The notes under the pieces were generated by a model that saw only the letters and a program-made list of their open reading frames with translations, had not been told where the DNA came from and made no database searches. A stretch of DNA of 38,285 nucleotides from a virus. The translations under genes were made by a program, and so were the position numbers. Each line of letters begins with the position of its first letter. Positions within the stretch are counted from its first letter, which is position 1. This document shows, piece after piece, positions 1 to 38,285 of this stretch. The stretch spans positions 1 through 38,285 of the IMG/VR virus record IMGVR_UViG_3300038701_003238. One strand, written 5' to 3'.

Positions 1-1206
1 ATCATCGACCTGGCGGTGCAGCAGACGCCCTGGCCGATCGTCTGGGGCGTCCGCGCCGACGGCGTGCTGCTGAGCCTGACCTACGACCGCGAGCAGCGCC
101 TGGCCGGCTGGGCCCCGCACACGATCGGCGGCAGCTGCCCCGACGGCGTCGGCCGCCAGGCCGGCGAGGAGATCGACTGGCCTGCGCGGGGGGCGGCCGG
201 CAGCGACAACGGTCACACCGGGGCTCGGGTCGAGTCGATCTCGGTCGTGCGCGAGAACACCATCGCGCAAGATCAGCTGTACCTGATCGTCAAGCGCGTC
301 ATCAACGGCGAGACCAAGCGCTATATCGAGATCCTGACGCCGCCGATGGAGCTCGCCGGCCGGCTGGACCGGGTCTGCCAGCTCGATTCCTCGCTCGAGT
401 ACGCCGGCTGGAACACCGACGCGACGCTGACGGTCACGCCGAGCGACGCCGGCGGCGGCAGCTACACGCTCACCGCGAGCGGCAACCTTTTCACGGATCC
501 TGATGATGTCGGCCGGGTGATCGCGCTGCGCACGCCGGCGGCGGCGCGCTCGATCGAGGGCGCGTACGCGACGCTGCTGGAGATCACGGCGGTGGCGAGC
601 GCGACGGTCGCCACCGCGCGGCCGTACGCGCCGGCCGGCGAGCAGCCGGCGGCCGATGCGCAGATCGCGGGCCTGCTCGGGGCGGCGACGATGTTCTGGG
701 GCTGGGCGGCGACCGAGATCTCGGGGCTCGATCACCTCGAGGGCGAGACCGTCTGGGTGCTCGTGGACGGCGCGACGACCGAGCAGCTCGAGGTCGATGA
801 GGGCTCGATCGAGCTCGCGTCGCCGGCGGTGGTGGTGCAGGCCGGGCTGTTCTACCCGGCGACCCTGGCGACGCTGCCGATCGCGATCGCGGGCGCGCGC
901 ACCGACAGCCGCGGCCGCAAGCTCGACGCGAAGCAGCTTGTAGTTCAGCTGCTCCGCAGCGGCCTGGATACCGTCGTCGAGTGCCAGCAGGTCGGCGTGC
1001 ATATCGGTCAGGATCGCCAGGAGGGCGAGGCGGTTTCGCTCCGCGACACCGAGGACGCGACCGGGGCCGCGCCGAGCCTGGTCTCGGGCCGGGTCGCGGC
1101 GATGGCGGCGATCGGCTTCGGCCGTGACCTGATCCTGCGCGTGAGCCGCACGGGACCGCTCCCCTTGCGCGTGCTCGAGCTGAGCGCGCAGATCGGGGTC
1201 GAGTGA
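1..1206 (+). CDS. Tail tubular protein B (T7 gp12-like), C-terminal part
   Basis: C-terminal 401 residues of the tail tube/nozzle protein that forms the distal tail of T7-like podoviruses. The reading frame is open from base 1. The first 126 bases duplicate 38157-38282 in the same frame, so the gene begins at 36822 and crosses the arbitrary contig junction; joined, it is about 846 aa, near the roughly 790 aa of T7 gp12. Near the start it reads PWPIVWGVRADGVLLSLTYD followed by REQRLAGWAPH, matching the family's typical 'P-x-x-x-W-x-V-R-x-D-G-x-L-x-x-L-T-Y-x-R-E-Q-x-V-x-x-W' segment. The stop at 1204-1206 overlaps the ATG of the next gene by one base, so translation is probably coupled. The family call is secure; the truncation is a property of the contig. 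Confidence 0.92.
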   Translation: MIDLAVQQTPWPIVWGVRADGVLLSLTYDREQRLAGWAPHTIGGSCPDGVGRQAGEEIDWPARGAAGSDNGHTGARVESISVVRENTIAQDQLYLIVKRVINGETKRYIEILTPPMELAGRLDRVCQLDSSLEYAGWNTDATLTVTPSDAGGGSYTLTASGNLFTDPDDVGRVIALRTPAAARSIEGAYATLLEITAVASATVATARPYAPAGEQPAADAQIAGLLGAATMFWGWAATEISGLDHLEGETVWVLVDGATTEQLEVDEGSIELASPAVVVQAGLFYPATLATLPIAIAGARTDSRGRKLDAKQLVVQLLRSGLDTVVECQQVGVHIGQDRQEGEAVSLRDTEDATGAAPSLVSGRVAAMAAIGFGRDLILRVSRTGPLPLRVLELSAQIGVE

Positions 1207-1805
1207 TGGTGGTCCTGGATCAACCTCGCCGCTCGGGCAGGCCGACGCTGGCCACGCACGGGCTCGACTCTGGCGGGATGGCCGAGGTGCTCGCGTCGCC
1301 GCAGCGGTCGCAGTCCATCGAGGCCGAGCGCATCCGCGCGATGATCGCTCGCGACGGCTGCCCGCCGCTGCGGGGCTGGCTGGTCGTTCGCGAAGACGGT
1401 TCGGCGGTGGCGGCGATCGGATACACCGAGCCGGTGTCCGGCGTGCGGGAGTACTGGGCGGTCCTGGCGAGCTCGGTCACGGGGCGCGAGGCGGCGGTGA
1501 TCGCGGCGACGGGCCGCGGACTGCTGCGGTTCCAGCTGGCCGAGAAGAACACGCATTTCCGGCGGGCGCAGTGCCTGGTCGTGGCGCGCAACCAGGCGGC
1601 CAGGCGGTTCGCCGAGCGGATCGGGTTCGCGTGCGAGGGCGTGCTGCGCGACTACTGCCCGCTCTACGGCTCGATGCGGATGATGGCCATGACCCGCACC
1701 CGGATCTTGGGCGAGCGGGCGGGCAGTGCGCCGCAGGACGCGGCGCGGATGACAGATTTCGACGCCGAGGGCGTCGCCCCGGCGAAGCCGGAAGGGGGAC
1801 CGTAA
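1206..1805 (+). CDS. GNAT-fold protein, T7 gp13-like
   Basis: About 199 aa. The middle resembles an acetyltransferase (GNAT) fold: a strand with GWLVVREDGSAVAAIGY, then RAQCLVVARNQAARRFAERI and GFACEGVLRDY, which is the usual 'N-x-x-A-x-R-x-x-E-x-x-G-F-x-x-E-G' end of the fold. In T7-like phages a GNAT-like gp13 (DUF2833) sits between gp12 and gp14, exactly this position, and helps virion assembly; enzymatic activity is not established. ATG 1206 overlaps the upstream stop; an in-frame GTG at 1203 is an alternative. The last ~25 residues are encoded by a copy of a hairpin repeat (1729-1794, see repeat entry), so the C-terminus looks like a recent extension. The stop overlaps the next ATG by one base. 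Confidence 0.72.
   Translation: MVVLDQPRRSGRPTLATHGLDSGGMAEVLASPQRSQSIEAERIRAMIARDGCPPLRGWLVVREDGSAVAAIGYTEPVSGVREYWAVLASSVTGREAAVIAATGRGLLRFQLAEKNTHFRRAQCLVVARNQAARRFAERIGFACEGVLRDYCPLYGSMRMMAMTRTRILGERAGSAPQDAARMTDFDAEGVAPAKPEGGP
1729..1794 (+). repeat. In-frame copy of composite hairpin repeat inside gp13-like gene
   Basis: CGCCGCAGGACGCGGCGCG at 1729-1747 is identical to 8650-8668, and CCGGCGAAGCCGGAAG at 1779-1794 is identical to 8698-8713. Between them lies a different but also hairpin-forming spacer (CGACGCC/GGCGTCG, 1760-1776). This copy encodes the C-terminal ~22 residues of the GNAT-like protein, ending just before its stop. Confidence 0.75.
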
Positions 1806-2350
1806 TGGCTCTGTTTGCAACGCTCGGCGCGAGCGGGTTGTTCTCCGGCGGGACCGGCCTGGCCGCGGCCGGCATGGCGGCCTCGGGTGCGGGGTCGATC
1901 CTGGGCGGGATGGCGCAGGGGCGGGCGTACGATCGCCAGGCCCGGGGCGAGATCGACGCGGCGGCGGCCCGCGAGGCGATGCTGCGCCGCGACAACCGCA
2001 AGCGCGAGGGAGCGACCCGGGCCGCGCTGGCGGGCAGCGGGCTCACGATCGAGGGCTCGCCGCTCGATCTGATCGCCGACGAGGCGAACATCTCGGAGCT
2101 GAACGCTCGGCTCGTGCGCTACGACGGGGCCGCGCGGGCGGCGGAGCTGCGCAACCGCGGCCGGGCGGCTCGGCTGGGCGGTCTGGTCGAGGGGGTGGGC
2201 TCGATGGCGATGGCCGGCTCGACGCTCCTCGGCGGGCAGCTGAGCTACGCCAGGTTGTTCGGTGACGCGGCGCCGGCGTCGGTCGGATCTCAACTGGGCT
2301 ACGGCGGCATGGTCGGCGGGTCCGGGATCGGGCAGGCGGTGCTCGTGTGA
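1805..2350 (+). CDS. Internal virion protein, T7 gp14-like
   Basis: 181 aa. The N-terminal ~40 residues are small and apolar (Gly/Ala-rich, LFATLGASGLFSGG, then GSILGGMAQG), followed by a charged helical region (RQARGEIDAAAAREAMLRRD) and a second Gly-rich stretch. This apolar start, the length and the position between the gp13- and gp15-like genes match internal virion protein B, which is ejected first and is thought to insert in the outer membrane as part of the DNA channel. The phrase GSPLDLIADEANISELNARL is common in these proteins. It overlaps the next gene by four bases (GTGA). The assignment rests on synteny plus composition, not on a catalytic motif. Confidence 0.7.
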   Translation: MALFATLGASGLFSGGTGLAAAGMAASGAGSILGGMAQGRAYDRQARGEIDAAAAREAMLRRDNRKREGATRAALAGSGLTIEGSPLDLIADEANISELNARLVRYDGAARAAELRNRGRAARLGGLVEGVGSMAMAGSTLLGGQLSYARLFGDAAPASVGSQLGYGGMVGGSGIGQAVLV

Positions 2351-4998
2351 GCCAGATCCCCACGAATCAGCAGCGGGTCGGTGTCGCGGGTCCCCCCGCG
2401 GCGATCGGGCCGGCGTCCGGTCTCGCGGCCCTGGGCGGCGTGCTGGCGACGCTCGGGACCGGCTCGAGGGCGGTGGGCCAGACGATGGCGAGCGAGGGCG
2501 AGGCGATGCGCCGGGCGGAGGTCAGCGCGGCGATGAGCCGGACCCGCAGCGCGTACCTGGCCGAGCTCGACCGGGCGGAGCTCGCGGCGCAGCAGGAGGC
2601 GGACCCGCAGAAGGCGGCCGAGCTCTACCGAAAGAAAGCCGTGGAGGCCCGCTCGGCCGTCCTGGGGCCGGACGGCCCGGGGGCCACCCTTGCCGGCTCG
2701 GACTTCGCAGCGGTCATCGACGCCGACCTCACGGGTCTCGAGGTGCCCTACCAGGCCCGGGTCGACCGGTCGGTGCGTGCGAAGCAGGTCGACCGGGCGG
2801 TGGCGGGGCTCGAGACCGAGCTCAACGATCTCACGGACCGGGCCGCGGCCAGCGACGACCCGCTGCTGCGGGAGGTGCTCTTCGGGCAGATCCGCTCCTC
2901 GCTCGAGGACGGGGTCGCGTCGAGCGTGGTGAGCGCCCGGCAGGCGGCCGAGCTCGAGCGGAGGGCCGAGGCCGCGATCGTGGGCGCGCAGCTGGACCGC
3001 GATGCGCGGATGGTGGCCGACCTGGCCGCGGACGGCGGGCGGATCGGGGAGATGGTGGCGGGCCTTCGCGCCGCCGGTGCGCGGATCGGCGTGGACGCCG
3101 AGGCGGTCGACGCCGGCGTGCGGGCCGCGGTGGTCGATCGCGTGCGCGAGCGGGTGAGCGCGGGGGATTTCGTGTCGGCGGCGGCGGCGATCGAGGGTTC
3201 GCTGGCCGCGGGTGTGCTCGCCGAGGGGGAGGCGGCGGAGCTTTCGGAAGGCGTGCGGGAGGGCTTTGCGCAGGCGGGCGTGGCGCGTGTGCACGCGGCG
3301 CTGCGGGAGATCCGAGCGGGGCGGGAAACGGGCGACGGCCTGGAGCGTGTGCAGAACATGATCGACACGCTCGCGCCGGTGATCGGCGAGAAGCCCGCTT
3401 TGGACCTGCAGGTGGCGTTCAACAACGCGGTGAGCGACGAGATCGGCAAGGTCAACGCGGCGGCGAAGCTTCGTGCCAAAGAAGGCGGACTCGCAGCTTT
3501 GGTCGAGCAGAACCTCGAAAAATCCATGCGGCCCGGCTTTGGCGGGTTCATCGACACCTCGGCCAAAGAGATCCCGGTGGGATCGGGCTCGGTCACGATC
3601 AGTGAGAAAGAGCAGCAGCAGGCCCTGGCTGCCGCGGCGGTGGCTCGCTACGCCGACCAGTCGCGGCGGCTGATGAGCGAAGACCCGGCCGAGCGGGCCG
3701 ACGCGCTCGCGGACATCATGCCGGAGTCGGCGGACCCGGGCCGCCCGTTGACCGAGGGCGAAGCGAATGTTGTTGCGCGCGTGGCGGCGCTGCGGTGGTC
3801 GATGAATAACGGCATCGTGTTTGAGCCGCTGCGGCGGCAGATGAAACTCGCAGCGGCGCAGGGCCGGGGGTCGCTGGAGCGGGCGATGGCGACCGGGGAG
3901 GCGCTGCCCGAGGACTGGGCGTACCCGGATCTCTACAAGACCTGGCGGATCCTGCAGGACGAGAGCGTCGGCGTGGGCGAGTACCTCTCGGGCGACGAGC
4001 AGCGCGTGATGCAGGAGATCGATCGGCAGTACCGCTACGGCGCGCAGGCGGGCGACTTCGCCGCAAGCGCGGTCGCGGCGGTCAACTCGCTGCGGCGTCG
4101 GGCCGAGCGCGGCACACCGACGGACGAGCGGGTGATCCCTGATGAGCTGCTTGGTCAGGCGATGGACGCGGCGGTTTCGCTCAGTGGCGTCGAAGGTGTG
4201 TTCGGGCGGCTTGGCAATCTGGCTATGAGCACCGGCGATATCTGGCTCGATGTGATGACCTTCTCGCCGCTGGGCAAGGCGACCGGTGTGTACCGCGGTA
4301 CTGAGGGGCGGGTGCTGCCGCGCTTCGCGACGAGCAAATTCGGTGAGGCGGGCAGCGGGGCACTGGTCACCAACGCCAGCCAGGTCAAGGAGTGGTTCAG
4401 GCAGACCATCGCGGCGGTGAGCGAATCGACCGACGACATGGAAAGCGCAGCGGCGCTGGCGGTCGAGCGGTTCCGGGCCAACCACCTGATCATCAACCGC
4501 CGCGCCGTCTATGCCGGGTCGGACGCGATGACGGGCATGGTCCGCGCGGTGCACCAGGACGGCGAGTTCGATCGGATCATCAACCGGTACTGGAAGTCTG
4601 CCGGCGGGATGGAGGGCATCGGCGTCGAGAAAGCCGATCTGGAGATCCGGCCCGAGCAGTTCGGCGATCCCTCGCGGTGGCGGATCGTGGACGGCACCAC
4701 GGGCATCCCGGTCGCCGAGGGCGTGCTTGGGGTGGACCTGTTCGACCTCGCCTCGCTGCACACGGCCATCAAGCGGCGGCAGGCCGAGCGGGCGGCCGAG
4801 CGATCGCGTGATCGCCGCGATGAGTTCGATCTCCTGGGGTCGGCGCAGGACGCGGTGCGGTCGCGGATCACCCCCCTGCTCCCCCCGCCCAAGGGCTTTG
4901 TCGGCGGCGAGGGCGAGATCCAGCGGCCGCTGACGGACGAGGAGATCGAGTGGTGGCGGAAGATGAACCGCGAGCTGAACGGGGGCGGCGATGGCTGA
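2347..4998 (+). CDS. Internal virion protein, T7 gp15-like
   Basis: 883 aa, rich in Ala/Arg/Glu helices with several predicted coiled stretches (for example LTDRAAASDDPLLREVLFGQ). Length, low complexity of fold and position between gp14- and gp16-like genes match internal virion protein C (T7 gp15, about 750 aa), which forms the periplasmic tube during DNA ejection. The GTG start at 2347 overlaps the upstream stop in a GTGA. The end overlaps the next gene by 8 bases. No enzymatic motif is visible. Part of one long plus-strand unit running from the terminase to the tail fibre, across the contig junction. Confidence 0.7.
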   Translation: MSQIPTNQQRVGVAGPPAAIGPASGLAALGGVLATLGTGSRAVGQTMASEGEAMRRAEVSAAMSRTRSAYLAELDRAELAAQQEADPQKAAELYRKKAVEARSAVLGPDGPGATLAGSDFAAVIDADLTGLEVPYQARVDRSVRAKQVDRAVAGLETELNDLTDRAAASDDPLLREVLFGQIRSSLEDGVASSVVSARQAAELERRAEAAIVGAQLDRDARMVADLAADGGRIGEMVAGLRAAGARIGVDAEAVDAGVRAAVVDRVRERVSAGDFVSAAAAIEGSLAAGVLAEGEAAELSEGVREGFAQAGVARVHAALREIRAGRETGDGLERVQNMIDTLAPVIGEKPALDLQVAFNNAVSDEIGKVNAAAKLRAKEGGLAALVEQNLEKSMRPGFGGFIDTSAKEIPVGSGSVTISEKEQQQALAAAAVARYADQSRRLMSEDPAERADALADIMPESADPGRPLTEGEANVVARVAALRWSMNNGIVFEPLRRQMKLAAAQGRGSLERAMATGEALPEDWAYPDLYKTWRILQDESVGVGEYLSGDEQRVMQEIDRQYRYGAQAGDFAASAVAAVNSLRRRAERGTPTDERVIPDELLGQAMDAAVSLSGVEGVFGRLGNLAMSTGDIWLDVMTFSPLGKATGVYRGTEGRVLPRFATSKFGEAGSGALVTNASQVKEWFRQTIAAVSESTDDMESAAALAVERFRANHLIINRRAVYAGSDAMTGMVRAVHQDGEFDRIINRYWKSAGGMEGIGVEKADLEIRPEQFGDPSRWRIVDGTTGIPVAEGVLGVDLFDLASLHTAIKRRQAERAAERSRDRRDEFDLLGSAQDAVRSRITPLLPPPKGFVGGEGEIQRPLTDEEIEWWRKMNRELNGGGDG

Positions 4999-7900
4999 GC
5001 GGGTGGTCAGCTCGCACTCGACGACGCCCGCGCAGGCCGAGGACCTCCGCTCCGGCGGCCGCGTTGACCTGCTGGAGATGATCCGGCGGGCCGATCAGGG
5101 TCCGCCGACGCCGACCGAAGCTCGCGTCCGCCGGGCCGAGGCGGCGCGGGCCAAGGCCGAGGCCAAGCGTGAGGGCGTTATCGTCCTCGACGCGATCGCC
5201 AGCGAGTGGCTGCCCGCCTGGGTCGGCCGCGAGGCGGTGCGCCTGGCTTACGCGCCCGACGCGGATTTCTCGCTGACGGCCGATCGCATCACCGAGCTCC
5301 GCAACCTGTGGGGGCTCGACGACGGGCAGGTGGCCCGGCTCGGCGGCGTGGCCAGCGAGGGCGAATTGCAGCTCGTGCTCCGGCAGATGAACGGTGTCAA
5401 CGCCATCCGGGCGCGCCTCGAAGCGCGTGGCTTCGCGGGCACGCTGGCGCAGCTCGGGGCGATGGTGACCGATCCGGCGGCGCTCGCGCTCGACGCGGCG
5501 ACCTGGGGAGCCACGGCGCCCTTGACGCGCGGGGCAAAGGCGACGCGGCTCCGCCACCTGGTGCGCGGCGGGATCGCGGCCGGCGCGACCGAGGGCTCGA
5601 TCGAGGGGTACCTGGCGAGCGTGGATTCGTCGCGCGGGTTCACCGATGTGCTGCTGGCGGGGACGGGCGGTTTCCTGATGGGCGGGGCGCTCGGCGGGGC
5701 GTTCGGGCCGCGGGCGCAGCGGGCGCTCGACCGGGCGATGGACGGCATCCGGCGGCAGATCCTGGCCGAGGAGCTGGCCGAGGGCGGTGTGCTCGAAGTT
5801 ACAGAAAAGGGCAAGCGGCTTGGCTTCACGGAGGATGCGACACGCGAAGACCGGATCCGCGTGATCGATGCGCTGCTGGCGACGGGCGATGACGGCGTGT
5901 TCCGCCTGCCCGGCTCGCGGCCGATGTTCATCCTGGGCGACGAGTTCGGCGATGCGGCGGAGCGGCTGAGCGGGCTCGGCGATGATGAACTCGGCGAGGT
6001 CGCGGGTATCGTCTTCGAGTCGCTCGAAGACGCGTACGCACGCTACGGGCTGGGCTACAGCGAGTTCGCCCCGTCCCAGGCGAGCGAGGACATCGGCACG
6101 GTCCGCTTCGGCAAGGCGCGATTCGGCATGGCGGCCCGGCTGGGCCAGAGCCCGGTCGAAGCCGTGCGCCGCGTCGGCCAGGTGCTGGTCGAAGATGTGA
6201 TCCCGCGCATCGGCGCGGACGGAAGCGATATACCGGTGCAGCAGGCGGCGACGATGTGGGTGAGCCGGATGCACAGGACCTCGATGGACCAGTGGCACCG
6301 CTCGACCAACCCGCTGCTGGAGGTGTGGGCCAGAGAGAACGGCCACGAACTCAACTTCAATAGCAAGTACCGGCTCTACCACGACTTCATGGAGGATGTC
6401 GGGAAGCAGGTGGTGCACGGGGACCCGGAGCTCGGGGGGACGGCCGTCGAGCAGGCGGCGATGTTCTACCGCACCAAGATGGACGAGCTGCGCCAGTTGG
6501 CCCGGCGGTACGGGGTCAAGGGGTTCGACGAAATCGAAGAGGACCCGTCGTACTTCACGCGCATGCCCTCGGGCGAGAAGATCGAGGAGGTCCTCAAGAG
6601 AGCCGGTCGGTTCGGCGACGGCCGCAACGATGTGGACTACCAGAAGGCGCAGGACACGATCATCGACCTGATCGCTGAGTCGATGGCGTCGGGGATGCGG
6701 CGGGCCATCGGGGACGCGGCGATCGACACCGGCGAGCAGGCGACCGGCAAGGCCCTCAAGGAGATCACCGCCCAGCAGATGCGCCGATCGGCCGAGGGGT
6801 ACTTCCGGCAGATCCGCTCGATCGGCGAGGACGGGAACTACTTCGCGCGGGCGAAGCTGTTCAGCGGCCGGCTCGACGAGGAGAGCGAGAAGATCCTGCG
6901 GCTGTCGGGGCTCAGCGATGCGCAGATCGAGCGGGTCCGCAGGGCCATGGCCAAGGAGTCGTCCTCGAACCTGCTCGAAGCCGCGGCCGAGCGCGGGGCC
7001 CCGTCGCCGGCGAGGTTCCGCACGATCCTCGATGAGGGCGTGAGCGTGAAGGCGGCCAACGGCCAGACGATCACGATGGACGACCTCTTCGAGCGCAACG
7101 CGACGCGCGTGATGGAGATCTATTCGCGGCAGATCTACGGCTCGGCGGCGGCGGCGCGGATCTACCAGGACATCGCCCGGCGCTACGACGCCAAGGTGGA
7201 AACCTTCGACGACCTGCTGCACCTGCTCAACACGCAGGCCAACAAGAGCGGTATGAGCTCGAAGGATGTGGGCCGGTTCAACGCCGACCTGGTGCGGCTG
7301 GAGGCCGCGTGGCGCTCGATGATGAACTGGAGCCAGTACACGGGCAAGAACTCGAAGCAGAACGCGCAGATCGGCCGCATCCTTCAGTCGTTCATGGAGG
7401 TGCAGTTCATGCGGCTGATGGGCCTCTCGGGCATCGCGCAGGTGCCCGAGATGGGGACCGTGATGGGCGAGGTCGGGCTGCGGGGGATGCGGCAGCAGAT
7501 GCCCGCGCTCAAGGCCGTGTTCAAGCGTGGGATGGACGGCAACCTGAGCGACGAGATGCTCCAGGCCACCGAAGCGATGTGGGGACACGGCAGCTTCCGC
7601 ATGCGCGGCAAGGTGAACCCGCGGCTGGACCAGACCGATGCGGGCTTCGAGTTCCAGACCGGTCGGCTGCGCGAGGTTCTGGGCCGCGGCAAGATGTTCG
7701 TGGCCGACGCCAGCGGCATGAACCCGATGAACATGTTCCTGAAGCGCATGGCCGATGTGGGCTTCGTGCAGCGGATGGCCAACATCGCCGCGGGGACCGC
7801 CGAGCGCCCGAGCGCGAAGGAGATCGCCGGGCTCGGTCTGACCGATGCCCAGTTCGACGCGGTCATGCGGAATCTCAAAGAGCACGCGAGGATCGAGGAG

Positions 7901-8599
7901 GGTGCGTTCGGCGGCCGGGTCCGCAACCCCAACATCGAGGCGTGGGAGCCGAACGCGCGGGGCTGGTTCATCGAGGCCGGCGACCGGTTCGGAACCCGCG
8001 TGGTGCAGGAGAACGACCCGGGCCAGCTCGCCGCCTGGATGGTCACCGACTACGGGCGCGTGCTGATGCAGTTCAAGAGCTTCATCACCAGCGCCTACGA
8101 GAAGCAGTTCCTCTACGGGATCTACCGCCACGATGCGCGGATCTTCAGCGCGTGGGCCGCGTCCACCGTGTTCGCGTCGATCGCGTACATGGCCAAAATG
8201 CAGATCCTCGCCGCGGGCCGACCCGACCGCGAGGAGTTTCTGGCCGAGCGGCTGACGCTGAAGTCGATCGCGGCCAACAGCTTCGCCTACGCCGGCTTCG
8301 CGAGCATCCTGCCCGGGACGATCGACACCGGGCTCGTGCTGGCCGGGCAGCAGAAGCTGTTCGACTACGGGCGGTCCACCGGGCTGGCGTCGGACTTTCT
8401 CGCCGGCAACCCGGTGGTGGACTTCGTCGACAAGGTGGCGGCGATGCCCCAGGCGGTGGCGGCGATGATCGAGAGCGGCGAGATCTCCGAGCGCGATGTC
8501 AACAAGCTCACGCGCGTGCTGCCGGGTCAGAACCTGATCCTGATCGGGAACATGCTCAAGGCTCTCGGCGCGGCCGCGGGCGAGGAAAGCGATCCGTAA
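4991..8599 (+). CDS. Internal virion protein, T7 gp16-like
   Basis: 1202 aa, the largest gene. T7 gp16 is about 1318 aa and carries a lytic transglycosylase at its N-terminus. Here the N-terminal ~100 residues are charged and Ala/Arg-rich with no transglycosylase-like E-S motif or lysozyme-like core. The segment from about residue 150 (AMVTDPAALALDAATWGA, then a Gly/Ala-rich amphipathic region GFLMGGALGGAFGP) resembles the part of gp16-like proteins after the enzyme domain. Large, last of the gp14-15-16 series, immediately before the tail fibre: the ejection-protein call is good. The missing muralytic domain is unusual and may fit a host with little peptidoglycan (inference). ATG at 4991 overlaps gp15 by 8 bases. 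Confidence 0.72.
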   Translation: MAERVVSSHSTTPAQAEDLRSGGRVDLLEMIRRADQGPPTPTEARVRRAEAARAKAEAKREGVIVLDAIASEWLPAWVGREAVRLAYAPDADFSLTADRITELRNLWGLDDGQVARLGGVASEGELQLVLRQMNGVNAIRARLEARGFAGTLAQLGAMVTDPAALALDAATWGATAPLTRGAKATRLRHLVRGGIAAGATEGSIEGYLASVDSSRGFTDVLLAGTGGFLMGGALGGAFGPRAQRALDRAMDGIRRQILAEELAEGGVLEVTEKGKRLGFTEDATREDRIRVIDALLATGDDGVFRLPGSRPMFILGDEFGDAAERLSGLGDDELGEVAGIVFESLEDAYARYGLGYSEFAPSQASEDIGTVRFGKARFGMAARLGQSPVEAVRRVGQVLVEDVIPRIGADGSDIPVQQAATMWVSRMHRTSMDQWHRSTNPLLEVWARENGHELNFNSKYRLYHDFMEDVGKQVVHGDPELGGTAVEQAAMFYRTKMDELRQLARRYGVKGFDEIEEDPSYFTRMPSGEKIEEVLKRAGRFGDGRNDVDYQKAQDTIIDLIAESMASGMRRAIGDAAIDTGEQATGKALKEITAQQMRRSAEGYFRQIRSIGEDGNYFARAKLFSGRLDEESEKILRLSGLSDAQIERVRRAMAKESSSNLLEAAAERGAPSPARFRTILDEGVSVKAANGQTITMDDLFERNATRVMEIYSRQIYGSAAAARIYQDIARRYDAKVETFDDLLHLLNTQANKSGMSSKDVGRFNADLVRLEAAWRSMMNWSQYTGKNSKQNAQIGRILQSFMEVQFMRLMGLSGIAQVPEMGTVMGEVGLRGMRQQMPALKAVFKRGMDGNLSDEMLQATEAMWGHGSFRMRGKVNPRLDQTDAGFEFQTGRLREVLGRGKMFVADASGMNPMNMFLKRMADVGFVQRMANIAAGTAERPSAKEIAGLGLTDAQFDAVMRNLKEHARIEEGAFGGRVRNPNIEAWEPNARGWFIEAGDRFGTRVVQENDPGQLAAWMVTDYGRVLMQFKSFITSAYEKQFLYGIYRHDARIFSAWAASTVFASIAYMAKMQILAAGRPDREEFLAERLTLKSIAANSFAYAGFASILPGTIDTGLVLAGQQKLFDYGRSTGLASDFLAGNPVVDFVDKVAAMPQAVAAMIESGEISERDVNKLTRVLPGQNLILIGNMLKALGAAAGEESDP

Positions 8600-8728
8600 C
8601 CCCTCACCCCGGCCCTCTCCCTCAAGGGGAGAGGGAGCGATCCGCACTACGCCGCAGGACGCGGCGCGACAACGAGTTTTCGCTGCGAAGCAGCGCACCG
8701 GCGAAGCCGGAAGAAAGCGAGGTTCTCT
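8600..8728. repeat. Composite hairpin repeat cluster between gp16-like and tail fibre
   Basis: Non-coding. Holds a row of short hairpins: CCCTCTCC/GGAGAGGG (8613-8635), CGCCGCAGGACGCGGCGCG (8650-8668), GCTGCGAAGCAGC (8682-8694) and CCGGCGAAGCCGGAAG (8698-8713). The second and last pieces recur, in the same order and nearly the same spacing, inside the gene ending at 1805 (1729-1747 and 1779-1794). The spacer differs, but in both copies it is itself a hairpin. The tail fibre ribosome binding site (GCGAGG) follows directly. I associate this type of composite with bacterial intergenic repeats rather than phage DNA (recollection, to be searched). Confidence 0.7.
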
Positions 8729-9922
8729 ATGACGGTATCCACCACCGCGGCGGGCGTGAGTTACACCGGCGACGGGCTGCAGGTCGCGTTCACGGTGAGC
8801 TTCCCGTTCGGCACCGGCTCGGATCTCAAGGTGTACCTGATCTCCGGCGGCGTGCCGGTCCTGCAGACGCTGGGCGCGGACTACACCGTTGCCGGCGGCA
8901 GCGGGACGACGGGCACGATCACCTTCGGTGGTGCGCCCGGGAGCGGCGTCGAGGTGCGCATCGCGCGGTCGACATCGCTCACGCAGCAGGTGAGCCTGCG
9001 CGACCCGGGCAAGTTCCCCGCGCGCACGATCGAGACCGCGCTCGACCGGATCTGGTTCGCGATCCAGGAGCAGGCGGCGCGGACCGGCGGTTCGGACTTC
9101 GACCTGGGCGCGACGATCGGCACGATGAAGATCGACTCGAGCGACCTGACCCGCTTCGACGCGCTGGCCAAGCGGATCGGCAACCTGGCCGCCCCCTCGG
9201 CCGGGAGCGACGCGGTGACCAAGGACTACGCCGACGCGCTGACGATCGGCGCGGGCAACCTGCCCACGCCCGGCGCGGCGCAGCAGAACATGGTGCTGGT
9301 GGTGCTCGAGGATCAGCCCGGCGACCCGGTGAGCGTGACGGGGTACCAGTTCTACCTGCGCGAGCTGCAGGCGAGCCAGATCGGCGGGCTGGGCACGGCG
9401 GCGGTGGTGGACATCGGCACCGCCGAGAACGAGATCCCGGCGCTGGGCGCGGGCGGCGTGCTGGCGGTCGGGCGGATCCCCACGGGCACCGCCGAGAACA
9501 CGGTGCCGATCCTGGGCCCCGGCGGCCTGCTCGCGCCGAGCACGATCCCCGCGGCCTCCGAGACCGAGATGAACACCGGCACCGACACGCAGAAGCCGGT
9601 GACGGCCGGGCGCCTCGCGCACCACCCGCTCACGCCCGCGGCGTGGGGCCTGCTCAACCAGACGGGCACGCAGGCGCTGGTGGCCAGCAAGGGCGTGGCC
9701 TCGATCACCGACCTCGGGACGGGTATCACGCGGGTGACGCTGAGCGCGGCGATGGCGGACGCGAATTACGCGGTGCTGGTGACCGGGCCCGACAACACCT
9801 TCGGCGGCGTGGCATCGCGGACCACCACGACCTTCGAGGTGCGCATGCGCACCTCGGCCGTGGGCCCGGCCGACTCGGACGGGGTGAGCTTCGCGGTGAT
9901 CGGGGCGCGGGCGGCGAGCTAG
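8729..9922 (+). CDS. Tail fibre protein with T7 gp17 N-terminal domain
   Basis: 397 aa. The first ~130 residues carry the phage T7 tail-fibre attachment domain (PF03906 type): a β-rich start with AFTVSFPFGTGSDLKVYL, GSGTTGTITFGGAPGSGVEV, then the near-diagnostic LTQQVSLRDPGKFPARTIE and ALDRIWFAIQEQ. The middle has Gly/Ala repeats (GTAENEIPALGAGGVLAVGR / GTAENTVPILGPGGLLAPST), and the last ~90 residues look like a compact β-tip. The N-terminus should dock on the tail and the C-terminus should touch the host surface. It is short for a T7 fibre (553 aa), so the 920-aa Asp-box protein at 33452 may share receptor binding. Start ATG 8729 has GCGAGG 8 bases upstream. It is the last late gene before the convergent early operon. 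Confidence 0.85.
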   Translation: MTVSTTAAGVSYTGDGLQVAFTVSFPFGTGSDLKVYLISGGVPVLQTLGADYTVAGGSGTTGTITFGGAPGSGVEVRIARSTSLTQQVSLRDPGKFPARTIETALDRIWFAIQEQAARTGGSDFDLGATIGTMKIDSSDLTRFDALAKRIGNLAAPSAGSDAVTKDYADALTIGAGNLPTPGAAQQNMVLVVLEDQPGDPVSVTGYQFYLRELQASQIGGLGTAAVVDIGTAENEIPALGAGGVLAVGRIPTGTAENTVPILGPGGLLAPSTIPAASETEMNTGTDTQKPVTAGRLAHHPLTPAAWGLLNQTGTQALVASKGVASITDLGTGITRVTLSAAMADANYAVLVTGPDNTFGGVASRTTTTFEVRMRTSAVGPADSDGVSFAVIGARAAS

Positions 9923-9943
9923 TTCCGCTGCGCGGTCAGGAAG

Positions 9944-10012
9944 TACCCGGAGCTTGCGCTCCGGGCTCTTGTTGGATCGGGTGGCGTGGTCTTCGCGCAG
10001 CGAAGCCCACGG
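9944..10012. terminator. Convergent-gene spacer with two hairpin repeats, possible bidirectional terminator
   Basis: This 92-bp spacer between the tail fibre (plus) and the last early gene (minus) contains CCCGGAGC/GCTCCGGG with a 4-nt loop (9946-9965) followed by CTCTTGTT, then a second hairpin CTTCGC/GCGAAG with a GCA triloop (9991-10005). The first (9944-9972) is an exact 29-bp copy of 32919-32947. The second (9977-10012) is an exact 36-bp copy of 31542-31577. The position suits a transcription end for both strands; the T-tract is weak, so termination is inferred. Confidence 0.5.
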
Positions 10013-10014
10013 GG

Positions 10015-10488
10015 TTACTTGCGGCGCTCGGCGTTGTTGATCGTCAGGCGGGCGCGGGCGGCGAAGTTCCAGACTTTGGTGGGTGCATCGGGATCGTTGG
10101 GGCGGGCGTTCATGTTCTGGACGCGCTTGGGCTGCATCGTTTCGATGTGCCGCAGCGCGTGGAGCATCTGTGGTGCCCGTGAAAGCTGCCGCTCGCGACG
10201 CTCGCCGATGCGCAGCCCTTTGAGCAGGGCCTCGGCCATGAGCGTGGTGTCGAGCTGCAGGTCTCGATCGCGGCAAAGTATGCGCTTGATCTGGTCGCCG
10301 CTGAGGCGGTACTGCTGGTTGCGATCCTCGTGGGTGTCGGGCAGGGTCGCGTAGCCGTCTGCGATCAGGCGGGCGACGCCGTTCATCGTGCGCCACCCGT
10401 AGTACCACGGGCGGCCGTTCTTCCTGATCTCGAGCAGGATCTCGAGGCGGAAATCGGTAATGGGCGGGGCGGTGAACGATTCGGGCAT
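10015..10488 (-). CDS. Hypothetical protein, last gene of early operon
   Basis: 157 aa, basic (Arg-rich), mostly helical, with no domain I recognise. The N-terminus has a compact segment FRLEILLEIRKNGRPWYYGW and the C-terminus NFAARARLTINNAERRK is positively charged, so nucleic-acid contact is possible but unproven. The start ATG (10488) has an excellent AAGGAG 8 bases upstream, so it is probably well translated. It follows the DUF3987 gene with an 18-base gap and ends at the convergent spacer of hairpin repeats. As the operon's final gene beside a replication-type protein, an accessory replication role is a guess only. Confidence 0.6.
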   Translation of the reverse strand: MPESFTAPPITDFRLEILLEIRKNGRPWYYGWRTMNGVARLIADGYATLPDTHEDRNQQYRLSGDQIKRILCRDRDLQLDTTLMAEALLKGLRIGERRERQLSRAPQMLHALRHIETMQPKRVQNMNARPNDPDAPTKVWNFAARARLTINNAERRK

Positions 10489-10506
10489 AGATGGCTCCTT
10501 TCCGCG

Positions 10507-12099
10507 TCAGCGGGTGACTTCGGGATGCACGGCGTAGAGCCGCTGGTTGGGTTTGGGTTTGCCGCCCGGGCAGGGGTCGAGCTCGCGGAGGATCTCGTGC
10601 TCGAGGAGGATCTCGATCGGGCGGTCGAGCTCCTCGGTGGTGCTCGGCCCGCCCTGGCGGCCGCGGACGCCCTCGTAGATCTCGGTGCGCTTGATCTGGG
10701 GCCTGCCCTCGCGGCGCAGCAGCTTCACGATCATCGAGGCCATGACGCGATCGGGGTCGGCGGAGGCGAGGCCCTGGGCGACGGCGTCGTGCGCGGTGAG
10801 CCATTCGCCGAACCGGATCGCGGCCTCCATCGTCGCCTGCGAGATCTCGCCGGCCGACCAGCCGCGGCGTTCGAGGCCGATCGCCTGCTCGGCCGCGTGG
10901 AACGCCAGCGCGATCCGCGCCACCGCGCCCGAGAGCTTCGAGCCGTAGTCCTTGCGATCGTTGAGGTCGCCCGATGCGCCCATCGCGTGCTCGAGCTCGA
11001 CGCGGAAGCCGTGCAGCGCACCCCGGGCGGCGCGGGAGAGCGCGTACTGCCGGGCCGGCCCGGGGTGCGATCCGCTGGCACCGCCGGTCTGCGGCGGCAT
11101 CGGCTCGCCGAGCAGGGTCTGCACCAGGTCGTGCCAGGTGCGCCGCGCGGTCTCGTCGATCGCCTTGTCGAGCAGCGGCCGCGAGCCGATCGGGTCGCGC
11201 GGGCAGCACATGAGAAACCGCGCGACGAAGCCCCGGCCCTTGGCCTCCTCGGACCCGAGCACCCGGCGCACCGCGGCCGGCTGGGGCACCAGGCCGATCG
11301 ACACGCACGGGCGCGTGAGGAAGATGCGTTTCCCGCCGGCGCGGTCGACGCCGTGCGAGTCGGCGGCGTGGCCGGCGAGCCAGACGCCGTAGTTGGCGCG
11401 GCCGGAGTTGTACCGGCCCATGATGACCTCGAGCACATCGGGCTCCGCGCTCGTCACCAGGGCACGCTCGCCGTTGCGCGCCAAGAGCCCGGTGAGGGCC
11501 TCGGTGGTGATCTCGGAGCTGATGAGCTGCGGCACCGGCTCGCCGGCGGCGTCGGCCAGGTCGGCCACGAGCTCGTCGGCCTCGGCCTCCTCTTCCAGCC
11601 CGGCCTTGTTCTGCGTGATCCGGGTCCTGAGGTACGCCAGACGCTTCTCGGCGAGCTCGCGGCGGTGCGCGTCCCTGGCGAGGCGGGGCGCGGCCTCGGC
11701 GCTCGCGAGCTTCTCCCATAGGCGCACGGGCCGGATGATCTCGCTGAACACCGCGGATTTGCGGTTGCCCGGTCCGAGCAGCGTCATCGTCCAGAGCGGC
11801 GGCGGCTCTTTCCACGAGCCCCCGCAGTAGAGCTCGCGCTTGCCGGAGATCGCCGCGGAGATCACCGGGAGCATCAGCATGAGCGGGAGCTCGACGGGCA
11901 CCTCGATCGACTCGGCGACGCTGCGGAGGTAGTCGCGCAGGCCGCCCAGGGGCCCCGGGATCAGATCCTCGAGGTCGGCGGGCGGGCCGGCGGGGTCGGT
12001 GTCGATCGGCGCGAGAGGAGGCCAGGGAAGGGGTTCCGGCTGCGCCGGGGCCGGAGGCCCGGGGGTCTGTTCGCGCTTGTGCTTGCCGATGGAGGGCAT
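10507..12099 (-). CDS. DUF3987-type phage helicase/primase-like protein
   Basis: 530 aa from ATG 12099, which has AGGAGG about 10 bases upstream; the open frame runs further upstream but is arginine/proline-rich noise overlapping the next gene. After a Pro-rich N-terminus the protein enters the DUF3987 pattern: LMLMLPVISAAISGKRELY, then WTMTLLGPGNRKSAVFSEII, a P-loop variant (G-P-G-N-R-K-S in place of GxxGxGKS), a long coiled region, ALVTSAEPDVLEVIMGRY (Walker-B-like area), and IGLVPQPAAVRRVLGSEEAKGRGFVARFL, which is typical of DUF3987 'GxxxRFL'. Proteins of this family are used by phages and plasmids as replicative primase-helicase-like factors. With no DNA polymerase in this genome, it is the best candidate replication initiator or helicase. 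Confidence 0.75.
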   Translation of the reverse strand: MPSIGKHKREQTPGPPAPAQPEPLPWPPLAPIDTDPAGPPADLEDLIPGPLGGLRDYLRSVAESIEVPVELPLMLMLPVISAAISGKRELYCGGSWKEPPPLWTMTLLGPGNRKSAVFSEIIRPVRLWEKLASAEAAPRLARDAHRRELAEKRLAYLRTRITQNKAGLEEEAEADELVADLADAAGEPVPQLISSEITTEALTGLLARNGERALVTSAEPDVLEVIMGRYNSGRANYGVWLAGHAADSHGVDRAGGKRIFLTRPCVSIGLVPQPAAVRRVLGSEEAKGRGFVARFLMCCPRDPIGSRPLLDKAIDETARRTWHDLVQTLLGEPMPPQTGGASGSHPGPARQYALSRAARGALHGFRVELEHAMGASGDLNDRKDYGSKLSGAVARIALAFHAAEQAIGLERRGWSAGEISQATMEAAIRFGEWLTAHDAVAQGLASADPDRVMASMIVKLLRREGRPQIKRTEIYEGVRGRQGGPSTTEELDRPIEILLEHEILRELDPCPGGKPKPNQRLYAVHPEVTR

Positions 12100-12101
12100 G
12101 G

Positions 12102-12704
12102 TCAGCTTGCCTCCTCGGCGGCCGGGCCGTCCTTGAGCCAGGCGAGGGCGCGGCGGCAGTCGTCGAGGTCGGCCATGACGGCGTCGAGGTCGCTGTCGGG
12201 GTTCTCCAAGTTGGCGAGGAGGTAGGCGCGGATCTCGTGCTCGGCGGGCTCGATCGCCTGGCGGGCGATCCGCCACAGGTCGGCGAGCGGGTCGGGGCTG
12301 GGGGCCATGGACGCGGCGGTGAGCAGCCAGCCGCGCAGGGTCGAGGCGGAGTGCTCGCTCACGATGGGCATCGGCTGGATCCCGACCAGCGATTCGGCCA
12401 GCATCTCCGCTGGCGAGTTGGGCTCGGTCATCATCCACAGCATCACGCCGCGGTCGTCAAGCGAGCGCAGGATCTTGCGCACGCGCTCGTCGCGCAGCGT
12501 GAGCGCCAGCAGCTCAAGGTCGGCGAAGGATTCGGAGGCGTCCACCGGGCGGGCGCTGGTCGCCGCGTGGACGCTGCGCCACGCCGCTCGCTCCTGCGCA
12601 TCGGCGAATGTCCAGCGGCGGTCGGCGACGGTGCTTACCACTTCGAGGTCGGTCCTTGACAGGTTGAGCGCGAGCACGAGGTCGTCGGGGAGGAGGAGGG
12701 CCAT
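12102..12704 (-). CDS. Hypothetical protein upstream of DUF3987 gene
   Basis: 200 aa, acidic, mainly helical; no known domain recognised. Leu/Asp-rich stretches (DLELLALTLRDERVRKILRS; DAVMADLDDCRRALAWL) suggest a soluble helical protein. Its stop (12102-12104) lies three bases from the DUF3987 start, so the two are co-translated. There is no clear Shine-Dalgarno at ATG 12704. The 84-bp gap upstream, to the next early gene, holds a perfect 8-bp-stem hairpin (12756-12779). Coupling suggests it works with the DUF3987 protein, for example as a loader or regulator, but this is only inference. Confidence 0.6.
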   Translation of the reverse strand: MALLLPDDLVLALNLSRTDLEVVSTVADRRWTFADAQERAAWRSVHAATSARPVDASESFADLELLALTLRDERVRKILRSLDDRGVMLWMMTEPNSPAEMLAESLVGIQPMPIVSEHSASTLRGWLLTAASMAPSPDPLADLWRIARQAIEPAEHEIRAYLLANLENPDSDLDAVMADLDDCRRALAWLKDGPAAEEAS

Positions 12705-12755
12705 CGGTGAAAACCCGCCGGCCGGGCTGTTTCACCGGCTGGGCGGGGGAGAGTC

Positions 12756-12779
12756 CCCGCGCGCTGCACAACGCGCGGG
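12756..12779 (-). other. Intergenic RNA hairpin in early operon
   Basis: CCCGCGCG (12756-12763) and CGCGCGGG (12772-12779) form a perfect 8-bp stem with an 8-nt loop. It lies in the 84-bp gap between two minus-strand genes. No T-run follows on either strand, so it is more likely an mRNA processing or stability element, or a partial terminator, than a full stop. Confidence 0.45.
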
Positions 12780-12788
12780 AGATGAAGA

Positions 12789-13946
12789 TCAGGGGTCGGG
12801 TGCGGTCATTTCGTCGTTGGTCGGGTGGCCACGCTCGGGCGCGATCTGCCACTCGGGCACCGGGTTGCCGGGGGTGAAGATCCGGCGGACCTGGCCGGCG
12901 GCGCGCAGCTCCTCGAGCACGGCCGCGAGGTCATCGGGCTCGTCGCCGAGCGCGTCGATGATCTGGCCCTTGGTGCGGGGCTTGCCGTCGCGCAGCAGCG
13001 CGCCGAGCGAGGCGGCGGTGGCGTGGGCGCCCTCTTGGGCGGCTATGGGCTTTTCATGGGTGGGACGGGCAAGATGCCCGTCCGAGTTTGCGGGCTTCAC
13101 CAGGCCGACGCGGACCGTGCGCCGGTTGACCGCGGTGGGCTGGATGTGCGGGTCGAGCCAGACAAAGCCCTGCTCGGCGAGGGATTTGAGGATGTCCCAG
13201 AAATCGTTGAACTCGGTACCCGGCAGCGCGCACATCGCGTACACAAACTCGGCACGCACGGCGGTCCGTTGGCTCGAAAGGTAGCTGATGACACTGTTGC
13301 CCATGTCGGTTTCGCGCTTGCCGGGGAAGGTTGGGCCGGGCTCGGGCTCCGTCGGCCCGGCACTGGCGGGCGAGCCGCCAGTGGCACCTGGCGAGGCGGC
13401 GGTGGCGTGGGCGACTTGGGTAGGTTGGTCGTTCGTCGTGTTCTCTCCGGTGAGACGGAGCATCAGCTTCGCGCAGCCGTCGATGATGTCGGCGGCAAAC
13501 TCCTCCCAGGTCTCGCTGTCCGGCGGGCTGTCGGCCCAGCGCATCAGTTGCCCGGCGAATTGGCGGCAGATGTAATCGTGCGAGAGCGTCGGGCCCTTGG
13601 GCTGCGATCGGCGGCCTGTGTACGAATTCAGCAGCTGCTCGAATTCGTTGGGGAACACGAGGTCTTGGGTCACGCGAACGGTGTGGGTCGACTTGGTCTG
13701 CCTCAGCTTCTCGGCGAGTTCGTCGCGGGTGGCGCGGAGCTCGGCTTTGGCCGCGGCGTCCTTGCGCTGCAGCTCGCGGGTCTCGATCAGCTCGCCGTAG
13801 AGCTGCGAGGGCGTGAGTTTCGCGCTGCGCCAGACCGTGCAGGCGTCCTCGCAGATCGCGAGCATCAGCGGCGGGAAGATCGGATCGGAGAGATTCGTCG
13901 GGAGGTTCTGGCCCGCTTCGGGCTGGGCGGCGGTCGCCTGGTTCAT
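12789..13946 (-). CDS. Hypothetical protein with winged-helix-like repeats and two embedded hairpin elements
   Basis: 385 aa; start ATG 13946 with AGGAG 8 bases upstream. I recognise no named family. The N-terminal half is helical (ETRELQRKDAAAKAELRATR is coiled-coil-like). The middle and end contain two stretches that look like small DNA-binding winged helices: EFVYAMCALPGTEFNDFWDI, and LRDGKPRTKGQIIDALGDEP followed by DDLAAVLEELRAAGQVRRIF. The linkers between them are encoded by two palindromic repeat elements (13353-13388 and 13063-13083), each next to a 23-bp direct repeat giving the peptide AHATAAS. So the linkers look like inserted DNA tolerated in frame. Possibly an early DNA-binding regulator; function unproven. 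Confidence 0.65.
   Translation of the reverse strand: MNQATAAQPEAGQNLPTNLSDPIFPPLMLAICEDACTVWRSAKLTPSQLYGELIETRELQRKDAAAKAELRATRDELAEKLRQTKSTHTVRVTQDLVFPNEFEQLLNSYTGRRSQPKGPTLSHDYICRQFAGQLMRWADSPPDSETWEEFAADIIDGCAKLMLRLTGENTTNDQPTQVAHATAASPGATGGSPASAGPTEPEPGPTFPGKRETDMGNSVISYLSSQRTAVRAEFVYAMCALPGTEFNDFWDILKSLAEQGFVWLDPHIQPTAVNRRTVRVGLVKPANSDGHLARPTHEKPIAAQEGAHATAASLGALLRDGKPRTKGQIIDALGDEPDDLAAVLEELRAAGQVRRIFTPGNPVPEWQIAPERGHPTNDEMTAPDP
13063..13083. repeat. Palindromic repeat E inside an early gene
   Basis: GGACGGGC (13063-13070) pairs with GCCCGTCC (13076-13083) around a 5-nt loop. Single copy in this window, within the gene 12789-13946 and 290 bp from repeat D. It resembles a bacterial intergenic hairpin repeat type known to me from planctomycete genomes. 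Confidence 0.6.
13353..13388. repeat. Palindromic repeat D inside an early gene
   Basis: Stem CACTGGCGG/CCGCCAGTG (9 bp) with a 5-nt loop. The 36-bp block matches 31597-31632 with a single mismatch (13370 versus 31614, in the loop). Here it is within the coding sequence of the gene 12789-13946; the other copy is intergenic. I recall near-identical hairpins as abundant intergenic repeats in planctomycete genomes. Confidence 0.8.
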
Positions 13947-13973
13947 GCGTGTGCTCCTGGAAAGAGGTGAATG

Positions 13974-14001
13974 GCCCCGGCGACGGTCAGGCCGCCGGGG
14001 C
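13974..14001 (-). other. Intergenic hairpin between early genes
   Basis: GCCCCGGCG (13974-13982) and CGCCGGGGC (13993-14001) form a perfect 9-bp stem with a 10-nt loop, in the 97-bp gap downstream of the 14044-14898 gene. No T-run follows on the minus strand. Possibly an attenuator or an mRNA 3'-end stabiliser. Confidence 0.45.
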
Positions 14002-14043
14002 GCTCGCGTGGTGCGGGCTGCATCCGCCCGCGAGGTATGCCGG

Positions 14044-14898
14044 TCAGGCGAACGAGCAGTCGCCGACGACGCGGAGGCCGAGCGAGTCCTCGGCGGCGAA
14101 GTCGAACAGCCGTTCGGTGAGGTACTGCTCGATCAGCTTGTTGGCGGCGATCTGGGCGGCCTCGATCTGGCCGGCCTTGGGGATCACGGCAAAGGTGCCT
14201 TCCTCCATGTTGATGTGCAGCACGCACTCGACCGGGTGCGACCACTCGATGTCGAGCGAGGGCATCAGATCGTTGACGGTCGTGTGCAGCGTGATCTCGT
14301 CGGGGAGCTCCGCGGCGAGGCCGGCGACCTTCTGCTCGACGGACTTCTGCACCGACTCGCGGCCGTGGTGGACGCCCGAGGTCACCTCGCCGTCGGACTT
14401 GAACTTGAGCTGCGAGAGATCGGTGGCGAACTGCTTGTTGTGCCGGTCGGGGAACAGCGTGCGCAGCGACCGGATGAGGGTCTTCTGGCTGTCGTAGGTC
14501 GGGGCCTTGTGCGGGGCGCGGCTCAGCAGCCAGCACATGCACGCCGACGGGGACTTGTTCAGCGTCACCATGCCGACGGTCTCGTTGGAGGTATCGTTCA
14601 GCTCGGCGCGGATCTGGCTCTCGCCGATGCACAGCAGGGCCGACGCCGCGCTGATCGGCTTGTAGGCCGGCCCGGCGATCGCCGTGAACGCATCGCCGAG
14701 CCCGCCCAGCGAGTCGGCTTTCAGGTGGAGCGGGGCGCGGACGGTCGCGTCGTGGTTGATCTCTCCGTGCGCGGTGACCAGAACGCAGTCGCCGTTGACG
14801 GGGTTGCGGAGCCAGCCGGGCTTGGCGCTGTCGCGCACCAGCGCGGCGATGTCCTTGATCGTGCTGTCTTTCAGGTCGTGGCTTGTGATCTGTTCCAT
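14044..14898 (-). CDS. Phage early protein, possibly DUF2303 family
   Basis: 284 aa, start ATG 14898 with AGGA about 8 bases upstream. Sequence features: a β-rich N-terminal half (GDCVLVTAHGEINHDATVRA), a conserved-looking middle SAPHKAPTYDSQKTLIRSLR-like segment (actual text SRAPHKAPTYDSQKTLIRSL), and a β-rich C-terminal half ending in a helix IAANKLIEQYLTERLFDFA. The length, the order and the following 122-aa gene remind me of the DUF2303 (YfdQ-like) early proteins of temperate phages, whose function is unknown. The match is by memory, without a diagnostic motif. Flanked on both sides by ~90-bp gaps, unlike the overlapping genes upstream, so it has its own translation signals. Confidence 0.6.
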   Translation of the reverse strand: MEQITSHDLKDSTIKDIAALVRDSAKPGWLRNPVNGDCVLVTAHGEINHDATVRAPLHLKADSLGGLGDAFTAIAGPAYKPISAASALLCIGESQIRAELNDTSNETVGMVTLNKSPSACMCWLLSRAPHKAPTYDSQKTLIRSLRTLFPDRHNKQFATDLSQLKFKSDGEVTSGVHHGRESVQKSVEQKVAGLAAELPDEITLHTTVNDLMPSLDIEWSHPVECVLHINMEEGTFAVIPKAGQIEAAQIAANKLIEQYLTERLFDFAAEDSLGLRVVGDCSFA

Positions 14899-14988
14899 GC
14901 GTGTTTTTCCTGATGAAAGGGGTGGCCGCGACGCACGCTGCGGCGCGGTGGTGTGGGGGGGGAGGGTGTGAAGCGGTTGCCCTGGGGA

Positions 14989-15357
14989 TCAGCCGGCGTC
15001 GTCGCCTTCGATGACCTCGCCGGTCGTCTGGTCGATCGTCATCTGCCGGATGCTGTCGAGCGATGCGTCGTTCACGAACGCGGTGCCGTTCGCGCTGGTC
15101 GACATGGAGTACACCTTCGACTTCACCTGCGGAATGTTCAGCTTGAAGTCGACGGTGACATGGGTCTCGTCGCAGACGCCGTCCTGGCCGGCGGCGGGCT
15201 TCATCGTCACGATCATCGTCAGCTTGCGGGCCTGGGTGTCCCCGGGCCGCTCGGTCATGTCGGTGATCATCGCCTTGATGGCGTTGATGAACCGCTCGGC
15301 GTTGCGGCCCCCGTCCATGTTGGCGAGGGTCTGAAGCGTGAAGGCCTTGGTGGGCAT
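14989..15357 (-). CDS. Small early protein, resembles phage 'replication terminator'-type family
   Basis: 122 aa from ATG 15357 (AGGAG 7 bases upstream); the open frame upstream of that Met is low-complexity. Core: TLANMDGGRNAERFINAIKA, then RKLTMIVTMKP and THVTVDFKLNIPQVKSKVYS. This helix followed by two β strands, with 'GG.x.aE.xN.a.k', is like small phage proteins that databases often label 'replication terminator protein' (a name without experimental support in phages). It is next to the possible DUF2303 gene, a common pairing. Role unknown. Confidence 0.55.
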   Translation of the reverse strand: MPTKAFTLQTLANMDGGRNAERFINAIKAMITDMTERPGDTQARKLTMIVTMKPAAGQDGVCDETHVTVDFKLNIPQVKSKVYSMSTSANGTAFVNDASLDSIRQMTIDQTTGEVIEGDDAG

Positions 15358-15400
15358 CGTGGAACTCCTGCGGCGCTGGCCGCGGTTTGGGGTGGCTGGT

Positions 15401-15661
15401 TCAGGCGAGGCCGCGCTCGGCGAGCTCGACGACATCGCGGTGGCGGATGAGCTTGCAGCCGCGAATCTGCACGGGGGTGAGCGCGCCCGAGGCGACGAGC
15501 CCGGCGATCAGCCGCTTGCTCACCGAGAGCAGCCGGGCCGCCTCGGCGTAGGTCACGAGGATGGGAGGGGGCGGCGTCTGCGGCGCAGCGCTCTCGTCGT
15601 CGCCGGGGTCGCGATCGACCGGTGCGAGCTTCGCGCGGTGGTGGTCGATGGGGTTGGTCAT
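15401..15661 (-). CDS. Small HTH protein, excisionase/AlpA-like
   Basis: 86 aa; start ATG 15661 overlaps the upstream stop in an ATGA. After a Pro-rich 33-residue tail it has a MerR/HTH_17-type winged helix: VTYAEAARLLSVSKRLIAGL, then VASGALTPVQIRGCKLIRHR and DVVELAERG. This is the form of excisionases and AlpA-like regulators, where the helix binds DNA and the 'GxxLxRhrDvxeL' end is the wing. As the phage has a tyrosine integrase and attP, this is a plausible recombination directionality factor, though it could also be a transcription regulator. It sits deep in the early operon, so it would be made when the lytic cycle starts, as expected for Xis. Confidence 0.7.
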   Translation of the reverse strand: MTNPIDHHRAKLAPVDRDPGDDESAAPQTPPPPILVTYAEAARLLSVSKRLIAGLVASGALTPVQIRGCKLIRHRDVVELAERGLA

Positions 15662-16092
15662 ATCGACGGCGTCCCCTTCCTCCACACGCACGGCAGATCG
15701 AGCCTGCCGGCGGGCGGGATGCACAGCCATCGCATCGGCGCGTGGTTCACGAGGTCCTGCTCGGCGGGGTAGATCTCGATCGCGTCCTGGTCCTCGCCGA
15801 TGATGTCGTTCTTGATGCTCTGGATCTGCGACCAGCTGGTCGCGATCTCGGTCTGCGTCCGGTTGCAGATGCCCAGGCGCATCCAGCCCGACGGCTCGAT
15901 GAACAGCTGCACCATGTAGGTGTGGCTCAGCCACACCTCGCGACAGTGCTTCGGGGTGGCCGGGGCGTCGGGGTTGATGTCGAAGCGTCGCCATCGCAGG
16001 CCGCCGCACTCGGTGGGGAGTTCGGTCCCGAGCTTGGTTCGGTTGGGCACCGTGACGGGTGCGATCTTCATTCGCGTAGCGAGGGTCTTCAT
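15658..16092 (-). CDS. Hypothetical early protein (DUF7694-like)
   Basis: 144 aa, ATG 16092, overlapping its neighbours by 4 bases on both sides. Contains PDAPATPKHCREVWLSHTYM, a β-rich centre, SWSQIQSIKNDIIGEDQDAI, then EIYPAEQDLVNHAPMRWLCI. The pattern 'W-x-x-[IL]-Q-x-I-K-N-D-x-x-G-x-D-x-x-A-[IV]-E-[IV]-[FY]-P' followed by 'N-x-x-x-x-R-x-L-W' is one I know from a small phage/bacterial family of unknown function (I believe DUF7694). No catalytic site is evident. Translational coupling puts it with the HTH protein and the PolX-like enzyme. Confidence 0.62.
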   Translation of the reverse strand: MKTLATRMKIAPVTVPNRTKLGTELPTECGGLRWRRFDINPDAPATPKHCREVWLSHTYMVQLFIEPSGWMRLGICNRTQTEIATSWSQIQSIKNDIIGEDQDAIEIYPAEQDLVNHAPMRWLCIPPAGRLDLPCVWRKGTPSI

Positions 16093-16721
16093 GCGTGCGT
16101 CCTCGCGTACTGGTCGCGGTTGTGGGGCTCGACGAAGGGCAGGCCGGCGAGGGCGAGGTAGGCCTCCTCGCTGGTGACGGGCACGCGCGCCAGGGTGGTG
16201 AGGTCGACGAGCTCGCCGTCCTTCTGGCGGTACTCTCTGCGGGCGTTGAACGCACGCATCACGAGCTCGGAGAACAGCGGCGGGCCGGTGCGGATCGTGA
16301 GGATCGCGCCCCAGGTGGTCGGCTCGGCCGCGAAGAACTCGTGGTGCACCCACTCGCCCCGGAACAGCAGGTCGTAGCCGCGGTAGCGGTCGCCCAGGCG
16401 GTGCATCGGGTTCAGATCGCTCGCGCGGTAGTTGTGCGGCCGGGCGGTGCCGGCTCGGGCCATCGCCTCGAGGGCGTGCCAGAGCAGGTTGGCCTCGCGG
16501 GGAAAGAGCGAGCCCTCGACGGGCACCGTGCCGTAGACCGGCAGCATGACATGCTCGATATCGTGCACCTCCGAGCGGCCGCGGCGGAGCGAGCCGGCGA
16601 TGCACCAGCGGGTGGAGTACCTCGAGAGCGCGGCCATCGCGGCGGTGGCGTGCGCCATCGCCTTGTCGCGCGAGACGCGGCGGAGGGGGGCTCCGCTGCG
16701 CGGGGGGGAGGTGGTGGTCAC
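16089..16721 (-). CDS. PolX-like nucleotidyltransferase
   Basis: 210 aa from GTG 16721, which overlaps the upstream stop in a GTGA. A pol-β-type nucleotidyltransferase signature is visible: WCIAGSLRRGRSEVHDIEHV, with G43-S44, R46-R47 and D54-I55-E56 standing for the GS...DxD metal site. Further on, WGAILTIRTGPPLFSELVMR and AFNARREYRQKDGEL correspond to the PolX 'T-G-x-x-x-F-x-x-x-[LM]-x-x-x-A' element of the palm/thumb. The second acidic residue is Glu rather than Asp, so polymerase activity is not assured. It lacks the 8-kDa and PHP domains of full bacterial PolX. Suggested role: nucleotide addition or gap filling on phage DNA. It is the only polymerase-like protein in the genome. Confidence 0.72.
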   Translation of the reverse strand: MTTTSPPRSGAPLRRVSRDKAMAHATAAMAALSRYSTRWCIAGSLRRGRSEVHDIEHVMLPVYGTVPVEGSLFPREANLLWHALEAMARAGTARPHNYRASDLNPMHRLGDRYRGYDLLFRGEWVHHEFFAAEPTTWGAILTIRTGPPLFSELVMRAFNARREYRQKDGELVDLTTLARVPVTSEEAYLALAGLPFVEPHNRDQYARTHA

Positions 16722-16933
16722 GACGGGCCTCCGATCGTGAGGGCGCAGAGGCACCACAGGCCGGCGATCGCGATCGCGATGTACAGCAGCGAGCGCAGGA
16801 TCTCGCCGAGGGACTGGCGGCGGCCGCTGTCGTGCACGGTCATCGAGTCGTCGTGGCCGCAGCGCGGGCAGTGCGGGTACAGCCGGTGATCCATGAAGCA
16901 GCGGCAGTTGTGGCAGTAGGCTTGGCGGGTCAT
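16718..16933 (-). CDS. Zinc-ribbon membrane protein
   Basis: 71 aa, ATG 16933, overlapping genes on both sides by 4 bases. The N-terminus has two Cys pairs (YCHNC at residues 6-10 and HCPRC at 21-25), a zinc-ribbon layout, then a short charged linker and one C-terminal transmembrane helix (SLLYIAIAIAGLWCLCALTI). Small single-span zinc-ribbon proteins occur in many genomes without known function. The operon places it between the PolX-like enzyme and an unknown helical protein. A membrane tether for early phage proteins is possible but speculative. Confidence 0.68.
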   Translation of the reverse strand: MTRQAYCHNCRCFMDHRLYPHCPRCGHDDSMTVHDSGRRQSLGEILRSLLYIAIAIAGLWCLCALTIGGPS

Positions 16934-17553
16934 GCGGCACCGCCTTCGGCGGGGTCGACGAAGCGGGCCGCGCGGTCGGCCAGGCGGTCGACCAGGACGC
17001 GGAACCAGCCGTCGACGGCGTAGCGGTCCTTCGCGCGGTTCAGGGCGATCGAGACGCCCTGCTGCGAGAGCGCCAGCGGCTTGAAGCCCGCCGGGCGGTC
17101 GGCCTCGACGATGGCCGCGAAGAGCCGGGTGATCTGGGCCTGGGACAGGCGCGCCGAGTCGGAGAGGACCAGCACCGCGGCGTCGCGGGCCGTCGCGGGG
17201 TGCGGGCCGCGCAGCGAGCTGGCGATCTCGCAGGCCTCGAGGCCGCACAGCTCGCCGAGGTGGTCGACGAGCTCGCGCGGGGCCAGCCGGGGCGCATCGC
17301 CGGACGGTTCGAGGCCGGCGGGCTCGCCGCGCTCGACGGCGAGCCGGGCGTTGTGCAGCTCGGCCAGGTAGCTGAACGCACGCCGGGCCCGGTCGCCGGC
17401 GGCGTCGCAGCGCAGCACCGCCCGGCCGCCGGCCTTGAGCAGCGTCTGGCCCGTGGCGGCGCAGGAGTCGACGGACCATGGCCGGGACAGGGCGTCAAGG
17501 GGCGCGTCGACTGGGGGGGCGACGGGGGCGTCGGAGATTGGGTGGGTGTTCAT
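16930..17553 (-). CDS. Hypothetical early protein
   Basis: 207 aa, ATG 17553, joined to both neighbours by 4-base ATGA overlaps. Soluble, Ala/Arg/Leu-rich, predominantly helical, no known domain. The region LSDSARLSQAQITRLFAAIV followed by EADRPAGFKPLALSQQGVSI has a faint helix-turn-helix look but no consensus strong enough to call. Coding is supported by the overlap chain and by the balanced residue composition compared with the Arg/Pro-rich shadow frames. Confidence 0.6.
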   Translation of the reverse strand: MNTHPISDAPVAPPVDAPLDALSRPWSVDSCAATGQTLLKAGGRAVLRCDAAGDRARRAFSYLAELHNARLAVERGEPAGLEPSGDAPRLAPRELVDHLGELCGLEACEIASSLRGPHPATARDAAVLVLSDSARLSQAQITRLFAAIVEADRPAGFKPLALSQQGVSIALNRAKDRYAVDGWFRVLVDRLADRAARFVDPAEGGAA

Positions 17554-17972
17554 CGGATCCGACCTCCGGGCCTGTGGTCAGGTTTGGCGTCGGGCCGCGG
17601 TGCCGATCGCATCACGATCTCCTGGTGCAGCGCGGTGTCGGTCCGGTCGCACTCGCGGAAGATCCGGTTGTGGATGTCCAGGAGCTCGGTCTCGTGGGCC
17701 CGCGGGCTGGGGGCGCTGCGCGACGACTCGGTGTAGATGGACTTCGCGCCGCTGACGACGCGGTGGTGCAGGCTGCCGAGGATGGCCGCGGCGACGCGCG
17801 AATCGGTCTCGCCGGCGATCGAGAGCACGCTGCGGAAGCAGCCGGGCTCCTCGGTCCACGCGGCGGCGATCGTGATGCCGGCCTTTTCGGCCAGGGCGTG
17901 GATCTCGGCGAGCGCGGCCTGGCGGCCGGGGTCGGGCGAGAAGTTCGGGCCGGGGGTGGGTTGGTCGCTCAC
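17550..17972 (-). CDS. Hypothetical early protein
   Basis: 140 aa from GTG 17972, overlapping the upstream stop in a GTGA and the downstream ATG in an ATGA. The N-terminal ~20 residues are Pro-rich, then a helical body (ALAEIHALAEKAGITIAAAW; AAAILGSLHHRVVSG) and a charged tail. The layout of short helix, β-strand (CFRSVLSIAGE) and helix resembles the next gene upstream (17969-18352), which also has a helix, a β hairpin (ALVMIRQANGKIGSRHCGG) and an 'LAEILGAMEG' helix. The two may be ancient paralogues. Function unknown. Confidence 0.58.
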   Translation of the reverse strand: MSDQPTPGPNFSPDPGRQAALAEIHALAEKAGITIAAAWTEEPGCFRSVLSIAGETDSRVAAAILGSLHHRVVSGAKSIYTESSRSAPSPRAHETELLDIHNRIFRECDRTDTALHQEIVMRSAPRPDAKPDHRPGGRIR

Positions 17973-18352
17973 TTGCGGCCTCCCTTCCGGGTGCCGAGGT
18001 AGCGGGAGTGGATCTCGCCGGATCGCTGCTCGCGGTTTGTGTCCGAATACTCGTCGACGGCGTCGTGGTAGGCCGACTCGATCTTGGGGACAGCGTCGGC
18101 GTGTCGGTCGGCGGGGATGGTGGCGATGATCTGTTCGCGAAGGATCGCGTTGTTGGCGATCAGCGTGCCTTCCATCGCGCCGAGGATCTCGGCCAGGGCG
18201 ACGGCGTCGGTCGGCTTGCCGGGTGATCCGCCGCAGTGACGCGACCCGATCTTTCCGTTGGCCTGGCGGATCATGACCAGCGCGTGGAGGTTGTGTTGTC
18301 TGCACAGGTCCGCGATCTGCTGCATCGCGTGGAGTCGTTTGGAGTCGCTCAT
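17969..18352 (-). CDS. Hypothetical early protein, possible paralogue of its downstream neighbour
   Basis: 127 aa, ATG 18352, linked by 4-base overlaps at both ends. Starts SDSKRLHAMQQIADLCRQHN, then a β hairpin and helix (AVALAEILGAMEGTLIANNA). The gene at 17550-17972 has the order 'AEIHALAEKAGI - β - AAAILGSLHHRVVSGA', so the two share an outline: N-terminal helix, β hairpin, then an A-x-I-L-G helix. That suggests duplication, although identity is low. No catalytic residues evident. Confidence 0.6.
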   Translation of the reverse strand: MSDSKRLHAMQQIADLCRQHNLHALVMIRQANGKIGSRHCGGSPGKPTDAVALAEILGAMEGTLIANNAILREQIIATIPADRHADAVPKIESAYHDAVDEYSDTNREQRSGEIHSRYLGTRKGGRK

Positions 18353-18750
18353 TGGGGGGCGACCTCCTTCGCGCAGCCGTCGCAGAGCGGGGCCAGGCCG
18401 TGCTCGATCTCCTCGCGGATTGGGCAGGCGGGGCAGGGGCGGGCGGGCTCGGGATCGGCGGCGGTGTGGTAGGCCAGCCGGGCCTCGAGCAGCTCGATGA
18501 GCGCGGTGAGGTGGCGGTGCTCGGCCTGCGCCTTGAGGTTGGGGGTGCCGTCGAGGTGGTTCAGGCGGAGAGCGGCCTTTGCTTGCCACCGCCTGGCCTG
18601 TTCGATCGCGGTGCGGATCGCGTCGGTGCGGATCGGCATGCCGAGGTAGACCATCCGGGCGACCTCGCTGCAGCGGACGGTCAGGGGGAGAGGTGCGTGA
18701 TCGCGGCCGCCCGGGTTGGTCGGGTCGGTGTGGGACTGGGACGCGTGCAT
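18349..18750 (-). CDS. First gene of early operon: zinc-finger-like hypothetical protein
   Basis: 133 aa from ATG 18750, chosen because AGGAGG lies 5 bases upstream; the open frame continues further upstream but without a signal. Two long helices (IRTAIEQARRWQAKAALRLN; LTALIELLEARLAYHTAAD) are followed by a Cys cluster CPACPIREEIEHGLAPLCDG ending in C (CxxC...CxxC), a likely zinc site near the C-terminus. As first gene of the rightward-to-leftward early operon it would be the earliest product and could be a regulator. It overlaps the next gene by 4 bases. Confidence 0.65.
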   Translation of the reverse strand: MHASQSHTDPTNPGGRDHAPLPLTVRCSEVARMVYLGMPIRTDAIRTAIEQARRWQAKAALRLNHLDGTPNLKAQAEHRHLTALIELLEARLAYHTAADPEPARPCPACPIREEIEHGLAPLCDGCAKEVAPQ

Positions 18751-19226
18751 TGCGGCCTCCTGCGTTGGGGGGTGGACAGAAGCGGACAGAACACGCCCCC
18801 GGGGGTGTGAGCCCCGGGGGAGTGAGCGTCGGCTGGCTGGCAGGAGGTCGTCCGCGTGCGCGGGCCAGAGGCCCGGTGGTGCCCAATCGGTGCTCGCCCG
18901 GCTACGGGTTTGCGTCACTCGCTGTCGGGCGAGCGCATGGAGAAACCGAGCCCTCCGGGGTTGGCTCTGCCCGGCTCAGGCATCGGGCGGCCGCGAGGGC
19001 CTCCCGAAACCGGGCTCCCCTTTCGCGCGCAAAAACGACGAATCCGCCGGCCCGGGGGCCGCGGTTCGTTGAAGCGCGTGGGTCTGTGGGGTAGTTTTCC
19101 ATCCGAGTGGTTGCAGCTGGCCTAGTCCGTCCTGCAGCCCTCGCACAGGTCTGGGTCCAACCCAGAGCCCGGCTCCCGTCGGTGGTTGCACACCGGCGGG
19201 CGCGTTTGCGAGTGACGCATCGGCAA

Positions 19227-19254
19227 ACTAGATCGGGAGTTCGCTGCGCGTCAA
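19227..19254 (-). promoter_or_regulatory. Candidate early promoter, minus strand
   Basis: Read on the minus strand: TTGACG (19254-19249), 16-bp spacer, TCTAGT (19232-19227). The -35 is 5/6 and the -10 4/6 of the sigma-70 consensus. It would give a long leader (~470 nt) before the first early gene at 18750. Moderate support only. Confidence 0.35.
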
Positions 19255-19331
19255 GCAAAAAATCTGAGGACGGTCCGAAAATTTTCGCCGCGCGGGCGTG
19301 GCACGCGCGGGATTATGGGCTATGGGCCTGC

Positions 19332-19358
19332 CGAACCCTCCGGGTTCGATGCTTTTTT
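19332..19358 (+). terminator. Terminator-like hairpin in control region
   Basis: CGAACCC (19332-19338), 3-nt loop, GGGTTCG (19342-19348), then ATGC and six T (19353-19358). Good shape for a plus-strand intrinsic terminator apart from the 4-nt gap before the T-run. It could end an unseen small transcript from 18751-19330 or insulate the plus-strand promoter that follows. Confidence 0.45.
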
Positions 19359-19377
19359 GCAGAGTGAAAGTTTTTTG

Positions 19378-19406
19378 TTGGTCACCGGTCGGTGGACTGG
19401 CAGAAT
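19378..19406 (+). promoter_or_regulatory. Candidate promoter for 19446 gene
   Basis: TTGGTC (19378-19383), 17-bp spacer, CAGAAT (19401-19406), 40 bp before the start codon at 19446. Four of six matches in the -10. Weak to moderate. Confidence 0.3.
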
Positions 19407-19445
19407 GGAACGGAGATCGCGCAAGGGGTGCGCGGAGGAGGACGG

Positions 19446-19967
19446 ATGTTCTGGAAAATCGCGACGGTGGTGCTGCTGCTTTGGTGCGCGAGTCTGACGG
19501 CGTATATCAGCGGGGTGGAAAGCGACGCGGCCAGAGAGCGGTACAAGATCGGCCAAACCGCCGGGAGGAGTTACGACGCGGTGCGGGCGGTTGATTCGCA
19601 ACTGCTCGCGCTCGTGACGCCGCACCTGGTCGATCGCATCGGGCAGAACCGCTTCGATGGGGCTCCGTGGGCGGACGGGAACCGGACCGAGTGGTTCAAG
19701 GTCGAAGACGGTCGGGTGCAGGGCAGCGACCTGTGGGATTTCAAACCCTTCGCATCACAGATCGTCATGGACCGCGGCAACGATCTCATGGCGCTGCACT
19801 GGCATCGCCAGGCGGTCGGCCTCCAGCGCGAGAAGTACATGCGGCAGCAGGATCTGACCTTCCTCGAGATGCACCAAAACCGCTGGATCCCCGAGGAGTA
19901 CCGGTTCTACATCGACGATGCGAACCCGGAGCCGTGGCGCACGATGAAGCCGGATTCGACGCACTAG
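19446..19967 (+). CDS. Membrane-anchored hypothetical protein
   Basis: 173 aa from ATG 19446, chosen because GGAGGA lies 6 bases upstream; an earlier in-frame ATG at 19392 has no such site. The first ~22 residues form one hydrophobic helix (WKIATVVLLLWCASLTAYIS), followed by a charged soluble domain with WFKVEDGRVQGSDLWDFKP and HWHRQAVGLQREKYMRQQDL. So it is a type II-like anchored or secreted protein facing the periplasm. No family recognised. Alone at the head of the regulator/integrase region, it may be expressed from the prophage; superinfection exclusion or host-surface change are typical roles of such genes, but this is a guess. Repeats B and C follow its stop. Confidence 0.62.
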   Translation: MFWKIATVVLLLWCASLTAYISGVESDAARERYKIGQTAGRSYDAVRAVDSQLLALVTPHLVDRIGQNRFDGAPWADGNRTEWFKVEDGRVQGSDLWDFKPFASQIVMDRGNDLMALHWHRQAVGLQREKYMRQQDLTFLEMHQNRWIPEEYRFYIDDANPEPWRTMKPDSTH

Positions 19968-19973
19968 CCGATC

Positions 19974-20033
19974 CCGTGGGCTCGGCTGCGCCGAGACCAC
20001 GCCACCCGGAGGGAAACCACGGCCCGTGGAGAA
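19974..20033. repeat. Hairpin repeats B and C after the membrane protein gene
   Basis: 19974-20010 is a reverse-orientation relative of repeat B: stem CTCGGC-GCA-GCCGAG flanked by GTGG/CCAC, compared with CTTCGC-GCA-GCGAAG at 9991-10005, so the changes keep base pairing. 20016-20032 is the complement of the 17-mer TCTCCACGGGCCGTGGT (repeat C). Together they fill most of the 114-bp gap before the small terminase and may act as transcript ends. Confidence 0.75.
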
Positions 20034-20081
20034 CCGGCGGCATGACGCCGGAACCGCTTGCACCGATCGTATCATCGCGGT

Positions 20082-20783
20082 ATGGCCGATGACACGGACA
20101 AGCCGACCGACAAACAGGCGGTGACCGGCGAGGTGGTCGAGCACGACGAGCTCACCGAGCAGCTGCCGCTGATGAACCTCGACGGGGAGCCGTGGTACGA
20201 CCCGAGCTACCCGAGGCGCCAGACCATCGCCGTGCCCCGCAAGGGCTACGGGCCCGACAACCTCCGGCTGAACCCGAACCAGGAGGCGTTCTGCCAGGCG
20301 TACTGCTACAGCGGCGCCGCCCAGGGCAACGCGACCGAGGCGTACCGGCTGGCCTACGGCGCGCCGGACCGGTTCAGCGCTTCGAAGCTGCTGCGCAAGG
20401 CCCACATCGCCGCGCGGATCGAGGAGCTCAACCAGGCGGCGATCGACGAGGCGGGGATCACCGTCGAGAGCTACCTGCTCAACCTGCGCCGGCTCAGCCG
20501 CAAGGCCGAGGCCGGCGACAACCTCGGCGTCTCGGCGCAGTACGAGAAGCTGATCGGCCAGGTGATCGGCGCGCTCAGCGACAAGGTCTCGCTGACCGTC
20601 GAGGACAAGAAGAGCGCCGCCGAGCTCGAGAGCGAGCTGCGGCAGATCGTCAGCAAGGACCCGCGCATCCTCAAGGTGCTCGGGGCCGGCGAGGGTGGCA
20701 CCGCGAGCGAGCAGGTGCTCGAGGTGCTGCGGCAGGTGGGCGCGGTGCCGGCCGGCCGGGGCGAGGGCGAGAACGAGGAATAG
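20082..20783 (+). CDS. Terminase small subunit
   Basis: 233 aa from ATG 20082. After an acidic N-terminus (~55 residues) it shows the DNA-binding small-terminase pattern: LNPNQEAFCQAYCYSGAAQG, NATEAYRLAYG, then SASKLLRKAHIAARIEELNQ, the helix-turn-helix (Terminase_2/Terminase_6-like) that recognises phage DNA for packaging, followed by a helical oligomerisation region and an acidic tail that should contact the large subunit. No Shine-Dalgarno precedes the ATG. The large subunit is 2.8 kb downstream at 23542 rather than adjacent: the regulator, integrase and attP lie between, so the packaging pair has been split by the lysogeny module. Confidence 0.85.
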   Translation: MADDTDKPTDKQAVTGEVVEHDELTEQLPLMNLDGEPWYDPSYPRRQTIAVPRKGYGPDNLRLNPNQEAFCQAYCYSGAAQGNATEAYRLAYGAPDRFSASKLLRKAHIAARIEELNQAAIDEAGITVESYLLNLRRLSRKAEAGDNLGVSAQYEKLIGQVIGALSDKVSLTVEDKKSAAELESELRQIVSKDPRILKVLGAGEGGTASEQVLEVLRQVGAVPAGRGEGENEE

Positions 20784-20791
20784 CGCGGAAA

Positions 20792-20844
20792 ACGCTTTGA
20801 AACAAGCGTAACATCGCGTATAGTGTTGCAGATGAGCAACACTA
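20792..20844 (+). promoter_or_regulatory. Promoter with two operator-like inverted repeats, probable leaderless start
   Basis: TTGAAA (20797-20802), 16-bp spacer, TATAGT (20819-20824): a good sigma-70 promoter. An inverted repeat ACGCTT/AAGCGT (20792-20809) covers the -35, and a perfect 9-bp inverted repeat TAGTGTTGC/GCAACACTA (20821-20829, 20836-20844) covers the -10 and start region, with the regulator's ATG (20832) in its 6-bp centre. The start of transcription should fall at about 20831, so the mRNA would begin at or next to the ATG without a ribosome site. This suggests autoregulation by the XRE protein. Confidence 0.65.
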
Positions 20845-21095
20845 GAACCGAACTAAGAAAGCGGGCCGAGCGGGAGCTGGCGACGCGGCACGCCCAGGCG
20901 TCGCCGGTCGTGCTGCGCCTGCTCGATGCGGTCCTGGCGAGCGGCCTGACGATGCGCGAGATCTCGCGGCGGTCGGGCGTGCCGGCGAGCAGCATCAGCC
21001 GGCTCGCCGGCGGCGGCGACCTGAGCGGCGAGTCGATCGACGCGCTCGCGCGGACGCTGGGCCTGGAACTGAAACCGATGAGGGAGGAGAACTGA
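20832..21095 (+). CDS. XRE/Cro-type HTH regulator
   Basis: 87 aa from ATG 20832. The C-terminal half is a classic helix-turn-helix of the XRE family: LTMREISRRSGVPASSISRL, then AGGGDLSGESIDALARTLGL. The N-terminal ~30 residues are a basic helix (RTELRKRAERELATR). It lacks the large C-terminal domain of CI repressors, so it is Cro-like or a short repressor. Its start codon sits in the middle of a perfect inverted repeat, the likely operator. The integrase start follows one base after its stop, so both are co-expressed; the pair is probably the lysogeny control and integration unit. It may also act as an excisionase-like architectural protein. Confidence 0.82.
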   Translation: MSNTRTELRKRAERELATRHAQASPVVLRLLDAVLASGLTMREISRRSGVPASSISRLAGGGDLSGESIDALARTLGLELKPMREEN

Positions 21096-21096
21096 C

Positions 21097-22323
21097 ATGG
21101 GCTCGATCTACAAACGCAAGGGCAGCGGCGTGTACCAGCTGCAGTGGGTGGACGAGAACGGCAAGACGCAGCGGCGATCGTCGCGCACGGGCGACAAGGC
21201 CGAGGCCGCGCGGCTGCTGGCGTCGGTCGAGCACGAGGTCTGGAAGATCCGCGAGGGGCTCGTCGACCGCGCCCAGGTCACGCGGACGCGCGAGATGGCG
21301 CGGCCGATCGGGGAGGTGATCGACGAGTACCTCGAGGCGGTCCGCGCGACGCGCTCGCAGCGCACGATGGCCGAGAAGACCCGGCAGCTGCGCCGCCTGG
21401 CGAAGGCCGAGAAGCTCGCCGTGCTCGCGGACCTGGACGCGGCCGCGCTGCGCCGGCACATGCGGCGGCGCGTCGACGACGACGGCAAGAGCCACTGCGA
21501 GGCCAACCACGCGCGCAAGGAAGCGGTGGCGATGATGAACTGGCTCAGGGCCGAGCGCCGGATCGCCGAGAACCCGCTGGAGTGCGTGGAGAAACTCGAC
21601 GACCAGGGCGACGAGCACCGCGTGTACAAGCGGCGGGCGCTGAGCGTGGAGGAATTCGACGCGCTGCTCGCCGTCGCACGCGAGGCCGATGAACGGCTGA
21701 ACGCCGAGGGCCGCGCGTACACAAGCCGGCGGGAGCTCTACTACGCCCTGGCGATGTACGCGGGTCTGCGCAAGGGCGATCTCGCCCGGCTGCGCTGGGG
21801 CGACATCGACCGCTCGGCCACGGGCGGGGCCGTGGTGGGCGAGCTGGGCGGCCACGGGACGATCACCGTGCGCAACGGCAAGGCCAAGAGCCGGACCGAC
21901 GTGCTGCAGATCCACTCGGAGCTCGCGCCGATCATCGACCGCTGCTGGCCGGCGATGGCGCACCCGAGGACGCTCGCCAAGGAGCTGGTGTTCACCGAGG
22001 TGACCGACGAGACGCGGGCCAAGGACTTCGAGCGTGCGCGGGCGTGGTGGATCGACCGGGCCGAGGACGACCGGGCCGAGCGGGAACGCCGCGAGAAGAG
22101 CTGGTTCATGCTGCCCGACGCGCAGGACCGGCGGATCGACCTGCACAGCCTGCGGTCGACGCTGGGCACGATGCTCGCGCGGGCCGGCACGCCGATCGCG
22201 TCGACCAAGCGGCACATGCGCCACCGCAGGATCGAGACCACCGAGAAGTTCTACACGCACCTGAGCGAGGCCGACGATCGCGCGGCGATCGAGCGGTTCT
22301 CGATGCGGCCGTCGACGGGCTGA
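21097..22323 (+). CDS. int: Tyrosine recombinase (phage integrase)
   Basis: 408 aa; GGGAGGAG lies 9 bases before ATG 21097. N-terminal arm-binding part begins SIYKRKGSGVYQLQWVDENG, like the AP2-like/integrase arm domain; residues ~68-160 form the SAM-like core-binding domain (DEYLEAVRATRSQRTMAEKT); the rest is the catalytic domain. Catalytic residues visible: R225 (AGLRKGDL), H350 and R353 (DLHSLRSTLG), H376 (MRHRR) and the nucleophile Y386 (EKFYTHL). All are present, so it should be active. A strong terminator follows 47 bases after the stop, and the attP region with paired arm repeats and tRNA core begins ~350 bp downstream, the standard int-attP order. Makes the phage temperate. Confidence 0.95.
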   Translation: MGSIYKRKGSGVYQLQWVDENGKTQRRSSRTGDKAEAARLLASVEHEVWKIREGLVDRAQVTRTREMARPIGEVIDEYLEAVRATRSQRTMAEKTRQLRRLAKAEKLAVLADLDAAALRRHMRRRVDDDGKSHCEANHARKEAVAMMNWLRAERRIAENPLECVEKLDDQGDEHRVYKRRALSVEEFDALLAVAREADERLNAEGRAYTSRRELYYALAMYAGLRKGDLARLRWGDIDRSATGGAVVGELGGHGTITVRNGKAKSRTDVLQIHSELAPIIDRCWPAMAHPRTLAKELVFTEVTDETRAKDFERARAWWIDRAEDDRAERERREKSWFMLPDAQDRRIDLHSLRSTLGTMLARAGTPIASTKRHMRHRRIETTEKFYTHLSEADDRAAIERFSMRPSTG

Positions 22324-22369
22324 ACGCGACGCCGAGCCGCCGGACCGAGCCAGCGACCCGACCAGATGA

Positions 22370-22402
22370 CCCGCCCGGGTGTGATGCCTGGGCGGGTTTT
22401 TT
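22370..22402 (+). terminator. Strong intrinsic terminator after integrase
   Basis: CCCGCCCGGG (22370-22379) pairs with CCTGGGCGGG (22387-22396), one G-T pair, 7-nt loop, followed directly by TTTTTT (22397-22402). It lies 47 bases after the integrase stop. Confidence 0.92.
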
Positions 22403-22700
22403 CGTGCCCTGGCCGTGCGTGGTGTGCGGTGCGGGCTCGCGGCCGCGACTCGCGCGTCACTGCGCACCACATTTCGAGCGATTTGCCCGGTATCTCGGCG
22501 GATTCCCACGGCGTTTGGTCGTGGTGGAGGCCGGATTTTCGGTCGGGATGCGCGTACCCGGGATATCCGTGAGGTTTTCAGGGGTCCGGAGGTCTCGATT
22601 GTGACCCCCTCAATCTAGTAGTAAATACTTCAAAATCGGATTCTAGGAGGATCTCCCGGGTGTGCTCGGCGACTGTGTGTAAAACTGTGTGCGATCGCCC

Positions 22701-22734
22701 TGCATCGATATGCATCGCTGTGCATCGCTGTGCA
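22701..22734. repeat. Three 10-bp direct repeats in attP left arm
   Basis: TGCATCGATA (22701), TGCATCGCTG (22711), TGCATCGCTG (22721) and a partial TGCA (22731): exact 10-bp phase, one helical turn. Possible binding array for excisionase or a regulator. Confidence 0.75.
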
Positions 22735-22769
22735 CTTTGGCCCGGTTGAGATGATGCGTGGCGCCTCGA

Positions 22770-22804
22770 CGGTTTTGCCCGCAATTCCGGCGGTTTTGCC
22801 CGCA
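22770..22804. repeat. Two 14-bp repeats at 21-bp spacing near attP core
   Basis: CGGTTTTGCCCGCA at 22770-22783 and again at 22791-22804, i.e. two helical turns apart, 32 bp from the tRNA-derived core. Likely a protein binding pair. Confidence 0.75.
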
Positions 22805-22835
22805 CATTAGGGGGCATCCGGCGAGGGTCGAGGAA

Positions 22836-22882
22836 AGCGGGCGATCGGACTCGAACCGACAACATTCAGCTTGGAAGGCTGG
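22836..22882 (-). other. attP core: 3' half of tRNA-Gly(UCC)
   Basis: On the minus strand the segment reads as a tRNA from the anticodon arm to the 3' end: anticodon loop CTTCCAA with anticodon UCC (22877-22871), 3' anticodon stem GCTGA, 5-nt variable loop, T-arm GTCGG-TTCGAGT-CCGAT, acceptor strand CGCCCGC and discriminator U. No 5' half with acceptor GCGGGCG and D-arm is present, so it is not a complete gene. A 3' tRNA half beside an integrase is the standard crossover region, which restores the host tRNA upon integration. Predicted target: a host tRNA-Gly(UCC) gene. Confidence 0.85.
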
Positions 22883-23468
22883 ACCGGATAGCGGGAATAT
22901 GCCGTATATACGGGGTAAATCGCTGGCCTGCTGCGGGGTGTGTGCGGGAGTGTGTGCGATCGGCCCCCGGGGGGGTGTTCTGGCCCGCCGGATCGCGTGG
23001 CCGGGGAGGGGGGGAGGCCCCCAGCGGGGAGGAATCGTTGGGGGGTCACCTGGCCTCCATTGTTCCGCACGGTTTTTGGGTCGGGATCCCGCCTGCGGCG
23101 GGCGGGAGCGGCCTTCGGCCGCGTGGCGGGGGCCGCCGCCGGGCCCCTTCGGATGGCCTCCCCTGATCCGGTACAAACGCGCGGATTTCAAAACCCCAAA
23201 ACCCTCCCGGGTATCCCGAGTACGCCCGAAAACCGCCGTGCATCGCCCGAACAGAATTCCCTAGTACACCCACAGAACCCGAAAACCGGCACCCTCCCGA
23301 AACCGGGGTAACGCCTTCTTTGGAGTCGGCAATAGAATCGGGATCAGTTTGGGTCGCGAACGGGTTTGCTCGGATTCGGTTTGGTGCCGAAACGCGGCTC
23401 GGGCAGTCCGCGTGCGCGTCGCTGCCGGGTGTCTCCCGGATGGGCGCGGTGCGGGCGGCCCGCGGGCT

Positions 23469-23485
23469 TCTCCACGGGCCGTGGT
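23469..23485. repeat. Repeat C before large terminase
   Basis: TCTCCACGGGCCGTGGT, identical to 29046-29062 and, in reverse, to 20016-20032. Palindromic core CCACGGGCCGTGG. It lies 57 bp before the large terminase start. Confidence 0.75.
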
Positions 23486-23541
23486 GAACGCGGAATTCGG
23501 CGGCTTTGCGGAGGGTGCGCGTTGGTAGCGTTCGATCCGAG

Positions 23542-25122
23542 ATGGTCGAACACGCCAAGAGCTCGGTGGACGCGGCGACGCTCGAGCGGGTGCTCGATAT
23601 CGCGCGGCAGCTGCAGCGCGAGCGTGGGTACAACCGCCTTCAGACCGAGTACTGGTACACGAACGAGGAGCGGCCGGGCGAGGGCGGGCCGTACGGCTGG
23701 CAGCTCGAGTTCCACGCCTCCCAGGGGCGGGCGCGAGAGCGGGCGATGATCGCGGCCAACCGTGTGGGCAAGAGCCGCACGGCCGACGCCGAGCTGGCGA
23801 TGCACCTCACCGGGATCTACCCGCCGTGGTGGCGCGGGCTCGGGATCGCGACGATCGACCACCCGATCGACTGCTGGTGCGCTTCGGAGTCGAACGAGGC
23901 CAGCCGCGATATCAACCAGGTCAACCTGCTCGGCGACACGCTCGACCGGGAGCTGATGGGCACGGGCTGGATCCCGCGCGAGTGCATCGACTTCGACTCG
24001 ATCCGCTACCGCTCGTGCGGCGTCACCGGCGTGATCGACAACATGCGCGTGCTGCACAAGCCGACGGGCAAGTGGTCGCGCCTGGCGTTCAAGAGCTACG
24101 AGCAGAAAGCGTCGAAGTTCCAGGGCACGGCCAAGCACCTGATCCGCCTCGACGAGCAGCCGCCCGACGATGTGGCGGCCGAGTGCAAGATGCGCACGAT
24201 CACCACCGGCGGGCAGATGATCGAGACCTTCACCCCGCTCAAGGGCATGACCACGCGCGTGCAGCATTACCTCGAGGGCGGTGAGGGCGTGTTCTGTCTG
24301 ACGGTCGGCTGGGACGATGCGCCGCACCTCACCGAGGCCATCAAGGCCGAGGCTCTGCGCGGTCTGCCCCCGCACGAGATCGAGGCGCGGACCAAGGGCA
24401 CGCCCGTGATGGGCGAGGGCCTGATCCTCCCGATCCAGTGGGACACGGTCGCGGCGGATCTGCCGCCCGGCGGCGTGCCCGGGTACTGGCGTCAGATCTG
24501 CGGGATCGACTTCGGGTTCGATCACCCCGCGGCCGCGGTGTGGATCGCGTACGACGCCGATCGCGACTGCGTCTGGATGGTCGACGCCTACCGCGAGCGC
24601 CACTGGACCGCCCCCCAGCACGCGGCCAGGATCAACGCCCGCGGGCGGTGGATCCCCGTCGCCTGGCCGCACGACGGCCTGCAGGCGGAGAAGTCGAGCG
24701 GGCGCACGCTCTGCGAGCAGTACCGCGACGCGAAGGTGAACATGCTCTACGAGTCGGCGCGGTACGACGACGACACCGGCGGCCGCCAGGATGTGGAGCC
24801 GTGGGTCGTCGACCTGGTCGAGCGGTGCCGCACGGGACGCTTCCGCGTCGTGCGCGGCGACGCGATGCGGCTCCTGGTCGACGAGGCCCGCATGTGGCAC
24901 CGCAAGAACGGCCGGATCAACGCGGTGCGCGACGATGTGATCGCGGCCCTGCGCTACGCGATGATGATGGTCCGCTACGCGCGGACCGAGGCGGAAGCGC
25001 TCGAGGTCCGCAGCGAGCGGACCACCGGCGCGCTCGATGATCCGCCGGCGGGCGCGTTCGGGGCGGGCGCAAACGACTTCGATCCTGCAATCTGCGGCAT
25101 GGCCGTGAGGGAGGTCGCCTGA
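23542..25122 (+). CDS. Terminase large subunit
   Basis: 526 aa from ATG 23542. DNA-packaging ATPase and nuclease. ATPase part: Walker A variant AANRVGKS (residues 71-78, Lys77), Walker B HLIRLDEQP with D204-E205, and a coupling region near ETFTPLKGMT. Nuclease part (RNase H-like): GIDFGFDHPAA with D323, and DDVIAALRYAMM with D464-D465. The N-terminus EYWYTNEERPGEGGPYGWQL and QLEFHASQGRARERAMIAAN resembles T7-like/BPP-1-like podovirus terminases. There is only a weak ribosome site. It overlaps the next gene by one base (TGATG). It starts the long late operon, directly after the attP region. Confidence 0.95.
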   Translation: MVEHAKSSVDAATLERVLDIARQLQRERGYNRLQTEYWYTNEERPGEGGPYGWQLEFHASQGRARERAMIAANRVGKSRTADAELAMHLTGIYPPWWRGLGIATIDHPIDCWCASESNEASRDINQVNLLGDTLDRELMGTGWIPRECIDFDSIRYRSCGVTGVIDNMRVLHKPTGKWSRLAFKSYEQKASKFQGTAKHLIRLDEQPPDDVAAECKMRTITTGGQMIETFTPLKGMTTRVQHYLEGGEGVFCLTVGWDDAPHLTEAIKAEALRGLPPHEIEARTKGTPVMGEGLILPIQWDTVAADLPPGGVPGYWRQICGIDFGFDHPAAAVWIAYDADRDCVWMVDAYRERHWTAPQHAARINARGRWIPVAWPHDGLQAEKSSGRTLCEQYRDAKVNMLYESARYDDDTGGRQDVEPWVVDLVERCRTGRFRVVRGDAMRLLVDEARMWHRKNGRINAVRDDVIAALRYAMMMVRYARTEAEALEVRSERTTGALDDPPAGAFGAGANDFDPAICGMAVREVA

Positions 25123-25334
25123 TGAGCGGTCTGGTTTCGTTATTCCGTGGGCCGGAGAAGCCCGGTCCCGCCCCCACCAACAACAGCGAGGAGGTGCGCC
25201 GGCGCGAGGCCGAGCGGCGCATGCAGGCCGCGATCGCGTCGGGGCGCGGGAGCACGATCCTGACGGGCGAGCGCGAGCGCACCGGCGAGGGCGGCCTCGC
25301 GCCCTTGGGCACGAAAACGCTTTTGGGGAGCTGA
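25122..25334 (+). CDS. Small conserved protein between terminase and portal
   Basis: 70 aa, ATG 25122 overlapping the terminase stop. Charged helix (RRREAERRMQAAIASGRGST) followed by the C-terminal GTKTLLGS. I know 60-90 aa proteins with an ending like 'GRxSTILTG...LGxxTLLG' at this same locus in many podoviruses; their role is unknown. Coupled by position and spacing (3-base gap) to the portal gene. Confidence 0.7.
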   Translation: MSGLVSLFRGPEKPGPAPTNNSEEVRRREAERRMQAAIASGRGSTILTGERERTGEGGLAPLGTKTLLGS

Positions 25335-25337
25335 GCG

Positions 25338-26999
25338 ATGCAAGCGTTCGACGAGGCGAAGTTTCGCGATGTGGATCGCACGGTTTCGGATCTCAAGGCC
25401 GACCGCCAGCGCTACGAGGGCGATTGGCGCGAGATCGCCGAGCTGGTCGCACCGGGCAAAGCCTGGGATGAGCACGAGACCCGCAATTCCGACCGGCACC
25501 GGGCGCAGGCGTACACGCGCCTGTTCGACACGACCGCGATCGACGCCAGCGATCGGATGGCCGCGGCGTTCGGGCACCTCCTGTTCAACAAGGGGACATC
25601 GTGGTTCCAGTATGGCCTCGACGATCCGGACCTCGCGGCCCGTCCGCTCGAACACGCCTGGCTGCAACGCGAGCGCGACCGTGCGCTCTCGGTGCTCGCG
25701 ATGCCCGAGACCAAGAGCTACACGGCGCTCAACGAGACCGTCGACGAGCTCTGCGATTTCGGCACGGGCGTCTTGTTCCTGGGCGACGATCAGCGGCGCA
25801 TGTTCCGGCCGATCGCGCGGCCCCTCTCGGAGTGCTGGATCGCCGAGGACGAGGCGGGCACCGTCGACACGCTCTGCCGCGAGTACCGCATGCCGGCGTG
25901 GCGGGCGGTGCGCGAGTTCGGCGACCGGGCCGTGCAAGCGAAGAAGCACATGGAGCAGGATCGGCCCAACGAGTGCGTGACGATCCGGCATGTGGTCGAG
26001 CCGCGCGATGCGGCGAAGATGCGCCCGGGCTCGATCAAGCGGACCGAGCTCGCGTTCGCGAGCGTGTATTTCGAGGTCGAGTCGAAGTCGACGCTGCGCG
26101 AGGGGGGCTTCCGGCGCTTCCCCTACGCGGTGCCCCGGATCTCCAAGGCCGCGGGCAGCTGCTACGGCCGCCCGCCGGCGTTCAAGCACCTGGGCGCGAT
26201 CCGCACGATCAACGCGGTGGCGCGGGCCAAGCTGCGCATCACCCAGAAGGTTGCCGAGCCGCCCCTGATTGCGCCCGACGACGGCGTGCTCGGCAAGCGG
26301 ATCAACACGATGCCCGGCGGGGTGACCTTCGTCCGCCGCGGCATGGGCAAGGACCAGGGGCCGAGGCCGCTGCAGACCGGCGCGAACCCGGTGGCGGCCG
26401 ACGAGCTGCAGCAGCAGCTGGCCGATCAGCTCCGCCGCGCGTTCTACATCGACCTGCTCGAGCTGCCGATGCTCGACCGGATGACGGCGACGGAGGTGGC
26501 TTCGCGTCAGTCGGCTTCGCTGGCGGTGCTCAACCCGATCACCGAGCGTATGGAGACCGAGCTGCTCATGCCGGTCACCCTCGCCGTGTTCGACTGGATG
26601 CGGCGCATGGGCGCGACCTCGCCGGCTCCCGAGTCGATCCGCGGCCGGCCGCTGCGCGTCGGGTATGTGGGGCAGCTGGCGATGAGCCGCGTCGCGTCGC
26701 GGGTGACGGATATCCAGCGGTGGCTCACCGGCGTGGTCGCGCAGGTGGCGCAGTTCGATCCCGAGGTGCTCGACGCCGTCGACACCGACGCGATCGTGCG
26801 CTCCGCCGCTCGGGATCTCGGCATCCCGACCGATTCGATCCGTCCGGGCGAGGTGGTCGAGGCGGTTCGCCGGATGCGCAGCGAGCAGCAGCAGCAGCAG
26901 CAGGCCGTCGAGCAGACCGCGGTCACGGCCGGCGCGCTGCGTGACGGCGCGGCGGCGAGCAAGGATCTCGGTCTGACCCGCGTCGGGGGTGCCGCCTGA
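25338..26999 (+). CDS. Portal (head-tail connector) protein
   Basis: 553 aa; GGGGAG 8 bases before ATG 25338. T7 gp8-like portal (Head-tail connector family): N-terminal LKADRQRYEGDWREIAELVA, then RLFDTTAIDASDRMAAAFGH, a typical 'sLfDstai.a.e.laa.l..lLf..g..WF' segment (LLFNKGTSWFQYGL), and the GTGVLFLGDD and RPLSECWIAEDEAGTVDTLC parts of the clip/stem. The C-terminus has a glutamine run (QQQQQQ) and a barrel helix. It forms the dodecameric vertex for DNA packaging and tail attachment. Located after the terminase and before the scaffold as in T7. One-base overlap with the next gene. Confidence 0.92.
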   Translation: MQAFDEAKFRDVDRTVSDLKADRQRYEGDWREIAELVAPGKAWDEHETRNSDRHRAQAYTRLFDTTAIDASDRMAAAFGHLLFNKGTSWFQYGLDDPDLAARPLEHAWLQRERDRALSVLAMPETKSYTALNETVDELCDFGTGVLFLGDDQRRMFRPIARPLSECWIAEDEAGTVDTLCREYRMPAWRAVREFGDRAVQAKKHMEQDRPNECVTIRHVVEPRDAAKMRPGSIKRTELAFASVYFEVESKSTLREGGFRRFPYAVPRISKAAGSCYGRPPAFKHLGAIRTINAVARAKLRITQKVAEPPLIAPDDGVLGKRINTMPGGVTFVRRGMGKDQGPRPLQTGANPVAADELQQQLADQLRRAFYIDLLELPMLDRMTATEVASRQSASLAVLNPITERMETELLMPVTLAVFDWMRRMGATSPAPESIRGRPLRVGYVGQLAMSRVASRVTDIQRWLTGVVAQVAQFDPEVLDAVDTDAIVRSAARDLGIPTDSIRPGEVVEAVRRMRSEQQQQQQAVEQTAVTAGALRDGAAASKDLGLTRVGGAA

Positions 27000-27538
27000 T
27001 GGCTCTGCCCGATGGTGGATACGACCCGGACGACGATCGCGGTCCCCTCGATGAGGATCCGCAGGACCAGGTGCGCCGCGAGCGGAGGGTGTACCGCGCC
27101 GCGATGTTCGAGAACGAGTATGGCCGCCGGGTCATGCGGGCGATGGTCGAGGCGGTGCTGCTCGAGGACAGCTTCGAGCTCGCCGATGGCGACCCGGTCC
27201 GCATGGCCTACCTCGAGGGGCGGCGGTCGGTCGTTCGCGACCTGCTCCGCAAGGGCGGTCTGCAGCTGCAACTTGTGTCCGGTGAGCATCGAGGCGAGCC
27301 GGCGAATTCCTTTCCAGTGACGGAGCCAGACGATGAACCCGCCAGCCACACCAACCACACCCGCGACACCGACCACGCCGACGACGCCAGCGACGCCGAC
27401 GACGCCAACCACGCCATCAGTGCCGACGGCGCCCGCGACACCGACCTCGCCGGCGACGCCAGCCACACCCGCGACGCCGACCACGCCGACGACACCGGCC
27501 ACACCGGCGGCGCCGGCGACGCCCGCCGGGGGGGCTGA
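26999..27538 (+). CDS. Bbp19-like structural protein with repeat-encoded tail
   Basis: 179 aa; ATG 26999 overlaps the portal stop. Residues ~25-95 fit a small phage family known from Bordetella phage BPP-1 Bbp19: YRAAMFENEYGRRVMRAMVE, then DPVRMAYLEGRRSVVRDLLR ('F-x-[TS]-x-x-G-x-x-V-L' and 'F-x-E-G-x-R-x-[LV]-V'). The last ~68 residues, from 27333, are Asp/His/Thr/Ala-only and come from a simple-sequence region that in another frame codes the scaffold's N-terminus. So 206 bp are dual-coding. The real protein may be functionally the first ~110 residues with an unselected tail. Confidence 0.72.
   Translation: MALPDGGYDPDDDRGPLDEDPQDQVRRERRVYRAAMFENEYGRRVMRAMVEAVLLEDSFELADGDPVRMAYLEGRRSVVRDLLRKGGLQLQLVSGEHRGEPANSFPVTEPDDEPASHTNHTRDTDHADDASDADDANHAISADGARDTDLAGDASHTRDADHADDTGHTGGAGDARRGG
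27333..27535. repeat. Trinucleotide-like simple repeat, dual-coding
   Basis: About 200 bp made of 3-bp periodic units such as ACCACGCCGACG and GCGACGCC. Frame 3 gives (T-P-A)n for the scaffold start; frame 2 gives D/H/T/A for the end of the preceding gene. The minus strand is open too (GVVGVAG-type). Such a tract is prone to slippage, so its length may vary between phage relatives. Confidence 0.85.
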
Positions 27539-28328
27539 TCGTCAGGGATTTTGGTCGCAGCTCACCGATGAGCAGTTCAACGCGGTGCCCGAGGAGCTTC
27601 GCGAGGCGAAGTCGCTCGGGCAGTTCAAGTCGATCGAGGATCTGCTCAAGGGTTATGTGCAGACCAAAGCGATGGTCGGCGCGAAGTCGGTCGTGGTGCC
27701 GAGCAAGAACGCGACGCCCGAGCAGCGCGAGGAGTTTTTCAAGGCGATCGGACGGCCCGACCAGGCCGCCGAGTACGACGCGCCCGCCTCGGATGCGCTG
27801 CCCGACGGCTACACGATGGGCGAGACAGATCTCAACCACCTGCGCACGGTGGCGCACGGGCTCGGGCTGAGCAAGGCCCAGGGGGAGCAGTTGATCGGCG
27901 AGTACGCCAAGCTGCACGCCCAGCAGCTGGCCGGCGAGCAGCAGCAGATGCTGCAGCGGCACACCGACGCCGAGAAACAGCTGCGCGCGGAGTGGGGCGG
28001 TGAGTTCGACGCGAGGCTCGACACGGCCAAGCTCGCGATCAAAGAGCTCGGCGGCGACGCGCTCGTTGCCGAGCTCGAGAGCTCGCGGCTCGGCGATCAT
28101 CCCGAGATCGTCAAGGCGTTCTACAAGGTCGGCCAGATGATCGGCGATGACCCCGGCCTGGTCACTTCCGGAACGGCCAGGCTCTCGGTCGCGCCGGTCG
28201 AGGCGAAGCAGAAGATCGCGCAGCTCAAGAGCGACTCCGATTTCATCCGGCGGCGTGATCGGGGCGAGAAGGGCGCGGTGGATGAGTGGAATCGACTGCA
28301 CCAGATCGCGTACTCCTCGACCAGCTGA
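27333..28328 (+). CDS. Scaffolding protein, T7 gp9-like
   Basis: 331 aa; GGAG 7 bases before ATG 27333. The first ~67 residues are a Thr-Pro-Ala tract of TPATPTTP-type repeats, presumably disordered. Then a typical podovirus scaffold follows: FWSQLTDEQFNAVPEELREA, FKSIEDLLKGYVQTKAMVGA, then a long acidic helical part and a basic C-terminal helix (SDSDFIRRRDRGEKGAVDEW) that binds capsid protein. The segment 'SIEDLLKGYVQTKAMVG' with 'LPDGYTMGETDL' is characteristic of scaffolds. It lies before the capsid gene as in T7. The N-terminal repeat overlaps the preceding gene in another frame. Confidence 0.82.
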   Translation: MNPPATPTTPATPTTPTTPATPTTPTTPSVPTAPATPTSPATPATPATPTTPTTPATPAAPATPAGGADRQGFWSQLTDEQFNAVPEELREAKSLGQFKSIEDLLKGYVQTKAMVGAKSVVVPSKNATPEQREEFFKAIGRPDQAAEYDAPASDALPDGYTMGETDLNHLRTVAHGLGLSKAQGEQLIGEYAKLHAQQLAGEQQQMLQRHTDAEKQLRAEWGGEFDARLDTAKLAIKELGGDALVAELESSRLGDHPEIVKAFYKVGQMIGDDPGLVTSGTARLSVAPVEAKQKIAQLKSDSDFIRRRDRGEKGAVDEWNRLHQIAYSSTS

Positions 28329-28388
28329 TCGAGCGCGGGACGGTGAGCACACTTGCGGCCGCGGGCCGTGCAATGAAAGGGCCAGCCA

Positions 28389-28976
28389 ATGTCTGGAAAA
28401 CAGAACGCGAAGAAGCAGAACGCGCAAGGGGGCGGCGCAGACGCCCTCGAGGAAGCCAAGCCGGCGGAGAGCGAGCTCGTGAGTTCGGAGCCGGTTGTCG
28501 AGGCGATGGAAGCGAAGTCGTCGGACCCTGGGCTCGGATCAGCCGAGACCACGCCACCCGGCGATGTGCCCGATTTCGACGAATTTCGTGACGCATTGAG
28601 AGCCGAGAATGAGCGTTGGTTTGCCGCGCTGCGCGACGGGCTGGCTGCTTCGGCGGCAAAGGATGTTGGTGTCGGCGATCGCGTGCTGGTGTACGCGCCC
28701 GCGTTCGGTCACACGATCCATGTGCGCGGCGAGGGGCTCAAGGTCGAGCCGAAATGGCAGTGTGAAGCGCGTCCCGGGTTTGTGATGCGTGTTCACCGGC
28801 GTGACGGTTCGATCGAGCTCGATGTGCGCGTGCTTGCGGACACCGATACCGACCGCGTCGCGGAGTCGATGCCGATGGTGCTGGGTGTGCGTCTGCTCGA
28901 GATCACGCCCCGTGATCCCTCGCCGGTCCCGCCGAGCGGCGTCGTGGCGAAGCCGGTCGCGATCCTGAACGAGTGA
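28389..28976 (+). CDS. Hypothetical late protein with embedded repeat B
   Basis: 195 aa; AAAGGG site before ATG 28389. The N-terminal ~60 residues are charged and low-complexity and contain SDPGLGSAETTPPGD, encoded by a decayed repeat B (28527-28561). The C-terminal ~130 residues are a compact β-rich domain (VGDRVLVYAPAFGHTIHVRG; VMRVHRRDGSIELDVRVLAD) that looks like an SH3/OB-like barrel. No named family recognised. Position between scaffold and capsid suggests a head-assembly or structural part, but this is context only. A strong terminator follows at 29028. Confidence 0.65.
   Translation: MSGKQNAKKQNAQGGGADALEEAKPAESELVSSEPVVEAMEAKSSDPGLGSAETTPPGDVPDFDEFRDALRAENERWFAALRDGLAASAAKDVGVGDRVLVYAPAFGHTIHVRGEGLKVEPKWQCEARPGFVMRVHRRDGSIELDVRVLADTDTDRVAESMPMVLGVRLLEITPRDPSPVPPSGVVAKPVAILNE
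28527..28561. repeat. Repeat B relative inside 28389-28976 gene
   Basis: GGCTCGG (28531-28537), 3-nt loop-like ATC, then AGCCGAG and ACCACGCCACCCGG, matching the right half of the 19974-20010 element. In frame within the gene; adds the peptide LGSAETTPPG. Confidence 0.6.
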
Positions 28977-29027
28977 GCTCGAGCGTTTCGGAGCGGCGGC
29001 GGAGCCTCCTTGTCCGTTCGTCGATTG

Positions 29028-29074
29028 CCACCACGGCGAGCCGTGTCTCCACGGGCCGTGGTGGTTTTCGTTTT
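29028..29074 (+). terminator. Strong terminator before capsid gene
   Basis: CCACCACGGC (29028-29037) pairs perfectly with GCCGTGGTGG (29055-29064), followed by TTTTCGTTTT (29065-29074). The right arm is a repeat C copy. It divides scaffold-side and capsid-side transcripts, so the capsid gene is either read through or has its own promoter. Confidence 0.85.
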
Positions 29075-29316
29075 GGGTCTTGAACCTCGGGGCCGGTCCG
29101 CCGATGCTTCGTTTCAGCAGGAGCCGTGAGACTACCTGCGACGGTCGGCAGCCGACGGCGCACCCCCCTTCTGAGGACAGACAGAGGGCGGGAGTCGCAA
29201 GTCGGGAGGCCGCTCCGGCGCGGGCCTTGATGGCGAAGCGACTCGTGCTGCGTCGACCGGAGCCGGTTCTCTTCTGGGGAGCGGCTTCCGGCGACGAGTG
29301 CCCCCGGCCGCGAGCG

Positions 29317-29343
29317 GCTGCGCCCACCTCCTCCGGGCGCAGC
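29317..29343 (+). other. Stem-loop with anti-Shine-Dalgarno loop upstream of capsid gene
   Basis: GCTGCGCCC (29317-29325) and GGGCGCAGC (29335-29343) make a perfect 9-bp stem. The 9-nt loop is ACCTCCTCC, which is complementary to a Shine-Dalgarno GGAGG. It lies 80 bases before the capsid start codon and could pair with ribosome sites in cis or trans. Function inferred. Confidence 0.6.
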
Positions 29344-29422
29344 CGTGCGGCGGACTAGGCCCAGCGAACCCTCCATGTTCACGATGGGGGCCGCTGAGTC
29401 GGCCCCGATGGGGATCGCTCCA

Positions 29423-30334
29423 ATGAGCCAAATCCAAACGCTGTGGGTCGAGCAGTTCAACTCGAACCTCGACATTACGCCGCAGCAGCTCACCTCGAAG
29501 CTGCTCGGCACCGTGACAACCAAGTTCAATGTGAACGCCGAGACCGCCTGGTACGACACGACCGGCGTCGCCGAGGGCGAGGACGATCCGGCACGCTACG
29601 CCGACGCGCCCAACAATGTGAAGAGCCGTGAGCGTCGCGGCCTGGTGCCTCGCAAGAGCCACACCGGCGAGGTGTACGACACGCTCGACCAGCTCCGCAT
29701 GCTGGCCGACCCGACCAACGAGGACATGGTCGCGATGCGTGCGTACTGCGCACGCAAGATCGACTTCCGGATCTCGCGGGCGGCCGTCGGCCTCGCGCTC
29801 ACCCGCGACTCGCAGGGCGAGACTTCCAATGTGGCGTTCGACACGGCCACCAAGCGCGTCGCCGTCAATGTGATGAACAAGGGCGAGTCGCCGGCGAACA
29901 CGGGCCTCAATGTGGGCAAGATCGCCAAGGGGCTCGAGCTGCTCTCGGGCGCCGAGATCGAGCCGAGCACCGACGAGATCTGGTGCGTGATCGGCAACCA
30001 GCAGGCCAACGATCTGATCCAGGAGGTCAAGGTCGGGTCGAGCGACTACAACTCGCTGATGCCCATGATGACCGGCCAGATCGGCCGCTACATGGGCGTC
30101 AACTTCATCCGGTACGGCAACCTGCAGGTGCCCGTCACCAACCAGCGGCAGTGCCTGATGTACACGACCCGCGCGATCGTCGCCGGCTTCCTCGGATCGC
30201 AGCCCATCGAGGGCAAGATGTGGAAGCGCAGCGACCTCGCCGACGAGCCCTGGTACGGCTACGCCAAGACCGAGGTCGGCGCGGTGCGCCGTCACGATGT
30301 GGGCGTCGTCGACATTCTCTGCCTCGAGGTCTGA
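29423..30334 (+). CDS. Major capsid protein
   Basis: 303 aa from ATG 29423, chosen because GGGG is 9 bases upstream and the sequence from here (SQIQTLWVEQFNSNLDITPQ) looks like a capsid start; earlier in-frame ATGs at 29375 and 29408 are possible. Features of temperate-podovirus capsids: AETAWYDTTGVAEGEDDPAR, then VPRKSHTGEVYDTLDQLRML, ILTLE-type helix ISRAAVGLALTRDSQGE and the late conserved GSQPIEGKMWKRSDLADEPW followed by YGYAKTEVGAVRRHD. It should make the icosahedral shell (HK97 fold by family). It follows scaffold as expected. Two short hairpins (30342-30359, 30398-30414) lie in the gap to the next gene. Confidence 0.85.
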   Translation: MSQIQTLWVEQFNSNLDITPQQLTSKLLGTVTTKFNVNAETAWYDTTGVAEGEDDPARYADAPNNVKSRERRGLVPRKSHTGEVYDTLDQLRMLADPTNEDMVAMRAYCARKIDFRISRAAVGLALTRDSQGETSNVAFDTATKRVAVNVMNKGESPANTGLNVGKIAKGLELLSGAEIEPSTDEIWCVIGNQQANDLIQEVKVGSSDYNSLMPMMTGQIGRYMGVNFIRYGNLQVPVTNQRQCLMYTTRAIVAGFLGSQPIEGKMWKRSDLADEPWYGYAKTEVGAVRRHDVGVVDILCLEV

Positions 30335-30341
30335 TCCGGTC

Positions 30342-30414
30342 CCCCTGTTTTCGCAGGGGCGGGCAGGGTTATCGACGGCAACACGATGAACCAGTAGCGC
30401 GGCTTTTCGCCGCG
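30342..30414 (+). other. Two hairpins between capsid and next gene
   Basis: CCCCTG-TTTTCG-CAGGGG (30342-30359) and CGCGGC-TTTTC-GCCGCG (30398-30414). Neither is followed by a T-run, so they are more likely mRNA stabilising or processing sites that help keep capsid mRNA abundant than terminators. Confidence 0.4.
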
Positions 30415-30428
30415 AGAAAGTCACAACG

Positions 30429-30866
30429 ATGGCAACTTTCAGTGCACCGCGCATGGCGGTGATCGAGTCTTCCAAGGCTCTGAACGCGAAGTACAACGGC
30501 GGCCGGGTGCGCTGCTTCGCCGAGCGGTTCAACCTCTCGACGATCAACGGCGGCACGGCGCTCGCGATCAACGATGTGGTGAAGGTCGGGCGCGTGCCCA
30601 AGGGCGCGGTCTTCCTCAAGGGGGAGATCACGACCACGGTCACGCTCGGGTCGACGCAGGTCTCGATCGGGGACTCGGGCAACGCCGCACGCTTCCGCGC
30701 CGCGGCGGTGCTCACCTCGACGAGCGCGATCGAGATCTTCGCCGCTGCCGCCGGGCGGCAGTACGAGTTCCCCGAGCTCACCGAGATCCTGCTCACGGTG
30801 ACGGCCGCGGCCGCGCCCAACAGCGACAACTGGGTCGAGGTGAAAACCTACTACACCAGCGAGTGA
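30429..30866 (+). CDS. Probable virion (capsid decoration-like) protein
   Basis: 145 aa, ATG 30429 without a clear Shine-Dalgarno. β-rich with many Thr/Val/Ala: LAINDVVKVGRVPKGAVFLK, then GEITTTVTLGSTQVSIGDSG. 'DVVKVGRVPKGAVFL...TLGSTQVSIGD' is like small structural proteins (100-150 aa) that lie after the capsid gene in podoviruses and act as decoration or cement (as Bbp16 in BPP-1). No enzymatic motif. Assignment is by position and composition. Confidence 0.62.
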   Translation: MATFSAPRMAVIESSKALNAKYNGGRVRCFAERFNLSTINGGTALAINDVVKVGRVPKGAVFLKGEITTTVTLGSTQVSIGDSGNAARFRAAAVLTSTSAIEIFAAAAGRQYEFPELTEILLTVTAAAAPNSDNWVEVKTYYTSE

Positions 30867-31002
30867 TCGAGCACGGCCGGCCACGGACGGGCCAAGTCCC
30901 TGGGCCGGTTGTCTGGTCCCGGCCTGGGGCACCCGGTGCGGGGCGGCTGTTCACTCGGCCGCTCCGCCATTTCTCTGCATCAGATTTCAAAGCGAGGTAT
31001 CG

Positions 31003-31536
31003 ATGACCGCCGTAGTAAAACAGACCACGATGCGGGGCGACTGGCGGCTGGGGGCCGCGGCCAACCTCACGAACACGACGGCCATCGCGGCGCGCATCGC
31101 GCGGGCGGCGGGCGACCCGCCGGTGAGCGGGGCCGACCGGATCGTGCTGGACGCGAGCGCGAACCTCTCGGTGCTCTCGTTCTTCGGGACCGACGCGGAC
31201 GACGAGGTGATCAACTTCACGATCATCGGCTGGCGCGAGATCCTCAACGCCTCGGGCGAGGTGATCGGCTGGCTGGGCGTGCACCTGGCGACCGGCACGG
31301 CCACGCTCTCGGGCTCGATCACCGGCGCGGCGGGCGTCACCCCGAACGGGACCGACGACTACTTCGCCGACGAGATCGCGGTCAGCGCCGGGACCGATGC
31401 GGTCGAGGCGGTCGAGGGCGTGGCCGATGTGCTGGCCGCGCACCTCGCGATCGACCCCAAGGGCTGCAAGAAAATCGAGGTGTTCCTCGACCGCGACTCG
31501 GCGGCGAGCGCGAATGTGCTGTACGCGGAGCTGTAG
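31003..31536 (+). CDS. Probable virion structural protein
   Basis: 177 aa; GAGGT site before ATG 31003. β-rich, Ala/Gly/Thr-rich, with a repeated mood of short strands (VLSFFGTDADDEVINFTIIG; TATLSGSITGAAGVTPNGTD) and a C-terminal acidic helix. No known family recognised. Follows the decoration-like gene in the capsid cluster, so likely a head or head-neck protein; a jelly-roll-like fibre is also possible. Two hairpin repeats (B and D) start 5 bp after the stop. Confidence 0.58.
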   Translation: MTAVVKQTTMRGDWRLGAAANLTNTTAIAARIARAAGDPPVSGADRIVLDASANLSVLSFFGTDADDEVINFTIIGWREILNASGEVIGWLGVHLATGTATLSGSITGAAGVTPNGTDDYFADEIAVSAGTDAVEAVEGVADVLAAHLAIDPKGCKKIEVFLDRDSAASANVLYAEL

Positions 31537-31541
31537 CGGAT

Positions 31542-31632
31542 TCGGGTGGCGTGGTCTTCGCGCAGCGAAGCCCACGGACGCGAGAACAGGGGCCGACGGC
31601 CCGGCACTGGCGGACGAGCCGCCAGTGGCACC
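31542..31632. repeat. Hairpin repeats B and D in tandem
   Basis: 31542-31577 is an exact 36-bp copy of 9977-10012 (repeat B). 31597-31632 matches 13353-13388 (repeat D) with one mismatch. They fill the gap between the 31003 and 31657 genes. The upstream stop is at 31534-31536, so they may supply a transcript end or stabiliser. Confidence 0.85.
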
Positions 31633-31656
31633 AGAGAACGGGAACAGGAGCTGAGC

Positions 31657-32331
31657 ATGAAACGCGGATTGATGGTCGGGATGGTGCTGGGGCTGCTCGC
31701 GGTGCTGCTCGCGACGACGACGCCGGGCTGCGCGAGCCGGGAGCAGATCGAGCAGGGCTTGCAGACCGCGCAGGATGAGAGTGCCTGGCTGGACGGCGAA
31801 CTCGACCGCTACCAGGCGGTGCTCGACGCGGTGAACGCCGACCTGGCGAACTTCGAGCCCGGCACGCCCGAGCACGCGGAGCTGTCGAAAGTGCTCCGCG
31901 AGACGCAGCGGGCGATGAACGATGTCCGCTCGATCAAGGGCGGCGTCGATGAGCGCATCGAGGGCTACCTGGCCGAGCTGGCGCAGATCCCGGAGGACGC
32001 GCCCGATTGGCAGGTCTCGGGTCGGCTGACCGGCAAGGTGCTCAAGGATGAGTCGAAGGAGCTGCCGCACCCGTGGAACTGGATCGCCTACGGCGTGGGT
32101 TCGGCGGTTATGGCGGTCTCGACCGTCGGCTGGGCTCGGACTCGCCGGGCGGTCTACGAGATCGTCGGCGGCGTCGAGGACGGCAAGCGCTACAACCCCG
32201 ACCTCGCCGACGAGATGGACGCGGCGAGCCCGTACATCCGGGCGGGCCAGAGCGCCTCGACGAAGGCCATCGTGTCGAAGGTCCGCCACAAGTTGGGCGC
32301 TGCCAAGCCGAAGCCGGTCGCGGAGGGCTGA
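31657..32331 (+). CDS. Phage lipoprotein with internal membrane segment
   Basis: 224 aa from ATG 31657; a GGAG lies just upstream. N-terminus: Lys-Arg, hydrophobic LMVGMVLGLLAVLLATTT, then lipobox TPGC (Cys about residue 24) and A-S, so probably a lipoprotein. Next a long helical, acidic coiled-coil-like region (EQIEQGLQTAQDESAWLDGE ... RETQRAMNDVRSI), then a second apolar segment WNWIAYGVGSAVMAVSTVGW (~residues 133-152) and a basic tail. Lipoprotein plus transmembrane segment is the plan of u-spanins, but those put the membrane helix at the very end. Being just before a holin-like gene, a role in lysis is plausible. Family unknown. Confidence 0.68.
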   Translation: MKRGLMVGMVLGLLAVLLATTTPGCASREQIEQGLQTAQDESAWLDGELDRYQAVLDAVNADLANFEPGTPEHAELSKVLRETQRAMNDVRSIKGGVDERIEGYLAELAQIPEDAPDWQVSGRLTGKVLKDESKELPHPWNWIAYGVGSAVMAVSTVGWARTRRAVYEIVGGVEDGKRYNPDLADEMDAASPYIRAGQSASTKAIVSKVRHKLGAAKPKPVAEG

Positions 32332-32335
32332 GCCG

Positions 32336-32626
32336 GTGTCGGGAGCTGACGAGAGCAAGATCGTGATCCTGCTGCGCGAGCAGAACGACCTGTTGCTCGC
32401 GCACCGCGAGGAGCAAATCAAATCCTCGGCGCGGCTCGATGCGCTGTGCGCCGACATGGCCGACATCAAGCTCTCGATCCGCGAGGACCGGCACGGCGAG
32501 CGGATCCGGGTGATCGAGGCCAATCAGGAGACCACGAAGTTCTGGGTCCGGTGCATCGGATCCACGGCCGTCGGGGCGTTCCTGATGGCGCTGTTCGAAC
32601 TGATCCGCCACAAAGGCGGATCCTGA
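32336..32626 (+). CDS. Holin-like small membrane protein (XhlA-like)
   Basis: 96 aa from GTG 32336, with GGAGGG 8 bases upstream (inside the previous gene's end). An N-terminal helical/coiled region (ESKIVILLREQNDLLLAHRE; MADIKLSIREDRHGERIRVI) leads to one transmembrane helix near the C-terminus (WVRCIGSTAVGAFLMALFEL) and a short basic end. This is the shape of XhlA/class-III-like holin proteins: coiled coil then a single TM. It may form or regulate the lysis pore with the lipoprotein upstream. No endolysin is next to it. A hairpin (32631-32649) follows the stop. Confidence 0.68.
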   Translation: MSGADESKIVILLREQNDLLLAHREEQIKSSARLDALCADMADIKLSIREDRHGERIRVIEANQETTKFWVRCIGSTAVGAFLMALFELIRHKGGS

Positions 32627-32630
32627 ATCT

Positions 32631-32652
32631 CGCCCGCGTGTTGCGGGCGTTT
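32631..32652 (+). terminator. Hairpin after holin-like gene
   Basis: CGCCCGC (32631-32637), 5-nt loop GTGTT, GCGGGCG (32643-32649), then TTTA. A possible weak intrinsic terminator; the T-run is short. Confidence 0.5.
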
Positions 32653-32781
32653 ACTCGCACCGGGCCGCGCCGGCGTTCGCCGGGCCGCCCACCGCAGGAA
32701 CGATTGACTGCTTGCGGTCTTCCGTTCCGAGCGTCGCGAGTCGAGTGGGCCCTTGCCCGGTGAAAGCCGGGTGAGGGTTTT

Positions 32782-33153
32782 ATGAAGCGGGTTCCGAAAT
32801 CCAAGCGCATCGCCGCTGCCGCACTCGCCGTTGCGATTCCGGTCGGATTGGTGTTCTTCGCGCCAAGTCCAAGTCGGCCTGCTCCTGTCTCTGTGAAGAG
32901 CGGCGGCGAGCAGGCCGGTACCCGGAGCTTGCGCTCCGGGCTCTTGTCCGAGCCGGTCGAGACGATCGAGTGGGAGCTGGTCGAGCTGGTCGGCTACGAC
33001 GCCAACGGCGAGATGGTGACGATGCCGCTGGCGTATCACCGATCGACATGGCACGACCTCAACCCGTGCCCGTTCGATGTGAACGGCGACGGCGCGGTGG
33101 ACCTCGACGACATCGACGGGGTGCTGTCGCACTTCGGGGAGGGCTGCGACTGA
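32782..33153 (+). CDS. Secreted dockerin-like protein
   Basis: 123 aa; TGAGGG just before ATG 32782. N-terminus: basic KRVPKSKR then AAAALAVAIPVGLVFFA, a signal peptide or anchor. C-terminal 28 residues form a dockerin-type calcium loop: D99-x-N101-x-D103-G104-x-x-D107-x-x-D110, framed by Cys96 and Cys122 and followed by LSHFGEG. In planctomycetes (Phycisphaerae) many secreted proteins end in such 'C-x-D-[LV]-N-G-D-G-x-V-D-x-x-D' modules; I do not know this in other phages. Residues ~46-56 (TRSLRSGLLSE) are coded by repeat A (32919-32947). Function unknown; perhaps a host-derived surface or adhesion module. One-base overlap with the next gene. Confidence 0.75.
   Translation: MKRVPKSKRIAAAALAVAIPVGLVFFAPSPSRPAPVSVKSGGEQAGTRSLRSGLLSEPVETIEWELVELVGYDANGEMVTMPLAYHRSTWHDLNPCPFDVNGDGAVDLDDIDGVLSHFGEGCD
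32919..32947. repeat. Repeat A inside dockerin-like gene
   Basis: Exact 29-bp copy of 9944-9972 with hairpin CCCGGAGC/GCTCCGGG. Here it is in frame in the dockerin-like coding sequence, in the linker between signal peptide and calcium domain. Confidence 0.9.
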
Positions 33154-33452
33154 TGGGGACTCACCCGTACAGCCAGCATCTTCGGGCGACGCGAGACGGT
33201 CTCAATCGCGAGGCGGTCGCGTTCTACTGCCCCGGCTGCAAGTGCTCGCATCATGTGTGCGTGAAAGCCAGCCCTGGGATCGACGGGCCTGTGTGGTCGC
33301 TCTCGGAGGGGCCGACGATCTCGCCTTCGATCAGGGTCAGCGACAGCGATGGAACGATCTGCCACCTCTTTGTGCGCGGTGGAAAGCTGGAGTTCTTGTC
33401 TGACTGCCGACACGAACTCGCCGGCAGGACGGTCCCGATGGAGGTGGAGTGA
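33153..33452 (+). CDS. DUF6527 family protein
   Basis: 99 aa; ATG 33153 overlaps the previous stop by one base. Sequence pattern AVAFYCPGCKCSHHVCVKAS, then GPVWSLSEGPTISPSIRVSD, GTICHLFVRGGKLEFLSDCR, and HELAGRTVPM: Cys-Pro-x-Cys-x-Cys-x-His, 'G-P-x-W', 'P-T-x-S-P-S-I', 'C-H-x-F-[VI]-R-x-G-x-[IL]-x-F-L-x-D-C-x-H-x-[LM]-x-G'. This matches DUF6527, common in phages next to tail/structural genes, with a probable zinc site. Biochemical function unknown. Confidence 0.85.
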   Translation: MGTHPYSQHLRATRDGLNREAVAFYCPGCKCSHHVCVKASPGIDGPVWSLSEGPTISPSIRVSDSDGTICHLFVRGGKLEFLSDCRHELAGRTVPMEVE

Positions 33453-36214
33453 TGGGGCTGGCGATCTTCGACAAGGATGCGCCGGTGCTGGCCGGGCTCG
33501 AACAGTCGTTCAGCCGGGCGCAGGCGTCGATCGGCGGGCTGGCCGACGCGGTGGGCTCCAACGAGCTGCGGCACGCGCCGCCGACGCAGCTCCGCGCGGT
33601 CGGGCCGCGCGTCACGGCGCTCAGCGGAAGCTATCAGGGCCGCGGCGGCAACTCCGTCTTTGTGGTCCGCAACACCGGCGACAACACCTATCGTGTTCTG
33701 CAAGGCAACGCCGACGGCTCGACGACACAACTCGCGTCGCTCGCCGATGGATCGACGCTGACCGGCGGCTTCCGCTCGCTGAACGCGGCGCTCGGGGCCG
33801 CGGCAAGCGGCGAGGGCTTTACCGACACCGAGACCACCAACAACTACGCCGTCGGCGCTCTCCGGGCCGCTCAGTACGCCCACGGCTTGCTCCGCATCTT
33901 TTGCGAGGTCCGAAAGTTCAACGGCTCGGCGTGGCAACCCGCGCAGTACGCGATGTTCTTCTCAACCGACAACGGATCAACATGGGCCTTTGAGTACCGG
34001 ACGGCGGACGATGCGATCGGCACCGAACGCGGCCAGCAATGGTGTCTCAACCCGTGGCCGACCCCGATCTATGGACGGGGCGGAAGCCCGTTGATGCTGA
34101 TGTGCGTCGATGCGGACTACAAGAGCAAGGCCGGGAGCCCGACCACCGGCATCTTCACCTTGTCGATCTTCACCCGCTCCAGCGTGTTCGCGGGCTGGAA
34201 CCATCTGGGCTCGGTCGAGCTTGGTGCGATCTCGAATGTGGATCACGGGCACACCGCCTGCGCGGTCGAGTGCGCCGTCGGCGGCTTCGCGAGCGTGCAG
34301 GTGGTCGCGGTCTGCGGCGACGGCGGCGACAACAATGTCATTCGGCGCTGGCTGTTCGACGCGACCGAGGACATCAACCCCGCGATCCCGTCCTCGATCA
34401 GCGGCATCCTCGACACCGGCAACTGGACGCTCGACGCCACCTGGAAGCACGGCACCGCCGTCAGCTCGGGTCGCGGCGAAACCGCCAACCAGATCACCGC
34501 CGCCTTCGCCGGCGAGAACGAGGGCGAGATCCTCGGGCTGTACGACAACGAATCGGGCGTGTTCGGGCGGTTCACGCCCGGCGACGACTCAGCGACGGCG
34601 GGCGCGTGGGAGACCTTCGGGCCGCTGCACCCCGGCGGCGGCAACATCGCGCTGTACTGCTCGACCGACGGCGCGGGCACCATCACGATCTGCATGTGGG
34701 ACGATTCCAGCCGCGAGTCCGACGGCACGATGGTGGACACCTCCGCCTCGATCTCCAAGTCGCCGGGCGTGGCGCGGATCATGCTCAGCCGCGACTGGGG
34801 CGAGACCTGGACCGAGCTGGCCCGGCCGGCGAACACCGACTGCCAGCCCGCGATCGCCGCCGGCCGCGTGTTCTGGACCGAGGGGCAGAGCAACCTGGTC
34901 AGCCGGGCGATCCCGACGCTCCGCGCGATCCGGCCCGCGAGCGTGAGCCCCGGCGGCGAGGGCGTCTACATCAACCACAACTCGAGCGACGGGGCGGGCA
35001 ACACGATCAACTGGGCGCAGGTGGGCGCGTTCAGCGGGTCGAGCTACCAGATCATCCAGCGCGCGGGCGGCGTGTTCACCGATCCCGACACTTCCGAGGT
35101 CATCCCCGATCCGCCGTCGCTCACCGACACGATCCTCAAGTTCACCGTCGCCGGGACCGGCGGGCAGAGCTTCGGGCAGATCGCCTGGGGGCGGCGGCAC
35201 CTGAACGAAAACCCGCCGACCAACAATGAAGTGGTCGGCCAGGTAGACACCCGGTTCTGGATCCTCCCCGCGCTCGATTCGAGCGGGATGCTCGTCGGCT
35301 GCACTTCGCTGGTTCACTCGGGCGGCGGCGCGGGCACCGGCCTGTTCAACGGCGGCGGCCCGCGCACCTATGGCAAGTACCACGGACGAAACCGCTGGTA
35401 CCCGGTGTACGACGCGACGACGCAGTGGCCGACGGCGGCGGGCGGCGTGCGCATCTGCTCGGCCCGCTGGGGCGCGGATGTGGGCGATCCGCCGGTCGGC
35501 TCGTTCTACATCGTGCCCGATGTCGGCGTGAAGGGCGGCGGCGGCAAGGTCGGCCAGCCGATCCCCCTGGGCGGCGGCGGGGCCAACGGCTCCGCGCCCG
35601 ACGAGGTCCTGACGCTCACCGGCGTCAAGCTCGCCGGCGGCTCGGGGGCGGCGCGCGTGGTCTGCCGGATCCCCTGGGACTCCTGGCACGAATGGTGCAA
35701 CCACGACGGGTCCGACGCCGGCGTGACGACGCGCACGCTGTGGCGGCTCTACGCGGACGCCGACAACTGGATCGTCGCCGAGTGGGACGGGGCCAACCAC
35801 CGCGTGCGTGTCCGCGTGCGCTCGGGCGGGACCACCCGCACCGCGCTGGTGCTGCACGACGGGGCGCTGGGCGCGATGCGCGAGACCGTGATCGACTTCG
35901 CGCTGGGCATCGACGGCGACGATCTGGCGGTGGCCTGCGCGGTCGCCGGGGACGCCGACACCGGCACCGTCACCGACGGCGGGCTGTTCTCGGCCGCGCT
36001 CGACCAGTGGCGGCCCGGGGCCGATGAATCCGGCGCGCTCAGCGCGATCGAAGTCCTGGCCGTCGAGACCTTCGCCGATGGCGGCGACGCGGCGGCGATG
36101 GGGACGCTGCTCGAATCCATGCCCGGATCGACGATCGGCGGCGTGCGGTCGCTGCGGACGCGGCCGGTGCTGGGCGCGATCGGCCGCACGCGGCCGAATG
36201 TGGGGGTGATCTGA
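33452..36214 (+). CDS. Large virion-associated sialidase-fold (Asp-box) protein
   Basis: 920 aa from ATG 33452 (overlaps the previous stop by 1; an in-frame GTG at 33449 is possible). Two Asp boxes S-x-D-x-G-x-[T]-W are visible: STDNGSTW (171-178) and SRDWGETW (446-453), marking a BNR/sialidase β-propeller over about residues 50-470. The second half is β-rich (GTGGQSFGQIAWGRR; VRVRVRSGGTTRTAL), probably a jelly-roll or lectin-like domain near residues 690-860. It sits before tail tube A and B, so it is probably a tail or receptor-binding/depolymerase component. Catalytic residues of true sialidases cannot be confirmed by eye. No homologous T7 gene exists in this position. Confidence 0.75.
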   Translation: MGLAIFDKDAPVLAGLEQSFSRAQASIGGLADAVGSNELRHAPPTQLRAVGPRVTALSGSYQGRGGNSVFVVRNTGDNTYRVLQGNADGSTTQLASLADGSTLTGGFRSLNAALGAAASGEGFTDTETTNNYAVGALRAAQYAHGLLRIFCEVRKFNGSAWQPAQYAMFFSTDNGSTWAFEYRTADDAIGTERGQQWCLNPWPTPIYGRGGSPLMLMCVDADYKSKAGSPTTGIFTLSIFTRSSVFAGWNHLGSVELGAISNVDHGHTACAVECAVGGFASVQVVAVCGDGGDNNVIRRWLFDATEDINPAIPSSISGILDTGNWTLDATWKHGTAVSSGRGETANQITAAFAGENEGEILGLYDNESGVFGRFTPGDDSATAGAWETFGPLHPGGGNIALYCSTDGAGTITICMWDDSSRESDGTMVDTSASISKSPGVARIMLSRDWGETWTELARPANTDCQPAIAAGRVFWTEGQSNLVSRAIPTLRAIRPASVSPGGEGVYINHNSSDGAGNTINWAQVGAFSGSSYQIIQRAGGVFTDPDTSEVIPDPPSLTDTILKFTVAGTGGQSFGQIAWGRRHLNENPPTNNEVVGQVDTRFWILPALDSSGMLVGCTSLVHSGGGAGTGLFNGGGPRTYGKYHGRNRWYPVYDATTQWPTAAGGVRICSARWGADVGDPPVGSFYIVPDVGVKGGGGKVGQPIPLGGGGANGSAPDEVLTLTGVKLAGGSGAARVVCRIPWDSWHEWCNHDGSDAGVTTRTLWRLYADADNWIVAEWDGANHRVRVRVRSGGTTRTALVLHDGALGAMRETVIDFALGIDGDDLAVACAVAGDADTGTVTDGGLFSAALDQWRPGADESGALSAIEVLAVETFADGGDAAAMGTLLESMPGSTIGGVRSLRTRPVLGAIGRTRPNVGVI

Positions 36215-36825
36215 TGAGTGACTACACGACGGCGAGCCTGGTCCGGCTGGCGAACGGTGCCCTCGCCTTGATCGGCGAGCCTCCGATCAACGCGCTCACC
36301 GACAACCGCGACGCGGCCCGGGCGGTGAACGAGAACCTGACGCAGGCGATCGAGTCGGTGCTGCGCATGCACCCGTGGCGGTGCGCCCTCGGGCGGGCGA
36401 GCCTCAACCGGCTGCAGGAAACGCCCCCCTCCGGCTACCGCTACCAGTACCAGCTCCCCGGGGACTGCCTGCGGGTCGAGGGCGTCGGCAGCCGCACGCG
36501 CTACTCGGTCGAGGGCCGCAGGCTGCTGAGCGATTCGAGCTCGGAGACGATCCTGTATGTGCGCCGGGTCGAGGACATGAACGAGATCTCGGCCGATGTG
36601 CAGAAGCTGATCGAGGTCGAGCTCGCGATCGCTCTGGCGGCGCGGCTGCGGAGCACGAACACGCAGCTCTCGGGACGGCTCGATCGCCTCAAGGAATCAC
36701 GCGAGGGCGAGGCCCGCCACGCCTCGGCGCAGGAGAGCCTGGGCGAAACGGATCCCCCGGTGAGCTGGGAGGCCGCCTGGTCGAACGGCTCCAATGGCGG
36801 CCATACCGGGAGGGGCTGGGTGTGA
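36214..36825 (+). CDS. Tail tubular protein A (T7 gp11-like)
   Basis: 203 aa, ATG 36214 overlapping the upstream stop. Start LVRLANGALALIGEPPINAL, NRDAARAVNENLTQAIESVL and MHPWRCALGRASLNRL match the gp11 pattern '[AG]-N-x-x-L-x-x-[IL]-G-x-x-x-[IV]-x-x-L-x-[DE]-x-x-x-A' and 'W-x-[FC]-A-x-x-R'. This protein forms the ring connecting portal and nozzle. The end overlaps the tail tube B start (GTGA). Length fits T7 gp11 (196 aa). Confidence 0.9.
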   Translation: MSDYTTASLVRLANGALALIGEPPINALTDNRDAARAVNENLTQAIESVLRMHPWRCALGRASLNRLQETPPSGYRYQYQLPGDCLRVEGVGSRTRYSVEGRRLLSDSSSETILYVRRVEDMNEISADVQKLIEVELAIALAARLRSTNTQLSGRLDRLKESREGEARHASAQESLGETDPPVSWEAAWSNGSNGGHTGRGWV

Positions 36826-38285
36826 GCGCGTTCCCCTTCACGCAGTCCAGCTTCGCGGGCGGCGTGCTCGGCCGGTCGCTCCTGGGCCGGACCGATCTCG
36901 ACCGCTACCTGGTCAGCTGCTCGGTGCTGCTGAACATGATCCCCGAGCCGGGCGGCGGGGCCTCGAGCCGGTCCGGCACGCGGTTCATCGCTGAGACGCG
37001 CGGCTCGGGCCCGGCCAGGCTGATCGACTTCTCGTTCAACTCCGAGCAGACCTACCAGCTCGTCGTCACCGACGGCTATATCCGCTTCTGCCGCGACGGC
37101 GCGCAGATCGAGTCGGGCGGCTCGCCCTACGAGATCGCCGCGCCCTGGTCGGCGGGCGACCTGCAGGGGCTACGCTGGGTGCAGAGCGCGGATCAGCTGA
37201 TCGTGTGCTGCCCGGGCTACGCCCCGCGCGTGATCTCGAGGGCGGGCGACACCAGCTGGTCGATCGCGATGCTGCCGTTCGACGACGGCCCGTACCTCGG
37301 CGTGAACACGACGACGACGACGCTCGGCGCGACCGGCACGCTCACGACCGGCGGCAGCGTGACCGTCACGGCGAGCGCGTCGGTCTTCGCGGCCGGCGAT
37401 GTGGGCCGGCTGATCCGCATCCGCCAGAGCACGAACCAGGGCGACTGGGGCTGGGTTCGGATCACGGCCTACACGAGCCCGACGGTGGTCACCGCGGAGG
37501 TGGGCTCGACGCTGCACGCGAACCTCGCCTCGACGCCGAGCCGTCACTGGCGGCTGGGGGCCTGGGGCGATGTGCCGGGCTGGCCGGAGTCGCCGACCTA
37601 CTCCGGTGGCCGGCTGTGGCTCTCCTCAACGCCGAGCCAGCCGCAGACCAAGTTCTCGAGCGTGAGCGGCGCGTTCGATCAGTTCCGGCCGTCGGAGCTC
37701 GACGGCAATGTGGTCGACGACAACGCGCTCGTGCTCACGCTCGACGACGATCGCGTGAACAAGATCGAGTGGATGGTCGACCGGCAGGGCGCGCTGCTCG
37801 ACGGCACCTCGGGCGGCGAGTTCGTCGTGCGGGCCCGCTCAAGCGTCGAGCCGATCACGCCGACGAACCTCGGCGCGTTCCGGCAGTCGACGCACGGCTC
37901 GGCCGTCGGCGCTCGCCCGGCCCAGCTCGGGCCGAGCGTGCTGTTCGTGGAGCGAGGGGCCGGCGGCGGTTCGGGCGGGGCGGTGCTTCCGGGCAACGGG
38001 TCCGGCGGCGGCCGCGCGGTGCGCGAGCTGGTGTTCAGCCTCGAGCTCGATCAGTACCTGGCGGCGGATCTCTCGCGCGTGGCGCCCGAGCTCATGCGTG
38101 CGCTGCCGCTCTCGGATGCGGTGGTGCACCGCGACGACGCGGCCGCGAGCGGCGGGATCATCGACCTGGCGGTGCAGCAGACGCCCTGGCCGATCGTCTG
38201 GGGCGTCCGCGCCGACGGCGTGCTGCTGAGCCTGACCTACGACCGCGAGCAGCGCCTGGCCGGCTGGGCCCCGCACACGATCCTT
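36822..38285 (+). CDS. Tail tubular protein B (T7 gp12-like), N-terminal part
   Basis: Starts GTG 36822 inside the preceding stop (GTGA). First residues FTQSSFAGGVLGRSLLGRTD and DRYLVSCSVLLNMIPEPGGG match the gp12 start 'N-x-x-x-G-x-x-S-x-x-x-x-x-R-x-D-x-x-x-Y'. Further: GTRFIAETRGSGPARLIDFS, FSFNSEQTYQLVVTDGYIRF, and ELDGNVVDDNALVLTLDDDR, typical tail-tube phrases. The frame is open to the window end and continues exactly at base 1 because 38157-38282 equals 1-126. Last three bases (38283-38285) differ from 127-129. Full length ~846 aa. Confidence 0.92.
   Translation, partial: MSAFPFTQSSFAGGVLGRSLLGRTDLDRYLVSCSVLLNMIPEPGGGASSRSGTRFIAETRGSGPARLIDFSFNSEQTYQLVVTDGYIRFCRDGAQIESGGSPYEIAAPWSAGDLQGLRWVQSADQLIVCCPGYAPRVISRAGDTSWSIAMLPFDDGPYLGVNTTTTTLGATGTLTTGGSVTVTASASVFAAGDVGRLIRIRQSTNQGDWGWVRITAYTSPTVVTAEVGSTLHANLASTPSRHWRLGAWGDVPGWPESPTYSGGRLWLSSTPSQPQTKFSSVSGAFDQFRPSELDGNVVDDNALVLTLDDDRVNKIEWMVDRQGALLDGTSGGEFVVRARSSVEPITPTNLGAFRQSTHGSAVGARPAQLGPSVLFVERGAGGGSGGAVLPGNGSGGGRAVRELVFSLELDQYLAADLSRVAPELMRALPLSDAVVHRDDAAASGGIIDLAVQQTPWPIVWGVRADGVLLSLTYDREQRLAGWAPHTIL
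38157..38282. repeat. Terminal direct repeat (copy of 1-126)
   Basis: 38157-38282 is identical to 1-126. It lies inside the gp12-like coding sequence, keeps frame, and its length is near the common assembler k-mer of 127. So it is most simply the overlap of a circular assembly, not a biological T7-type terminal repeat. Bases 38283-38285 (CTT) do not match 127-129 (GGC). Confidence 0.92.

Follow-up and report, generated by a model that had tools for sequence, protein, structure and literature searches.

Host-type REP and REP-like elements of several families in one temperate, podovirus-like phage

About ten host-type repeat elements of at least five families (A, B, C, D and H) are present in one temperate phage. 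These five families are genomic repeats of one bacterial class. We consider it fairly probable that the bacterial host lineage of the phage has A, C and H, and probably also B and D, as its REPs or REP-like elements, and that they entered the phage after its split from the nearest sequenced relative (L005), likely by way of REP-associated tyrosine transposases (RAYTs) of the host acting in trans. The REP families and RAYTs described here are new representatives of an established type; the novel aspect is that such repeats have accumulated in a phage.

Repeat elements in the phage genome

The window analysed here is a virus record of 38,285 bp with a direct terminal repeat of 126 bp and a GC content of 69.7%. 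It encodes a terminase, a T7-like head-tail connector (portal), a head protein and a large internal virion protein, together with tail proteins, a DUF3987 helicase and a phage integrase. Based on this gene set, the phage is regarded as temperate and podovirus-like. No tRNA genes were found in it. A fuzzy scan of the window returned four copies of family A, three of E, two each of B, C and F, and one each of D and H, which are located as follows.

A1, 9979-10012, plus strand: intergenic, in a convergent junction; REP family A with GTGG foot and a single T.C mismatch in the stem; fits the family pattern exactly, with fold
A2, 19974-20007, minus strand: REP family A, compensated inner stem CTCGGC/GCCGAG, intergenic; from pattern scan and fold
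A3, 28526-28559, minus strand: REP family A, degenerate, differing from the pattern at one position; may be coding, within the N-terminal linker of an ORF (28389-28976) that our gene model did not retain
A4, 31544-31577, plus strand: REP family A, identical to A1 over 36 bp, intergenic; no A at the corresponding site of L005
B1, 13354-13388, plus strand: family B hairpin (CACTGGCGG/CCGCCAGTG), inside ORF 12789-13946
B2, 31598-31632, plus strand: family B hairpin, intergenic, 20 bp after A4; absent from L005
C1, 9944-9972, plus strand: family C hairpin (CCCGGAGC/GCTCCGGG), 6 bp before A1
C2, 32919-32947, plus strand: family C hairpin, inside ORF 32782-33153
D, 8602-8636, plus strand: hairpin CCTCACCCCGGCCCTCTCCC...GGGAGAGGG, just 3' of the internal virion protein gene
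H, 13059-13083, plus strand: hairpin with GGTGG foot (GACGGGCA/TGCCCGTC), inside ORF 12789-13946
F1, 1730-1804, plus strand: three-hairpin leader repeat ending at a start codon; phage-lineage, not host
F2, 8651-8728, plus strand: the same three-hairpin leader repeat as F1, before a tail-fibre-like gene
E1, 20017-20032, plus strand: palindrome CCACGGCCCGTGGAGA
E2, 23469-23484, minus strand: E palindrome, upstream of the terminase gene
E3, 29046-29061, minus strand: E palindrome, upstream of the major head protein gene

Element D is surrounded by a 7-bp direct repeat, CGATCCG. IS200-type enzymes are not known to duplicate their target sites, and for this reason the repeat was left out of the argument.

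The long matches named in a preliminary description of this DNA were all recovered: 36 of 36 bp between 9977-10012 and 31542-31577, 29 of 29 bp between 9944-9972 and 32919-32947, a 17-mer at 20016, 23469 and 29046, and a composite at 1729 and 8650. The near-identical pair at 13353 and 31597 agrees in 38 of 40 positions (13349-13388 versus 31593-31632), with one change in the loop and one 5' of the element. All families named there are present, but a seventh, H, had been overlooked. Changed stems stay paired between phage copies, as had been reported (CTTCGC/GCGAAG versus CTCGGC/GCCGAG), and further two-sided stem changes (CGTGG/CCACG to CATGG/CCATG) are found among the copies of a bacterial MAG, G001 (see below).

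In first-order Markov sequences of the same composition, between 0 and 0.2 matches are expected for each of A, B, C, D, E and H. The short core of F is at chance level with a lax setting of four mismatches; F is beyond chance by virtue of its two exact copies and a 61-bp match of 87% to L005. Hairpins with a GT[AG]G foot and at least nine paired bases are listed seven times versus 0.3 expected, six of the seven being the three good A copies, each counted twice. In A1, A2 and A4, GTGG, a canonical REP foot, stands directly before a bulged stem of 11-12 bp with one T.C mismatch, and these three copies have the form of a REP, a palindrome of 20-40 bp with GT[AG]G at the stem foot; A3 is degenerate. 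In family H, the GGTGG before the stem provides the same type of foot.

Placement between genes holds for A2, A4, B2, D and the pair C1 and A1 in its convergent junction, but not for B1, H, C2 and possibly A3, which are located in ORFs. By our own simple gene model, at least six of the ten host-type elements are in the 15% of the window that is non-coding (P about 0.001). Bacterial REPs that fall within flexible protein segments are known (PMC6006769). The distribution agrees with insertion and subsequent purifying selection, and does not require a use as terminators, which is nevertheless possible.

Occurrence in bacterial genomes

Family A was scanned for in 85,000 species genomes of bacteria and archaea, with one true match, the MAG G001 ('bacterium isolate bin.19'). 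A match in Streptomyces was rejected, as it is a lone one with a 7-nt insert and a missing inner stem. Apart from this chance match, the phage-type A pattern is seen in G001 only, a genome that also has exact C and B. The 3.4 Mb of this MAG contain ten copies of A (none of the reversed-pattern control), 15 of B and nine of C, and two copies of D are found on a contig that also holds A. The density of A, B and C taken together is about 20 times higher in the phage than in G001. At C43 of this MAG, C is followed by A within a few bases and in the same orientation, as in the phage at 9944-10012. Inverted pairs are present as well, of A at C25 and of B at C146, C168 and C196.

Within the class, the A pattern is matched in 8 of 298 genomes and family B in 27 of 298, with up to 143 copies. 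Family C has 16 copies in G243 and sequence variants in other genomes, and family H has eight copies in 3 of 150 class genomes, all other than G001, the controls giving none. A, B and H are above their reversed-pattern controls in this one class, and so is C in G001 and several other genomes. The earlier reading of the repeats as host-type can therefore be kept for A, B, C, D and H, which recur in the class, but not for F. The F core matched about as often as its control in 120 host-class genomes, and the only other viral record with F is the sister phage L005; F was thus rejected as a host repeat and is a phage-lineage leader repeat. For E, there was no copy in the 249 kb of G001 examined, and this palindrome may be a regulatory site of the phage.

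The host class is probably planctomycetal. The markers are suggestive: PF07596 (DUF1559) matches in 5 of 6 class genomes versus 0 of 14 control genomes, many of the matches being short and N-terminal, and the 16S sequence at the EUB338 site reads GGCTGC in G001, G186 and G289, which we take to be the planctomycete variant. The probe targets PLA46 and PLA886 gave no exact match, and the phylum signal from the probes is only suggestive. The class has planctomycete-like markers, and the label of planctomycete repeats given in the preliminary description is likely but indirect. The phage protein encoded at 32782-33153 has a dockerin-like C-terminal motif with a weak match, below cut-off, to a GC-type dockerin model. 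G001 itself is unlikely to be the host of the phage, since its sampled GC is 63% versus 70% in the phage. In the part compared, 16S identity to G001 is 85.6% for G186 and 88.5% for G289.

Transposase genes beside the repeats

Three Y1 transposase genes are found in G001. One of them encodes a protein of 177 aa that is a RAYT by the NCBIfam model REP_Tyr_transpos (97.3 bits versus a cut-off of 80), and A elements flank it on both sides, inverted, at 11 and 12 bp from the ORF. A-type elements also adjoin RAYTs in G186 and G289. A second Y1 gene (the C196 ORF) is located between inverted C elements and carries SNHVHVVVSA and YTLEGQ, in which a comparison by eye with the published motifs recognizes NHVH and Y----Q, the signature of class 3 Y1 transposases (PMC6006769). 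The sole two C elements of G234 both flank a RAYT gene 44% identical to the C-flanked gene of G001, with one in-frame stop. Simple estimates put the chance of the two element-transposase arrangements in G001 at about 1e-7 and 7e-7. With A and C flanking RAYT/Y1 genes, REP-type elements with cognate enzymes are thus present in the host class, and the host RAYTs that the preliminary description had proposed to look for are found in G001. Its statement that the phage has no transposase for the elements agrees with a tblastn search with the host RAYT proteins, which gave no significant match in the phage.

No RAYT was found by tblastn near B in a sample of B loci, and none was found for D or H; for all three families, this counts against transposition. 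The same applies to the foot of family C, in which neither GT[AG]G nor CnGA is clear; inspection of both strands showed no CnGA directly at the foot of the stem.

Family A resembles the class 2 REP/RAYT systems (TnpA_REP; the E. coli REPtron; PMC6006769, PMC8266576) in that its palindrome is short, stands on a GT[AG]G foot and has an irregular stem, and in being multicopy in a bacterial genome and inverted around a RAYT gene. It differs from them by its GTGG foot, the planctomycete-like host class and the presence of copies in a phage that lacks a RAYT. The C-flanked gene of G001, with NHVH and Y----Q and a position between multicopy hairpins, resembles the class 3 Y1 transposases, which are reported mainly from Planctomycetes (PMC6006769), although family C lacks a clear CnGA foot and the assignment is by motif only. 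The inverted pairs in G001, and that of H in L005, are similar to REPINs (PMC3116915), whereas the elements in the phage window are single.

Relatives of the phage and other viral records

The nearest phage relative, L005, comprises 19 kb, has 75% DNA identity over the terminase-portal region and is syntenic with the phage over most of 12.6-31.5 kb. Families A, B, C, D and E are absent from it, and none of the elements occurs in 79 other terminase-relative loci; they are therefore not common to the relatives of the phage. Neither of the two contrary outcomes named in advance, absence from bacteria or inheritance by all phage relatives, has occurred, as bacterial copies exist and L005 is devoid of A to E. 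At the A4-B2 site, with the 5' flank aligned, L005 has an inverted pair of H instead, which folds as one long REPIN-like hairpin. Two sister phages hold different REP families at one intergenic site.

Whole-collection scans of IMG/VR with the A, B and C patterns returned no other viral contig, and the corresponding scan for H returned only L005 in addition. Neither the C-A pair nor B was matched in INPHARED or PLSDB. A relaxed A pattern gave 14 viral-contig matches, which were rejected because they look like chance and have no full REP stem; several are evidently one coding sequence repeated in related contigs.

An exact empty site was not found, the intergenic regions of L005 aligning poorly, which counts against transposition. 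The internal virion protein of 1202 aa has no relative in the viral scan, so that for the left arm of the phage (1-12.6 kb) no sister sequence is available for comparison with an empty site. With the portal protein as probe, no prophage relative was matched in 298 class genomes; no prophage thus ties the phage to a host. This and the GC difference to G001 also count against transposition.

Two consensus sequences for E. coli REPs served as a yardstick and were run against 50,697 phage records. The matches listed share with our case a host REP within a phage record, but are largely bacterial contigs, unannotated fragments, the transduced bio locus and single copies beside host-like genes, not five families in one phage. 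Compared with this yardstick, about ten REP-type elements of five families in one phage are out of the ordinary. The literature searched contains no report of host REPs of several families in a phage.

Possible routes of entry

The movement of REPs is still unsettled: RAYTs cut REPs in vitro, and natural transposition is hard to catch in chromosomes. From the arrangements described above, we infer action of host RAYTs in trans on the phage, transposition as the route, and its timing. The movers would likely be HUH/Y1 enzymes, which may recognise a single-stranded hairpin with a 5' foot and could act on a prophage or on replicating phage DNA, where single strands would be exposed. Copies would then persist where harm is small, that is, between genes, in the convergent junction and in in-frame linkers. 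The phage copies are single REPs, which counts against this route, since in Pseudomonas REPIN pairs are regarded as the unit that moves (PMC3116915).

Passive entry within short segments of host DNA, through recombination, illegitimate or homologous, of a prophage with the chromosome and with no transposase acting on phage DNA, is possible but in our view unlikely. It could account for the region at 12.69-14.04 kb, which holds B1 and H and has no counterpart in L005, and for C2, which is located in a gene with the weakly dockerin-like end that may be a host-derived cargo gene. It would also be in line with E. coli REPs in phage records, which appear mainly with bacterial or transduced DNA. However, A1, A4 and B2 occupy short gaps (about 90-135 bp) separating phage genes, and the gene just ahead of A4 aligns with L005 at its 3' end, which leaves scant room for host flanks, and five families at many sites would require many separate events.

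Whatever the route of entry, the hairpins might be retained because they serve the phage as transcription terminators or protectors of RNA 3' ends. The non-coding position of at least six of the ten host-type elements, with D and A4 after stop codons and C1-A1 in a convergent junction, would suit such a use, as would the other hairpin pair of L005 at the A4-B2 site. We regard it as distinctly improbable: no T-run follows any of the host-type hairpins, B1, H and C2 are inside ORFs, and purifying selection against insertion in genes would give the same bias. Inherited regulatory repeats of the phage itself, unrelated to the host, are the correct description of F, which is in L005 and not above control in the host class, and possibly of E; as an account of the whole set this is very improbable, as recurrence in bacterial genomes refutes it for A, B, C and H, and A to E are absent from L005 and the other terminase-relative loci. 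An assembly artefact joining host repeats to phage contigs, conceivable for a metagenomic record as assemblers mis-join at repeats, can practically be dismissed in view of the 126-bp terminal repeat, the synteny with L005 over most of 12.6-31.5 kb and the recognisable phage genes on either side of most elements.

Implications for REP biology

Tentatively, and with doubt prevailing, we suggest that phages may be a regular target and vehicle of REP/RAYT transposition, in which host RAYTs would act in trans and load replicating phage or prophage DNA with several REP families, and the phage would carry these to new hosts. If this is true, phage-borne REPs would account for the uneven distribution of REP families among species, and the REPs of phages would constitute a natural record of recent RAYT activity. 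A small phage genome, together with a sister that has another family at one common site, offers bounded insertions and defined targets. Phage-borne REPs may offer a route for the horizontal spread of REPs, and REPs may serve as markers by which phages of uncultured planctomycete-like bacteria are assigned to hosts.

Host-type hairpin families

Host-type hairpin families are mixed within repeat clusters both in the window phage and in G001, a 3.4-Mb bacterial MAG; in the latter, a copy of D, a copy of A and an inverted A all lie within about 200 bp (L086, 1-1330). Element D of the window has CGATCCG direct repeats on both sides (within 8590-8650), a pair which may possibly represent a target duplication.

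Copy C2 of family C is in frame within an ORF (window 32782-33153). The encoded protein is small, looks exported and has a C-terminus resembling a dockerin; this gene is possibly host-derived cargo. Elements B1 and H are contained in ORF 12789-13946, within a stretch of about 1.2 kb (window 12692-14044) without counterpart in L005, the nearest relative phage.

Other repeats of the phage

Copies of family F, a leader repeat of the phage lineage:
Window 1729-1804
Window 8649-8728
L005 16865-16949

In 3/3 copies three hairpins are followed by a start codon just downstream, and this layout is constant while the stem sequences vary. The genes downstream differ between the window phage and L005, where a tRNA-Met gene immediately precedes the copy.

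A degenerate 9-bp tandem repeat (GACGCC-type; window 27317-27541) within a phage gene displays an 81-nt match in 17 overlapping registers.

Copies of family E, a short palindrome:
Window 20017, upstream of an early gene
Window 23469, upstream of the terminase gene
Window 29046, upstream of the head gene

All three lie in non-coding gaps and share one palindrome of 13 bp, CCACGGCCCGTGG, with AGA next to it on the 3' side. Family E could be an operator-type site.

Follow-up and report, generated by a model that had tools for sequence, protein, structure and literature searches.

A predicted tRNA-Gly(UCC) attachment site in a podovirus-like planctomycete phage, and related integrases that mostly appear to carry attP within their own gene

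The Gordonia phages Whitney and Kuwabara, with cores of 51 and 47 bp, respectively, integrate into tRNA-Gly-TCC (PMC10865867, Table 2). Among mycobacteriophages, anticodon-loop cores are common, and paired putative arm-type sites flank the attP cores (PMC10865867). In tRNA-dependent lysogeny, the tRNA gene is not restored by the short core, and a complete tRNA is encoded by the phage (PMC10865867). The Islander collection of genomic islands catalogues anticodon-centred sites, tandem arrays and, rarely, islands with a 5ʹ fragment of the tRNA gene (PMC4383910). Here, we analysed the IMG/VR virus record IMGVR_UViG_3300038701_003238, whose whole stretch of 38,285 nt is called the window below. The attP of the window is of a known kind, namely a tyrosine-integrase attP in a tRNA gene with a lambda-like layout and an anticodon subsite, and our searches of the open-access literature did not turn up a planctomycete attachment site of this type. 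It shares with the two Gordonia phages the target gene and a long core that rebuilds the tRNA (PMC10865867), whereas the host phylum is different and the 12-bp TGTGTG arms are peculiar to the window.

The attP core is located on the minus strand at positions 22834–22881 and reads CAGCCTTCCAAGCTGAATGTTGTCGGTTCGAGTCCGATCGCCCGCTTT. It covers the 3ʹ part of tRNA-Gly(UCC), beginning at position 28 in the anticodon stem and ending 2 nt beyond the discriminator, while position 27 (22882) differs between the phage and the host genes. Using blastn, the core was identical over 48 of 48 nt to complete tRNA-Gly(TCC) genes at three loci (L006, L007 and L009) and over 46 of 46 nt to that at L013, with E values from 1e-17 to 2e-16. 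L006 belongs to a metagenome-assembled genome (MAG) titled Planctomycetota, L009 and L013 are titled Phycisphaerales, and the genomes of L007 and L013 belong to one order. The first-pass annotation had already recognized a tRNA-Gly(UCC) 3ʹ half on this strand, and this identification held; its edges (22836–22882) were off by 1–2 nt. It had also named a lack of matching bacterial genes as a result that would speak against its prediction. A pattern scan with the core covering all GTDB species genomes, planctomycete or other, recovered 10 stretches, namely a displaced half (L008) and nine that are part of complete tRNA-Gly(TCC) genes; the titled records among the nine are Planctomycetota or Phycisphaerales. 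Among 400 genomes of the order, an exact match to 45 nt of the core was present in three, and matches with up to three mismatches were present in 65.

No complete tRNA was detected in the window by ARAGORN, and neither a tRNA 5ʹ half nor a second core is present, as had been claimed for the 5ʹ half. With the L009 gene contributing the 5ʹ half and the phage contributing the core, ARAGORN recognized the chimera as tRNA-Gly(TCC), while no tRNA was detected at the opposite junction. The core thus reproduces one end of a host tRNA gene exactly, and the gene is restored on joining. We rejected tRNA-dependent lysogeny for this phage, as the 48-bp core rebuilds the tRNA and the window lacks a complete tRNA. 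Separately, the contig JANSXG010000043.1 carries a complete tRNA-Gly (L007:6783-6854) approximately 13.5 kb from a 3ʹ-half copy (L008:1262-1305), which can be read as another element in the same tRNA-Gly site; no relative of the window integrase was detected near this pair in the sequence parts examined.

A tyrosine integrase of 408 aa is encoded on the plus strand at 21097–22323 and matches Phage_integrase (PF00589, E 4e-11) and the phrog_1 integrase family (E 3e-37). Its residues R225, K262, H350, R353, H376 and Y386 fall in columns invariant among 12 relatives, so the description of an active-looking integrase just upstream agrees with a predicted intact catalytic set next to the core. The gene ends 510 nt from the core, and an inverted repeat followed by a T run (TTTTTT) at 22369–22402 on the plus strand is its likely terminator. 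Directly before int, a small XRE/HTH_3 protein (20823–21095, plus strand; PF01381, E 6e-6) is a candidate directionality factor or regulator, and sequence similar to it stands directly before int in six relatives (E 1e-3 or better). Identity to the nearest relatives is only about 40%, and the integrase forms a long branch; both points count against our reading. No match was found when viral contigs were searched with the integrase as a single protein, when 50,697 phage records were searched by tblastn, or when plasmid records were searched with the integrase of a relative.

Relatives of the integrase (E 1e-3 or better) are carried by 183 of the 400 genomes. A tRNA gene was located 146–306 nt past the end of the integrase alignment at 50 of the 52 loci examined. 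For the 31 closest relatives by score, this gene was tRNA-Gly (UCC or CCC) in 25 cases, tRNA-Ala in three and tRNA-Val in one, with no tRNA in two, whereas the next 21 relatives included a single tRNA-Gly, the rest being Thr, Lys, Asp, Arg, Met, Tyr, Ser or Ala. The closest relatives lie approximately 150–250 nt from a tRNA-Gly gene, mostly with the UCC anticodon, which is where the annotation had predicted that integrated relatives would be found. Target type was strongly clustered on the integrase tree, with 15 changes compared to a mean of 23.4 after shuffling, and none of 200 shuffles gave a number as low. The window integrase was placed inside the Gly-rich group near those of genomes G032 and G250, both at tRNA-Gly(UCC), with its exact place unsure because of the long branch. 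In some relatives (L086 in G116, L080, L083, L091, L115 and L116), int and tRNA-Gly have the same orientation.

A flanking duplication of about 45 bp had been predicted, and copies of the tRNA 3ʹ part of 44–56 nt were found to bound several related islands. The duplicated part of tRNA-Gly(UCC) extended over positions 27–72 in G129 and G221, 28–73 in G025, 29–72 in G347, 17–72 in G192 and 19–72 in G091 (96% identity), so related integrases with flanking duplications occupy the same gene. In G116, positions 1–41 are duplicated and the element carries the 5ʹ half (L086). The duplications of the 3ʹ type begin at tRNA positions 17–30 and the single 5ʹ-type duplication ends at 41, and the two types overlap only in the anticodon arm; these limits therefore point to an exchange centred on the anticodon arm. 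A duplication in G085 was left out, as it is inverted relative to its tRNA. On contig C18 of G025 (L089, L090 and L105), a tandem array of two elements occupies one tRNA-Gly(UCC), with one integrase per element and three core copies.

The core of the window is flanked by repeated putative arm-type sites on both sides, as seen at the sequence level. All four units lie on the plus strand, with TGTGTGTAAAAC at 22674–22685 and TGTGTGCGATCG at 22686–22697 as P-arm sites 1 and 2, and TGTGTGCGGGAG at 22939–22950 and TGTGTGCGATCG at 22951–22962 as Pʹ-arm sites 1 and 2. These positions bear out the earlier description of paired 12-bp TGTGTG units on each side with one sequence in common. TGTGTGCGATCG occurs in the window only at these two places, a second TGTGTG stands 12 bp before each copy (22674 and 22939), and elsewhere in the window TGTGTG occurs just twice, at 33254 and 33290. 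Between the P arm and the core, three TGCATCG-type repeats with a 10-bp spacing (22701–22733, plus strand) could be candidate excisionase or DNA-bending sites.

The alternative that survives best accepts the core and takes the TGTGTG repeats as regulator-binding sites or chance. It gains from the finding that a single 12-mer shared between the flanks arose in 4% of dinucleotide shuffles, which makes this match weak alone, and from the TGTGTG arm sequence having no counterpart in any relative, which counts against the arm reading and leaves position and layout as its support. The 24-bp match between the window arms (19/24), barely higher than the shuffle maximum of 18, also counts against it. 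However, the units form pairs with a 12-bp spacing and a shared orientation on the two sides, and the same hexamer at +12 bp on both flanks appeared in none of 2000 shuffles. We rebuilt attP from the junctions of nine islands with both ends and sought the best 24-bp match between the flanks. This match was equal to or higher than the highest of 60 shuffles in eight of the nine islands (G016 tied and G221 failed). In the nine islands, the distances of the repeats to the centre of the anticodon loop ranged from −177 to −204 and from +48 to +92, and the arm pair of the window lies at −200 and +65. A natural attP in the viral contig L146 has arm repeats at −189 and +55 (18/24). The arm sequence varies by element (for example, CCAGCTATTCTG in G192), while the layout is constant. 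Because the nine islands carry paired repeats at nearly equal distances, the paired 12-bp units are very probably arm-type sites, as first proposed, and their assignment to something else is unlikely.

Taken as a whole, the region is, with high confidence, the attP of a temperate podovirus-like planctomycete phage whose target is tRNA-Gly(UCC). The integrase would contact the paired 12-bp sites on both flanks through its N-terminal part, and the anticodon arm of tRNA-Gly(UCC), as the core, through its catalytic part. Strands would be exchanged across the anticodon loop CTTCCAA (22871–22877, minus strand), an overlap region presumed from the duplication limits in relatives. As the 3ʹ part of the gene in the phage is identical to that of the host, one junction would have a complete tRNA-Gly adjacent to int, and the old 3ʹ half of the host would be displaced to the other end of the integrated phage. 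The integration target predicted by the annotation is thus supported by the identity of the core and by the targets and duplications of the relatives. A decayed phage tRNA gene, or host DNA picked up by accident and without a role in integration, would fit the absent 5ʹ half, which leaves no functional tRNA; it is a very improbable source of a stretch that matches host genes at 48 of 48 nt, stops at the anticodon stem, is framed by paired repeats beside an intact integrase, and belongs to the tRNA gene used by the relatives of this integrase.

The two ends of the record share a near-terminal direct repeat of 126 bp (1–126 is the same as 38157–38282, followed by three stray bases), and the genome is therefore circular, with a size of about 38,156 bp. 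IMG/VR classes the record as linear, as would suit a mis-joined prophage end with the half tRNA as attR, but the circle closed by the repeat and the single internal core, which has an arm pair on each side and neither a second core nor a 5ʹ half, make this highly implausible. The structural genes mark the phage as podovirus-like, with a predicted terminase, a portal of the T7/BPP-1 type, a Bbp19-like protein, an internal virion protein and a T7-type tail-fibre N-terminus. The structural proteins of the window had no match in the related islands, and these islands are therefore not prophages of the window type. Across the 400 genomes, portal-bearing contigs were found only in G295 and G116, these contigs carry neither a tRNA nor a match to the window integrase, and no integrated copy of the window phage was found among the related islands or the 400 genomes. 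The host can probably be narrowed to a planctomycete lineage (Phycisphaerales or close), a level above species. The phage also contains a 36-bp hairpin element, CACTGGCGG-n5-CCGCCAGTG, at 13353–13388 and 31596–31632 (0 expected by chance), and a nearly identical copy is present on a MAG contig of the order (L008:163-199).

In the integrated relatives, the int frame usually stays open up to the tRNA, and most frames end 46–67 nt into the tRNA gene (G298 and G158, both integrated, have a stop ahead of it). We rebuilt the circular form of 18 islands with both ends found (for example, G192/L095, G129/L088, G091/L094 and L108, G116/L086, G012/L150 and G220/L157). In 17 of them, the int frame crosses the P arm, the tRNA core and the Pʹ arm, and extends 73–107 aa beyond the start of the core. 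A conserved C-terminal segment with the consensus LA....AWP.LP.AIR.GI.AMV.A was present in 16 of these 17 frames, with leave-one-out profile E values from 3e-8 to 9e-23; the tail of G221 is doubtful (E 0.03), and the circular frame of G328 is shifted relative to its own tail. Identities at codon positions 1, 2 and 3 of the tail were 0.56, 0.68 and 0.45, and 48% of the identical residues use different codons, which indicates selection on the protein. Of 201 genomes of the order, 116 had a match to the tail profile; the match was often within an open frame of about 80–120 aa, as would be expected for leftovers at attR. No NCBIfam model matched the two tails tried, and the Pfam search covered the catalytic part. 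Two viral contigs carry an uncut frame. The int frame of L148:2782-4437 encodes 551 aa with a tail match (E 5e-5) and a tRNA-like stretch recognized by eye, and that of L146:2868-4680 runs through the 3ʹ half of tRNA-Gly and ends in a segment that is tail-like by eye and not reported by the tail profile.

The layout with attP inside int is well supported for this family. In the free circle, the relatives' integrase would have roughly 500–550 aa with the conserved segment at its end. After integration, the shortened integrase would usually terminate at a stop codon supplied by the host portion of the tRNA gene, so that integration would take away the conserved tail and spare the catalytic domain. 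Our first hypothesis is that loss of the tail would change the activity of the integrase after integration, and we hypothesize that this truncation acts as a self-acting switch between two integrase forms in bacteria. The window itself does not disrupt its own integrase, as int stops ahead of both the core and the P arm. Its P arm lies in the 510-nt non-coding spacer, in contrast to most relatives, where the P arm is within the int frame, and this counts against the reading; a search of the window with the tail profile gave nothing significant. On balance, we lean towards the combined view that the integrase of the window belongs, without the tail, to a large planctomycete family that normally has attP in int and would have a two-form switch.

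The window and its relatives share with the Islander islands a restored tRNA, a displaced fragment and a putative anticodon subsite, and the relatives also share the tandem arrays and the rare 5ʹ-fragment islands (PMC4383910), whereas the window differs from these islands in being the circular genome of a free phage. The relatives, but not the window with its attP outside int, resemble the archaeal SSV-type integrases in having attP within int and being disrupted on integration (PMC8371274). Unlike the SSV-type, they lose only the C-terminal tail and retain a whole catalytic domain. In mycobacteriophage BPs, integration likewise shortens the C-terminus of the product of an attP-spanning gene; that product is the repressor, while in the relatives it would be the integrase itself (PMC4557955). 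The relatives may thus be a bacterial counterpart of self-disrupting integrases, which a 2021 review described as exclusively archaeal (PMC8371274).

With the attP of the window, the insertion site of an uncultured temperate phage of planctomycetes becomes testable, and its host range is narrowed. Its examination led to an integrase family that is common in Phycisphaerales and mostly has attP apparently in its own gene. If this is confirmed, the statement that self-disrupting recombinases are restricted to archaea would need revision, and bacteria would offer a test of whether an integrase is shortened by the integration that it carries out.
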